Origin: Hirudinaria manillensis | Taxonomy: Eukaryota > Annelida > Clitellata > Hirudinida > Hirudinidae | Assembly: GCA_034509925.1 (NCBI GenBank) | Contig: CM067528.1 | Span: 1,409,501 to 1,473,500 of the forward strand | DNA: 64,000 bases | Reading direction: 5' to 3' | Part shown: positions 1 through 64,000 of the stretch, piece by piece | How the letters are laid out: each line of letters begins with the position of its first letter | How positions within the stretch are numbered: position 1 is the stretch's first letter | Made by a program: the position numbers and the translations under genes | The notes under the pieces: generated by a model | Database searches by the model: none | Seen by the model: the letters and a program-made list of their open reading frames with translations, nothing else | What the model was told of the DNA's origin: nothing

Positions 1-3000
1 TGCTAATGTGTGTGGGAACTGTGGATTTCAAACATTCTCTTTACCTGTTTACAAAAGACACTCCAAACACTGTGCAGGGGCTACTTTGAAGGTTGATGAA
101 ATGAGCTGTGAGTTTCTGAATGGCAGCATGAAAGAACCTCTACATACTATTTCCTCCAAAGAATTCCAAGAAACTTCCAGTGCTGTAAAATCTCAGTCTG
201 CATTTGGCAAGAACCTTCTCTATTGCAAGCTTTGTGAATTTTCCTGCTCCTTTTCAAGCCAACTCATCAGCCACATTAAGAGGATTCACTCCAATGAAAA
301 CAAAGGCCTTCCAGAACATATTTCTCCAGATTTAAATCTCTTTGACGTTCAGATGAATTGCACGAATGGCATTTCTGCAATTAAAACCGAGCCATTGACA
401 GGGGCAGAGGAGCCGAGCATCAAGAAAAAAATTGTTCTTAAGAAGATAAAACTAGAAATTCCAACTGCTGATAGTAATCTGAGCTCTGCATCTGGAAGGA
501 CCAAAGAGTCTCCTATGGCTTTGGAAACTAACTTGAAGACGATGTCCACTCCAACGTCAGTGGTTGTCAGTCACGATGACGAGGCCGAAGAGAAGTCGAG
601 GAAATGTCCGGAGTGTGGCTTTGTGGCCAAAAACAAGGACCAGTTGATGTCTCACAGGGCGAGCCACGAAGCCGGCGACGTCATCTATTCTTGCAGCGAG
701 TGCGAGTACAAGACTCCTGTCAGGAAAAACTTCGAGAGGCACGAGTGGTGTCATGTCGTCGACAGTCCCTTCAAGTGTCAGTTCTGCAGTTTCTCGTCGA
801 ACGGAGAAAATGCCATCAAGAGACACGTCACGGCTTACCACACTCTCCAGAAGCAGCAGACTGATGATAGAAAGCCGTCCTTGAAACCGTTGATCATTCC
901 ACCTCCCTCAAACTCCACCACCAACTGGGCCACGAAAATCTCATCCGAACTCCTCGGTAAGAGCATAAAGATCGAGCAACTGAAGAAGAAAACCGTGCCG
1001 GAAACAGTCACGACTCAGCCCATCAGTTCATCGAGCCTTACGACTGTCAAACTGGAAGTGACGGATTCTTCACCGTTCGTCCCCGGCTGCTCGACGGCAT
1101 CGAGTTCCCTTCTTCAGAGGCATCCCAAAGATCAGGGCTTTGTTTGTCCACATTGCGGCCTCTGCTACAAAGAGAACAGCTTGCTGGAGAACCACATCAA
1201 AGCCGTTCATCAGAAATTCCCGATACAAATCAACAACCTGACCAACAGACCGCTCATACAGCACGACCAGAAGCAGCTGAAGAAACTCGAAGTGTCTCAC
1301 GCGAAGCCGAAGTCCGAGCCCCTCCAGCACGAGGCCAGAGCCGTGAGTCAGTCTCTCGCGAGTCAGACCAGGGCGCCGAAGGGCGAGCAGAGGATCGAGA
1401 TCAAACTCGACGAGGTCAGGAAGGTCTACAAGTGTGGCTACTGCAGCTTCTCGGTCAACGAGTTCGGCAAGCTGAGAGAGCACATGGAGAGCAATGCCTG
1501 CCAGCCGACCGCGTCGACTGCTCCGGCGACGACGGCAGTCGCCGAGACCGTGCTCCAAAAGTTGCTGACGAACGACAATCCCAACGTGGTCTACCCAAAG
1601 GTGTCTCTCTCTTCTCTCATTTCGAGGTCTCACGCAACTCAGGCAACAGTTTCCAACCCTTCCTCTGTGCCCGAGACTAAGGTCAAGATGGAGCCAATTT
1701 CAACGACATCACAGCAGTCGAGTGCCGGCCAAGGGGAATTGCTGATTCATCCCAGAGAAAATCGGGCCTCTTCCTTCGACGAATCCAAGCAAGAGGAACC
1801 CGTCAAAGTCAGCAAGACCCAAATCTGCTGCCTCCTCTGCACCTACAAGACCCTGTCCGTAAAGGTCCTGAAGAAGCATCTCGTTCGTGACCATCCCTCC
1901 ATCATCTGCTCCAAGAAGATTCTCAGAGACGTGGTCCAAAAGAGCGTGTCGGTGTCCGTCAGACGAGTGGGCGACGACGCGAGACGCCGGACCGACGATC
2001 GGACGAATTCCGCTCGGAAAACGGACGGCAGCATCGAGGATTCGTGCCTCGTCGAAGGGGACTCCGAAGTCCTGCTGCACATGGACGTGCAGTGCGAGGC
2101 GGAAAACAATCCGCCGACGCGTCCGGAGGAGAAGAAAGTTCCGAGGCAGGCCGCAGAGGCGAACAAGTTCATGCCTTTCGAGTGCTCGGAGTGCGGCAAG
2201 AGATCCAACTGGAAGCACGTGATCAAGAAGCACATCTCGGACAAGCACGAGGGCGCCACCGTTCTCGTCTTGACGCCCGAAGATGCCGAAAGCTCCTACG
2301 GCGCATACCACGAGCGTCTCTCTCGAAGGTTTTCGCCCAAAATGACGTCAAACAAGTTGCATTACGGCTCCAAGGACGTCGCGACAAAATCCTCTCTGGA
2401 CATCGACGCAGCTTGTTTCACAAACGGGGAGCTCGCCACTGTGACTGACTGCGGTCTGCCACAGGGCTTCGAGTGCAACCCGTCGTCAAATCACGACTCA
2501 GACCCTTCTGCGAGCGAACGTCTTGGCATGTCGGATCTGCTGCGACTGAAGAGATTCAAGTGCTCCGTCTGCATCTACAGGTCCAACTTCAGGTGCGACA
2601 TCAGCAGACACCTCAAGAAGCGTCACCCGGACGTAAACTGCTACTATTCCGTCATGGGACTCGAAGAGGCCAAAGAGTCCCTGCCCCGCTACAGGTACAC
2701 GTGGCCCGAGGCCGAAGCCCTTCTTCTGGCCTCCTCCTCTTCGACCGTCAAGGAGGAAAACTTCGACTCGAAAACTCTGCCCGGCGAGGCCGGCAAGATC
2801 GATCCGGCCGTCGAGAGGAGGGCCGCGGCGATCGTCTCGAGACTCCCTTTCGGCAGCGAGGAGGGCAAGCGCTGTCCCACCTGCCCCTTCGTCACGGACA
2901 AGGCCGAACTCCTTCGACTGCACATGGCCTATCATCAGCCGCAGAAGCGCAACTGCTACTCGTGCCCCCACTGTCCCTACTTCGTCAACACCTCGCGACT

Positions 3001-3294
3001 CCTCCAGCACCACATAACGCTCCACGAGAACGACCAGTTCGTCAAGTCCGTTGCCGCAGAAAGGACGGCCACGCAGCAGCTCAATGCCTACAACTTGGAG
3101 TTCAATTACGTCAAGAGGTGAGCTCGTGTTCAGGCCGATGATGATGATGATGATGATGGTGATGGTGATAACGATGATTATTGAGGTGGTGACATTGTTG
3201 GTGATGATGGAGATTTCATTGGAGAGCTTATCATAATGGTTCCATAATGATTTAATGTTGGTGGTTAACATTTTTAACTTTCTCAAAGATATTA

Positions 3295-3383
<89 letters not shown>

Positions 3384-4655
3384 GTTATTGTTATTATTAT
3401 TATTATTAATATTGAAAGCCTAATATTTTGCCATGTTGCCATTAATACCTACTAATATCAGCTAACTAATTAATCAATCAATAGATTTGATTAAAACAAA
3501 TAATAAATTAAATCCAGAAATCCCAAGTTCATCTGCGAGGACTGTCCCTACACGAACAACAATAGGAACGAGTTCTGGAGGCACAGGAAGGGACATTTCG
3601 AGAGGGGCGTCGTACCGAGCGACCTCAAGTGCCAGCACTGCCCCTACTGGGCAGAGGACAGGAGGGATTGGCACCTTCACTGTTCTCTCCACGGGGGAAT
3701 GTAAGTCGACCTTGCTTGACTGACTCGTTGCCAAAAATGTTGACTAGATTGTCACAAAGTTTCATTTATCATCATTTATTATTTATTGAAAAAAAATTAT
3801 TTATTATTTGTTTGTTATTTCTTTACTTATCGATGTCTGTTTTTTTTTCTTGCTGTAACCATTTGCAAAGAAAGTTGACAAATTGTTTTCTGTCACCTCA
3901 GGCAGAGGAGTTTCTTGAAGAAGCGGACCGACCTGGCCATAGGGGAGTTCTGCAGGTGCGACTTGGCAGACTTCAAGGACTTTGCAGACCTGGCCTGCTT
4001 CAAGCAGCTCCGCTGTCCCAGCTGCACAGTCAGGAATCCAAGCGTGGCATACATGAGACACCACATGCTCACCCACATGGCCTTCACGGACGCCGCACGG
4101 TTCCGGATCTTCGAGCGCGACTTCGACGAAGCCGACGAGGCGCTCGGGAACCTCTGCACGCGACTCCTCAACATGAACTACTCCCTCGTCGAGGAGTGCC
4201 GGAGTGAGCCCCCGGCCGGGCGGAGTTCGGCCGAAGACGAGGAGACGCAGATGCCCGTCCTGGAGAAGGTGACGGAGATGTCGGACTATTCCGCCACTCC
4301 GAGCCTCAAGATTTCGCTCCTCTCTTCTCCCCCGACCACGTTCCCGGCAAAGCGGGCCGTCCCGACGACCTTCGAATCCCTTTTCCTTCGGACGGGTCCG
4401 CCTCGGATCCGAGGAGCTCCGGAGACGGAGGCGGCGTCGGAAGACTACGAGGACGAATGCATCCTCGCCGCTCCGGAAGAGGTCGTCTTCGAGAGTTCGA
4501 CTCGAGCAGACGAACTCCGGACAATCGACGACGTCCCGGAAGATGCGGAAGAGGTCACGTCTCCGGCGCCCGATCCGCCCGCCGACGGTCCGTGTCCCCA
4601 CTCGAAGACCCTCTTCTTGCTCTCCCTCGGCATCCTGCCCGTCTCGAGGGGCTGA
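1..4655 (+). CDS. Multi-C2H2 zinc-finger protein, 3' part (5' end outside window)
   Basis: Exons: <2..3117, 3518..3700, 3902..4655. The long first exon is open from base 2 and ends at a GTGAGC donor; AG acceptors at 3516-3517 and 3900-3901 restore the frame (VKR-NPKFICEDC, then GM-QRSFLKK). The protein of about 1,350 residues carries about fifteen C2H2-type fingers: for example CPECGF near residue 200, CSECEY, CQFCSF, CPHCGL, CGYCSF, CSECGK, CSVCIY, CPTCPF and CPHCPY, two in exon 2 (CEDCPY, CQHCPY) and one in exon 3 (CPSCTV). Fingers are spread singly or in pairs with long Ser/Lys-rich linkers and several aromatic residues after the second Cys, a pattern of large DNA-binding regulators rather than KRAB arrays. 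Likely nuclear transcription factor; orthologue not identified. The C-terminus is acidic and Pro-rich. Exons are GC-rich compared with everything downstream. The stop is TGA at 4653-4655. Confidence 0.9.
3290..3410. repeat. (ATT)n microsatellite in zinc-finger gene intron 1
   Basis: About 120 bases of nearly pure ATT trinucleotide repeat inside the 400-base intron 1 of the zinc-finger gene. It creates long false open frames of Ile on both strands. A shorter GAT/GGT-rich run lies just after the donor, near 3137-3180. Confidence 0.95.
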
Positions 4656-7533
4656 CCGGGACTGCCGGATTTAGAGCCCGCAGCCGTCGCTGTCGTCGTT
4701 GAAAGTTGTTTTACGCCTGTTCAATCCTGTGAATAATATTTTGTTGTGAATATATTTTTAGCCAGAGATGCGGCCCGTCGCATTTCCTTCCGTTTCCTCA
4801 AGGAACGAGGGAAAGAACGACGGAGGACGCGAGAAATTTATTTTCTTTTTTTTTTCTTCACCTTTTCGTCTCCTTCGCCCGCAGGAGACTCGAGCTGACG
4901 AACGCTTGTTCTTTACCGATTCTTCTTTATTTTTTTTTTCAGTAGGACCTTGCATTGACAGTCGAAATGACCTTTGACAATTATTGTTATGACGATCATT
5001 AAGTTTAATTTAAATAAATAATAATAAACAATTCTATGGAATTTGACTGCATTTTGAGGATTCAATTTTGTGAGAATTAAACGATTTCGTTGCGTCTTGA
5101 ATGGCGGACTCCAATTCTGACCGAGATGCTTTCCAGCGACCATGACCCTTGCCTTTGACTTTCCCCAGATGAAGGTCAGTGTGACCTGATGGGATTCATC
5201 GGAATTCTAAGGTAAGGTTTAAATTGCTTTTGCTTAGTTGCTTAGTTGCTTGACGGCTGGTAGAGGGTGCCCGAAAGGGGCTGGGGCTTGGCCGCGATGG
5301 TCATTGGTCGGGATTTAGATATTTCAGTCGATAGATGGCGCTTGGGTTATGATAAGCCTGGCGATCGATTGCGAATGCAGTATTTGGTTGCCAGGATGAT
5401 TTGTCGCAGTATATTTTTATTATTATTAATTTATTTATTAGCATTTTATTGATATTAATTTATCAGTTAATCATTTATTAATTTTCTGTGCTTCTCTTTT
5501 GTGGAGTTTGCGTTTTTATTAATCGAAGTTCGTGACAACGCCCAGTACTTTATCGCCATGATTATGATCCCGATTATGATTATGATGTTTGGGTTTTGTC
5601 TGGCGTTTCACTTTCTAATTCAGGGCTAACATTGATTTGAAATCGTAAACAATATACACATATATGTATATTATACCATAGTCTTCATATATCATCATAT
5701 GTGGTGCATCACAACATTTCCGGATGATATTGTATCATAACATTGCCTTAGTATCATGTATGATATGCTTACGATATATAACGTACGTAAAAATATCCCG
5801 CGCATCTCGTCACTGTCTTTATAACCATGACCCTATTTACGATGCAATAGTGACGAGGAGCTAAGCAAAAATCCGGTACTAAGGCTCGGAAAGTTCAAAG
5901 GTTAAGTGCTGGCCTTTCGAAGAGTCAGGAATTTTGAGAGATTAGCAATTATTTTTCCAGCGCATTCTGATCACGAGTGCAACTTCGAAATTTTTATTTT
6001 CTGTTTTTCGTTTTTATTTTATTATTATTTTTTTTTAGAAATTGAAACTAAGTTGGGTAAAACCTCAGATAAACACCTCTTTTTCTTTTTATATTAGAAT
6101 TTACAGTTCAACGTTTTGCTAATTTGTATGGAAACGCAGCGAATATTGGACGAATACCACTTAAGGATCGATACATTATAAAAAGTGCCTTTAACGTATG
6201 TAGGCAGAAAAAAGGGCTGGTAGTGGCAAGTGTTTGTTTACCCGAATAACTGAGACATTGATTCGCTTTTCTATTCCTCTTCCTAGCGTTCGAGTCTGGA
6301 GAGAAAGTGCTGCTTTTGACAAACGAATGTTCGATTTGCTAGCCGCGTTAATTCACTATAATCTCATCAACTTCTCGCCCTAAGTTCATCAATTGTGCCC
6401 TAGCACAACCCTAAATCTGACCCTTAACCTAAAGCCTCAGCTCACTCACGACCATCTTTTCTCTTATCTCGAAATCTAGCTTGAACTTCATGAGTATTGA
6501 TCTGGATTTAGTCAGTTATTCCAAACTTCAGTGCAAACAGATGTTAGATCAAAATGAGGGGTTGCATTTTTCCTTTATTGACAAAGGCCCATTTTTTTTC
6601 ATTATTTTTCTCGTCGAAAGTTACGTCAATAATCTACGATCGCAGTCTGCTTAAGCATCTTAGAGACAAAGATCAAAAAGGAGAATTATTAAACGAGGAA
6701 GGGCTTATAAACAAGCCATTTTATGTTGCAGATAAATACATGGATTGTCGTTGGCTTGAATTGGCCTTCTGTTATTTCGATGATGATGTTATTGCTGCTG
6801 CTGTAATGATGATAAGGACGATGAAGATGATGACAACCATATAGGACATTACCGGGGGTTAATGAGACAATGAAATAGAGGTAAACTAGACAGGAAAACG
6901 ATGCATGTGCTATTGGGATTATCATATTGATATTCCTTTCAGTCTGTAATAGTCAATGGAGGTCTTTGTAAACTCACTGTTTCACCCTAACCCTAACCCT
7001 AACCCTAACCCCGTTTCGTTTCGTTTCGAGTCGACAAACATTATGTCCTGTCTTTTGAAATGTCTTTTCCTGCGATCGTTGCGTGACGCAAGACTTGTTT
7101 TCGCAGGAAAGCAAACAAAAATACAAAAATAAAAAACAAATAAATTGATAAATAAATAAAATCGATGCAAAATTCTTTATTCGTCATCCAAACTACTTTC
7201 TCGTTAAGAAGAGGAAGTCTACTCTGAAGTAGGCTCTAAAGAACTGACATATAAGAGATTTTGACTTTTAGAATGGTCTCTTTTGTCACAAGTGGAGCTC
7301 CGATTTACACTCGTGGCCAACAGTGGCAAACACTGCTGCCGTCCGAATCGAAAGTCACGACTGTCGTGGACGAAAAGAGATGAAGTGAGTGCTCAAGAAT
7401 TGTCTACATAAAGGAACGAGTCCGGCCAAAACTTCGAATATTCGTCAAGTCATACCTTTGCGATATCTTTGTCCGAAGCATCATAATCATTATCATCATC
7501 ATCATCGTCGTCGTCTTCTGAAGCAGTAGAAAC
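4656..7533. other. Intergenic region between zinc-finger gene and DNase II gene
   Basis: Begins with the probable 3' UTR of the zinc-finger gene (AATAAA-like sequence near 5016-5030). The rest is AT-rich sequence with homopolymer T runs and small ATT/GAT repeats. Short open frames (e.g. 5267-5452, 6554-6844) show no domain, codon bias or splice context. No gene is supported here apart from the telomere-like block at 6985-7010. Confidence 0.6.
6985..7010. repeat. Interstitial telomere-like (CCCTAA)n
   Basis: Four consecutive CCCTAA units with no mismatch, followed by CCCCG. This is the C-rich strand of TTAGGG, the ancestral metazoan telomere repeat. Similar, more degenerate blocks occur at five other places in the window. 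Confidence 0.9.
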
Positions 7534-8705
7534 ATGTGGAAGCATCTTGGAATTCTGGTCACCTTGGTTATCTGGGCGTGTTGCTTGTACCGGGCAATGT
7601 CTGAAGTCAATTGCTTGGGTCTCAATGGAAAATCTGTGGATTGGTGAGTGATTGATTGTTTTCTTTGATTGTAAATGTGAACCGACGAAATCAATCAAAG
7701 CGATCGAAAACGTTGAAGAATTTGAGAATCATTGGCATCATCGTCATCATCATCTTGTTTATCGAAGTAGCCCACTTTTAAAATTGTTTCATGACGTGAG
7801 ACAACCATTCAAACAGGCCAAGCAAACAACTTGAACTGACAATTGCTGACAGATTCTTCGAAGTCCAGCTTCAAATTTTCGTATATAAAATTAAAATAAA
7901 ATAAAAAATAATCCGACGATAATAATTTAAATTTAATTTAATAATTAAAAAAATTAAATTAAAAACAACCAGGTTCATAGTCTACAAAATGCCGAGAATA
8001 AAAACCGTAGAGTCTCATTTCAAGGACGGAACTGGAATGATTTACATGGACAGCCAGGAACCAGGGTGGAAATTTGTGAAGCAACCAATCACCAGCAAGA
8101 ATCATCCGATATGGTACACCCTCCAACAAATCTATAAGATGAAAAACTCGAGCAAGGTCTGCCTAACCTTTGAACTATTAGTTAATCACCTTTGCCTCAT
8201 AGGTCAAAGGGTGTAGAATCATTAAAAATTAGATTTCATTGAATGAAATTTACTCGAACTTTGACCCAACAATTTATCCTACTCAAGCCCAACCCCGTAT
8301 CTTAACCTTTATCCTAACCCTAAAGTCCTTACAGCTGAAATATAGTTAGATATACCTACGAAATGTCTGTGAAATATCATATGATTAATATATGCAAAAG
8401 GTTATTAAATCAATTTTGTCTGCGTACCCTTAAACATTAAAAATTCAATTTAAAAATGATTTATATTTAATATTTAATTCTATATTTATCTTAAGAAAGT
8501 ATTTTATTTGACGTCAAAGCAGCCTTTTTGCTTTGCTTTGCTTTGTTGAGTTACTGCGAAGAAGATATTCACGACCTTTTGTTATTTCAATTACAATCAT
8601 TCATGTCCAACAAACAACTTGGTTTCATGTACTTCATGTGAGACCAAATAGGGTTGAAATTAATATGGCGGTTGGGCGCTTCAATTACAATCATAATCAT
8701 AATTA

Positions 8706-8762
<57 letters not shown>

Positions 8763-8884
8763 CATTATTATTATTATTTTTGCCAATTTAGTATTAAATT
8801 ATCAATCTTTACAGTATAGCCATGGAAGAATTTTTGATTAACATAGTACTCTGATGATGATGATGTTGACGATTATTATTATTA

Positions 8885-8926
<42 letters not shown>

Positions 8927-11611
8927 ATCATCATTATCATCATCTCTCCAGCCAAAGGAGAGAGCCTACCTGATGTATAACGATAGGACCCCGAAAAACA
9001 AGGTTTCATCATCGAAAGCTCATGCCAAAGGTTGAATGCGATGTGATGAATTGTATTAAATAAACTTTAATAATAATAATAAATAATAATTTAATTTATT
9101 TATTATGGAAATTCGTTCGGATGCACTTATTATATTAAAAATTACCTCCAATTAAATTACCTCCAAACAACTTTGCACTTCACAAATACAAGGAAGTCTC
9201 CTGTTCGACAAGACTTCAGGTTTCTGGTTGATCCACAGCGTTCCAGCTTTTCCAAGCGAAGATTTTTACAATTATCCTGATTCGGGAACGATTTTTGGTC
9301 AAACTTTCATCTGCGTCACTTTTCCAAGCAACGTTTTGAACTCCATCGGTGAGCAATTTGACTTTTTTGACGTCCCATTGATTTTTTCTAGAAATTCGAC
9401 GATAATTCCAAATAAATCTTTTTGAATCTTTAATTTTAAAATGTCTTTTTTTTTCATATATCTTTTTATGTATTAATTTATATATTTTTTTTTGGTCTTC
9501 GTGTTTGTAACAGTTTTGTATTTCTGCTCATTAAAATTGATTTACAATTATTTCCTCTTGTAACGACTTTATCATTAACAACTTAATTACATTGTAGGCA
9601 AAAAGCACAACATTTAATTAAAATTAATTTATTAAAATTAAATATTCATTTAAAGTCCACAAAGAAATACGAAATCATACTGGCCGATCATACTTTCCAC
9701 ATTAACTCTTAAAAAAAAAAACAAAAATCAAAACAACAACAAAGCTCTATCCAACAACAGGCACGCAACTACAATTCATGAACCCGCAGTTGTACAACTA
9801 CAACGCTTCTTTCGGCTTCACGACGTTGGCTCCACAGTTGTGGGAGTTGCTGAAAGGAAAGAAATCTTCTAGGAAGAAGAAGTCCAAAATCTTCGACAGC
9901 GTCCAGGATTTGAATTCAACCGATGGAAAGACGTTCGTATCCTTTGCAAAGTCCAGGCGTTTTGGAAAAGGTCAGTTGTTATTATTATTATTATTATTAT
10001 TATTGTATAGCATTAATATGTCATGTAAGTAATAATATTAATAAACTAATAATAATAATTATTATTATTAAATTATATGATAATGTCATTAATTCCACTA
10101 TTGTTGTATTTATTAATTATATTACATAGCAATATCAGTATATAATACAATACAATAAATTATGCAATGTGTAATTAATTAAAATTAATAATAATAATAA
10201 TAATAATAATGATAAAGAAGAGAATAAACAGAACTAAAACCAAACCAAAACCACAGAACTCTACCTGGACCTTGTGGCACCTCGTTTGAAAAGCAATTTG
10301 TTTGTCGAGACGTGGCTCAATGGCAATGGAGATTATCCCACCAACTGCTCTAGTCCCTATACTGTGAGAATACATTATTTAATAATTAATTAATTATTAT
10401 AATTAACATTTTATGTGAACAAATTGGTTTAATTATATAATGATTAGTTGATCATTTTATATAAATTAATTTGGAATAATATATTTGCTGTACTTAATGT
10501 TATTATTTTTATTAATATTTTTTATTTTTCTTAAATAACTTTTCAAGCGACAGGCTTCTCGTTAGAGGGTCAAACGCTGCTTGACCTCTGACCTTTTTTA
10601 TTTTCTAGGTCACGAACGTCTTGAGTCTCAACGTGCTGGGCATGAAGTTCAAGGACTCTCAAGATCACTCCAAGTGGGCCATCACTGATGCCCCTGATCA
10701 GGAGAATAATGACCTTCCTGGTAATGATGTTGGTGGTGGTCGTCGTCAAAAAGGCAAACAAGATGATGATGATGATGACGACGACGACGACGATGATGAC
10801 GATGAAGTTGATGAGGATCACACTAACGAGATTAATGACGGTGATGATGACGACGACTTGGAACTGGAAGTGGTGAGATTCTATTTAGATTTCTCTTTCG
10901 ATACACTGAGTTTGTTTACAAAAATTATTTCATAATGCTTAATTATTACATAATTATTGTGTTAATTAGAATGAAAAATCTGTATTTTATAAAATAAGTA
11001 ATTGGAAAAAACTGTTCCTATTTATTAACATATTATGCGTAATGCAGTCCTTAAATTTAATTGTAGCTTTAATTCTTCAATGTTTCAAATTTAACGTAGT
11101 ATTTAATCGATCGCAATCCATAATTAAATTTAATTATAATAAATAATAATAATAAATAATTTAATAATCAGCTAAACAGCATCAAATCGTTGAATCTTCC
11201 CAAAAAGTACTACGATGAAACGAAAGTGGTTTCCGAGAAAATAAAAACCGAAACTAACTGGGTGTGCGTGGGAGACATCAACAGACAGGTAAGTGGGAAA
11301 ATGAAAAATAATTAAATAAATTATTAAATAATAATAATAATAATAACAATAATAACAATAATATAGTTGTAATAAGCAGACTCTCACAAATATTAAGGTT
11401 CAAAAAAGTTTTACAGTGGACAAACTATAAAGACGAAACAAATTGAATCCTCATTTTCTCTTAAAATCAGAAATCCCAAACTTTGAGAGGAGGTGGAACA
11501 TTGTGCCTGAAGGATGCCAGGGTTTGGAGGGAGTTCAGGAAACTCATCGACACCGTGGAGGGTTGCAATGGAAAGGAGCAGGATTTGGGAGAAAGACAAA
11601 ATCTTCCATGA
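7534..11611 (+). CDS. DNASE2: Deoxyribonuclease II (secreted/lysosomal acid endonuclease), nine exons
   Basis: Exons: 7534..7643, 7973..8156, 8952..9030, 9193..9348, 9761..9970, 10257..10363, 10609..10872, 11172..11288, 11471..11611; 1,368 nt, 455 aa. DNase II cleaves DNA without metal ions, usually in lysosomes or after secretion. A hydrophobic signal sequence (residues about 4-20) is followed by the family N-terminus CLGLNGKSVDWFIVYKMP. Both phospholipase-D-like HxK motifs are present: HAKGSLLFD (His about 122, in exons 3-4) followed by GFWLIHSVPAFP, and DHSKWAITD (His about 302, exon 7). The C-terminal signatures WVCVGDINRQ and LRGGGTLC are also present. Unusual feature: after the second HxK, exon 7 continues in frame through a Gly/Lys/Arg stretch and 14 consecutive Asp, making the protein about 90 residues longer than the usual 350-365. 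All introns are GT-AG. It is convergent with the downstream PAN gene. Confidence 0.93.
8704..8921. repeat. Two (ATT)n microsatellites in DNase II intron 2
   Basis: ATT/TTA runs at about 8704-8780 and 8873-8921, both within the intron between exons 2 and 3 of the DNase II gene. The second lies about 30 bases upstream of the exon 3 acceptor. Confidence 0.9.
10762..10803 (+). repeat. Coding GAT/GAC repeat (14 Asp codons) in DNase II exon 7
   Basis: A trinucleotide tract of 14 Asp codons: five GAT, five GAC, two GAT, GAC, GAT. Mixed synonymous codons suggest it is not a very recent expansion. The flanking frame remains open to a good donor at 10873 whose phase 0 matches the next acceptor. Confidence 0.85.
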
Positions 11612-12096
11612 GTTGGAATAAGCGACAGTTGCTTAGGATTAAAGACAATTTATTCGATTTATAAAATTTTTAATTTCTTTTGGATTCTGAAATCTGGATT
11701 CTGATCCTTGAAAGGAGGAATAAAATGTTAGAAAGTGTGTGTAATTATTTAAAATTTGTTCGTCTGAAACTCGATGTTTGACCAGCTGTTGCAAGCGCTT
11801 TAATTGATTTTTTCTTTTTTTTTCAATTTTAACTCTCGGCAACTTCAATATATTCGAATGAAATTACAACGAATTAAGCAATAAATTCATAATTTATAAT
11901 AAAATGAAAATAATTCAGCCTGTCAAACGTTACAAAAACAATACGATCAATTGAACGTAAATATTAAACGACACTTTAATTTGCGATTTTATTTGATTAA
12001 AACAAGAATTAATTTAAATCTGAGTTCACTTTTCACTCATTTCCTTTATTTTGCCTTCATTGAAGTTGAATTTTTTTCCAAATGTCTTTAAAAACT

Positions 12097-14715
12097 TCAC
12101 AGAATTTCATTTAAAAGGTCCTCATCATCCAGAAACTCTGAGCACTCCTCAGGGATGTCTTCATCAGCCAAAGACCCGTTCGGTCCTCCATCTGTGGCAG
12201 TGGCTTCGGTGGTCTGGGAATCAACATTTGCCTCTGAAACGTCAGAAGGTTTCGATGTCGTAGAAGATTCAATATCTTTCGCAATCAATTCTTGATCTTC
12301 GTCAGTCTGACCTTGTAAAGTTTTGTCTGAAGGAATTTGTTCGGTTGGTGAAATGTCAGGACGTTCGGTTTTCAAAACACCGTCGACCATTTGTGAATCG
12401 AGATTTTGCTCGGGATTCGCCTCTGCTTCGACTTCACTCGGGTGATTTTTACGCTTGACTGGCACAACGCTTTTGGTAATTAAATCTAATTTGATGAACA
12501 GCCACGGGATTTTAGTCCCTAAAAAACCTTTTCTATTTTTAGATTCTTGATCAGACTGGGATTCAAAAGACAATGTAGGGCCATCCAAACCTAAATTAAT
12601 TTCTTCCAATGAATCGACATCATTTTTCCTTCTTATTTTTCTAGAGTTCTCTCCGATGGATTCCAAATGAACAGAATGGGAACTGTCAATGGTGTCTGGA
12701 TTTTGGGAAATGACGGATGCTTCTGCTTTCATCTCGGCTTTTCCATGCTCAGAACTGCTAGTCCCGAGAACAGATTCGGTTTTGCTGGCTGCAGAATCTT
12801 CTGGTTGAGATTCTATGGTGTCCTCTGGTTTGGTATGTTTTTTATCTGAATAAGATTCAGTGCCTTCCTCATTTGTGGCGTCAGAAACAGAATTGATTTC
12901 ACTTCTAGTCCTTTTTTGGTCATCTGTACCACCAGCCTCTGGTTTTGAATATTCTTGTGGGGGTTTAACTTGAGACTCAGATTTTGTTATTTCTTTCTCA
13001 TCTTTCTCATCACCGTTGCCATGATTGTCACCTGCTGCTGGCACGTATTCATCACTTAGAGGTCCTACGCCTTTACTGGTTGATTTTGAAAGTTCTTGTG
13101 GAGGTTTAACTTCAGGTAATCCTAATATCTCTTTCTGGCCATTCCCAGCATCATTTCCACGGGTCTCCAAACGAACATTATCAGCCACTAGAGTTTGACC
13201 TAAATTGTTCTTTTCCTCGGCTTCTGTATCTCTTGGACTTTCAATGAGACTTTCATTCGATTCATCCAGGCTAGGTTTGTTCAATTTTTCGCTGGTAGGT
13301 TGAGTTTCTGTGGTGGATTTTGGTTCTTCTTTGCTGTGGGTCTCTAAGCCGGATTTTGATGTGATTCCTCTACGTCTTTCGTATCTGAAACATTTATTTT
13401 AAAATTACTTTTTGAAACAGATTTTGATTAGTTTGTAAATACAAATGGGAAAAAATGGTAAAACATGCTTCTATTTGGATATGAAATAAAGTGAATGCAG
13501 TAATTTTATTTAGATGCTGCCCAAAAATATACAAATATTTTACGACTAGAAATAAATACATGGGCGCCAATTGATTACGTTACAATATTATATGTAATGT
13601 ATAAGTAGTTTCAATAGTGCAATTACTGCCGATGAATTTAAAACAAAGATTATAACATAAAAAGTTATAAATATTTATAAATATGAAACTTAGTTCATTT
13701 GTACATTTGGGAAGTAATATTGCAAGATTTAAGAGTCCACATACCAAATCAAACGAAAAGCATGTAAACATTTTTGCGAATATATTTCATTATGTAATTT
13801 TAATCATTAAACCCGAAAAAAAGCTGCAAAACTCGTGCAAGTAAGACATGTAAAGAACAATGTCATTTTGTCAGAACACAACTCACTCTTCACAAGAAAT
13901 AATAAAGTGAGCCGAGTATGGCTGGAGACGACGATTTGGTAGGTAAGTAACTCTGCCAGAATTGATCGAACATCTGTTGGACTCCTTGAAAAATTTGACG
14001 ATATGGCACAACCTGGTTTCGGTGCAAACTTTCTTGCACTTTTCCAAATCAGTTTCCCGAATTTCAATGAAAGTTCCATCAAATTCGGCGTCGTCCAAAC
14101 TGTGCCAGCATGTTTCTGTAATAATAAAAATAATTAATGGACTTAATGGACTTGTAACTTGTTACTGATAATTAAAGTTGCCGACTTAGTTTGCGTTTTA
14201 TTAACGAATAACTGCAACGAGTTACGTTATCTTTTTTAGATTAACTCAGATAACCTAAGAACGCAAGGTTGCTGTAACGTTTTTAATAATTTTAACTTTA
14301 AGTACTAATTATGGGTTTAGGGTTAGGGATCTAATCATAACTGAATCAACCTGAGCAAATAATTGGTAGCACAACTTAGTTGTTATTTCATTAACACTTT
14401 AACAATGATCTCCTTCAGTGATATCGATAGCTAAAATATCGCATCTTCCGGTACCGCTTTGTTCTAGCTTGCACAACGATTAATAATCAATATTGGTTAA
14501 TAATTTATTAATAATACTAAACAAATAATAATTGTATTATTGCAAACATCAAAGTTCTAGCTTGACCTTCACTCGTCATTAATAGCAGAAGCAGATGACA
14601 TAGTAAACCCATTACAAGAATTATATTTCAATTAGTACCTACTTCGAACCGACATTACGATGTCCGAGGATGCAACCAAAACACAGATTCTGATGAAAAT
14701 CCCCCAAAACGGCAT
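12097..14715 (-). CDS. Secreted PAN/apple-like protein with long acidic tail (PAN-A)
   Basis: Exons on the minus strand: 14715..14643, 14115..13887, 13384..12097; 1,590 nt, 529 aa. Exon 1 encodes a signal peptide (MPFWGIFIRICVLVASS). Exon 2 encodes one six-cysteine PAN/apple-like module: TCWHS, then CKKVCTETRLC (C-x3-C-x5-C), a Cys about 11 residues later and a final Cys in FIISCEE. Exon 3 encodes about 430 residues rich in Ser, Glu, Asp, Pro and Lys, probably disordered, interrupted by one hydrophobic patch (IPWLFIKLDLI). PAN modules bind proteins or carbohydrates; the target here is unknown. It is paralogous to PAN-B just upstream: exons 1 and 2 have identical lengths (73 and 229 nt) and phases. 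The tail matches no family I recognise. Confidence 0.85.
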
Positions 14716-15870
14716 TTCTAAACTGATTGTTGATGCCGAAAAAGACTGACTAGCAATGAGTTTAATACTTGAAATGTGATATTTATTGAGTCTTTCTGAC
14801 AATGTTTATTTATTTATTTTAAATAATCGAGAAATTTATTTATAATGTTTATTCGACAAGATGAACAAACTCATTTATTTGCGAATGGTATGGCGATTCA
14901 TGTCCACGAGCCAAATTTCGTTCGAAGGCGAGCAGACGTGTTGATCTTGTAACAATAATTATACACGTTACAACTTAAAAACAAACGTATTAATTTTATT
15001 TCAACGTTTAAAGAAAGAGTATTTAAATCGTACGTAAAACAAGTCGAGAAAAGAAAAAAAAAGAAACAGATCATTAACTTGAATAAAAACACGTCTTTGA
15101 AGCATCTTATGTATTTCATGATGCAATATGAGTGTAATATTTTAGAATGAATATTTGCTTAAATATATTATGTAAATGTATTATATTTATTATATATATA
15201 TTATATAAATGTATTAAATTTTATGCAATTTATTCTATTTTATAAATATATTTATTTTCTATTATTTAAGATTTCAAACAAAACAAGACCCAAGGAGGAA
15301 AGGTCACGTATAATTTACATTTTTATTTATAAGACATTCACGTTTAATTGCTCGATTTAATAATAATAATTTAAATACTGTAATAATAATAATAATAATA
15401 ATAAATTTGGATCTGTTAAATGCCCCCGAGTTGAATTCCTAGTCAGCAATGAACCTTCCATCTGTTAAAAATCCATTAAAAATCTTTCCTTTAAGCACAT
15501 ACAAAAAAAAGTGACCAATTTATCGAAAACATGCTCTCAAGCTCGATACCTCGTGACACGTTCATGCAAGAGCTTTATTTTATTTCATTTTTTTTTTAAT
15601 TCATTTAAAATTTTCTCTCAGAAGTGAAATTTCAAAAACGAATTAAGCAATGAATTTATTCACAATAATTGCGATTAATTAATTTTAATTCTTAAACAAT
15701 TCAATTTAATTTTCGATTTGATTAAAATTCGAATTATTTTAAATTTGAGTTCACTTTTCAAATTGGTTTCAAGAGAATTGATTTCGTTACCGACATTTCA
15801 ATTCTTTAAGAATTGCACAAACGTTCACCTAAAACTTTCAGCTCAACATTGTAAAAAGTCTGAGCTGATG

Positions 15871-17161
15871 TCAGGCTGCTTCATCTTCGTCCAATCGTGA
15901 ATCAAGATTTTGTTCGGGACTCGTCCCCGTTTCAACTTCAATCCTGTGATTTTCGTGATTGCCTTTGATGTTTAGCCACTGTAATTGGATGAAAAGCCAG
16001 GGGAATTTAGCTATAAAACCTTTTCCATTTTGAGATCCTCGATGAGACTGGGGTTCAAAAGACAATGTCTGGTGTTCTAAGTTTAAATTAATTTCTTCCA
16101 ATGAATCGACATCATTTTTCTTTCCTATTTTTCTAGAGTTCTTTCCGACGGATTCCAAATGAACAGAATGGGAACTGCCAAAAGTGGTTGAATTTTGGGA
16201 AATGACGGATCCTTCTGCTTTCATCTCGGCTCCAATTTCCTGGCTATGTTTATCCAATTGTTCAGACTCTTCGCTGGTAGGTTGAGTTGATGTGGTTGAT
16301 GTCGGCTCTTCGGATTTTGGTGCTATTCCTCTCCTCCTTTCGTAACTGGAATATTGACCATAAAATTCACTTTAGATTCAGATTAGCAAATAATTTATTT
16401 TTTGAATAGTTCAGTTTTTTTTTTATAAATTTATTACATCGAATAATAGTGAATCTGAAATCTATTAAAGTAAATAAAATCTGTGAACTGAAAGTAATCA
16501 TTCTATCAGAACGCAACTCACTCGGCACATGAAACCAGGAAGTAAGCCGTGTATGGCTGGTAGTCACGTGTGGACATGTAAACTACACGATCATCGTTGA
16601 TGAAGCAGTCGTTGGAACCGTTGAGAATTTTGACAATATGACAAAGGTTGGTTTCCAAGCAAATTTTCTTGCAGTTCTCCAAATCGGTTTCCGGAATGTG
16701 TTTGAAATCTCCAAGAAATGCGATCTTGACAACTTCGTCCCAGCATCTTTCTGCAATGTTGGGTCTCTGACTATTTATCTGATCTAATCATAACCTCATC
16801 TGGTCTGAGCAAGTTAATCAGGTATTGCAACTCAGTCAATTGCTGATTCATTGTCACTACAAAGTGATTTGCTTGATATGGTATAGTTTTGTTAGCGCCT
16901 TATAGAGTTATCATCATCAATAATGGTAAATAATAATGTATTATTACTTAAATAAATATAAATTAATAAATGGAAATAATAACGTAATATGGTTATTATT
17001 TCATCTAATAGCAATTTCATATTCAAAATTCTGGCTTGACCTTAACCCAGGAACTAACCACGTAAAGTAATTATGTATAAGTACGTACTTCGCTCTGAGC
17101 CTGTAATGTCCGAGACTGCGGTGAAAAGGCAAACTCCAATCCAAATCACCCAAAATGGCAT
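15871..17161 (-). CDS. Secreted PAN/apple-like protein with short acidic tail (PAN-B)
   Basis: Exons on the minus strand: 17161..17089, 16750..16522, 16345..15871; 777 nt, 258 aa. Exon 1 is a signal peptide (MPFWVIWIGVCLFTAVS). Exon 2 is the same six-Cys PAN-like module as PAN-A (RCWDE, CKKICLETNLC, a Cys at NDCF, and SCAE). Exon 3 starts with the YERRRGI segment shared with PAN-A and keeps the blocks SSHSVHLES, KKNDVDSLEEI and FPWLFIQLQWL. It lacks much of the Ser/Glu-rich region that opens the PAN-A tail and stops early after SRLDEDEAA, where PAN-A goes on for more than 100 residues. It looks like a shortened tandem duplicate. Function unknown beyond likely extracellular binding. Confidence 0.85.
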
Positions 17162-17611
17162 TTCACAAATATTATTGGAGTTGAACAAATTTTTAGCAGT
17201 GAGTAGAATATTTATAATTTTATATTCATTAAGACTTTCTGACTTTACTTTTATAATCGAGACGACAATGTACATGTTACACGAGGTACATGTTCATTTC
17301 TATGAGATTGACAAACTCTAACTATTTGCAGATGAATTGTTCGAGCATGTCTGCAGATCATATTTCGTTCAGCGAAATATTTGTGAATGTATTTGTTTTC
17401 TGGCAATTATTAAACACACGAAAACGTACTGCAAACGTATTGATTACATTTTAACGGAATAAAGAGTATTTAAACAAAATTTAGAAAAACAATTATAGAT
17501 ATCGAAAAAAATGAAGAAATGACAGGAGTATATGATATCTTGAAGGCATTTAACATAATAATTATCAACAAAAAAAATGTTTTAAGATAAATATTTGTAT
17601 TAACAATAATA

Positions 17612-17649
<38 letters not shown>

Positions 17650-19178
17650 TATATCTCCATAATATATTATTATATTATATATAATAATAATAATAATAAT
17701 AATTATTATTATTATTATTATAATAATTATAGTAATAATATTCAGCTTGAGCAGCTACAAATCATACTTGGATGACAATCGAATGAATCATGCGTGAATC
17801 ATCTTGCAACCCGGTAAGATATTTTAATAGAAATAACTTTACATTGCAAAATTCCTTTGATCAGCTTCGTATAATATTTTTTTCTTTACAACATGTATTA
17901 GTACTGGATAGGTTTTAAAAATGAAGAATGTTTGAGTCAGTCACTTGACTGATAACCTTCAAACGGGGTGTCTTAAGTACTTGACCTACCCTAACCCTAC
18001 TTCTAACCCTACCCCTAACCTTAACGCTAACTCTCACCCTAACTCCAACCCTAACCCTAATCATTCTTTCTGATTCTGGAAATCCGCGATAACCTTGTGC
18101 CCTTAGATGGCTTTTGCCTGTCACTTGCTTCCTTGCACCATTATCTTCAAACTGCGAACGTTACAGCAAAACAAACTCCTCAGTAAAGCATTTCTATTAC
18201 TGCTGTTGCATGGGCTGCAAATCGATTCGTAAAAAAAAAACAAAGTCCCTTTTGTCGTATGGACATTTTAAGGTATTTTCTTCAAAAATATCGTTTATTA
18301 AATAGCTTTGGATTTGTTGCTGGGTCGAAGTGCAGACTTAAATCTGTCTGCATAGGTAAAAAGAGCTGGATACTTAAAAATAAATATTAATAAAAAAGGA
18401 ATATTATATATTTATAATTATCTCCAACTTGGGACGTGAAAGTAAACAGAGAATTGATCGTTGTTTTACAGTGGTTTACAGAGTAAAGGTAATTATTTTT
18501 AAAATAACAAATAGGATTGGGTGGTCTGCTAATTTTAGAGTTTAAAGATTTATATTTTTAAAAGTCTGTAATATATGAAATTTATTTCATAATAATGTCC
18601 AGAGACTGGAAAAGAAATATAATATAATATATATAATAATGTAGAAATAATTGATATAATATTACAATAATTAAATAATAACTATATATTTATTATTATT
18701 TAAATTATTTATTTAATTATTATTATTGTATTTTATTGTTTTATCAATAAAGAAATTTATTAATGACATTTCGTTTGCTTGGTTTTGTAGGTGGATTTAA
18801 AAGACAACGGACGAAGACCCATTCATTTAATTAATAAACAATAATAATAATAATAATGACAATAATAACAATAATAATATTAATAATATTGTTATTGTTA
18901 TTGAAATTAATAGTCCACATAAATTGAAAACACTACCGTCTTTGAAATTGAAAATCTATCTCTCGTGATACTAAGCAGTAAACTATTCGTAGTTCGTATC
19001 CAAAGAACGAATCGATGAAATAAAATTTATTTTCACCTGCACGCGTCCATAAGTCATTTAAGATGACATTTTCAATGGCTTTTCATGCGCTGCTGTTCGT
19101 TGGTTTTGTAAACTTGTTTATAAAAGGATCTTGGATTTGCGCAACAATTTAGAAATAATTTGTTTCTAAAGAAGGGAC
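17162..19178. other. Divergent intergenic region with AAT repeats
   Basis: Separates minus-strand PAN-B from the plus-strand inhibitor-like gene G, so it should hold both promoters. It contains an AAT/ATT array at about 17604-17730, a degenerate telomere-like block at 17987-18060, and AT-rich sequence. No further coding exon with splice support was found. Confidence 0.6.
17987..18060. repeat. Degenerate CCCTAA telomere-like repeat
   Basis: About twelve hexamer-like units of the CCCTAA type, several with substitutions (ttctaa, ccttaa, cgctaa, ctccaa), so an older interstitial copy than the perfect block at 6985. Confidence 0.85.
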
Positions 19179-21655
19179 ATGTTTGCTATTATAGCTTTAA
19201 TAATCGTTTCTTGTTCTTCAGGTCAATTATTTTTGTTTTGTTTAAAATTAATTATTAAAATTAATGCAATGAATTGGTGATATATGAGTGAATGAACGAA
19301 CGAACGAACGAACAAATGAATGAATGAATGAATAATACAGTTCTTTTGCGTTTTTGGAATAAAATATTTCTTTTCCAGTCTCTGGAGATTTGAAAAAGAA
19401 TTACGTACTTAGGGCTGACACTCTTCCATTTGATGAAGGAACCGTGAGATCTTAAAAATGTTTTAATCGATCAATTTGGTAAATAACATTTAAAAATTTG
19501 TAGGAATTTAAAGATAAATACACCTATAAATCACTGATATTATTGTAAAATGTAATTTACAATGTGTGATTTTGTGAAAATTTATTTTTGATGTCACGTT
19601 TCAGGATCTGCAAGTTGTCATGAACAGTTGTTCTGAGTACAGAGGCACCCATCAGGTTGTGCATAATTGAATGTTTACAATTTTTGATAAAATAATTAAT
19701 TAAGCATTTATAATTAACTAATTAGCTACAGATTTTTTGCTTCAAGTTACGAAATTTACTTGCAATTAAATAAAAATATAAATATTCATCTGTGAGAAAA
19801 ATATATCGATTAAGATTACACAGAATGCACTTTGCATTTTACTGGTGATTTGTCCAACGTGATTTGTTGACATCACTTCCGGCTAAGTGACTATATTCAC
19901 TAAAAATTTGTAATAAAGAAACAGATTAATAATTTATTTTTTATATTATTTTATATGTTAAATTGTTAATAATTAAAATATCTATTATTATATTATAATA
20001 CAATGTCATATTTAACAATATAATATAAATAATACATAAAAATGACAATATAAACAACATTAACAAAATAGAAAATAACATGATAATTATAATTAAACAA
20101 ATATTTATTAATATATTAACAATTATTAATTAAAAGTAATTAATTTATTTATTAAAGATTTATTGCCATTGATAGATCGACGTTGTCCTACCAACGCAAA
20201 ATTATGATCCTGAAAAGCCATCTATCGACAGATTGATAATCCACGTCGATGTAGCCGGTAAACTCACCTCGAAGCCAATTCTTCTCGGTTTTGGTAAATT
20301 TTAAATTTTATTTCATTATATTAAATTTCTATTAATCTAAATTAATATTAATATTAAAATTAATATTAATAATAAATTAAATTTATATTATATTACATAA
20401 GTTTTTAAAAAATCACGTGAAAATCCCAAAAGATGCACTCGACAGATGAAAGTGATGATTTTCTTTCTTCAGTTCTTGTTAACGTTTGGAATAAATCATT
20501 AATTGCAAAAATATGTTAATTAATTAATTTATTGATAATCAATTCTTAAATGGATTTTTAATTAATTAATTTATTTATTATATTTTAAATAATTAAAATT
20601 ATCTTAAATCTAAGATATTTGAAATAATTACAATTTAAAATTATTATAAATTAATAGGTTATAATATAATTAAATTTAATTAATTTATTTATTACCAAAT
20701 ATAACTTTATTAATCTGTATTTAAATGATTTATTTAATAATCACTCCCTGTTAGGAATTATTGGAATAAATGTTCGAGATGATAGCTGGAAGTGACGTCA
20801 GATGTTTAATGATATTGAAAGAATGATGGTGTGAGCATGTGAGTGTGTGAGTGTTTTGTGATTGGTTGTGGTTCACAATTAACTTGATTTTATTTTTTTA
20901 AAAATCCATTTTTAGTTCCAAACGTCAAATTAGTCGGCAATTTGGTCGGAAAAGTAGGTCGTGTCTTGGATTTTTTAAATTTTAAATTTTCTACTTTACA
21001 AAATAATTTATATTTTATAAAATATTTTCCCTGAAAAGATATAAAATTAAATAACATCTCATTAAATATCTCAAATGTATATAAATTACAATTGATTATG
21101 TATTGAGAAAAGATTTTACTATTTAATAAAACAATTATTACGTAACTCATTGAATTTAATACATTAATATAATAATTTAAGCATTACACGGAGGCAAGGT
21201 CTGTTCTGAAGGATCTCTTTCCGAGCGAAAAAGTGAATGCGACCTTTTCTTTATTCATTTTCATTGTAAATTTTTAAATCAAACAATCCTCGAATGCATT
21301 TCTTTTGAATGTCTAATTCATCCATTAATTCACCCATGAATTGAATTGAATTTAGAGGAAAACATCCCTAGACACCATGATTAGAAATTGGTCACTCATT
21401 CACCCAATCACCAAGAACCCTATAACCCTGTAATCCTGTAACCCTGTATCCCTATAAGATTATAACCCTGTAATCCTGTAACCCCGAGTACAGATCTACG
21501 TAACCGATGGCAGTACAGTCCTTCACTCTGAGGGTAACGAACGTGGACGATCGTTTTACCTCCTGACGGACAAAGATGGCGTGGTAGTCAACAAGATTGA
21601 ATTTCGTTACCCCTTCCTCTTTCCACAGGAAGGGACTTGTTATCAATTGAAGTGA
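19179..21655 (+). CDS. Secreted two-domain potato-inhibitor-I-like protein (gene G)
   Basis: Exons: 19179..19221, 19379..19443, 19605..19655, 20176..20293, 20916..20953, 21182..21232, 21494..21655; 528 nt, 175 aa. Exon 1 encodes a 14-residue signal peptide (MFAIIALIIVSCSS). The mature protein has two copies of one module. Domain 1 is diverged but keeps the strand IDRLIIHVD and ends KPILLG. Domain 2 has KLVGNLVGK, a helix exon HYTEARSVLKDLFPSEK, then a loop GSTVLHSEG and the strand FYLLTDKDGVVVNK. This matches the potato inhibitor I order (W/F..LVGK, helix, P.V, loop, RV.V.VD....V...P). Exon lengths 43, 65, 51, 38 and 51 equal those of K1-K6, proving common descent. Likely extracellular serine protease inhibitor; inhibition is not proven. 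Confidence 0.82.
19289..19335. repeat. GAAC/GAAT tetranucleotide repeat
   Basis: About eleven tandem four-base units (gaac then gaat) in intron 1 of gene G. Confidence 0.85.
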
Positions 21656-22170
21656 TTGCAATTTAACTCCTGAGCTAACTATCGTCTGCTTTATAAGCGA
21701 CCTAAAGACCATTACGATACCATTTTGATACCATATTATTCAAATTGATTTTTAATTTTTAAACTAATTTTTAAATTTTTATTTTCAACTTTAACCTGAA
21801 GTCGAAAACGAACGAGTCATCTCCAATGCTTTGACAAAGCTTTCTGTGTTAATAATTATATTGATTAATTGGTTGGTAATTAGTTAAGTAATTAATTGGC
21901 AGGAAGTCGATTTCTTCAGGCATTTGCTTATTCCTCTCTGTTGGATATTGTTGATTTTATTTGCCCATATCAATGCATAATAATTTTTCAATTTTCTTTT
22001 TTTTCTAAAAATTTGTTCACAAAAAATCATTAAAAAAAATGAGCAGATTTGAATTTAATTTCTAACCTTTCACAAGTAAATGTACTGGTGACGATTGAAA
22101 TTTGAAAATTCAAATAATTCACAACTGAATATTTCTTAAATTTGTTTTATTAAAATCTTTGAAATGTTAC

Positions 22171-22255
22171 CCTTTTGGCGTTCAGGATTAACACCCAATG
22201 TGATCAGCATGGAGACCAAAGCGCCAAAAAGTACCAAAACGATAAAATTTGACAT
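22171..22255 (-). pseudogene. Orphan signal-peptide exon, copy of PAN-D exon 1
   Basis: An intact 85-nt exon (MSNFIVLVLFGALVSMLIT and on to NPERQK) with ATG and a GGGTAAC donor, nearly identical to PAN-D exon 1 at 26262..26346. No PAN-coding exon lies downstream on the minus strand before the end of gene G at 21655. The flanking homology to the PAN-D locus runs from roughly 22140 upward and stops inside the PAN-D intron, so a duplication carried exon 1 but not exon 2. Probably non-functional. Confidence 0.75.
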
Positions 22256-23065
22256 TTCCATGGTGATACTTTTTATATTATTCTTAGAGCCTTAACAACA
22301 AACTAAACTTTTATTATTTTTAGTTATTATTTTTTATTATAAGTAATTATTAACAGTTTAGTCTAACCTATTAATCACAGCTCTCATCTTGAATCTCCCA
22401 CAAGAGCAATTAAGCTAATATTCTGAACATAAAAGTATTCAACCCTGCTCCAGAAACAGTTTATTCTTGCATGTTCTGAGGTCTTGTTTGACTCATAAAT
22501 TAAATTAAGATTGAAAAATAATTTAAATTAAGAAAATTAAATTTCCTAAATATTAAAAAGCCTGGGCACCTATAGACGAGCCTTAACAAGTAATGAGTTT
22601 ATCGAAATCATTTGATATGTTTTCTTCTTCCTAATCAATCTCATTAAGGAATAATTCCGAGTCATTATATTTGTGATTGATCGATAGTTAAAGCTGATGA
22701 TTTGCGATAATGACTGCCATAAATCGTCCACACAAGTTCCCATAAAATCCTTGTGGATAATGCTTTGTAACTTAGGGAAATATATTCATGGATCATTTAA
22801 TCATGCAGATTAATCATGAAAACTTCATGTCCATCGGGATTCTAAGTAATTTCAATATTCCATGACGTTGAAGGCAGTTTTGTCATCATTTAAACATTTA
22901 AAGAATTCATTTCAAACACAATGCACGAAGCAGTCCGGCCACTTTATTTACTAGAGTTCATTTGCAGTTCAATAGAGTACAACAGTAAGAAAAGGTCAAA
23001 GGTTGTACTGTAAACAACATTAAATTTCTTAAAATAAACGTTCAAGAAGCAATTCTTTCCCTTTT

Positions 23066-23703
23066 TCAACAGAGCCTAAAGTAGACTGTAAAATTGCCAG
23101 GCTTAAACGTCAGAATGTTAGGATCGACTTCCATGACATTTATGTAGCACAGCCATCTACTGTGATCGAAAAAAACGAGGTTACATTGGGTCGAATAGGT
23201 GCACGTCAATTTGCAATCTCTCGAGTTGCGTGGATTTCGCCTGGAAAAATGAGTAGATGGAAGACTGGCTGTCTTCAGTTGCTTTCCCCAACATATGTCT
23301 AGGATTCAAGTTTAATTTATTTTACGATTTATTTTTTGTTAGAAAATCAAGAAAGTTTTTCAAGTCCCGGTAAAATATCTGCTAATAATAAAAATAATAT
23401 AATTGATAATTATAATATTTCCGCTGCTGATATTTCCATAAGATTAGCTCCCAAGGATTTTCATATCACTATAATTAATATTGCTACTTACATTACTAAC
23501 CGTGTCCGTTGGAAACATCCCAAAGCAATAACAAAATACCGATCCAAAGTTTAAGATCCTGAAAATATTTTCGAGGACTCTGAATGTTTATTTAAAATGC
23601 CTGGTTAATTTCTCACAATTTTCAAATAAATAGTCAAAATTTTAAGTAAATCGCATTCTGAATTACAATCGATTTTCTATATTTCGTGCAGAAAAATTAC
23701 CAT
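23066..23703 (-). CDS. Short secreted PAN-like protein (PAN-E)
   Basis: Exons on the minus strand: ...23703..23701 (ATG), 23558..23501, 23298..23066; 294 nt, 97 aa. The start codon is the last three bases of exon 1, directly followed by a GTAATT donor. The 58-nt exon 2 gives the signal peptide DLKLWIGILLLLWDVSNGH. Exon 3 is a six-Cys PAN-like module: ICWGK, CKLTCTYSTQC (C-x3-C-x5-C), LCYIN and a terminal Cys in YFRLC. There is no acidic tail, unlike PAN-A and PAN-B. Exon 2 length and phases are the same in PAN-C and PAN-F. Without the splice model no start codon exists for the signal peptide, so ORF-based annotation would miss it. Confidence 0.75.
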
Positions 23704-24246
23704 TTCAGTGTAAAAAAATCGTGTGTCTCAAGTAACCTTAAGTTGTACAATAATGTATTTTTGTAAAAGAGCTATAGTGCCATGTGCGGGACATTTATAA
23801 AGTTAATAGCTCTCCAAACTATGCTCTAAATAGTCATTATTGACAACAATCATTCATCGCTTATACTGATGGTCCTGCCATTGTAGAGTTAATGGGCAGA
23901 TAAGTTTGAAGATGAGGAAACTCCTCTGAGGATCCCTGTCGGAGCAAGAAGGCGGAATAATAAGGAACAGCATAATTGCATTTTAATTAGTTACTTTTTA
24001 AAAAAATGTTATTCGGGTTCCAATGTTAAACCGGAGAATACATTGAAGCCTTTATTCATGCAAATGACAAATGGAAGACCCCCGATATATTTTTTCCAAT
24101 AACTCAATAACAACTCAATAAATATGATTTAATCAATACAATTTCTGTTTTTGTTTTTATTTTTTTTATTTAGCATAAAAGTTTGACTTTTTAAGTTAAA
24201 GAACTTGTGTTGAGCATATTCCCAGCTTCATAGTATATTGAAAGGA

Positions 24247-24927
24247 TTACAGACAGATATTATAATAGAGGTTATAGGTACCAGGTCTGGCCCAGACTTT
24301 GCGCAAATTATAGGTCCTGTTATTAACGTAGCAAATGTCGTACTCGTGATGATAGAAGATCATTCTGCAATGCTTTATGAGCTTGCACCTCTCTATGCAA
24401 TCCTCCACAGTTTTCGCATTCTTAAAGGTAAAGTGAGTCAAAGGAATTTCGCCAGTCTTGTTATGTTTTAGCCAACACCCTCCTGGTATTTGACCGTTCA
24501 CGTTTCGATTTCCTCCTTGAGTGGCACATCGGCAATTATAACAAATTAGTACAAATAGAACGAAAAAATTTAAAAGATTCAAATTAATTTATGAAACACG
24601 CTTGGGGCTCTTTATAAATAATTTATTATTATTATTATTATTATTATTAAAGTTGTTATTATTATTATTATTTTTAGAAAATTACCTTTTGTTTGTTTGA
24701 ATAAAAGCGAAATGAAACGATCATTTACCGTTGTTAATAAAGAAACCCCAAACGAGCACCAAAATCCAGACACAAGAAGCGTATTTCTGAAAGCATTTTC
24801 AATCGCATTTATTTATTTATTTAATTTAATTTAATTTAATTTGTAAAATTTAAACACTTAAACAGAATAAATGAATAATTTAAAGAATAATTAATTAACA
24901 ATTTAATTTATTTAATTAACCTACCAT
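24247..24927 (-). CDS. Short secreted PAN-like protein (PAN-C)
   Basis: Exons on the minus strand: ...24927..24925 (ATG), 24786..24729, 24515..24247; 330 nt, 109 aa. ATG abuts a GTAGGT donor. Exon 2 (58 nt) encodes the hydrophobic signal KYASCVWILVLVWGFF. Exon 3 begins GGNRNVNGQIPGGCW and carries CIERCKLIKHC, then ICYVN and the terminal NICL: the same six-Cys plan. An alternative reading is an unspliced 111-residue open frame starting at 24582 with MNLLNFFVLFVLICYNCRC, which also resembles a signal peptide; the spliced model is preferred because its exon sizes and phases match PAN-E and PAN-F. The real product could use either start. Confidence 0.7.
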
Positions 24928-25897
24928 TATGACCCGAGATCAGTACATTTGTTATGATCTCATATTATAGAAAATATTAATTTAAAGAGCCTTATGTAGT
25001 ATTTTTCGAGGTATTTATGGAAATCTAATTGCTCACGAAATCCGGCAAAGTAAGTGCTAAGTAATTTATCATCACTAAAGTATTTATCATTAATTAATGA
25101 AAATAGATTAATCAATCCGTTACTTGTTTAGTATTGCAGAGACATTTTTGATAAGAACAGAATAAAATAGGCACAGAAAAACAGAAGACCATTAATAATA
25201 CAATAAATATAGTGCACTAATCATATACGTCATACTGTAAATACTATACATACAGGAGTGTAATATTTTCACTTGATTTGTACTCCTAAACTTTGAAATT
25301 ATCCTATAATAAATTTAAAATCTTCTATTTGGAAGTAGTAAATTTATCAAAATGATTATTCTGTCAGTGTGTATATAACTTTTCAAGTCTTTTCAAATGC
25401 GCTTTGTTAGAAAAAAACTACCAACGACATTGAAAAGCAATTTATTGTAATCAATCTAAGAACAAAAAATTATAAGGTTTATTATTAAAATGACATTAAT
25501 CTTGATTTGATAAAGTTATCTCTTTAATCTATTTTTACATTGATCAATCAAAACGCTTCGTGGCCATTTTTGTTGCTTAAGTGAGTTGTTCCATTCGTTC
25601 CGTTAACCTAGCATGACAGTCCTAACTTCAGTTTAGCCATTACAAATATTACAGTAGGTTTAGTACAATACAGTTTAGTGACTTACATTGACAAGTTACT
25701 TTTGAGTAAATTGTCCGTTCCGTTACATATATATATAGTTCAGCAACTTACATTAACAAGATACTTCTGAGTACATTGTCAGCAGACTTATTCTTGTATT
25801 CAGAAGTTTCAAACATTCAAAAACAATAATAAATAAAAAATGGTGCCTAAACTATGCTTGTTGATAAATTAAAATATTTGAAGACCGAAAATCCAGG

Positions 25898-26346
25898 CTA
25901 CGAGTGAACTGCACTTTCACCACTGCTTTCCCTTTCATGGCAGATATATTGAAAGTAAAGTATGTATCGTCCATCTCCACCTATACCAACCAAGTCGATG
26001 TTTCCGAGGCTTGAGTGGCACTCTTGACTAACGTCATCGTACAAGATGTATCTGCATCCTAATATGTGTGTGCACATTCTCTTGCAAGACAGCAGCGTCG
26101 GTTGATACTCCATGTTAAAGTTTCCTTCAGGGAGAGTCGAAGTTCTTCCTTGGGCCATCCAGCAAACTTGAAGTTTTATTAAAATTAAACTTTTTTTTTA
26201 AATTAATTTTTTGACTAAATGTTTCTTAAATTTGTTTTTATTAAAATCTTTGAAACGTTACCCTTTTGGCGTTCAGGATTAACACCCGATATGATCAGCA
26301 TGGAGACCAAAGCGCCAATAAGTATTAAAACGTTAAAATTTGACAT
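25898..26346 (-). CDS. Short secreted PAN-like protein (PAN-D)
   Basis: Exons on the minus strand: 26346..26262, 26166..25898; 354 nt, 117 aa. Exon 1 encodes a signal peptide (MSNFNVLILIGALVSMLIIS). Exon 2 holds the PAN-like module: VCWMAQ, CKRMCTHILGC (C-x3-C-x5-C), ECHSS and YFQYICHE, followed by a short Ser/Glu tail. Unlike its neighbours PAN-C, PAN-E and PAN-F it has two exons and an ordinary ATG inside exon 1. The intron is only 95 nt. A second copy of exon 1 lies at 22171..22255. Confidence 0.8.
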
Positions 26347-27089
26347 TTCGATGCTGTCGAGACAACCCAATTCTTAGTGCTTTAGCTTTTTATAACAAAC
26401 TAAACTGATTTGGAAAATAATAAAATAATGCTGACAAGTATTTATCAACTGATTAATTACAGCTGTCATCTTGAATTGGCAACAAAAGCAATTAAGTTAG
26501 TCTACCGAACTTCAAATTTGAAATGATTAAATTTTGACAGTTGTTGCTAAAACTTGATTGTAAAAGCAACCTATCACCGTCACAGTATCTTTAAAACTGT
26601 TATTATAAATTATAAAATTAAGAAAATTAAATTTCCTAAATATTGAAAAGCATGGGCACCTACAGACGAGCCTTAACAAGTAATGAGTTTATCGAAATCA
26701 TTTGATATGTTTTCTTCTTCCTAATCAATCTCATTAAGGAATAATTACGAGTCATTATATTTGTGATTGATCGATAGTTAAAGCTGATGATTTGCGATAA
26801 TGACTGCCATAAATCGTCCACACAAGTTCCCATAAAATTAATGTCACTAATCGTGAGATCCTTGTAAGATAATGCTTTGTGACTTAGGTAAATATATTCA
26901 TCGATCATTTAATCATGCAGATTAATCATTTTAATTTTTGAGTACATGTCCGTTCCGTTAAATATATATAGTTCAGCAACTTACATTAACAAGCTACTTT
27001 TGAGTACATTGTCAGCAGAGTTGTCCTTGTATTAAGAAGTTTCAAACATTCAAAAACAAAAACAAAAAAAAACGGTGCCAAAACGATGC

Positions 27090-27642
27090 TTAGCAGGAAT
27101 AAAAGTAGATATTGAAATTGCCAGGACTAAATTTGATGGTTCGAGGCTTCACTTCGATTTCATTCAAGTAGCACAGGTTTAAGCCGTGATCGAAGAAAAC
27201 AAATTTGCAATGTTTAATATTGGTGCACAAATGCTGGCAATGACTGAGTTTTTTCGGACGCCTTACAATGAAATGCGTACTTGGAATGCTGGCTTTCTTA
27301 CTTTGAACTCTCCAGCAAGTAACGTTCCCGATATCTGAATTTTATTGTTTGGATTTTATTTGAATTTATCTCCTTAAAAACATTTTGTAAAGGAAAATCA
27401 TGATATTCAAGATAACGTTGATCGTAACTAACATGTCCATACTTTTTGGCTTTGAATGGATTATGATAATTCTAACTAATACTAACCACTTGCATTACAA
27501 GCATTCAACAATAGTAACAAAAGTCCGATCCAAATTTTAATATCCTGAAAAGATTTGTTTAATCCAAATATTTATCGAATTAAAATCGAGATGCATTACA
27601 ATTGGAAATAATTTTCGATATTTTGAACAATAATCTTACCAT
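27090..27642 (-). CDS. Short secreted PAN-like protein (PAN-F)
   Basis: Exons on the minus strand: ...27642..27640 (ATG), 27544..27487, 27334..27090; 306 nt, 101 aa. The start codon again ends exon 1 and is followed by GTAAGA. Exon 2 (58 nt) encodes DIKIWIGLLLLLNACNAS, a clear signal peptide. Exon 3 has VTCWRV, CQHLCTNIKHC, LCYLN and terminal YFYSC. It is the closest relative of PAN-E (both keep VFFDH before the fifth Cys) and arose with it by segmental duplication. Confidence 0.75.
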
Positions 27643-28278
27643 TTCAAAGCAATAGTTTGACTTAGTTAGTCTTTAGTAACCTCAAATTGGAGAACATGTG
27701 ATAACGTATCTTCTCTGGTCCTGTTTGGATGTCAAAGAACGCTTATAAAACCATCAGCGGAAGTAATTAACAGTCATTATTGACATCAATCATTAATCTT
27801 TGTAATCTTTGGCTCTGATAATCCTGCCATTGAAAAGTTAAGCATATCAGAACCGCGAATAAACGTACTTTAATATTTTAGGAAATTTTGATTTTGAAGA
27901 GTTTCTAGATTGTCAGATTGTTACCGGAAGAGGCCGCGATTTTATCTGTTTTTTTTTTAATATTTACAAAGTAATCTTTTAAGCAGTGATTGTAAAAGAT
28001 GACAGTGCAAGGCGGCTTATAAGACGCAGACATTTTGGATTGTTTTTATTTATAAATTTTGCTACGATTTACTCCTAATAAATTCTCTCGCAGAAAGACA
28101 TCATTACGATCGCAGATGAAATAACAAAGGAACCAAAGTTAAAAAGAATTCTGATATCAAGTTTCTATTTCACGTCAATCAATCAATAAATGAATTTATT
28201 CAGAAAATCTAATTTAAAGTTAATTTTGCAATTTTGCAATTTATTTATTTTTGTGCTCCAATGTCCTTTTCAAATGTG

Positions 28279-29632
28279 TTATTCCAAATCGAGATTCGGA
28301 CGTTGAAGTCTGACAAATCTTGGAGGATCTCTCACTGCCCCGTTTTCATCAGCCTCCACCAAAATGTACCCAAAATCTCCGTAATCGTCCCCATAGTCGT
28401 AGACCTTTTGTACGATGATCTGCAGAAAATTCAATTTCAGGTTTTTATTGTTTGTTTTTCTTTTAAATTTATTTAAAAGGTCAGTTAATTAGCGAAATAA
28501 ATTGATGAGGATAGAGAATTAGATGATTTGTAAACATTTATAAACAATTATAAACATTTATAACTTCTGTTAAGAATCTCACCTTCGTATCAGGAATCAC
28601 TTTTTTAATGAAGTCCACAGCTTCGCAGTAGCTCTGATCGTAAATCAAATTAACATTTCATTAATATTTTATTAATTTATATTTAAATTTAAAGAATTAA
28701 ATTTGTTTTTCAAACTAATATCAAAATATCGAATTCAATTTACCATCTTTACTGCTTTTTGCAAAAGACGCAAATCGGGTTCTAGGGAAAAATAAATTAA
28801 GTTAAAAAATAATTGTTATTTACATTTAACGTGTTATCGTTTATACTTCACTACCTAATCCAGAATATCTTGGGGCTAGAATGACAGTGTCCTCGTCATT
28901 AACAACCAGTCTTATGGCATTGAAATAGGCCTCTTCAGGATACATTTTGTATTCGGTCGCAGGATAAATTTTAAACTTTAAAAATAATTATTCACATTTA
29001 TTTGCTCAGCATTATTTAATGAAACAATTTAGTTGATATATAATTAAAATTAAATTAAAAATATCTTTAAATAAAATGACTGATTGAAACAAACAATGCA
29101 GAAGATATATTTATTAATATTTTATAATATTTTATTTTTAAATCTATTCCTTAACCTAAGATGTTACCTTGATCCCTGGCATTTCAGCTGACAGCAACTT
29201 TTTCACTTCGTCCAGACTCTGAAGAAATAATTTGCAACTTTTAAGATAATTTATTTAATATTATTTAGGTAATTTCTTTTATTTTAGTTAGGGATGTTAA
29301 AAAAAATTCAATTATTTAAAAATATTCTATTGTATTGTTTTACAGCTTCACCTTGTTGGTATGTTCATCCCAAGATTTGCTGGCATACTTGAATCCTTGC
29401 TTATGAGTGATCAAGCTTAAAACTGCGGATATAAAAATAATTTCAACATAACTTAATTGAATAAGGAAGATATTTATTTTAAATAATGCTGCAGGTTCAG
29501 CAACAACAAATTGAAAAATACTGAATTAACAAAACTGAAAACTTCTACAAATATTTGGTCGACTCAATACTCACCTTCAGTGATCAGGCAAGCCACAAAA
29601 GGCAGATAGAACATGGCTTTAGGCAGAAACAT
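28279..29632 (-). CDS. Secreted two-domain potato-inhibitor-I-like protein (gene H)
   Basis: Exons on the minus strand: 29632..29575, 29422..29352, 29218..29168, 28975..28855, 28781..28744, 28633..28583, 28419..28279; 531 nt, 176 aa. Signal peptide MFLPKAMFYLPFVACLITE (a second in-frame ATG at 29614 gives a 13-residue version closer to the family). Domain 1: helix exon SLDEVKKLLSAEMPGIK, then strand IRLVVNDEDTVILAP. Domain 2: EPDLRLLQKAVKM, helix exon SYCEAVDFIKKVIPDTK, then YILVEADENGAVRDPP. The domain 2 loop is acidic and lacks the GT of other members (YDYGDDYGDFG), so it may not inhibit in the standard way. It is the only inhibitor-like gene on the minus strand. Confidence 0.82.
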
Positions 29633-32207
29633 GTCGATAAGAAAATTCTAAACCTTTACTACAATATATCCTCTGAACTTGAGAAATTTTTACGGCTTTC
29701 TACGGACTTTAGACTGTTATTTATTGAAAATTTCTCACACATCAGGCCTTAAAATCGATCGAAAATTGCCATCGATTCTTGAACGATAACAGAAAATATT
29801 TTCAACTGGTGAAGAAAATAGAAATCGTACCAATAATCCCGCGCCTCGATAACAAAAGAGCCACCTGTTTTATGAAATCGTTTGAGTTTTTTTTTCTTAA
29901 TTCCAATTTTTTGTCTTAATTAATTAATAAAGATATTTATTGACTTTGTTGTGATTCACAATCTTTTTTTGATGCAATTTATTTTGTTATTCGGGAAATT
30001 TAATGGATTTGTTTGGATTCTGAAATAAATAAACCAAATCTTTGTTTAATCTTTTTAATAATTCAGTTCAAATAGAAATAAATTTATCAATAAATCGATT
30101 TTATCTTTTAATCCGTCATGTTTTGATTACATCAATAACAAGCGGAAGGTAGTATAATATAATATAATATAATATAATATAATATAATATAATATAATAT
30201 AATATAATATATAATATAATATAATATAATATAATATAATATAATATAATATAATATAATATAATATAATATAATATAATATAATATAATATAATATAAT
30301 ATAATATAATATAATATAATATAATATAATATAATATAATATAATATATAATATATAATATATAATATAATATAATATAATATAATATAATTTAATATAA
30401 TATAATATAATATAATAATTTATATTGGTAGCGATCAAGAAGAAAGTGAAGAAAACAGAGCTGTGGACAAAAACACATCTAACTATTTCTTAGTAGAATT
30501 AAGCAACCATTAAATTCAAAAATAAAACTGAATTAATAATAGATAAATATATAATAAGAATGAAATTAATGAATGAAAGTGGTCTTGATAATAAAAATAT
30601 GATTCCTTTCAAAGCGAATGCCACAAGATCCGGCCATAACTGCCCTCTGTCGTTTAAAATCACGAACTATTTCTATTATTATTCTTACAACAAAATCAAG
30701 CTCCTTTTCTCATTTTCACACGACGAATTATTATTATTATTAATATTATTATTATTATTGTTGTTATTGTTTTTTTTTCTGTTAATATAATTGTGTATAT
30801 GCCAGTGACGTCATTTGCTAGTCATGCCATAGTCCTGACGATCAATACACCATAATTCTTCAATATGCCGGTCTGACAATTATCCCACGTAGTTTAGAAC
30901 TTACTAAATTTAGAACTAACGTGTCTGAGGTCTGGACGAGTGAATGAAGAACTTAAATTGATTAATTGAATTAAATTTCCCGTAATTTTACTCAATCCCA
31001 TTTCTAATCCCCAGTAAATTTTAAAAAAAATTCCATCTCTCAATCCTCCATAGAGTCTCTACACCTGCCAATGTAACTCACAAAATCAATTTATGTGACG
31101 CCAATTTTATGGTCACAAATTACTTGGCAACAATCTGAATGGCTTTTCTTCGTGGAAAGATTATTCCACTTGCCAATACTTTAATTAATTCGTAAATGAA
31201 ATTCCAACTAATTCCAAAGTCCAACAAACAACGTCCTTGCAATTCTTAGACACTGGTGAAATGAACACAAATTGGTTTCCTTATTATAATTTTATTGATA
31301 ATTGACTTATTATTATAATTTCAAAAGATAATGAGATATGATACTTACACGACAATAAAAAAAAACAATTCAAGGAACCCGAAAGAGTAATTAGCATCGA
31401 AAGTGCAAATAAAGTCATTAATAGTTGACCAAACGCTGCTCTTACGAAATGGTCGATTGAGTTTCATCGCTGCAATAATTCTTGAAAGTAGCTATTTGTT
31501 GATGTTGTTGGTGTGTTGTTATTGTTGCATATCGATCAGATTCATCGTCAACTAACACGGATTAAAAAGTAATTATTAGTGTGACATCAATTAATAATGC
31601 CCAACAATGGCAAGACTAGGATCCTAAAATTGGCCAAAATTTCTGGGTAAATTCAGGTAGTTTTATTTTTTCAGGTCAAAAATGAATCATGTGAGGGGCA
31701 CATTGTTTGGGTTGAGGAGGCATTTGTCCCTGTTTCGATAGACACGTGATTATCAGCCAATTATCAATTGACAAAAATTGTCAAAATTGAAAAGTCAAAC
31801 TTAGATTTCCATCGTCACTAAAAGCCACATGCTATGGACATAAAAGAATTCTAGAAAACTAGAATTCATTATTCATGTTCAAACAACAGTAACTTGACTA
31901 TTAAAATATCGATCCCATTTTCGTCAACAAAAAAAAATTATGAACATGATGACGAAAAGAGGCGACGCAAAAGCAGAAACACAAAACAGAATTATGCAAA
32001 TGGCTTTGTTGCAAGCACAGCATTATCAGCTTCTCGCAAACGTGACTAACAACAAGGCATTCAATGGCAGCTTAAAAAAGGAACATTAAGCGCTATATCC
32101 GGCTTTCTTCGATTATATTTAGCAAGAAGTTTCATAGGTTTGAGCGACTATTTAGCCACGAAAAAAGGAATAATTCGTCCTTCTGAAATTGATTGAAACG
32201 AAGTAAA
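29633..32207. other. Intergenic region, AT-rich
   Basis: Lies between genes H and K1, which are divergent, so both promoters should be here. It holds the ATAAT pentamer array (30150-30412) and a small ATT repeat near 30728-30760. No exon with family similarity or coherent splice sites was found. Confidence 0.6.
30150..30412. repeat. (ATAAT)n pentanucleotide satellite
   Basis: About 50 units of period five with a few phase slips near 30211, 30345-30362 and 30391. It produces a false Tyr/Ile-rich open frame of about 100 residues on the minus strand. Confidence 0.95.
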
Positions 32208-33896
32208 ATGTTGAGGGGGTTTATTGTCTTCGGATGTTTCGCTGCCATAGGTAGGGTATCTTTTGATTTTAGACAGGACAATCAACAAGAATAAAACGAT
32301 TTACATTGAAAAGAACTGGAATATAATTGCATTTGTACTGAAATCAATTGATAAATTGAAAAACTCAATAAATGATGTTGATGCTCTGACATTATGCAAA
32401 ATCCACCCAGCGAAAAAGAAACAGCTGGCCTACAATTATAATAATTAATGCTCTTGTCACAGGCTGAATATCATGGCTTTTTAAATAATTTGACCTTGTT
32501 ATAATCAGCAATTATAGTCTGAAAATTATGCCGAATTTGATAATTACGGATGCTTAGATAATATCTAAAATAAAACCCTTCACCAGCAACAGCCATGATT
32601 GCCCTCGACCCTGGGTTCCAATCAGAAGAAGTAAAATGGCCTCAATTCATAAATCAGGTAATAAAAGTTATTTATTTATTATTATTATTTTTTTCGTGTA
32701 ATAAACTTTTCATATTGAAATTATGACCTTCATACTTCATATAATACTTCAATAGCAATTTGAATATTGCCAATTTTTCTGAAAAAAAAGAAACAAAAAT
32801 AAAACTGAACAATTTTATTTTTCAAGACGAGAATAAAAGTTCAGGAAGAGCTTTCTAAAATCTTTCCAAACGTGGAGGTACAATCCGTTTTTACATTTTC
32901 CATGCAGACTGTAATGAGTACATTTTCTATATTCCTATTCCTGTAGCAACAAAAGGACGTATTTTAATTTTAAATTTCATTTTCATAACAGTTCAAAGTA
33001 TTCTCAGTTAAGGACCCAAACAGATTGATGGAAGAATTCTTCTCAAATAGAATCAAAATCGTTGTTGATGACAACGACATTGTTGTGGAAGCACCTGTTT
33101 TCTTTGGACAAAGTAGGAAAAATATTCTACTTTTGTTTTGAGCAAGTATTCAGAAATACTTTTAAATTTTAAATACGTTAACTACATTATTTTGCTTTTT
33201 ATTTATTTTAGTATTACTTAAAAATTGTGTATTAGTCATTGTTTCTGATTAATATGCGAAGTTTACATTTAATTATGCCAGAGCCAGATTTGACTTTTGC
33301 CCAGAAACTCTTAGGGAAGGTATGAATTAAATTTGAGCCGACGAAACGATTTTTTAAAATCTAAGGTAGACAGCAATTGATCACCTTAACATGAATTATT
33401 GATTAATTTAATTTAACTATTTAATAATAATTCGAACTTATTTCCAAGAATGAAGTCTGATTTGGATTATCAATATCCGGAAGATATTTTGTTTAGGAAC
33501 AGATAAGATTTAGAATTCTTTGAATTTATTACATTACATTGTTGCAGCTTAGAGTAAAGTCCATTTTGTTTTGACTTGATTTCCACATTTTCAGAATTGG
33601 AAAGTGGTGGAGGAAGCCGTAATCAAAGCCTTGCCCACTGCCACGGTACTTACAAATCTTTTTGTTAGCTAGACAAATGGTATCATTTAATGATCTATTC
33701 ACAAAGTCATTTAACCATATGTTTTCGTATTTATAAAAGCTATTTACATTAAATCCAGGTTGTTGTGGAGCAAAATGGAACCAGGATTAGCACCCATAAT
33801 GATCAGGGAGGCAACTACGTCCTCGTCGTTGCGGATTCAGATAACATCGTCAACAAAATGCCGGTATATGTCAGGGTGCCCAAAAGTAAACCTTAA
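32208..33896 (+). CDS. Secreted two-domain potato-inhibitor-I-like protein K1
   Basis: Exons: 32208..32250, 32593..32657, 32827..32877, 32992..33112, 33282..33319, 33595..33645, 33759..33896; 507 nt, 168 aa. Signal peptide MLRGFIVFGCFAAI. Domain 1: KWPQFINQ, helix exon TRIKVQEELSKIFPNVE, strand NRIKIVVDDNDIVVEAP. Domain 2: PDLTFAQKLLGK, helix exon NWKVVEEAVIKALPTAT, loop GTRISTHND, strand NYVLVVADSDNIV ending YVRVP. WP-x-F/L, P-N-V and R-I-x-I-V-V-D-x-N are typical of potato inhibitor I proteins such as eglin c. Exons 5-7 are close to K6. Intron 1 differs from K2-K6 and has no LINE relic; the upstream region also lacks their shared promoter block. It appears to be the older end of the array. 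Confidence 0.85.
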
Positions 33897-34239
33897 GCTG
33901 GAATCTGTCAGTTGAGAGATTGGAGTTCCGTGACATTCTGAGGAATAATATTTTAAAAAATATTTTTAAATTGTTCAGTATTTCTGTTTTATACCATTTA
34001 TTTTGTCCACCGAATTTTTTAATGCGATATATTCGAATTGAATTGCTTTGAAACTAATTTATTCTTTTTGGTTTCCGTTTAAATTATTAATTATAGAAAA
34101 TTGCAAATTTGGTTTTTTTCCGATTTCTCTAATAATAAGAAAAATGCAATACTATAATAAAGTTTATTAGAGTTCAGAACGGGACAGGTTTACCGAGACT
34201 CACCTAACATTATCACATATTATCAAAGTGCATATCTGT

Positions 34240-34405
34240 TATTTTCACTTTTCACTTTTTAATCGAAGGTATTTTAAATTGAATTGTACTTAAATAACAA
34301 TAAGATAAGCATAGATAGACGTCTGTATAAAACACACAATTTGAGCAACGCTTACTTTGTTCTGCTAGCATCTGTAACTTGGTATAATCATTGAAAATTT
34401 ATACG
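34240..34405 (+). promoter_or_regulatory. Shared promoter block of K2-K6 (K2 copy)
   Basis: Upstream of K2 lies a block repeated almost unchanged before K3, K4, K5 and K6: a GATA-type site AGATAAG (34303-34309), a TATA box TATAAAA (34326-34332) and a conserved 5' UTR (gagcaacgcttactttgttc) running to the ATG. TATA boxes of the other copies: 37001, 40808, 43819 and 49984. Distance from TATA to ATG is about 65-80 bases. GATA factors often drive gut or epidermal secretory genes; that link is inference. Confidence 0.65.
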
Positions 34406-36300
34406 ATGTTAGCGAAATACTTCGTCTTTCTGTGCTTAATCAGCACCGGTTAGTTATTCAGTCTTCTGTAAACTTTATTTTATTCCAATTTCAGTTCATT
34501 AAGTGATTGTATTAACTAAGAAATTACAATCATTTATTTATTTATTTTTCTAAACAAAATAAAAGGTCATCCGATGACCTCTTACACATTTTGTAGTAGC
34601 GTTAGACAACAGAAAATAGAGTGAAACGGAAACAAGCAACATTGTAAATAGAAAATCAGGTTCTCTTAATGGAGAGGTAGTTATTTAGGTTTAAGGATGA
34701 CACGATTTGAAGCAAGAAATTGTTGAGAAGTGAGTGACATCATATGGTAGTGAGTTCCAGGGTTTGATAATGCGGTTGATGAATTGTGACTGGTGGAGCA
34801 TTTCTCTTGGCGTAAGCGAAGGGGGTGACCACGGGTTCTGGAGGGTCGAAAGTTAGGGAATTGTGGAGTGCTGCATTTAACATGACCTTGGAACATTTTG
34901 TTACATAGGCATAAATCGTGGCTAATACGTCGATGTTCAAGTGTTTTAAGTCCAAATTGTTGTAATCTGCTATGGTATGGCAGTGTTCTGAAGCCGGATT
35001 TATAAACTAAATTTTAGAAATTATGCCGAATTTCATAATTACGGATCCTTAGATAATATCACAAAAACCCTTGACCAGCAACAGCCATGATTAAAAGCAC
35101 ACCTGGGTTCCAATGGGAAACATTGAAATGGCCTCATTTAGTACATCAGGTAATATATCATATTTAATAATTTATTTATTTATTATTATTTTTGTATACA
35201 TCAATGTCAAAAACTTTTCATATTGAAATTACGAAATTCATACTTCAAAAACTTTTCAAAAGCAATTTGAATATTGCCAATTTTTCTGGAATAAAAAAAA
35301 AAACCAAAATAAAACTGAACAATTTTATTTTTCAAGAAAAGAATTAAAGTTCAGGAAGAGCTCTCTAAAATATTACCAAACGTGGAGGTACAATCCGTTT
35401 TTACATTTTCAATGCAGACTGTAATGAGTACATTTTCTTTATTCCTATTCCTGTAGCAACAAAAAAAATTATTGTAATTTTAAATTTTATTTTCATAACA
35501 GTTCAAAGTATTCTCAGTTAAGGACTCAAACAGATTCACGGAAGAATTTTTCTTTGACAGAATCAAAATCGTTGTTGATGACAACGACATTGTTGTGGAA
35601 GCACCTGAATTCGTTGGAGATAGTAGGAAAAACATTCTACTTTTGTTTTGAGCTAGTATTCAGAAATACTTTTAAATTTTAAATACTTTAACTACATTAC
35701 TTTGCTTGTTATTTATTTTTAGTATTATTTAAAAAATGTGTATTAGTCATTGTTTCTAATTAATATGCTAAGTTTACATTTAATTATGCCAGAGCCAAAT
35801 TTCACTTTTGCCAAGAAACTCTTAGGGCAGGTACGAATTTTTTCCCAAGAATGAAGTCTGATTTGGATTATAAATATCTTACAAAATAATTATTTTGTTT
35901 AGGAACAGATAAGATTCAGAATTCTTTGAATTTATTACATTACATTGTTGCAGCTTAGAGTAAAGTCCATTTTGTTTTGACTTGATTTCCACATTTTCAG
36001 AAATGGAACGTGATGAAGTATGCCGTGACTAAAGCTTTGCCCACTACCAAGGTACTTAAAGATCTTTTTGTTAGCTAGACAATTAGTATCATTTAATGAT
36101 CTATTCATTTAACCATATGTTTTCGTATTTATAAAAGCTATTTACTTTAAATCCAGGTCGTTGTGGAGCAAGGTGGAACCAGGATTAGCAGCTATAATCG
36201 GGGAGACAACTACGTCCTCATCAAGGCAGATCCCGATGACATCGTCAGAAAAATGCCGGAGTATGTCAGGGTGCCCAGAAGTAACTATTGGTATTGGTAA
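34406..36300 (+). CDS. Secreted two-domain potato-inhibitor-I-like protein K2
   Basis: Exons: 34406..34448, 35085..35149, 35337..35387, 35502..35622, 35793..35830, 36001..36051, 36157..36300; 513 nt, 170 aa. Signal peptide MLAKYFVFLCLIST. Domain 1: LKWPHLVHQ, KRIKVQEELSKILPNVE, DRIKIVVDDNDIVVEAP. Domain 2: PNFTFAKKLLGQ, KWNVMKYAVTKALPTTK, loop GTRISSYNRG, NYVLIKADPDDIVRKMP, then an unusual aromatic end NYWYW. Introns 2-6 are very close to those of K4-K6. Intron 1 contains a LINE 3' relic. A polyadenylation signal AATAAA lies at 36451-36456. Confidence 0.85.
34550..35000 (-). mobile_element. LINE (non-LTR retrotransposon) 3' relic in K2 intron 1
   Basis: A 5'-truncated piece on the minus strand: the C-terminal end of an ORF2-type reverse transcriptase protein (TRGHPLRLRQEKCSTS, then the region ending in NSLPYDVTNCSTFSCF as seen in the K6 copy) followed by a 3' UTR ending near 34550. 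The frame is broken in this copy (open pieces 34681-34896 and 34740-34955 are in different frames). The same relic sits in intron 1 of K3-K6. Confidence 0.75.
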
Positions 36301-36566
36301 CTAAGCTGGAATCTGTCAGTTGAGAGAATGGAGTTCCTTGACGTTCTGATGATTAATAATTTAAAAATATACTTGAATTGTTCAGTATTTCATTTCTTTT
36401 TTCGGCTATTTAATTTGCCCACTAACTCTTATTTAAAGCGCAATGATCGAAATAAATTTACTTTGAAATTAAGTTATCTTGTTTGTTCCGTTTAATTTAT
36501 TAATTTCTTTCAAATTTCAAAGTTGGGTTGCTTGAGATTTCTCTACAAATAAATCTATAATGCTAT

Positions 36567-36822
36567 TGTAATAACTCGGGGTCCTCAAACTAATAACGGA
36601 AGGTCAGGTTTATTAAAAGTGTTCAGATGGCTTGAAAGATGTAAAATGATTAATTGTCTAAGTCTCGGAATCTGATGTTTCAATAACTCTCGCTCTACTT
36701 TTCTAGATAACTCTATTTGTAGAGGTTCACAACCAAAGAATCTGAATTGTACCTTGAACATTAATTAATTATTAAATTAATTAGCAATATAATTTAATTA
36801 CCTGGATCCAGGGATCCAGCAC
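36567..36822 (+). mobile_element. TA-flanked MITE-like repeat, copy in K2-K3 spacer
   Basis: Begins TTGTAATAAC after TA and ends near cctggatccagggatcc. Further copies: 40396-40632 (5' end missing), 43405-43638, 49468-49733, and an inverted copy at 42666-42971 inside K4 intron 6. No coding capacity. The inner part near cctggatccagg is palindromic. Confidence 0.7.
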
Positions 36823-37071
36823 TGTAATACAGTTTATCAAAGTTCAGAACGGGGCAAATATATTTAAACACAATTAACATTATCGCATTATTTAAGTGCA
36901 TATCATTTGCAATTGTCACTTTTTAATCGAAGATGTTTTAAAATTAATTGAATTTAATTGTACTTAAATAACACATAAGATAAGCATAGATAAACGTCAG
37001 TATAAAACACATAATTTGAGCAACGCTTACTTTGTTCTGCTGACTTGGTATAATCAGTGAAAATTTATACG

Positions 37072-39369
37072 ATGTTAGCGAAATACTTCGTCTTTCTGTG
37101 TTTATTCAGCACCGGTTAGTTATTCAGTCTTCTGCAAGTGGTGACCACGTGTTCTGGAGGGTCGAAAGTTATGGAATTGTGGAATGCTGCATTTAACATG
37201 ACCTTGGACAATTTTGTTACACAGGCATAAATCGTGGATAATACGTCGATGTTCGATTGTTTTAAGTCAAAATTGTTGTAGTCTGTTATGGTATGGCAGT
37301 GTTCTGAAGCCGGATTTAGAAAGAATTAGAAACGAAATTTTAAAAATTATGCCGAATTTCATAATTACGGATCCTTAGATAATATCTGAAAAACCCTTGA
37401 CCAGCAACAGCCATGATTAAAAGAAAACCTGGGTTCCAATGGGAAACATTAAAATGGGCTCATTTAGTAAATCAGGTAATACATTAATTAATGGAGAGGT
37501 AGTTATTTAGGTTTAAGGATGACACGATTTGAAGCAGGAAATTGTTGAGAATTTAGTGACATCATATGGTAGTGAGTTCCAGGGTTTGATAATGCGGCTG
37601 ATGAAGAAATGCTGCCTGCAACTGGTGGAGCATTTCTCTTGGCGTAAGCAAAGGGGTTGACCACGGGTACTGGAGGCTAGAAAGTTATAGAATTGTGGAG
37701 TGCTGCATTTAACATGACCTTAAACCATTTTTTGGCACTGGCATAAATCGTGTATAAGACGTCGATGTTCGAGTGTTTTAAGTCCAAGTGGTGGTAGTCT
37801 GCTATTTAATGGCAGTGTTCTGTAGCCGGATTTAGAAATATTTAGAAACTAAATTTTTTAAATTATGCCCGTTCAATTTGACACTTTAAAATTCACCCGA
37901 CGTTGAAATAATTAAGCAACATCTAGCGAGACAGAAACAGCTGAGGTACAATTGTAACGTTTCACGCACACATCACTTGACTTTAGATAATATTGTCTTA
38001 TAATTAGAAGAAATAAAAAGTATGCTAATTTGATAAATACGAATCAAAATACAATGCAATATCTAAACGTACTATTATCCAGCCGATGGCATGGTAGTAC
38101 TCAAACCTGGATTCGAGATAGAACACCATTCATGGCCTCAATTTTTACATCGGGTAATATGTCATTTATTTTCATTTTTTTGCATATTCAAATCTAAATA
38201 TTTTGACATTGAAAAACTTATATTATAATATTATAACTGAATATTTTTCTAGCATTTTGAATATTATTCATTTTCTAAAGAAAAACTGTACTATTTTATT
38301 TTTTAAGCCAAGAGTGGAAGTCCAAAGACAGCTTTCACAAATATTTCCCAACGTAGAGGTTCAATCCGCTTATAATTTAATAGAATTTAAACTCTAAAGA
38401 ATTTAATTTTTTACCTCTTTTTATTTTAAAAGTTCATTTAATAGTTCGTAGTACTACATGCGTCACAACCGCAATCCTCTGCTGTCCGTTTAGAGCGAAT
38501 CACAATCCTTATTGATGACAGAGACATTGTTGTCGATGTCCCTTCTTTCTACGGAGAAAGTAAGAAAAAGATTTTCTCGATTCTAAGTTAATTATCAATA
38601 AAAAAATAATACAAAAAAATTAAATACCCATGAATTTATATTATTTATGTATTGTTATGCTAATTTATGTTAATTTTTAATTTATTTATTCCAGGGCCTG
38701 ATTTCACTTTTTTTCAGAAACTCTTAGGCAAGGTACAAATTGATTTTAAGCGGATTTTTTAAATTCATGCCAGACAACAATTGATCACCTTTGAGCGAAT
38801 TATTGATTTTAATAATAATTTGAACTTATTTCCTTAAATGGACTCTGATTTGGTTTATCAATATCCGTTATCATCTTTATTGGATTCATTACATTGCATT
38901 ACACTCAAACCTGGTCAAGCATATTACATGTCTATCACAAATGGCGGTGTATTACATTCAGTTAGGTCATATACATTTATTCGACTAATTGACTACTGAT
39001 ATTAAACGGAAATTTAGAGGACATACAATGTATATGGATTTCATAGTTTACCTGATTTCCACATTTTCAGACATGGAACGTGGTGGAGTACGCCGTGATG
39101 AAAGCCTTGCCAACTGTCTCGGTACTTAAAGATCTTCTTGTTAGCTAGACAAATGGTATCATTTAATGATCTATTCACAAAGTCATTTAACCATATGTTT
39201 TCGTATTTATAAAAGCTATTTATTTTAAATCCAGGTCGTTGTGGAGCAAGATGGCACCAACATTAGCAGATCTCATCTGGGAGGCAACTATGTCCTCATC
39301 TTTGCAGATCGCGATGACATCGTCAGAAAAATGCCGGAGTATGTCAGGGTGCCCATATATTACTATTAA
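37072..39369 (+). CDS. Secreted two-domain potato-inhibitor-I-like protein K3, chimeric
   Basis: Exons: 37072..37114, 38083..38153, 38308..38358, 38445..38559, 38695..38732, 39071..39121, 39235..39369; 504 nt, 167 aa. A second candidate exon 2 lies at 37411..37475. Both exons 2 take phase 1 and leave phase 0, so they cannot be joined to each other but either can join exons 1 and 3. Domain 1 is the most diverged of the array (SWPQFLHR, PRVEVQRQLSQIFPNVE, ERITILIDDRDIVVDVP). Domain 2 is ordinary (PDFTFFQKLLGK, TWNVVEYAVMKALPTVS, loop GTNISRSH, NYVLIFADRDDIV). The head (promoter, signal exon, first exon 2, LINE pieces) is K2-like, whereas the body resembles an older lineage, so unequal crossing-over probably joined them. 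Confidence 0.78.
37137..37320 (-). mobile_element. LINE relic fragment in K3 intron 1 (first copy)
   Basis: The 5' half of the intron-1 LINE relic, joined abruptly to the start of the intron after ttcagtcttctgcaag; the 3' UTR half of the element is deleted compared with K2. Confidence 0.7.
37488..37845 (-). mobile_element. LINE relic fragment in K3 (second copy)
   Basis: A second copy of the same relic (starting aatggagaggtagttatttagg) between the two candidate exons 2 of K3, with several indels. Two copies in one gene support an unequal exchange inside the relic. Confidence 0.7.
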
Positions 39370-40887
39370 GCTGGAATTTTTGTCATTTAAGAAAATGGAG
39401 TTCCTGACGTTCTGATGATTAATAATTTTAAAATATAATTAATTTACTCGGTATTTCTTTTCTCGTCCATTTATTTCGCCCACCAACTCTTGTTTAATGC
39501 TAAATAAATTACTTTGAAATTGTTTGACCAAAGATAATAATTAATTATGAGATTAAGAAATTTTGGAGACGATGAAAGTCATCTGCACTAAAGATGTTGT
39601 TTATTTAATCAGAGCGTGTTCGTTATAACATGTTAAGGATTATTAAACTGATAAAAAGACAAAAAGATTTCGACCAGTACTGACCTTAATTAATAATAAT
39701 TAGCAATAGTGATAAAGAACCACACAGTGTGCAACACGCAAGGGTGTTTTAATAACAATTTTTAACATTTTTTAAACTTCATTATCAATTATTTGCACCA
39801 GTGTAACTGTTTACATACCTTGGAGACATTTTTTTTACTTAAGGAATCAAAAACTGATCAATAAAATCAATTAATTGTAAATTAAAAATTAATAGTATAT
39901 AATGAATAAAGTGTAATACAATATAATGTATAATTGATTAACTCATTAAACTCATACAAAGGTTGATAAAATGCATAATAATAATAATAACAATAATTGT
40001 TCAGTTGATTTGAAGATACTTCTGTCTCCAGCTTCGCTTCGCTTTGTTGTCATCTACATAAATAAAAATGCAATGTTTGTTTGCATTATGCAAATGTCCT
40101 CTGAAAGTACTTATCCAATTGCTTTGAAATTTTGACACAACATAGTGCTCGATTAGGGTAGTGTTTCAATATAGGTTTCAAATATATGCCAAAATACATC
40201 AGGTAAAAATACGCTTTAATCGAAAATCCTGCCATCCATTGGACGTGATTCCGATGACATCGTCAGAGAAATGCCAAGTATGTCAGGAGGTTGCCCAAAA
40301 GTAAATCTTAAGCTGGAATCTCTCACTAGAGCCAATGAAGTTCCGTGACGTTCTGAGGAAGAATAATTTAAAAATATACTTAAATTGTTCAGTATTACTA
40401 ATTATGGAAGGTCAGGTTTAGTGAAAGTGTTCAGATGGTTTGGAAGATGTACAATGATTAATTGTCTAAGTCTCGGAATCTGCTGTTTCTCTAACTCTCG
40501 CTCTACTTTTCTAGATAACTCTATTTGTAGAGGTTCACAACCAAAGAATCTTAATAGTACCATGAATATTAATTAATTAGCAATATAATTTAATTACTCT
40601 TTAATTACTTGGACCCAGGGATCCTGCACTGTAATATAGTTTATCAAAGTTCAGAACGGGGCAAATATATCTAAACGCAATTAACATTATCGCATTATTT
40701 AAGTGCATATCATTTGCAATTGTCACTTTTTAATCGAAGATGTTTTAAAATTAATTGAATTTAATTGTACTTAAATAACACATAAGATAAACATAGATAA
40801 ACGTCAGTATAAAACAAATAATTTGAGCAACGCTTACTTTGTTCTGCTATCATCTGTAACTTGGTAGAATCACTGAAAATTTATACG
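39370..40887. other. K3-K4 spacer with relic exon and MITE-like copy
   Basis: Positions 39520-40230 are homologous to 46060-46540 plus 47810-47900 and 48830-48990 in the K5-K6 spacer. It contains a relic exon 7 (40244-40312), a partial MITE-like repeat (40396-40632) and the K4 copy of the promoter block (about 40720-40887, TATA at 40808). Confidence 0.7.
40244..40312 (+). pseudogene. Relic of a K-type exon 7
   Basis: Matches the end of exon 7 of the K genes (gattccgatgacatcgtcag, then a degraded MPxYVRVPKS segment with a frameshift near atgccaagtatgtcagg) followed by the K-type 3' UTR. The first half of the exon and all upstream exons are missing. Confidence 0.75.
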
Positions 40888-43144
40888 ATGTTAGCGAAAT
40901 ACTTCGTCTTTCTGTGCTTATTCAGTACCGGTTAGTTATTCAGTCTTCTGTAAACTTTATTTTATTCCAATTTCAGTTCATTAAGTGATTGCATTAACTA
41001 AGAAATTACAATCATTTATTTAATTACTTATTTCTATAAACAAAATGAAAGGTCATCCGATGACCTCTTACACATTTTGTAATAGTGTTAGACAACAGAA
41101 AATAGAGTGAAACGGAAACAAGCAACATTGTCAGCAGAAAATCAAGTTCACTTAATGGAGAGGTAGTTATTTAGGTTTAAGGATGACACAATTTGAAGCA
41201 AGAAATTGTTGAGATGTTAGTGACGCCAGATCGTAGTGAGTTCCAGGGTTTGATAATGCGGTTGATGAAGTGTGACTGGTGGAGCATTTCTCTTGGCGTA
41301 AGCGAAGGGGGTGACCACGGGTTCTGGAGACTAGAAAGTTAGGGAATTGTGGAGTGCTGCATTTAACATGACCATGGACCATTTTCTAGAACAGGCATAA
41401 ATCGTGGATAATACGTCGATGTTCGAGTGTTTTAAGTCCAAGTTGTTGTAATCTGCTATGATATGGCAGTGTTCTGAAGCCGGATTTAGAAATTAAATTT
41501 TAAAAATTATGCCGAAATTTCATAATTACGGATCCTTAGATAATATCTCAAAAACCCTTGACCAGCAACAGCCTGTTTTGCCTCCCCACGTGGGTTCCAA
41601 CGGAAAACAGTTAGTTGGCCTCATTTAGTAAATCAGGTAATATATCATATTTATTTATTTATTATTATTTTTGTATACATCGATGTCAAAAACTTTTCAA
41701 AAGCAGTTTGAATATTGCCAATTTTTCAGGAAAAATAAACCAAAATAAAACTGAACAATTTTATTTTTCAAGAAAAGAATTAAAGTTCAGGAAGAGCTCT
41801 CTAAAATCTATCCAAACGTGGAGGTACAATCCGTTTTTACATTTTCAATGCAGACTGTAATGAGTACATTTTCTTTATTCCTATTCCTGTAGCAACAAAA
41901 GGACGTATTTTAATTTTAAATTTCATTTTCATAACAGTTCAAAGTATTCTCAGTTAGGGACAGTAACAGATTCATGGACAAATTCTTCTTTGAGAGAATC
42001 AAAATCGTTGTTGATGACAACGACATTGTTGTGGAAGCACCTGTTTTCGGTGGATTTGGTAGGAAAAACATTCCACTTTTTTTTTGAGCAAGTATTCAGA
42101 AATACTTTTAAATTTTAAATACGTTAACTACATTATTTTGCTTGTTATTTATTTTTAGTATTATTTAAAAATTGAGTATTAGTCATTGTTTCTAATTAAT
42201 ATTCTAAGTTTACATTTAATTATGCCAGAGCCAGATTTAACTTTTGCCCAGAAACTCTTAGGGAAGGTATGAATTAAATTTGAGTCGACGAAACGATTTT
42301 TTAAAATCTAAGGTAGATAGCAATTGATCACATTTACATGAATTATTGATTAATTTAATTAATTATTTAATACGAATTTTTTCCCAAAAAATAAAGTCTG
42401 ATTTGCGTTATCAATATCTTACATAATAATTATTTTGTTTACGAACAGATAAGATTCAGAATTCTTTGAATTTATTACATTACATTGTTGCAGCTTAGAG
42501 TAAAGTCCATTTTGTTTTGACTTGATTTCCACATTTTCAGAAATGGAACGTGGTGAAGTATGCCGTGACTAAAGCCTGGCCCACTGCCATGGTACTTAAA
42601 GATCTTTTTGTTAATTAGACAAATGGTATCATTTAATGATCTATTCACAAAATCATTTAACCATATTGTTGGATCCCTGGATCCAGATAATTGAAGAATA
42701 ATTAAAATTATTTTGCTGATTAATTAATTAATTAATTAATTAAATTTAGGGGCAATATAATTTTATAATTAATTAAATAATTAATTACTATTCAGACTGT
42801 TTGGTTATGAAACTCGACAAATAGATTTATCTCGGAAAACAGAACGAGAGTTAGAGAAACAGCAGATTTCAAGACTTAGACATTTGAGCATTGTTCATCT
42901 TCCAAGCCATCTGAAAACTTTCAATAAACCTGACTTTCTATAATTAGTTTGAGGACCCCGGGTTATTACAATATGTTTTCGTATTTATAAAAGCTATTTA
43001 CTTTAAATCCAGGTCGTTGTCGAGCAAGGTGGCACCTGGATTAGCAGGTATAATAGCGGACGCAACTACGTCCTCATCAAGGCAGATCCCGATGACATCG
43101 TCAGAAAAATGCCGAAGTTTGTCAGAGTGTCCACTAGTAACTAG
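40888..43144 (+). CDS. Secreted two-domain potato-inhibitor-I-like protein K4
   Basis: Exons: 40888..40930, 41572..41636, 41773..41823, 41938..42058, 42229..42266, 42541..42591, 43013..43144; 501 nt, 166 aa. Signal peptide MLAKYFVFLCLFST. Domain 1: SWPHLVNQ, KRIKVQEELSKIYPNVE, ERIKIVVDDNDIVVEAP. Domain 2: PDLTFAQKLLGK, KWNVVKYAVTKAWPTAM, loop GTWISRYNSG, NYVLIKADPDDIVRKMP. The linker before domain 1 differs (CFASPRGFQRKTV). Intron 6 is about 300 bases longer than in the other copies because a MITE-like element has inserted. Intron 1 holds the LINE relic (about 41036-41490). Confidence 0.85.
41036..41490 (-). mobile_element. LINE 3' relic in K4 intron 1
   Basis: Same element and boundaries as in K2. 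A 71-residue open piece at 41167-41382 shows TRGHPLRLRQEKCSTSHTSS; the segment between this and LWNSLP is deleted compared with K6. Confidence 0.75.
42666..42971 (-). mobile_element. MITE-like insertion in K4 intron 6, TA target-site duplication
   Basis: A 306-base inverted copy of the spacer repeat. The empty site in the other K genes reads ccatatgttttcg; here it reads ccaTA, then TTGTTGGATCC to GGGTTATTACAA, then TAtgttttcg. Ends are short inverted repeats TTGT/ACAA and the target duplication is TA, as for Tc1/mariner-type MITEs. No protein is encoded. Confidence 0.78.
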
Positions 43145-43404
43145 TAAGCTGGAATCTGTCAGTTGAGAGAATGGAGTTCCTTGAATTTCTGATGATTAAT
43201 AATTTAAATATATACTTACATTGTTCAGTATTTAATATCTTTTTTCTGCCATTTATTTTGCCAACCAACTCTTGTTTAATGAGCAATGATCGAAATAAAT
43301 TTACTTTGAAATTAAGTTATCTTGTTTGTTCCGTTTAATTTATTAATTTCTTTCAAATTTCAAAGTTGGTTGCCTCGGATTTCTCTACAAATAAATCTAT
43401 AATG

Positions 43405-43638
43405 CTATTGTAATAACCCGGGGTCCTCAAACTAATAACGGAAGGTCAGGTTTAGTGAAAGTGTTCAGATGGCTTGGAAGATGTACAATGATTAATTGTC
43501 TAAGTCTCGGAATCTACTGTTTCTCTTACTCTCGCTCTGATAGAATCTGAATAGTACCTTGAACATTAATTAATTATTAAATTAAATAGCAATATAATTT
43601 AATTACTCTTTAATTACCTGGATCCAGGGATCCAACAA
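43405..43638 (+). mobile_element. MITE-like repeat, K4-K5 spacer copy
   Basis: From TTGTAATAACCCGG to ggatccaacaa. It is preceded by TA; the base pair after ACAA is TG rather than TA. It lacks an internal segment near 43540 (tagataactctatttgtagagg) compared with the copy at 36567. Confidence 0.7.
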
Positions 43639-43898
43639 TGTAATACAGTTTATCAAAGTTCAGAACGAGGCAAATATATTTAAACGCACTTAACATTATC
43701 GCATTATTTAAATACATATCATTTGATATTTTCACTTTTAAATCGAAGGTGTTTCAAAATTAATTGATTAAATAATTGTACTTAAACAACACATAAGATA
43801 AGCATGGATAAACGTCAGTATAAAACACATAATTTGAGCAACGCTTACTTTGTTCTGCTATCATCTGTAACTTGGTAGAATCACTGAAAATTTATACG

Positions 43899-45887
43899 AT
43901 GTTAGCAAAATACTTCGTCTTTCTGTGCTTATTCAGTACCGGTTAGTTATTCAGTCTTCTGTAAACTTTATTTTATTCCAATTTCAGTTCATTAAGTTAT
44001 TGTATTAACTAAGAAATTACAATCATTTATTTATTTTTCTAAAAAAAAGAAGGCTCATCCGATGACCTCTTACACATTTTGTAATAGCGTTAGGCGACAG
44101 AAAATAGAGTGAAACGGAAACAAGTAACATTGTCAGCAGAAAATCAAGTTCACTTAATGGAGAGGTAGTTATTTAGGTTTAAGGATGACATGATTTGAAG
44201 CAAGAAATTGTTGAGATGTTAGTGACACCAGATCGTAGTGAGTTCCAGGGTTTGATAATGCGGTTGATGAAGTGTGACTGGTGGAGCATTTCTCTTGGCG
44301 TAAGCGAAGGGGTGACCTCGGGTTCTGGAGACTAGAAAGTTAGGGAATTGTGGAGTGCTGCTTTTAACATGACCATGGACCATTTTGTTACACAGGCATA
44401 AATCGTGGATAAGACATCGATGTTCGAGTGTTTTAAGTCCAAGTTCTTGTAATCTGCAATTTTATGGCAGTGTTCTGAAGCCGGATTTATAAAGAATTAG
44501 AAGCTAAATTTTAAAAATTATGCCGAATTTCATACTTACGACTTACGGATCCTTAGATAATATCTAAAAAAACCCTTTACCATCGACAGCCGCTCTTGCC
44601 CTCGATCGTGTCTTCCAATTTGAGACATTAAAGTGGCCTCATTTAGTAAATCAGGTAATATATCATATTTAATTATTTATTTATTTATATTTTTTTAAAC
44701 ATCCGTGTCAAAAACTTTTCATATTGAAATTACGAAATGCATACTTCAAAAAATATTTCAAATGCAATTTGAATATTGACAATTTTTCTTGAAAAAAAAA
44801 CTAAAATAAAACTGAACAATTTTATTTTTCAAGACCAGAATTAAAGTTCAGGAATTGCTCTCTAAAATCTTTCCAAACGTGGAGGTACAATCCGTTTTTA
44901 CATTTTCAATGCAGACTGTAATGAGTACATTTTCTTTATTCCTATTCCTGTAGCAACAAAAGGACGTATTTTAATTTGAAATTTCATTTTCATAACAGTT
45001 CAAAGTTTTCTCAGTTAAGGACAGAAAAAGATTCTTGGAAGAATTCTTCTTTGAGAATATCAAAATCGTTGTTGATGACAACGACATTGTTATGGAAGAC
45101 CCTGTTTTCACTGGATTAAGTAGGAAAAATATTCTACTTTTGTTTTGAGCAAGTATTCAGAAATACTTTTAAATTTTAAATACGTTAACTACATTATTTT
45201 GCTTGTTATTTATTTTTGGTATTATTCAAAAATTGTGTATTTGTCATTGTTTCCATTTAATATGCTAAGTTTACATTTAATTATGCCAGAGCCAGATTTC
45301 ACTTTTGCCCAGAAACTCTTAGGGATGGTATGAATTAAATTTGAGCCGATTTTTTAAAATCTAAGGTAGACAGCAATTGATCACCTTTACATGAATTATT
45401 GATTAATTTAATTTAATTATTTAATAATAATTCGAACTTATTTCCAAGAATGAAGTCTGATTTGGATTATCAATATCCGGTAGATATTTTGCGTAGGAAC
45501 AGATAAGATTCAGAATTCTTTGAATTTATTACATTACATTGTTGCAGCTTAGAGTAAAGTCCTTTTTGTTTTGACTTGATTTCCACATTTTCAGAATTGG
45601 AACGAAGTGAAGTATGCCGTGACTAAAGCCTGGCCCACTGCCAAGGTACTTAAAGATCTTTTTGTTAGCTAGACAAATGGTATCATTTAATGATCTATTC
45701 ACAAAGTCATTTAACCATATGTTTTCGTATTTATAAAAGCTCTTTACTTTAAATCCAGGTCGTTGTGGAGCAAGGTGGCACCAGGATTACCGACGATGAT
45801 CAGGGAGGCAACTATGTTCTCATCTTTGCAGATCCCGACGACATCGTCAGAAAAATGCCGGAGTATGTCAGGGTGCCCAAAAGTTAA
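43899..45887 (+). CDS. Secreted two-domain potato-inhibitor-I-like protein K5
   Basis: Exons: 43899..43941, 44590..44654, 44834..44884, 44999..45119, 45290..45327, 45595..45645, 45759..45887; 498 nt, 165 aa. Signal peptide MLAKYFVFLCLFST. Domain 1: LKWPHLVNQ, TRIKVQELLSKIFPNVE, ENIKIVVDDNDIVMEDP. Domain 2: PDFTFAQKLLGM, NWNEVKYAVTKAWPTAK, loop GTRITDDDQG, NYVLIFADPDDIVRKMP, ending YVRVPKS. It replaces the usual RI with NI in the domain 1 strand and the usual LLGK with LLGM. Its predicted contact residue in domain 2 is Asp, unlike the other copies. AATAAA lies at 46037-46042. Confidence 0.85.
44036..44490 (-). mobile_element. LINE 3' relic in K5 intron 1
   Basis: Same element and orientation as in K2 and K4, with scattered indels that break the open frame (for example one G lost near 44312). 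Confidence 0.75.
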
Positions 45888-46540
45888 GCTGGAATCTGTC
45901 AGTTAAGAGAATGGAGTTCCGTGACGTTCTTAGGAATAATAATTTAAAAATATACTTATATTACTCAGTATTTTGTTTAGCATTTCATTTCTTATTTCGG
46001 CCATTTATTTTGCCCACAAACTCTTGTTTAATGCTAAATAAATTACTTTGAAATTGTTTGACCAGAGATAATTAATTATGAGATTAAGAAATTTTGGAGA
46101 CGATTAAAGTCATCTGCACTAAAGATGTTGTTTATTTAATCAGAGCGTGTTCGTTATAACATGTTAAGGATTATTAAACTGATAAAAAGACAAAAAGATT
46201 TCGACCAGTACTGACCTTAATTAATAATAATTAGCAATAGTGATAAAGAACCACACAGTGTGCAACACGCAAGGGTGTTTTAATAACAATTTTTAACATT
46301 TTTTAAACTTCATTATCAATTATTTGCACCAGTGCAACTGTTTACATACCATGGACAAACTTTGTTTACGTAAGATATCAAAAACTGATCAATAAAATCA
46401 ATTGATGAAATAATCAATTGTAAATTAAAAATTAATAGTATATAATGAATAAAGTGTAATACAATATAATGTATAATTGATTAACTCATTCAACTTAACA
46501 TACAAAGGTTGATAATATGTATAATAATAATAATAATAAT

Positions 46541-47805
46541 AATAAAAATTTCTTCGGCGGCGTTGAATTTGGCTTTAAAATACTGTCAAAACTGTACGAA
46601 AGTTGCTTATCGTTTCTGAACGAAAATATGCCGAGACCGAAGAGTGCAAAGGAGGCCAACTGCGTAGGCAAAATGGCTGCCGAACTTCTCGGTTTTCACC
46701 TGTGTGAAAGTTGTTTGAAGGCAAATGAGGATTGCCTGAAGAAAATGGCTGATGAAAGTTCAGGAGACAAAAGAGACGATTTGAAAAATCTAACGAAGGA
46801 TATTGAAGAAATGAAATTGGTTATCAAGAAAACCGATGCCTTGTGTGACACTATCAGAGAGCACGGGAGGCAAATAACTGAAATTGAAAAGAGCCTGAAA
46901 GAACTGAGCAAAGACTCCATTCAAAAGCTGGAAGAAAACAGCGAAGAGACCAAACAATGGAGTAGTCTGTTTCAGACCAAGGTAGAGACTCTCATCTCTG
47001 ATGTTGGAAAAGTTCAGAGCTGAGTCACTGATGCAAAGGCAAAAATTGAAAACAATGATGACAGACATAGGAGACAGAAAAATATTATAGTTTACAATTT
47101 GAAAGAGGAGGCTTCCAGTTCTGGGTCTCAAGATAAAGAAAGTGTGCTTAAACTTTTGGAAGAAATCAGTTTAAAAAAGATGGACAAGGAAGTTGTTGAG
47201 GTTTATAGAATTGGGAGAAAAGTTGATGCCGCAAGACCAAGGCCAATTCTAATCAAATTTGACAACGAAAACTCTAGAAACAATGTGCTGGAGAAGAGTA
47301 AGAGATTGAAGGGAAGCAAAGACTTCAGTAAAGTCATCCTAAGTCTGGATTTGTCAAAGGAAGACAGAGAAACCTGCAAGAGGCTTTTCTCAGAAAAACT
47401 AAAGGAGGTTAACAAGAAAGGAGGAAGCAACCAGTGGATCGTCCGAGTGAGAGGAGAACCTGGTGCTTTCTACGCAGTGGCTTACAAGAGAAGGGAGGAA
47501 GAATAAATTTAACATTATTTTTTGGTTCTGCCGAAGTTGTATCGATATCTTAGTTCATGTTTTATTTGAACCGTCGAAGACACTCGGTTTTTGTGTTTGA
47601 TATGAACATATGATCTAAATTGTTTTTCGGTTTGACGTGGGGCAAGCGTTTATGTGCAGTTTCAGTTTGTTAATTAAGATATAATTTATCAGTCCCGTGA
47701 AGATCCCGAGTCAGGCTGGGGGACTTTAAAAATCTACGAGGGGTTTTTATTATTTGCTTGATTGTGGGTCGGGAAAATAAATGGTGTTGCAGCCATTAAA
47801 AAAAA
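46541..47805 (+). mobile_element. ORF1-only non-LTR retroelement (HAL1-like), one nonsense mutation
   Basis: From ATG at 46629 (MPRPKSAKEANCVGKMAAE) one frame runs to 47506, with a single TGA at 47021-47023 (KVQS, stop, VTDAKAK). The N-terminal part has Cys residues (CESCLKANEDC) and a long Lys/Glu-rich coiled coil. The C-terminal part has RRQKNIIVYNLKEE and VYRIGRKVDAARPRPILIKF, typical of the RNA-binding domain of LINE ORF1 proteins. A 300-base 3' UTR then ends in an A-rich tail and AAT repeats. No reverse transcriptase follows. The insertion lies in an ATA/AAT repeat absent from the empty site in the K3-K4 spacer. Confidence 0.78.
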
Positions 47806-47902
47806 TAAATAATAATAATTATAACAAGTGTTCAGTTGATTTGAAGATACTTCTGCCTCTACTTTCGCTTCGCTAGATTGTCATCTATATAAATGCAATG
47901 TT

Positions 47903-48806
47903 TAATAATAATACATAATAATAGTTCATTTATATAGCCCCGTATGCGTAGCGTCGGAGGCGCTTTGTGTGAATCTTCTGTTTCCGACTAATTTGGAAGG
48001 TGTTTCCTGAAGAGGTGGGTCTTCAGGTGCCGTTTGAAGAGCTCCAGGGATGGCTGGGCTCTTACAGATGGGGCTAGATCGTTCCAGATGGCAGGAGCGG
48101 CTAGTGAGAAGCTTCTATTGACGATGGTCGCCTTGTGAACCGGTTGATGGTGGCAGATGAGCGGAGACTCTTGGGTGGGTGGCGGCGCTCTATGAGGCGA
48201 TGGAGGTAAGGCGGATTTGATGTCGCGAGTAAGCGATAAGTTATTATGGATATTTTGAATGAGATTCGGGCGGTGATGGGTAGCCAATGAAGTTCTCTCA
48301 GGCACTCATAGCTGTCAAGGATCGAATTGAGTAATACGAGCTTGGCTAACTTGTTTTGAATGCGTTGAAGGTATTGGATCAGGGAAGCAGAAGATCCACA
48401 TAGAAGAGAGTTGCAGTAGTCAAGGCGAGATAGAACCAGCGAGCGGGCGAGTGCAGATGTTGTGTCAACGGAGAGGAGTGGGCGGATTTGCCGTATAGCC
48501 CAGATGGGATGGTTGCTGGCTTTAACTATGGAGGCTATGTGTTGTCTGAAGCTCAAATGAGAATCAAACGTGACAATAAGAAGCTTTAGAGTAGCCGAGG
48601 AAGGGAGAGGAGTTCCTTCTATCTCTGCAGAGGACGTAGGGTTGAGAGCTTTAATGTTCGTGGGTGTCCCGATGAACATAAGTTCAGATTTGTGGGGATT
48701 AAGCTGAAGGAAGTTCACGAGATGCCAGTGGTTTATAGCCTTGTTACACTTACGTAAGTTGTCAAGCTGATCAGAAAGATTATGGCTGGAGAGTGCGCAG
48801 TACAGG
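47903..48806 (-). mobile_element. 5'-truncated LINE ORF2 fragment (reverse transcriptase C-terminus)
   Basis: Minus-strand frames 48871-48101 and 48305-47988 together show the end of a CR1/L2-type ORF2: LQLNPHKSELMFIGTP, LSFRQHIASIVKASNHPIW, RSLVLSRLDYCNSLLCG, LRELHWLPITARISFKI and, in the second frame, APAIWNDLAPSVRAQPSLEL and FKRHLKTHLF. A frameshift separates the two parts. The catalytic YADD region is missing: homology starts just after it. The 3' end is followed by an ATT-rich tail near 47905-47925. The matching empty site is at about 40070 in the K3-K4 spacer. Confidence 0.85.
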
Positions 48807-49075
48807 CTGTTGTTTGTATTAGGCAAATGTCCTCTGAAAGTATTTAACCAATCGCTTTGAAATTTTGACACATGATAGTGCTCGATTAGGCGAGTATTTC
48901 TATACAGGTTTCATATACATATATGCCGCAACTACATCAGCTAAAAATACGCTTTAATCGAAAATCCTGCCATCCATTGGACGTGAAAAAGACGAACCAT
49001 TAAATTTTTATTAAAATAATAAAATTAAATAATTTTATGACATTATTATATTAAATTTATCTTTGGTTTGTTTCC

Positions 49076-49190
49076 TCTAGAAACTGTATCAGCAAAATAT
49101 CAAACTACGTCCTCATCTTCGCAGATTCCGATGAAATCGTCAGAGAAATGCCAAGTATGTCAGGAGCTTGCCCAAAAGTAACTCTTAAGC
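49076..49190 (+). pseudogene. Relic of a K-type exon 7
   Basis: Contains actacgtcctcatcttcgc and gattccgatgaaatcgtcag, matching NYVLIFADSDEIV, then the same frameshifted MPSMSGACPK-like end as the relic at 40244. Upstream is an unrelated stretch aaactgtatcagcaaaatatc, which also occurs after K6 at 52200. No other exon accompanies it. Confidence 0.75.
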
Positions 49191-49467
49191 TGGAATCTGT
49201 CAGTTGAGAGAATGGAGTTCCAATCGTTCTGAGGAATTTAATTTTAAATTCTAAATTAAAGGAGTTTAATTTTAAAATATACTTGTTTAATATTTCATTT
49301 ATTTTTTCGGCCATTTAATTTGCCCACCAATTCTTGTTTAATGCGCAATGATCGAAATAAATTACTTTGAAATTAAGTTATCTTGTTTGATCCGTTTAAT
49401 TTATGAATTACTTTCAAATTTCAAAATTGGTTTGCCTCGGATTTCTCTACAAATAAATCTTTAATGT

Positions 49468-49733
49468 TATTGTAATAACCCGGTGTCCTCAAAGTAATTA
49501 TGGAAGTTCAGGTTTATTGAAAGTGTTCAGATAGCTTGGAAGATGTACAATGATTAATTGTCTAAGTCTCGGAATCTGCTGTTTCTCTTACTTTCGCTCT
49601 GCTTTTCTAGATAACTCTATAGAGGTTACCAACCAAAGAATCTGAATAGCACCTTGAACATTAATTAATTATTAAATTAATTAGCAATACAATTTAAATA
49701 TTCTTTAATTACCTGGATCCAGGGATCCAGCAC
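49468..49733 (+). mobile_element. MITE-like repeat, K5-K6 spacer copy
   Basis: TTGTAATAACCCGG (after TA) to cctggatccagggatcc; a few bases shorter than the copy at 36567 because of small internal deletions. Confidence 0.7.
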
Positions 49734-49847
49734 TGTAATACAGTTTATCAAAGTACAGAACGGGGCAAATATATTTAAACGCACTTAACATTATCACATT
49801 ATCATGGCCTTGAAGTCCACCGGACATACGCTACTCTAAATAACCGA

Positions 49848-49880
<33 letters not shown>

Positions 49881-50063
49881 TAAATGCATATCATTTGCAA
49901 TTGTCACTTTTTAATCGAAGATGTTTTAAAATTAATTGAATTGTACTTAAATAACACATAAGATAAGCATAGATAAACGTCAGTATAAAACACATAATTT
50001 GGGCAACGCTTACTTTGTTCTGCTAACAACTGTAACTTGGTAGAATCACTGAAAATTTATACG

Positions 50064-52061
50064 ATGTTAGCAAAATACTTCGTCTTTCTGTGTTTATTCA
50101 GCACCGGTTAGTTATTCAGTCTTCTGTAAACTTTATTTTATTCCAATTTCAGTTCATTAAGTGATTGTATTAACTAAGAAATTACAATCATTTATTTAAT
50201 TATTTATTTTTCTAAACAAAATGAAGGGTCATCCGATGACCTCTTACACATTTTGTAGTAGCGTTAGACAACAGAAAATAGACTGAAACGGAATCAAGCA
50301 ACATTGTCAAAAGAAAGTCAAGTTCACTTAATGGATAGATAACTACCTATACACGCATGATTTGAAGCAAGAAAATGTTGAGCAGTTAGTGACATCATAT
50401 GGTAGTGAGTTCCAGAGTTTGGTAATGCGGTTGATGAAAAAATGCTGCCTGTGACTGGTGGAGCATTTCTCTTGGCGTAAGCGAAGGGGGTGACCACGGG
50501 TTCTGGAAACTAGAAAGTTAGGGAATTGTGGAGTGCTGCATTTAACATGACCTTGAACCATTTTCTAGCACAGGCATAAATCGTGGATAATACGTCGATG
50601 TTCGAGTGTTTTAAGTCCAAGTTGTTGTAATCTTCTATGGTATGGCAGTGTTCTGAAGCCGGATTTAGAAAGAATTAGAAACTAAATTTTAAAAATTATG
50701 CCGAATTTTATACTTACGGATCCTTAGATAATATCACAAAAACCCTTGACCAGCAACAGCCGCCCTTGCCCTCGATCCTGGGTTCGAATTTGAAGAAATA
50801 AAATGGCCTCATTTAGTAAATCAGGTAATATATCATATTTAATAATTTATTTATAATTATTTTTGTATACATCGCTATCAAAAACTTTTCATTTTGAAAT
50901 TACGAACTTCAAAATTCAAAAAACATTTCAAAGGCAATTTGAATATTGCCAATTTTTCTGGAAAAAAAACCAAAATAAAATTGAACAATTTCATCTTTCA
51001 AGACCAGAATTAAAGTTCAGGAATTGCTCTCTAAAATCTTTCCAAACGTGGAGGTACAATCCGTTTCTACATTTTTAATGCAGACTGTAATGAGTACATT
51101 TTCTTTATTCCTATTCCTGTAGCAACAAAAGGACGTATTTTAATTTTAAATTTCATTTTCATAACAGTTCAAAGTATTCTCAGTTAAGGACCCAAACAGA
51201 TTGATGGAAGAATTCTTCTTTGAGAGAATCAAAATCGTTGTTGATGACAACGACATTGTTGTGGAAGACCCTGTTTTCACTGGATTAAGTAGGAAAAACA
51301 TTCTACTTTTGTTTTGAGCAAGTATTCAGAAATACTTTTAAATTTTAAATACGTTAACTACATTATTTTGCTTGTTATTTATTTTAGTATTACTTAAAAA
51401 TTGTGTATTAGTCATTGTTTCCATTTAATATGCTAAGTTTACATTTAATTATGCCAGAGCCAGATTTGACTTTTGCCCAGAAACTCTTAGGGGAGGTATG
51501 AATTAAATTTGAGCCGACGAAAGGATTTTTAAAATCTATGGTAGACAGCAATTGATCGCCTTTATATGAATTATTGATTAACTTAATTAATTATTTATTA
51601 ATAATTCGAACTTATTTCCAAGAATGAAGTCTGATTTGGATTATCAATATCCGGTAGATATTTTGTTTAGGAACAGATAAGATTCAGAATTCTTTGAATT
51701 TATTACATTACATTGTTGCAGCTTAGAGTAAAGTCTATTTTGTTTTGACTTGATTTACACATTTTCAGAAGTGGAAAGTGATGGAGGAAGCCGTGATCAA
51801 AGCCTTGCCCACTGCCAAGGTACTTAAAGATCTTTTTGTTAGCTAGACAATTGGTATCATTTAATGATTTATTCACAAAGTCATTTAACCATATATTTTG
51901 GTATTTATAAAAACTATTTACTTTAAATCCAGGTCGTTGTGGAGAAAGGTGGCACCAGGATTAGTAGCAATAATCAGGGAGGCAACTATGTCCTCATCAT
52001 GGCAGATTCCGATGACATCGTCAGAGAAATGCCGGTATATGTCAGGGTGCCCAAAAGTTAA
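50064..52061 (+). CDS. Secreted two-domain potato-inhibitor-I-like protein K6
   Basis: Exons: 50064..50106, 50760..50824, 51003..51053, 51168..51288, 51458..51495, 51769..51819, 51933..52061; 498 nt, 165 aa. Signal peptide MLAKYFVFLCLFST. Domain 1: IKWPHLVNQ, TRIKVQELLSKIFPNVE, ERIKIVVDDNDIVVEDP. Domain 2: PDLTFAQKLLGE, KWKVMEEAVIKALPTAK, loop GTRISSNNQG, NYVLIMADSDDIVREMP, ending YVRVPKS. It is a mosaic: the exon 3-4 region matches K5, whereas exons 6-7 are closer to K1 (EEAVIKALPTA, MPVYVRVPKS), suggesting gene conversion. Confidence 0.85.
50212..50675 (-). mobile_element. LINE 3' relic in K6 intron 1 (most complete)
   Basis: The best-preserved copy: a 72-residue frame at 50561-50343 keeps TRGHPLRLRQEKCSTSHRQ, then FFINRITKLWNSLP and CFKSCVYR before a stop. 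RGH..RL, then FF..R....WNSLP and a final FK is the standard C-terminus of CR1/jockey-type ORF2 proteins. The 3' UTR extends to about 50212. Confidence 0.8.
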
Positions 52062-53074
52062 GCTGGAATCTATCAGTTGAGAGAATGGAGTTCCGTGACG
52101 TTCTGATGATTAATAATTTAAAAATATACTTAAATTGTTCAGTATTTTATTTCTTTTTTCGGCCATTTATTTTGCCCACCAACTCTTGTTTAATGCTAGA
52201 AACTGTATCAGCAAAATATCAAACTTTGTAAAATAAACGATTATAAAAATAAACTTATTAGAAATTCTGTGCATTTTCATTTCTTTGTGATTAATAATTT
52301 AACTGTTTGTACTTAATCAATTTTATCTGAAATTTTGGTTGGGGTAGTTATTATAATATTTATTATTATTATTATTTATTATTATTATTATTATTATTAT
52401 TTATTATTATTATTGTTGAGCATTTATATTGATAATATTACTATTAATATCCTAATAGATCTGGTGCCATTGCTTTTAGCAGTTTGATGAAAACACACCA
52501 CATTTAACTTGGAGATATTTTAATTTTTACACGAAATCTTTATTGTCCTAAAATCTAAATGGATTTTAAAATCTAAATAGTTTTATTATGCAATTTAATT
52601 GTTTAAATAATATTTATTATCAGAATATTTGTTTTATCTTTTCAACATCAATTCATCCTATCAGTGAAGCACTCATTCCTTTTATCGAAAAGATATATGG
52701 CAGAACATAAATAATTCGTTGAAAGATATAGATAATTTATTACCCTAATAAATTGAAAAATATTCGTAATCAATTTTAAATAATTGCTTTAGATAAATTT
52801 TGTTTGATTTTTTTTTTTAAATATAAAAGTCAAATGTATAATGATTATGACAAACAGAGGGCAACGAAGTTCTCTATTAAGTTCTACATTAATTTAATTT
52901 AATAATTACATTATATTTTTCAGAAATATTATATTAGAAATAAATTAGAAGCATTATAATATAATTTATCGTTTAATAATTCATAATTTATCGTTTAATA
53001 ATTCATAATTTATTTCATGACATTTCAGGAGGATTCGATCCAAGGTCATGGGAACACCACACGAGCTCAAAATC

Positions 53075-55186
53075 ATGTCCGTCTATTCATTCCTTGTTCT
53101 TCCAACTTTGCTTCTGATGAAATTGGATCCAATTACAGCTTATCGTAATTAGTAGCATTACGTTTTATAGCTCGGACTTCCAATGCATAATATGTCGAAA
53201 AAATAATAATTTTGTTACAATTTACATTTTACATAAAGTTACAATTGAAATTAAAATTTACATAAAGTTTTCAAATTTGTTCTATAATAAGAAATGGTAA
53301 TTCTTATGGTTCAATTACGTGCCCAGTAAGTCGATTAAACGTTTTGATTTAGAATAATATGAATTAATAATAACATAATGAATATTTAAACAATTAAATT
53401 TATGCAGCTTATTGTGATTCGAAGAAGCCACGTGAGGGATTTACATTCTTACAAACGTGGTGGTCGGAGTTCGTGCTGCTGGTGAAAATTAATAAATTAT
53501 ATGAATATCAATTAATGATTAGTATTAATACTTCATTTATTAATTAATATATCTTAATTATTTCATTCATTTACGTAAATATACTCTTAAATTAAAATAA
53601 CATGTGAAAATAACGGTTATTCGATTTTTACTTCATTATTTATTTTAGAGTGTTGAAGAAGTCAAGCTAATATTCAGAAACGAGTGGCCACACGTAAAGG
53701 CAAGTGAAGGAGTTGATATGCAATAAGTAAACTTGATACATTTTACCAATATCATACAATAGGTATTACAAAAGGGTAACAAATATTTTTGACAGTAATA
53801 GTAATAATAATAATAATAACAATAATAATAATAGACATTATGTTGTAATTACGTTTAAAAGAATTACTGTAATTTAACGGACTGCAAATCAGTTGTAATA
53901 CATTCGACAATTGTAATACAATAATGTAATGAATCATTTATTCCTTAAAAGATTGACATGTCGTGCTATTTGGCATAATCCTTACAATCGCTGTAATTTT
54001 GATTTATTTGTAAATTCTGTATAATTCGACAGTTCAGAGTATATGAATTGCATCATAACGATTCCGAGATGTGTCTTGGCCACATAAAAATCATCGTCGA
54101 CTGGTATGGCGTTGTCGTGGTCCCACCTAGTTACACGGCCTATGGTAAATTTATGACGAATTTTTTCTTCTTTCTTAAATATTTTTTTCTAAAAATTTTC
54201 CCCCTACCCAATGCATAATTTTGTGAGTTTAACATAAAGTTGTTTATTATTTGTAATTGATTTATTATTACGTGACTGTATTAATAAGTATTGAATTACT
54301 TTAAGTACTGTTGAATCCCCTTTTGTCTCTTTTTGGTTGTGCTTTACATAATTGCAAATCATTAAGTAATGGCTTTCATTAACGACTTAAGTGTTTAGAA
54401 AATATTACAATACCCTTACAAGAACACCTCTAAAATATAAGAATTACAATTATAATAACACTATAATAGCACGTAATAATAAAATCCATAACAATGTTTC
54501 TAACAATTTCATTCAGAACCAGATATGTCGCTAATCCGTTTTATGGCAGGAGAGGTAACATGGAAATTATGTGGATGCTTAATTTTTAGTTGTCAGTTGA
54601 ATGTTATTTAAATGTTTTGTAATTGAAAATAATTCAGTTTTCGGTGAACCAACGTCTCTCAGAAGTTCATTTTTTCGTAATTTTTCCAGAACCTCACGAA
54701 AGTCATTGAGCGAATTCTGTCTAAAATTCCTTCCATCAAGGCAGGTTCCAGTTTATTTTAATCTTATTTTTAGGCTGAAATTTGTTTTGTCATTCGACAT
54801 GAAACGTCGATTAATTTTGACGTTGGTGAATGAACTCATTCAAGAGTAAGGTCGTTTTCTAAATATGACTTAAAATGTACAATTAAGTAATTAAATAAAT
54901 AGTCGAGAATACATTTTTAATTACGCAATATATTATATCATTTTATTTATAATTCACAACGCCAACCATAATAAATTTATTTATTAAAAATTAAACATTT
55001 TATTAATAATAGATTGGAGTTCAGTTCGCCGGCGAGGAGATAATGGCCGTGAGAAATACAGAAGAAAGACAATATATTCTCATAAACGTTGCAGACAATT
55101 ACAAAGTTTACTCTCCACCCGAGTACATAAGATTCCCAAAAGACATTAGGACTAATTTAGACTTTAATTATAAGGATAGGGGTTAG
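53075..55186 (+). CDS. Secreted two-domain potato-inhibitor-I-like protein L1, with GC-AG introns
   Basis: Exons: 53075..53144, 53408..53481, 53649..53699, 54033..54144, 54517..54554, 54690..54740, 55013..55186; 570 nt, 189 aa. Signal peptide MSVYSFLVLPTLLLMKLDP; an in-frame ATG at 53048 would add nine residues, and a likely 5' UTR acceptor lies just before it. Domain 1: TWWSEFVLL, SVEEVKLIFRNEWPHVK, IKIIVDWYGVVVVPP, with Cys in CDSKKP and EMCLGH that could pair. Domain 2: PDMSLIRFMAGE, NLTKVIERILSKIPSIK, QYILINVADNYKVYSPP. Introns 3 and 6 begin GCAAGT and GCAGGT. The C-terminus has a 16-residue extension ending in a TAG inside the TTAGGG-type repeat. Confidence 0.83.
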
Positions 55187-55238
55187 GGTTAGGAGTTAGG
55201 GTTAACGTTAGGGCTAGGGTTAAGGCTAACCCTAACCT
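55178..55238. repeat. Degenerate TTAGGG-type repeat after L1
   Basis: About nine units of TTAGGG with variants (ttaacg, ctaggg), ending with the inverted pair ggctaaccctaacc. It overlaps the last codons of L1. A longer version follows L2 at 58582-58670. Confidence 0.85.
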
Positions 55239-55509
55239 TTTAGAATTTAGACAAGACTTCCAAAGAATGGCATTCATTTAGACTTATACTCTTTTTCCTA
55301 TTATTCTTAGTTATCTTAGTTAATGACTTGCTTTATAATAAACTCCCAACCTGGAATATTTGATTTGAAAAATAATTCATTCAAATAAAAAGTTGGTACG
55401 AAATTAAGCATTCAAATGAAACCAGGGTTAGGTTGATTTATCATTTTCTTTATCAATTTATCTTATCTTTCTTTATTGGATTAATTCAAAAATGCACACT
55501 TCGATTAAT

Positions 55510-55574
55510 AATCGATAGACATCTGGCTATATCTGGCTTCCATGTTGAAAAGCAAGTTATGAGTTATTTACCTA

Positions 55575-55614
<40 letters not shown>

Positions 55615-55870
55615 TATTCTATTGGTTATATCGGTATTAGCTGTTTGATTGATCACGATTTCCTGCATCGATATTGTATAAATGTGTTTGTTTACTAAAC
55701 ATCTAAATCTGAAACTGTTTGTTTTAATCCAATCATTTGAAACAAATTTGTTTGCAAATAATAGCAAAGAATTGCTTCAACTAAACAGACAGCAAAACGT
55801 GCCGAAGTTGTGATTAAAAATCACGCGTTACCAAACAAATGTTTCTTAATGAACCTATTTAACAATCTTC
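55510..55870. repeat. Intergenic repeat shared with 63250-63870
   Basis: Blocks such as atctggcttcc...aagcaagttatgagttatt, an ATT repeat, then gatcacgatttcctgcatcg and ttgcttcaactaaacagac occur in the same order in both places. In the second copy this sequence lies directly upstream of the signal exon of gene O, so it is probably a promoter/upstream region; in the first copy no gene start follows. Confidence 0.75.
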
Positions 55871-56651
55871 TCCAATCACGTAATCAATGTTATCTGAAAT
55901 TTTGATTGAGCCACAGCAACGCGTGGCTGGGCAACGCTAGTTATTATAATATTTATTATTATTATTAATTATTATTATTATTTTTTATTATTATTATATT
56001 TATTATTATTATTTAATATTTCTATTGTTTAAAATTACTTAATTGTTGAGGATTTATATTGATAATATTACTATTAACATCCTAAAAGATCGGGTCCAAT
56101 GCTTTTGATGAAAACACGAAATCTTTATTGTCCTAGAATCTAAATGGATTTTAAAATCTAAATAGTTTTATTATGCAATTTAATTGTTTAAATAATATTT
56201 ATTATCAGAATATTTGTTTTATCTTTTCAACATCAATTCATCCTATCAGTGAAGCACTCATTCCTTTTATCGAAAAGATATATGGCAGAACATAAATAAT
56301 TCGTTGAAAGATATATATTGCATTATTACCCTAATAAATTGAAAAATATTCGTAATCAATTTTAAATAATTGCTTTACATAAATTTTGTTTGATTTTTTT
56401 TTAAATATAAAAGTCAAATGTATAATGATTATGACAAACAGAGGGCAACGAAGTTCTCTATTAAGTTCTGCATTAATTTAATTTAATAATTACATTATAT
56501 TTTTCAGAAATATTATATTATAAATAAATTAGAAGCATTATAATATAATTTATCGTTTAATAAATGTATCATAATTCACTTTATTTCATGACATTTCAGG
56601 GCGATTCGATCCAAGGTCATGGGAATGTCAACACCACACGAGGACAAAATC

Positions 56652-58556
56652 ATGTCCGTCTATTCATTCCTTGTTCTTCCAACTTTGCTTCTGATGAAAT
56701 TGGATCCAATTACAGCTTATCGTAATTAGTAGCATTACGTTTTATAGCTCGGACGTCCAATGCATAATATGTCGAAAAAATAATAATTTTGTTACAATTT
56801 ACATTTTACATAAAGTTACAATTAAAATTAAAATTTACATAAAGTTTTCAAATTTGTTCTATAATAAGAAATGGTAATTCTTATGGTTCAATTACGTGCC
56901 CAGTAAGTCGATTAAACGTTTTGATTTAGAATAATATGAATTAATAATAACATAATGAATATTTAAACAATTAAATTTATGCAGCTTATTGTGATTCGAA
57001 TGAGACACGTGAGGGATTTACATTCATACAAACATCGTGGCCGAAGTTCGTCTGGAAGGTGTAAATTAATAAATTATATGAATATCAATTAATGATTAGT
57101 ATTAATACTTCATTTATTGATTAATATATCTTAATTATTTCATTTACGTAAATATATTCTTAAAATTAAAATAACACGTGAAAATAACGGTTTTTTGATT
57201 TTTATTTCTTTATTTATTTTGGATGTTGATGAAGTCAAGAAAATATTCAGTGATATGTGGCCAGACGTGCAGGCAAGTGAAGGAGTTGATATGCAATAAG
57301 TAAACTTGATACATTTTGCCAATTTCATACAATAGGTATTACAAAAGGGTAACAAATATTTTTGACAATAATAGTAATATGTCGGACAACAATAAGAATA
57401 ATTATATTGTAATTACCTTTAAAAGAATTACTGTAATTTAACGGACTGTAAATCAATTGTAATACATTCGACAAATGCAATACAATAATATAATGGATCG
57501 TTTATTCCTTAAAAGATTGACATGTCGTGCTATTTGGCGTAATCCTTACAATCGCTGTAATTTTGTTTTATTTGTAAATTCTGTATAATTCGACAGTTCA
57601 GAGAATATGCCTGGTCTCATAACGATACCGAGGAATGTTATGGCTACATAAAACTCATCTCTTCTTATGACCTCGTCATGGGCCCACCTAGTTACACGGC
57701 CATGGGTGAATTTATGACGAATTTTTTCTTCTTTCTTAAATATTTTTTTTCTAAAATTTTTCCCCCTATCCAAATCATAATTTTGTCAATTTAACATAAC
57801 ATTGTATTAATAAGTATTGAATTACTTTAAGTACTGGTGAATCCCCTTTTGTCTCTTTGGTTGTGCTTTACATAAGTGCAAGTCATTAAGTACAAGTTAA
57901 GAGGTTATTAATAATGGCTTTCATTAACAATTATAATAACACTATAATAGCACGTAATAATAAAATCCATAACAATGTTTCTAACAATTTCATTCAGAAC
58001 CAGATATGTCGCTAATCAATTTTATCGCAGGAGAGGTAACATGGAAATTATGCGGATGCTTAATTTTTAGTTGTCAGTTGAATATTATTTAAATGTTTTG
58101 TAATTGAAAATAATTCAGTTTTCGGTGAACCAACGTCTCTCAGAAGTTAATTTTTTTCGTAATTTTTCCAGAAATTCACGCCTCTCATTCAAAAAATTCA
58201 GTCTAAAATTCCTTCCATCAAGGCAAGTTCCAGTTTGTTTTGTTATTCGACATGAAACGTCGATTAAGTTTGACGTTGGTGAATGAACTCATTCAAGAGT
58301 AAGGTCGATTTTTAAATATGACTTAAAATGTACAATTAAGTGAATAAATAGTTAAGAATACATTTTTAATTACGCAAATCATAAATTTATTTATAAAAAT
58401 TAAACATTTTATTAATAATAGATTGGAGTTCAGTTCGACGACGAGCTGCCAATAGCCGTGAGAAATGCAGAAGGAAGACAATATATTCTCTTAGACGTTT
58501 CAAACAATTACAGAGTTTACTATCCACCCAAGTTCATAAGATTCCCAAAGACTTAA
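56652..58556 (+). CDS. Secreted two-domain potato-inhibitor-I-like protein L2, exon 3 acceptor damaged
   Basis: Exons: 56652..56721, 56985..57058, 57222..57272 (acceptor not AG), 57597..57705, 57998..58035, 58172..58222, 58422..58556; 528 nt, 175 aa with exon 3. Signal peptide is identical to L1. Domain 1: SWPKFVWK, DVDEVKKIFSDMWPDVQ, a CYGYIKLI strand. Domain 2: PDMSLINFIAGE, KFTPLIQKIQSKIPSIK, QYILLDVSNNYRVYYPP, ending RFPKT. Introns 3 and 6 both start GCAAGT. The exon 3 acceptor, AG in L1, reads TG here; exon 3 is 51 nt, so skipping it keeps the frame but removes the domain 1 helix. All other exons are open. Confidence 0.72.
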
Positions 58557-58581
58557 AGACAAGACTTTCTAATTTAGACTT

Positions 58582-58670
58582 TGGGTTTAGGGTTAGGGGT
58601 TAGGGTTAGGAGTTAGGGTTAGGATTAGGGATAGGGTCAAGGTCTAGGGTTAAGGCTAACCCTAACCTTT
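58582..58670. repeat. TTAGGG-type repeat after L2
   Basis: About thirteen units of TTAGGG-like sequence with scattered variants, ending with the same inverted ggctaaccctaacc as after L1, so it was already present before the duplication. Confidence 0.85.
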
Positions 58671-59345
58671 AGAATTTAGACAAGACTTCCAAAGAATGGC
58701 ATTCATTTAGATTTATATTCTTTTTCCTATTATTCTTAGTTATCTTAGTTAATGACTTGCTTTATAATAAACTCCCAACCTGGAATATTTGATTTGAAAA
58801 ATAATTCATTCAAATAAAAAGTTGGTACGAAATTAAGCATTTAAATGAAACCAGGGTTAGGTTGATTTATCATTTTCTTTATCAATTTATCTTATCTTTC
58901 TTTATTGGATTAATTAAAAAATGCACACTTCGATTAATAATTGATAGACAGAATCCCTTTGGTAATATGCTGGATGTGGATAATCCTGTTTATGAAAATC
59001 ACAAGATAACTGGTACAAACTTTGTAATTGATCAATATTAATATATCATTATCGGATGACAAATAATCCTTAAGATAAAGTTAATCTGTCATTAAATCAA
59101 TCTTTAAAATCATAGATATACTAGGGTTAAGGTCCAGGGTTAAGGCTAACTAATATTTAATGCCAACCGAATACCATAAAATCAGTAAACTTGAACAAGA
59201 ATTCGTCAGATTTTTTTTCAAAAATTTAAACAAAAGTATAAATTGTTTGTTTTATTATTCTACGAATAATAAGTAAATATTGTACGATTAAACTGCATTT
59301 AATTCTGATTATTATCCTAGTTTGGGAGCGTCTGTCAAGACAGAA

Positions 59346-60078
59346 ATGAAGCATTTCCTTTGGTTCACTGTATTATTGGCGGTGCTGGTGATGGTCATAC
59401 TACCGAAGTGGACCAGTTCACAGAGTGAGCAACATTAAATTTAATCAAATTTTGTCAAATTAAATACTAAAGTAATAGTAATAATATTACTATTAATATT
59501 ATTCACGTGACTCTTTCAAAATTTGTAACAAGCTCGAGACATTGCACCTCTGACTAAGAAAATGATGGGAAAGGTATTAAATTCTAGAAATTGCAAGTTT
59601 AATATGTTTTAATTTTTTTTACAAATTAACCATTAATTAATTAAATAATTTATTAATTCATAATTTTCTGCTGAAATATTGTCGGATTTAAATCCAATAT
59701 TTATAGAAATGGTGGCAAGCCGTGAAATTAGTCAAGGAATACCTTCCAAATGTCACGGTGGATATTTTTCTCTTCAATTTGTTTTCATTTGCATTAAAAT
59801 TATTTAAAAACTGCGGAGAAAATGACCTATATTGTATGTTACATGGTCTCTATAATTGCTCATTTGTTAGAAGTATACGATTTAAAATTAAAGTATTATT
59901 TAATCATTTAAATTTGTTAAAATGAAAGAATTTCAACCGCCAGGTGGCCGTTGAACAAGACAACAAACGAATCCACATCCGCTACGGGAGCAGTTGGAGT
60001 TACATGCTGTTGACAGCTGATGCCGATGACGTGATCAGGGAGTATCCCCTTTATGTCATGGAAATTAAAAACAGCTGA
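59346..60078 (+). CDS. Secreted one-domain potato-inhibitor-I-like protein (gene M)
   Basis: Exons: 59346..59424, 59533..59573, 59707..59757, 59944..60078; 306 nt, 101 aa. Signal peptide MKHFLWFTVLLAVLVMVIL. A single module: DIAPLTKKMMGK, the 51-nt helix exon KWWQAVKLVKEYLPNVT, then VAVEQDNKRIHIRYG and YMLLTADADDVIREYP. At about 70 residues the mature domain has the length of eglin c and other single-domain family members. Exon phases match one half of the two-domain genes, so it shows the unit from which they were built, or a derived loss of one domain. Confidence 0.83.
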
Positions 60079-60499
60079 ACGGTCACATCAGGTCAAATCA
60101 GAAAATATTTCTGAACGAAACTTGAAATCGATTTTAAGACTTTTTATTATGTTTATTGTTAACCATTTCTGGCCATGTTCAGTTATGTTCATTTATGGAG
60201 ATTTTACGATCACTAAGTTCATTAAGTTTAACATTACTAAGATAGTTTAATGAAAAACATCAATCACTTTTATTTCGTCTTATCATCAACAATGAAATTC
60301 CAAAGTATAATAAATGCTTTCAAATATAATTACAACATACCTTTGGTTTTTGGTAAAAAAAAAATATATCGAAGCGAAACATGCAAACCATTGATTGAAT
60401 GCATTCGTCTTCATGACAACGAACAGCCACAACAACCAGCTACGGATATAGAGTCTCGTAGCATCCATGCATCCATTTCACTGAATATTTAAATATTTA

Positions 60500-60680
60500 A
60501 ATTAGGGTTAGGGTTAATGTTTTTAAGTATTAGCTTAACCCTAAAATTAAACCTGTCACTTCTAAGTTTTGAATGACATAGCCATGCATCATTTAAACTG
60601 AATATTTAAGTTAGGGTTATGGTCTACGTTGGGGTTAGAGTCTTGATTCTTAACCTAACCCTTGACCTAACCTTACCCTC
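60500..60680. repeat. Scattered TTAGGG/CCCTAA-like units
   Basis: Short runs (attagggttagggttaatg at 60501, then ttagggttatgg near 60610 and cctaacccttgacctaacc near 60653) in both orientations. Strongly degenerate. Confidence 0.65.
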
Positions 60681-61010
60681 TCTAAGTTTTGGCTCCCTTC
60701 TGCTCAAGTGTTCTAGACTAGCTATCGATCGTAAAAACCAATTATTCAATCTAACTGATATGAAAACATTACAAGCGTAAACTGGACTATGCTGACAGTC
60801 GTAAATGTACCTAGAAATAATGCTCAACAATCAATTCGGAACTTAATGAACCCCTCTAAAATGATTGCAATCTTTTGTCAGCAAAATTATTCATAGTGAT
60901 GGTGATAACTTCAAATTAAGTATGTTAAACTGTGTTTAGCGACCAAAGGCAAAACGCTACGGTATTCAACATCATCAGTTTTCGAAAAGAAGTTTGGAAA
61001 AGTATTAGAA

Positions 61011-63142
61011 ATGAAGTGCTTTGTTTTTCTGATTCTTTTCCTATGCGCAACTGGTTGGTTCTTGAACATATTTAATCAGATTTTAAATTCACTCATTCAC
61101 CTTGCTACGAGAAGCATTCCATCTTATTAGTTGTTAAGGCAGTGGAATAGATATCTTTGTAAAAGAATGTAATTTAATTCATTTTATTTCATTTTTATAT
61201 TTAAAATTTTGTTTTGATAAGTAATATTTCAAAGTTGCGAAATGTTTTGCCAATTGCAGTTGTATTGTTTCAAATGGCACATTTAAACTGTGTCATATTT
61301 CGATCCATTAAACGGACTATGGTAAATCAATAATGAGTGAATGGATAAATAAATATTAAATAAATAAATGTAATATAATAATTTATTTTACATTGTGGTA
61401 ATTAAATTCAGAATATTTATGTTACTATTAAATAAAAAATCAGGTGTTTCAGACATTGTCATGGGTGACAATCTCTACAAAGCTGTAGTAACGAGATATC
61501 ATGCTTTAGCTAATAAGGTTAATATAATATTATGAATAAAATATATATAATTAAAATATTTTTAAATAAATTCATTATTAGTATATATATATAAATATAA
61601 ATTGACATGAGATATTATAAATAAAGAATTATTTATTTTTTAATAAAGTTGATGTTTTTAATGCTAACATTATAAATATATAAACTTTCCTCAGCCTCTC
61701 AAAGAAGTGAAAAAGAATCTGACAAGGATTTACCCAAAGGCGGAGGTGGGTGCTTTATGATTAGATTTTGTTTTATAAAATGCTAAAAAAAAATTTTTTA
61801 TCAATTTAAAATTAATTATATATACACTTGTTGTTTTATAAGTTGATTACTTTTAATATTTATCTATTTAATATATTAATTCATTAATTCATTCAGAAAC
61901 AACTAATTTGCTTTTGAATAAAGTTGTTAGTCACAGCTTGGAACCATAACGATCCGTATTTCCTGAAAATAAAATTCACAACACATTTCACTTCACAAAA
62001 AAAAAATTAAAATTAAAAGATCGATGTAATAAACAAATAAATTAAATAATTAATGCAAATAATATAAAAAGATTTATTTAAAAATAAAATTATATTAGGT
62101 CGTTTTGGCATGGAATAAAGTAAAAAGACCATTGTCGCCTTATTGGAACAAGATTGTGATAAAACTCAATTCTAAAAACATCACTGTTGGTTCACCCATG
62201 TACGTCAGTAAAGGTTTGATTGTTTGAATTTGCTTCTTAATTGTAAATATTTTTCCGTAATTCTTAATTCATTTTTATTATCATAACTTCATAAATTCAT
62301 AAATTTTTTGTTTTGTTTATATTTTCCCTGGCTTTGGTAACAGTTTTATATATATATAACGTTATATGTATTTATAGCAATTATACAATATATGATATAC
62401 AACAACCGCAAATATAGTATATATATATATTTAATATTATTAAATAATCTGTATTTTAACTCCAGTGCCCGATTTGAAATTTCTCAAACCTTTTGTTGGC
62501 GAGGTATTTAAAGTTTATATTTTACGTTAATGGTTAAAGAAGAATTTTAGAAGTTTAATTCTCACTGATATATGACAACCACGAGTTGCTTTACAATTTA
62601 ATGTTAATTATATAAAATTACTTATTTAATACCATTGAGTTTGTTATAAATAATTTATTTTTATAACTGCAGTCTGTCGGGAAAGCCATAGTTAAAATAA
62701 TATATCGCCTTCCAGACATGGGGGTTTGTGATCTTTTTAATTTATTTGTTTATTAATTATAAATCTGTCAAAACAATCATTGGCATGAGTTGCTTCGCGA
62801 CAGCTTTCCTGACTTTTCTTCAGTCCCTCGCAAAGCAATTATTCAAGTTAATATCAAAACTTCAGCTTGCAAATTCAAACTAGCAATCTATACTGACTAC
62901 AGTATGTTCTTCTGAAGTTAATAAATAATATATAGTCAAGAGAATTGAGACCAATAATAATGATGTATAATAATATAATAATATATATATATTATTAGAT
63001 AATAGTCAAGAGAATTGAGACCAACGCAGTGGTTTGGAGGAACCGAACAGAAACTGATTCCCACATTCTCCTGAAAATTTCCAATGACGGCATTCTTCGT
63101 TTAGAACCGGAATATGTTGACAACAGCCAAAAGGGACGTTGA
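61011..63142 (+). CDS. Secreted two-domain potato-inhibitor-I-like protein (gene N)
   Basis: Exons: 61011..61053, 61444..61517, 61695..61745, 62099..62213, 62466..62503, 62673..62723, 62999..63142; 516 nt, 171 aa. Signal peptide MKCFVFLILFLCAT. Domain 1: VVTRYHALANK, PLKEVKKNLTRIYPKAE, NKIVIKLNSKNITVGSP. Domain 2: PDLKFLKPFVGE, SVGKAIVKIIYRLPDMG, a basic loop KRIETNAVVWRNRTE, HILLKISNDGILRLEP. The whole protein is basic, whereas K1-K6 are acidic. The first bases of exon 7 (gtcaagagaattgagacc) are also present once more in intron 6 near 62934, a small local duplication. Confidence 0.82.
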
Positions 63143-63920
63143 CGATAAAAATGCAACTATAACTTATAAAATGAAATAATTTACCCTTTTAACTTTTAAG
63201 AATTTTTTTCCTAATACTGAATTAAAATTTTAACAATAAAAAGTAACTTATATCTGGCTTCCAAAAGCTTTTCAAAAGCAAGTTATGAGTTATTAACCTT
63301 TATTATTATTATTATTATTATTATTTATTTTATTGGTTATAATGTTATTATTTATTACCCTAATTTCTGCGAATCTTATGGATTTTAGAGTTAATTTTAT
63401 ATTCGGTTTACACTGAACAATAAGTCAAATAATTTATCCAATAACTTGAATTAATCACAATCAAATATGTAGAGCCCTATTATTAATCACTGTAAATTTT
63501 ATTATAATATTTTTAATTTGCAGAGCACCATACACATAGCGGCGTTTGTGACAAAAAATAAACTTAACGAGCTTAAAATGCACATTGATTTGCTGATCAA
63601 TAAATAACAAACAGAATATTTGGATTTGTGATATTCTAAGCAGACAAACAGATACCAAAAGTATGTTCCGATTAAACAAAGTATTAGCTGCTTGATTGAT
63701 CACGATTTCCTGCATCGATATTGTACATATGTGTTTGTTTACTAAACATCTAAAACTCAAAATGTTTGTTTTAATCCAATCATTTGAAACAAATTTGTTT
63801 GAAAATAATAGTAAAGAATTGCTTCAACTAAACAGACAGCAAAAGAAATGTTTCTGAATGAACCTATTTAACAATCTACAAATATCCGTTCGCATTTCAG
63901 TAAACTTTGATGAAGATTTA

Positions 63921-63975
63921 ATGAAAAAGATGAAAACCTTTGCGATAATAGTCAGCATCAGTTATTTTGCTACAG
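63921..63975 (+). CDS. First exon of another secreted family member (gene O, truncated by window end)
   Basis: ATG followed by a hydrophobic signal peptide (KKMKTFAIIVSISYFAT) and a phase-1 donor GTTACT, exactly as in the other inhibitor-like genes, where the signal exon ends G|GT in phase 1. The upstream region matches 55510-55870. The rest of the gene lies beyond the window. Confidence 0.65.
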
Positions 63976-64000
63976 GTTACTTTGGGTTTATTATTTATTA

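Follow-up and report, generated by a model that had tools for sequence, protein, structure and literature searches.

A divergent array of mostly two-domain eglin-family genes in the leech Hirudinaria manillensis

The window analysed here is a 64,000-nt stretch of the genome of Hirudinaria manillensis, the blood-feeding Asian buffalo leech (C3:1409501-1473500, CM067528.1; the genome searched comprises 148,429,096 bases in 23 contigs), and positions within it are counted from its first nucleotide. Eleven genes in the window, ten with two domains and one with a single domain, were modelled by splicing (G, H, K1, K2, K4, K5, K6, L1, L2, M and N). The ten two-domain models share one seven-exon order, namely one signal-like exon followed by two sets of three, the first encoding domain 1 and the second domain 2, as well as the intron phases 1,0,0,1,0,0. 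In particular, exon 3 measures 51 nt, exon 5 measures 38 nt and exon 6 measures 51 nt in 10/10 cases, where it should be noted that the exon borders were chosen by eye, guided by the family layout, and that these lengths are therefore not blind. The splice dinucleotides provide a partly independent check on the borders: across the 63 introns of the 11 models, the acceptor is AG at 62, the exception being exon 3 of L2, while the donors are GT in 59 cases and GC in four (exons 3 and 6 of both L1 and L2). The first exon of each product is signal-like and hydrophobic, as judged by eye only.

On the plus strand, gene G occupies 19179..21655 (exons 19179-19221, 19379-19443, 19605-19655, 20176-20293, 20916-20953, 21182-21232 and 21494-21655). 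Gene H lies at 28279..29632 on the minus strand, which corrects the first reading of this DNA (exons 29632-29575, 29422-29352, 29218-29168, 28975-28855, 28781-28744, 28633-28583 and 28419-28279). The remaining two-domain genes are all on the plus strand: K1 at 32208..33896 (exons 32208-32250, 32587-32657, 32827-32877, 32992-33112, 33282-33319, 33595-33645 and 33759-33896), K2 at 34406..36300 (34406-34448, 35079-35149, 35337-35387, 35502-35622, 35793-35830, 36001-36051 and 36157-36300), K4 at 40888..43144 (40888-40930, 41566-41636, 41773-41823, 41938-42058, 42229-42266, 42541-42591 and 43013-43144), K5 at 43899..45887 (43899-43941, 44590-44654, 44834-44884, 44999-45119, 45290-45327, 45595-45645 and 45759-45887), K6 at 50064..52061 (50064-50106, 50754-50824, 51003-51053, 51168-51288, 51458-51495, 51769-51819 and 51933-52061), L1 at 53075..55186 (53075-53144, 53408-53481, 53649-53699 with a GC donor, 54033-54144, 54517-54554, 54690-54740 with a GC donor, and 55013-55186), L2 at 56652..58556 (56652-56721, 56985-57058, 57222-57272 with a GC donor, 57597-57705, 57998-58035, 58172-58222 with a GC donor, and 58422-58556) and N at 61011..63142 (61011-61053, 61453-61517, 61695-61745, 62099-62213, 62466-62503, 62673-62723 and 62999-63142). 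Gene M (59346..60078, plus strand) has four exons (59346-59424, 59533-59573, 59707-59757 and 59944-60078) and one domain, which resembles domain 2.

Not every copy is intact. As traced by reading frames and exon matches, K3 (37072..39369, plus strand) consists of a signal exon, exon 2 twice, exon 3, an interrupted and shortened exon 4, and exons 5-7; with exon 2 duplicated and the loop part of exon 4 missing, it is not an intact gene. Exon 3 of L2 shows no AG at the place homologous to the other acceptors, and L2 may be a pseudogene. Fragments of last exons are found near 40247 and 49100. In other words, of the twelve loci claimed in the preliminary description eleven could be modelled, whereas K3 is broken and L2 is short of one splice acceptor; likewise, the two-domain, seven-exon layout ascribed to them is seen in ten genes but not in M. 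The start of a further gene, O, was correctly recognised: its signal exon lies at 63921..63975 on the plus strand, and the gene continues past the window end, to C3:1475228. Further downstream, the two-domain genes O and P are both intact, and at least two partial ones come after them. Altogether, 12 eglin-family genes are intact at the sequence level, namely M and nine genes with two domains in the window (L2 and K3 being left aside), together with O and P.

The coherence of the set is borne out by leave-one-out profiles, in which the own group of the tested gene was excluded. Here, the 13 models (the 11 of the window, O and P) score from 35.9 to 162.1 bits, and the highest score of any shuffle in the eight tests, at 1000 shuffles each, is 13.0 bits. 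The lowest-scoring member, G, reaches 35.9 bits against 4.4 bits for the best of its 1000 shuffles, and M scores 47.6, N 81.3, L2 83.1 and L1 86.9 bits. A search of the genome with K6 as the query gave at least 28 matches, and the matches listed all fall within the interval 1438-1481 kb of C3. A scan of the window against Rfam at the gathering threshold returned no match. The expanded array of intron-rich genes for putatively secreted proteins is real, and its presence in the window is confirmed.

To which family do these genes belong? The curated cut-off of the Pfam potato inhibitor I model, PF00280, is 24.5 bits, and it is exceeded by six of the 11 window models (K4 with 39.3 bits and E 1e-9, K5 with 34.4, K1 with 32.6, K2 with 31.8, K6 with 31.3 and H with 28.8 bits) as well as by gene P outside the window. 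O (16.1 bits) and L1 (14.5 bits) remain below it, and the PF00280 scan gave no match for L2, M, N or G. In every match the best stretch is domain 1, and in none is it domain 2; M, which is a lone domain 2, has no Pfam match at all, the second domains of the other genes having been scanned as part of the whole product. That said, a second, weak stretch that could be domain 2 appears in K1, K4, K5, K6 and P at loose thresholds (E up to 10, or up to 1 in the scan of K5 and P).

Profile comparisons with the PDB point in the same direction. With the domain-1 profile, built from 11 of the 12 rows with G omitted, potato-I inhibitors make up 39 of the 48 rows returned (best E 0.00094), and with the domain-2 profile of 13 rows, CI-2 entries make up 35 of 43 (best E 0.0034), although these rows are mostly variants of one protein and hence not independent. 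The top chain for both profiles is a CI-2 hybrid protein. With the domain-2 profile, the unrelated OppA3 appears at E 0.0071, roughly level with natural CI-2, and the match of domain 2 to CI-2 is modest and would speak for remote kinship only. K4 as a single query reaches only E 0.059. Compared with each other by hhalign, the two domains give a probability of 87.7 and E 3.4e-6. The PDB support being modest, it is the Pfam matches and the exon layout that carry the case.

On these grounds, the earlier assignment to potato inhibitor I (MEROPS I13) stands, upheld by the PF00280 and CI-2 profile matches and by an exon layout held in common with canonical eglin genes. Of the support proposed with it, a significant PF00280 match or an eglin-like fold for each half, the PF00280 match is seen for domain 1 in six of the 11 models, and the best stretch never falls in domain 2. 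What needs correcting is the emphasis on its occurrence in an animal: the animal here is a leech, leeches are the source of eglin c, and the family is to be expected in its genome. Taken as a whole, the preliminary interpretation is partly supported, and the window genes are, judging by their sequences, divergent two-domain relatives of eglin c and not an animal outlier. An identity with the H. manillensis elastase inhibitors (HMEI) was considered and ruled out, as these are cysteine-rich, with about ten conserved cysteines in the available text of the two sources (PMC10671345, PMC10887747), and the family alignments contain no conserved cysteine column.

The same genome also has a canonical eglin-type cluster, apparently of about 15 loci, at C2:13.367-13.413 Mb, which was located with an eglin c query sequence. 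The eglin unit comprises an exon that ends at the 'GK' position, then a helix exon of 51 nt and lastly a loop/strand exon; one C2 gene near 13376 kb, read by eye, has an exon ending in DVVGK, a 51-nt exon and a loop exon. Over the 15 loci, a pattern search that also yields chance candidates found a 51-nt helix exon in 10, a 48-nt exon in one and no convincing candidate in four. The eglin-type exon unit occurs twice in 10/10 two-domain models and once in M. In a tree built for 36 domain rows, one branch (98/89) has all 13 domain-2 rows on the same side, and a second (100/100) does so for the 11 eglin rows. Two changes are required for domain 1 on this tree, which rests on few columns, gives G and N long branches, and does not settle which of the two domains is nearer to the eglins. 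We infer a single internal duplication before the growth of the array, which the tree allows and does not prove.

The canonical I13 loop has Thr at P2, an acid at P1' and two supporting arginines, and we take positions 51 and 53 to be these loop-supporting basic residues. P1 was placed by an alignment anchored on the conserved basic region, and it is an alignment-based assignment only, because the length of the loop up to P1' differs from that in eglin. Namely, the distance from the exon start to P1' is two residues longer than in eglin in eight of the 12 domain-1 rows (the K genes, H, O and P), one longer in G, equal in N and one shorter in L1 and L2. Aligning the K-gene loop to eglin without gaps is not tenable, as the exon junction lengthens the loop by two residues there. 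The P1 residue of domain 1 so placed would be Glu in 8/12 rows (K1, K2, K5, K6, H, O, P and G), Asp in K4, Leu in N, Ser in L1 and Thr in L2, that is, acidic in 9/12; P1' is Glu in 9/12, Lys in K4 and G, and Ser in N, and seven rows combine Glu-Glu at P1-P1'. Thr at P2 is retained in K2. At the 15 canonical loci of the same genome, P1 takes 11 different identities (D, A, S, F, L, M, K, R, H, M, N, M, K, D, E). Arg or Lys stands at position 51 in eight and at position 53 in ten of the 12 rows, and none of the 13 domain-2 rows has either residue at either position. These features suggest that domain 1 is still inhibitor-like and that domain 2 is strongly diverged, with its inhibitor signature largely lost.

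The reading that we regard as probable, if not strongly so, is that of a leech I13 branch encoding a secreted two-domain inhibitor, with domain 1 as the active head and domain 2 altered. A duplication inside one gene would have given rise to the two-domain form prior to expansion of the array; the product would be secreted; domain 1 would offer a substrate-like loop, with an acidic P1 in most copies, to serine proteases; and domain 2, devoid of the loop-supporting arginines, would not act as a standard-mechanism inhibitor and may instead be a binding or structural partner. One can argue, however, that the eglin fold was kept while neither domain inhibits, the scaffold having been turned to the binding of host or self molecules. 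None of the 12 domain-1 rows contains the Gly-x-Pro-Val-Thr loop core of canonical eglins, loop length is altered in 11/12, and both the mostly acidic P1 of domain 1 and the missing basic pair of domain 2 fit such a reuse. Against it speak the Thr at P2 of K2, the prevalence of Glu at P1' and three of the 15 canonical loci, which have an acid (Glu or Asp) at P1 and yet the complete loop core. We consider a purely binding scaffold unlikely, if still to be taken seriously. It is quite improbable, in our view, that both domains are active and make the protein a double-headed inhibitor of two specificities, comparable to two-domain antistasin or LDTI. The pairing of domains in a single product, the second loose-threshold PF00280 stretch of the five genes named above and the twofold internal repeats of leech antistasin and LDTI, as given in the available text of two papers (PMC10671345, PMC10887747), would agree with it, but the supporting basic residues are lacking in every domain-2 row and the lone domain 2 of M does not match PF00280.

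The pattern of divergence among K1, K2, K4, K5 and K6 is informative as well. Differences per site amount to 0.149 in exons 2-7 and 0.070 in introns. Variable ungapped columns number 131/461 in exons and 108/749 in introns (Fisher 5e-9), and 0/5000 circular shifts gave an exon excess as large. The three codon positions (0.147, 0.125 and 0.171) each exceed the introns, and the excess consequently extends beyond amino-acid changes. Exon 3 (0.090) and exon 5 (0.071) are near the intron level, and the parts with high divergence are exon 2 (0.258), the 3' UTR (0.159) and the used part of intron 1 (0.130); because the latter two also vary, the excess in the exons is not clear-cut. For the K genes, the rates of the mature parts (dN 0.155, dS 0.179) do not show simple positive selection. 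Only the pair L1/L2, of which L2 is the possible pseudogene, has dN above dS (0.239 against 0.141, bootstrap 0.98); their first 18 codons are identical and their introns 94 percent identical, the identities of coding sequences and introns coming from a comparison in which introns with more than a 1.3-fold difference in length were omitted.

It is very improbable that the array consists mostly of decaying duplicates without expression. The broken K3, the acceptor missing from L2 and the two last-exon fragments would be expected under decay, yet 10/11 models are open with AG acceptors throughout, despite differences of up to 22 percent between K coding sequences, and neglect would not leave the introns of the K copies more alike than their exons. 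For the secreted inhibitor favoured above, the fast exon change suggests changing targets, such as host, prey or microbial proteases; an alternative cause is gene conversion evening out the introns. The accelerated exon change of snake-venom genes, as described in the available text of PMC2711939, resembles the pattern in the leech array. A more specific proposal is that the family is dedicated to inhibiting acid-specific serine proteases, for instance microbial glutamyl endopeptidases or a granzyme-like enzyme; the acidic P1 would then be fixed, in contrast to the varied P1 of the canonical cluster, domain 2 would be a binding module and the exons would diversify faster than the introns as in venom genes. 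We hold this to be decidedly unlikely. Our literature search found no paper linking glutamyl endopeptidase with potato inhibitor I.

How do these genes compare with known systems? They are like eglin c and the canonical eglin genes in their profile fold family, in the 51-nt helix exon, in forming a tandem cluster and in having no conserved cysteines, and they differ from them in having two domains (except for M), in the altered loop length and acidic P1 of most domain-1 copies, in the absent G-x-P-V-T core and in a second domain that is never the best stretch of PF00280. CI-2 and the plant potato inhibitor I proteins are single-domain; both leech domains match them as profiles, whereas sequence identity is low. 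Antistasin and LDTI are cysteine-rich, with folds unrelated to eglin, and two-domain antistasin and LDTI, as far as the available sources go, resemble the window genes in being leech gene families in which an inhibitor domain has been duplicated internally.

Hirudo is already known to have divergent eglin-like salivary proteins: the medicinal-leech sequences of PMC7191736 are also I13, with low homology to classical eglin, and the section text of that paper mentions neither a two-domain form nor a gene array; they may or may not be the family of the window. Going by the accessible portions of the respective papers, eglin genes number four in a survey of the H. manillensis genome (PMC10671345) and 11, 5 and 2 in three Whitmania species (PMC11897028), H. 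medicinalis has seven eglin C copies (PMC7303139), and eglin c transcripts of two other leeches are 28 and 51 percent identical to eglin c (PMC3631404). In the literature searched, we came across no account of a two-domain eglin array, most subscription papers, figures and supplements being out of reach, and no paper on PF00280 in leech.

The array is real and fits its family; it forms an unusual branch within a known group of leech inhibitors, with a function proposed from sequence. It would add its 12 intact genes, mostly two-domain, to the four reported in the accessible part of the survey, and it offers a testable case of one inhibitor fold being duplicated, with one half kept, the other changed, and a higher rate of change in exons than in introns. 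Among leech products, salivary inhibitors serve as drug leads. The genome also contains one partial hirudin-family match, which at 33.9 bits lies above its Pfam cut-off and has one TAG inside.

In the same leech genome, a canonical eglin-type cluster lies on contig C2 (G000:C2:13367393-13412609) and apparently comprises about 15 loci, with 11 different residues at the inferred P1 position of the inhibitor loop. This number of loci seems to exceed the count of four eglins given for this species in the published survey (PMC10671345). As for the two-domain family, at least two further members are found downstream of P, itself a family gene beyond the window. One occupies positions 7210-8734 of the downstream stretch L010 and has several exons, among which no signal exon was noticed, while another, of which our view is only partial, lies on the minus strand at about 1030-1881 of the stretch L011.

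At the start of the window, G+C content falls from 0.49 through 0.42 to 0.30 in successive 4-kb steps over positions 1-12000. Open frames are numerous and overlapping close to position 1, and five frames from 1-5 kb gave no Pfam match at E 0.01. Open frames between the array genes K5 and K6 (46499-47506 and 48101-48910), for which the Pfam search returned nothing above cut-off, are perhaps, at a guess, remains of mobile elements.

Between the eglin-like genes G and H, three small minus-strand open frames at 24247-24588, 25898-26197 and 27090-27341 each exceed the PAN_1 cut-off of 21.4 (22.7, 23.1 and 27.4 bits, respectively). The last of these matches leech saratin weakly and not significantly (E 0.28). 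It is possible that these frames, adjoining the array as they do, represent antiplatelet-type genes. A segment of approximately 700 bases is also present in two copies of 77 percent identity (22124-22817 and 26214-26929), both of them near the PAN-type frames.
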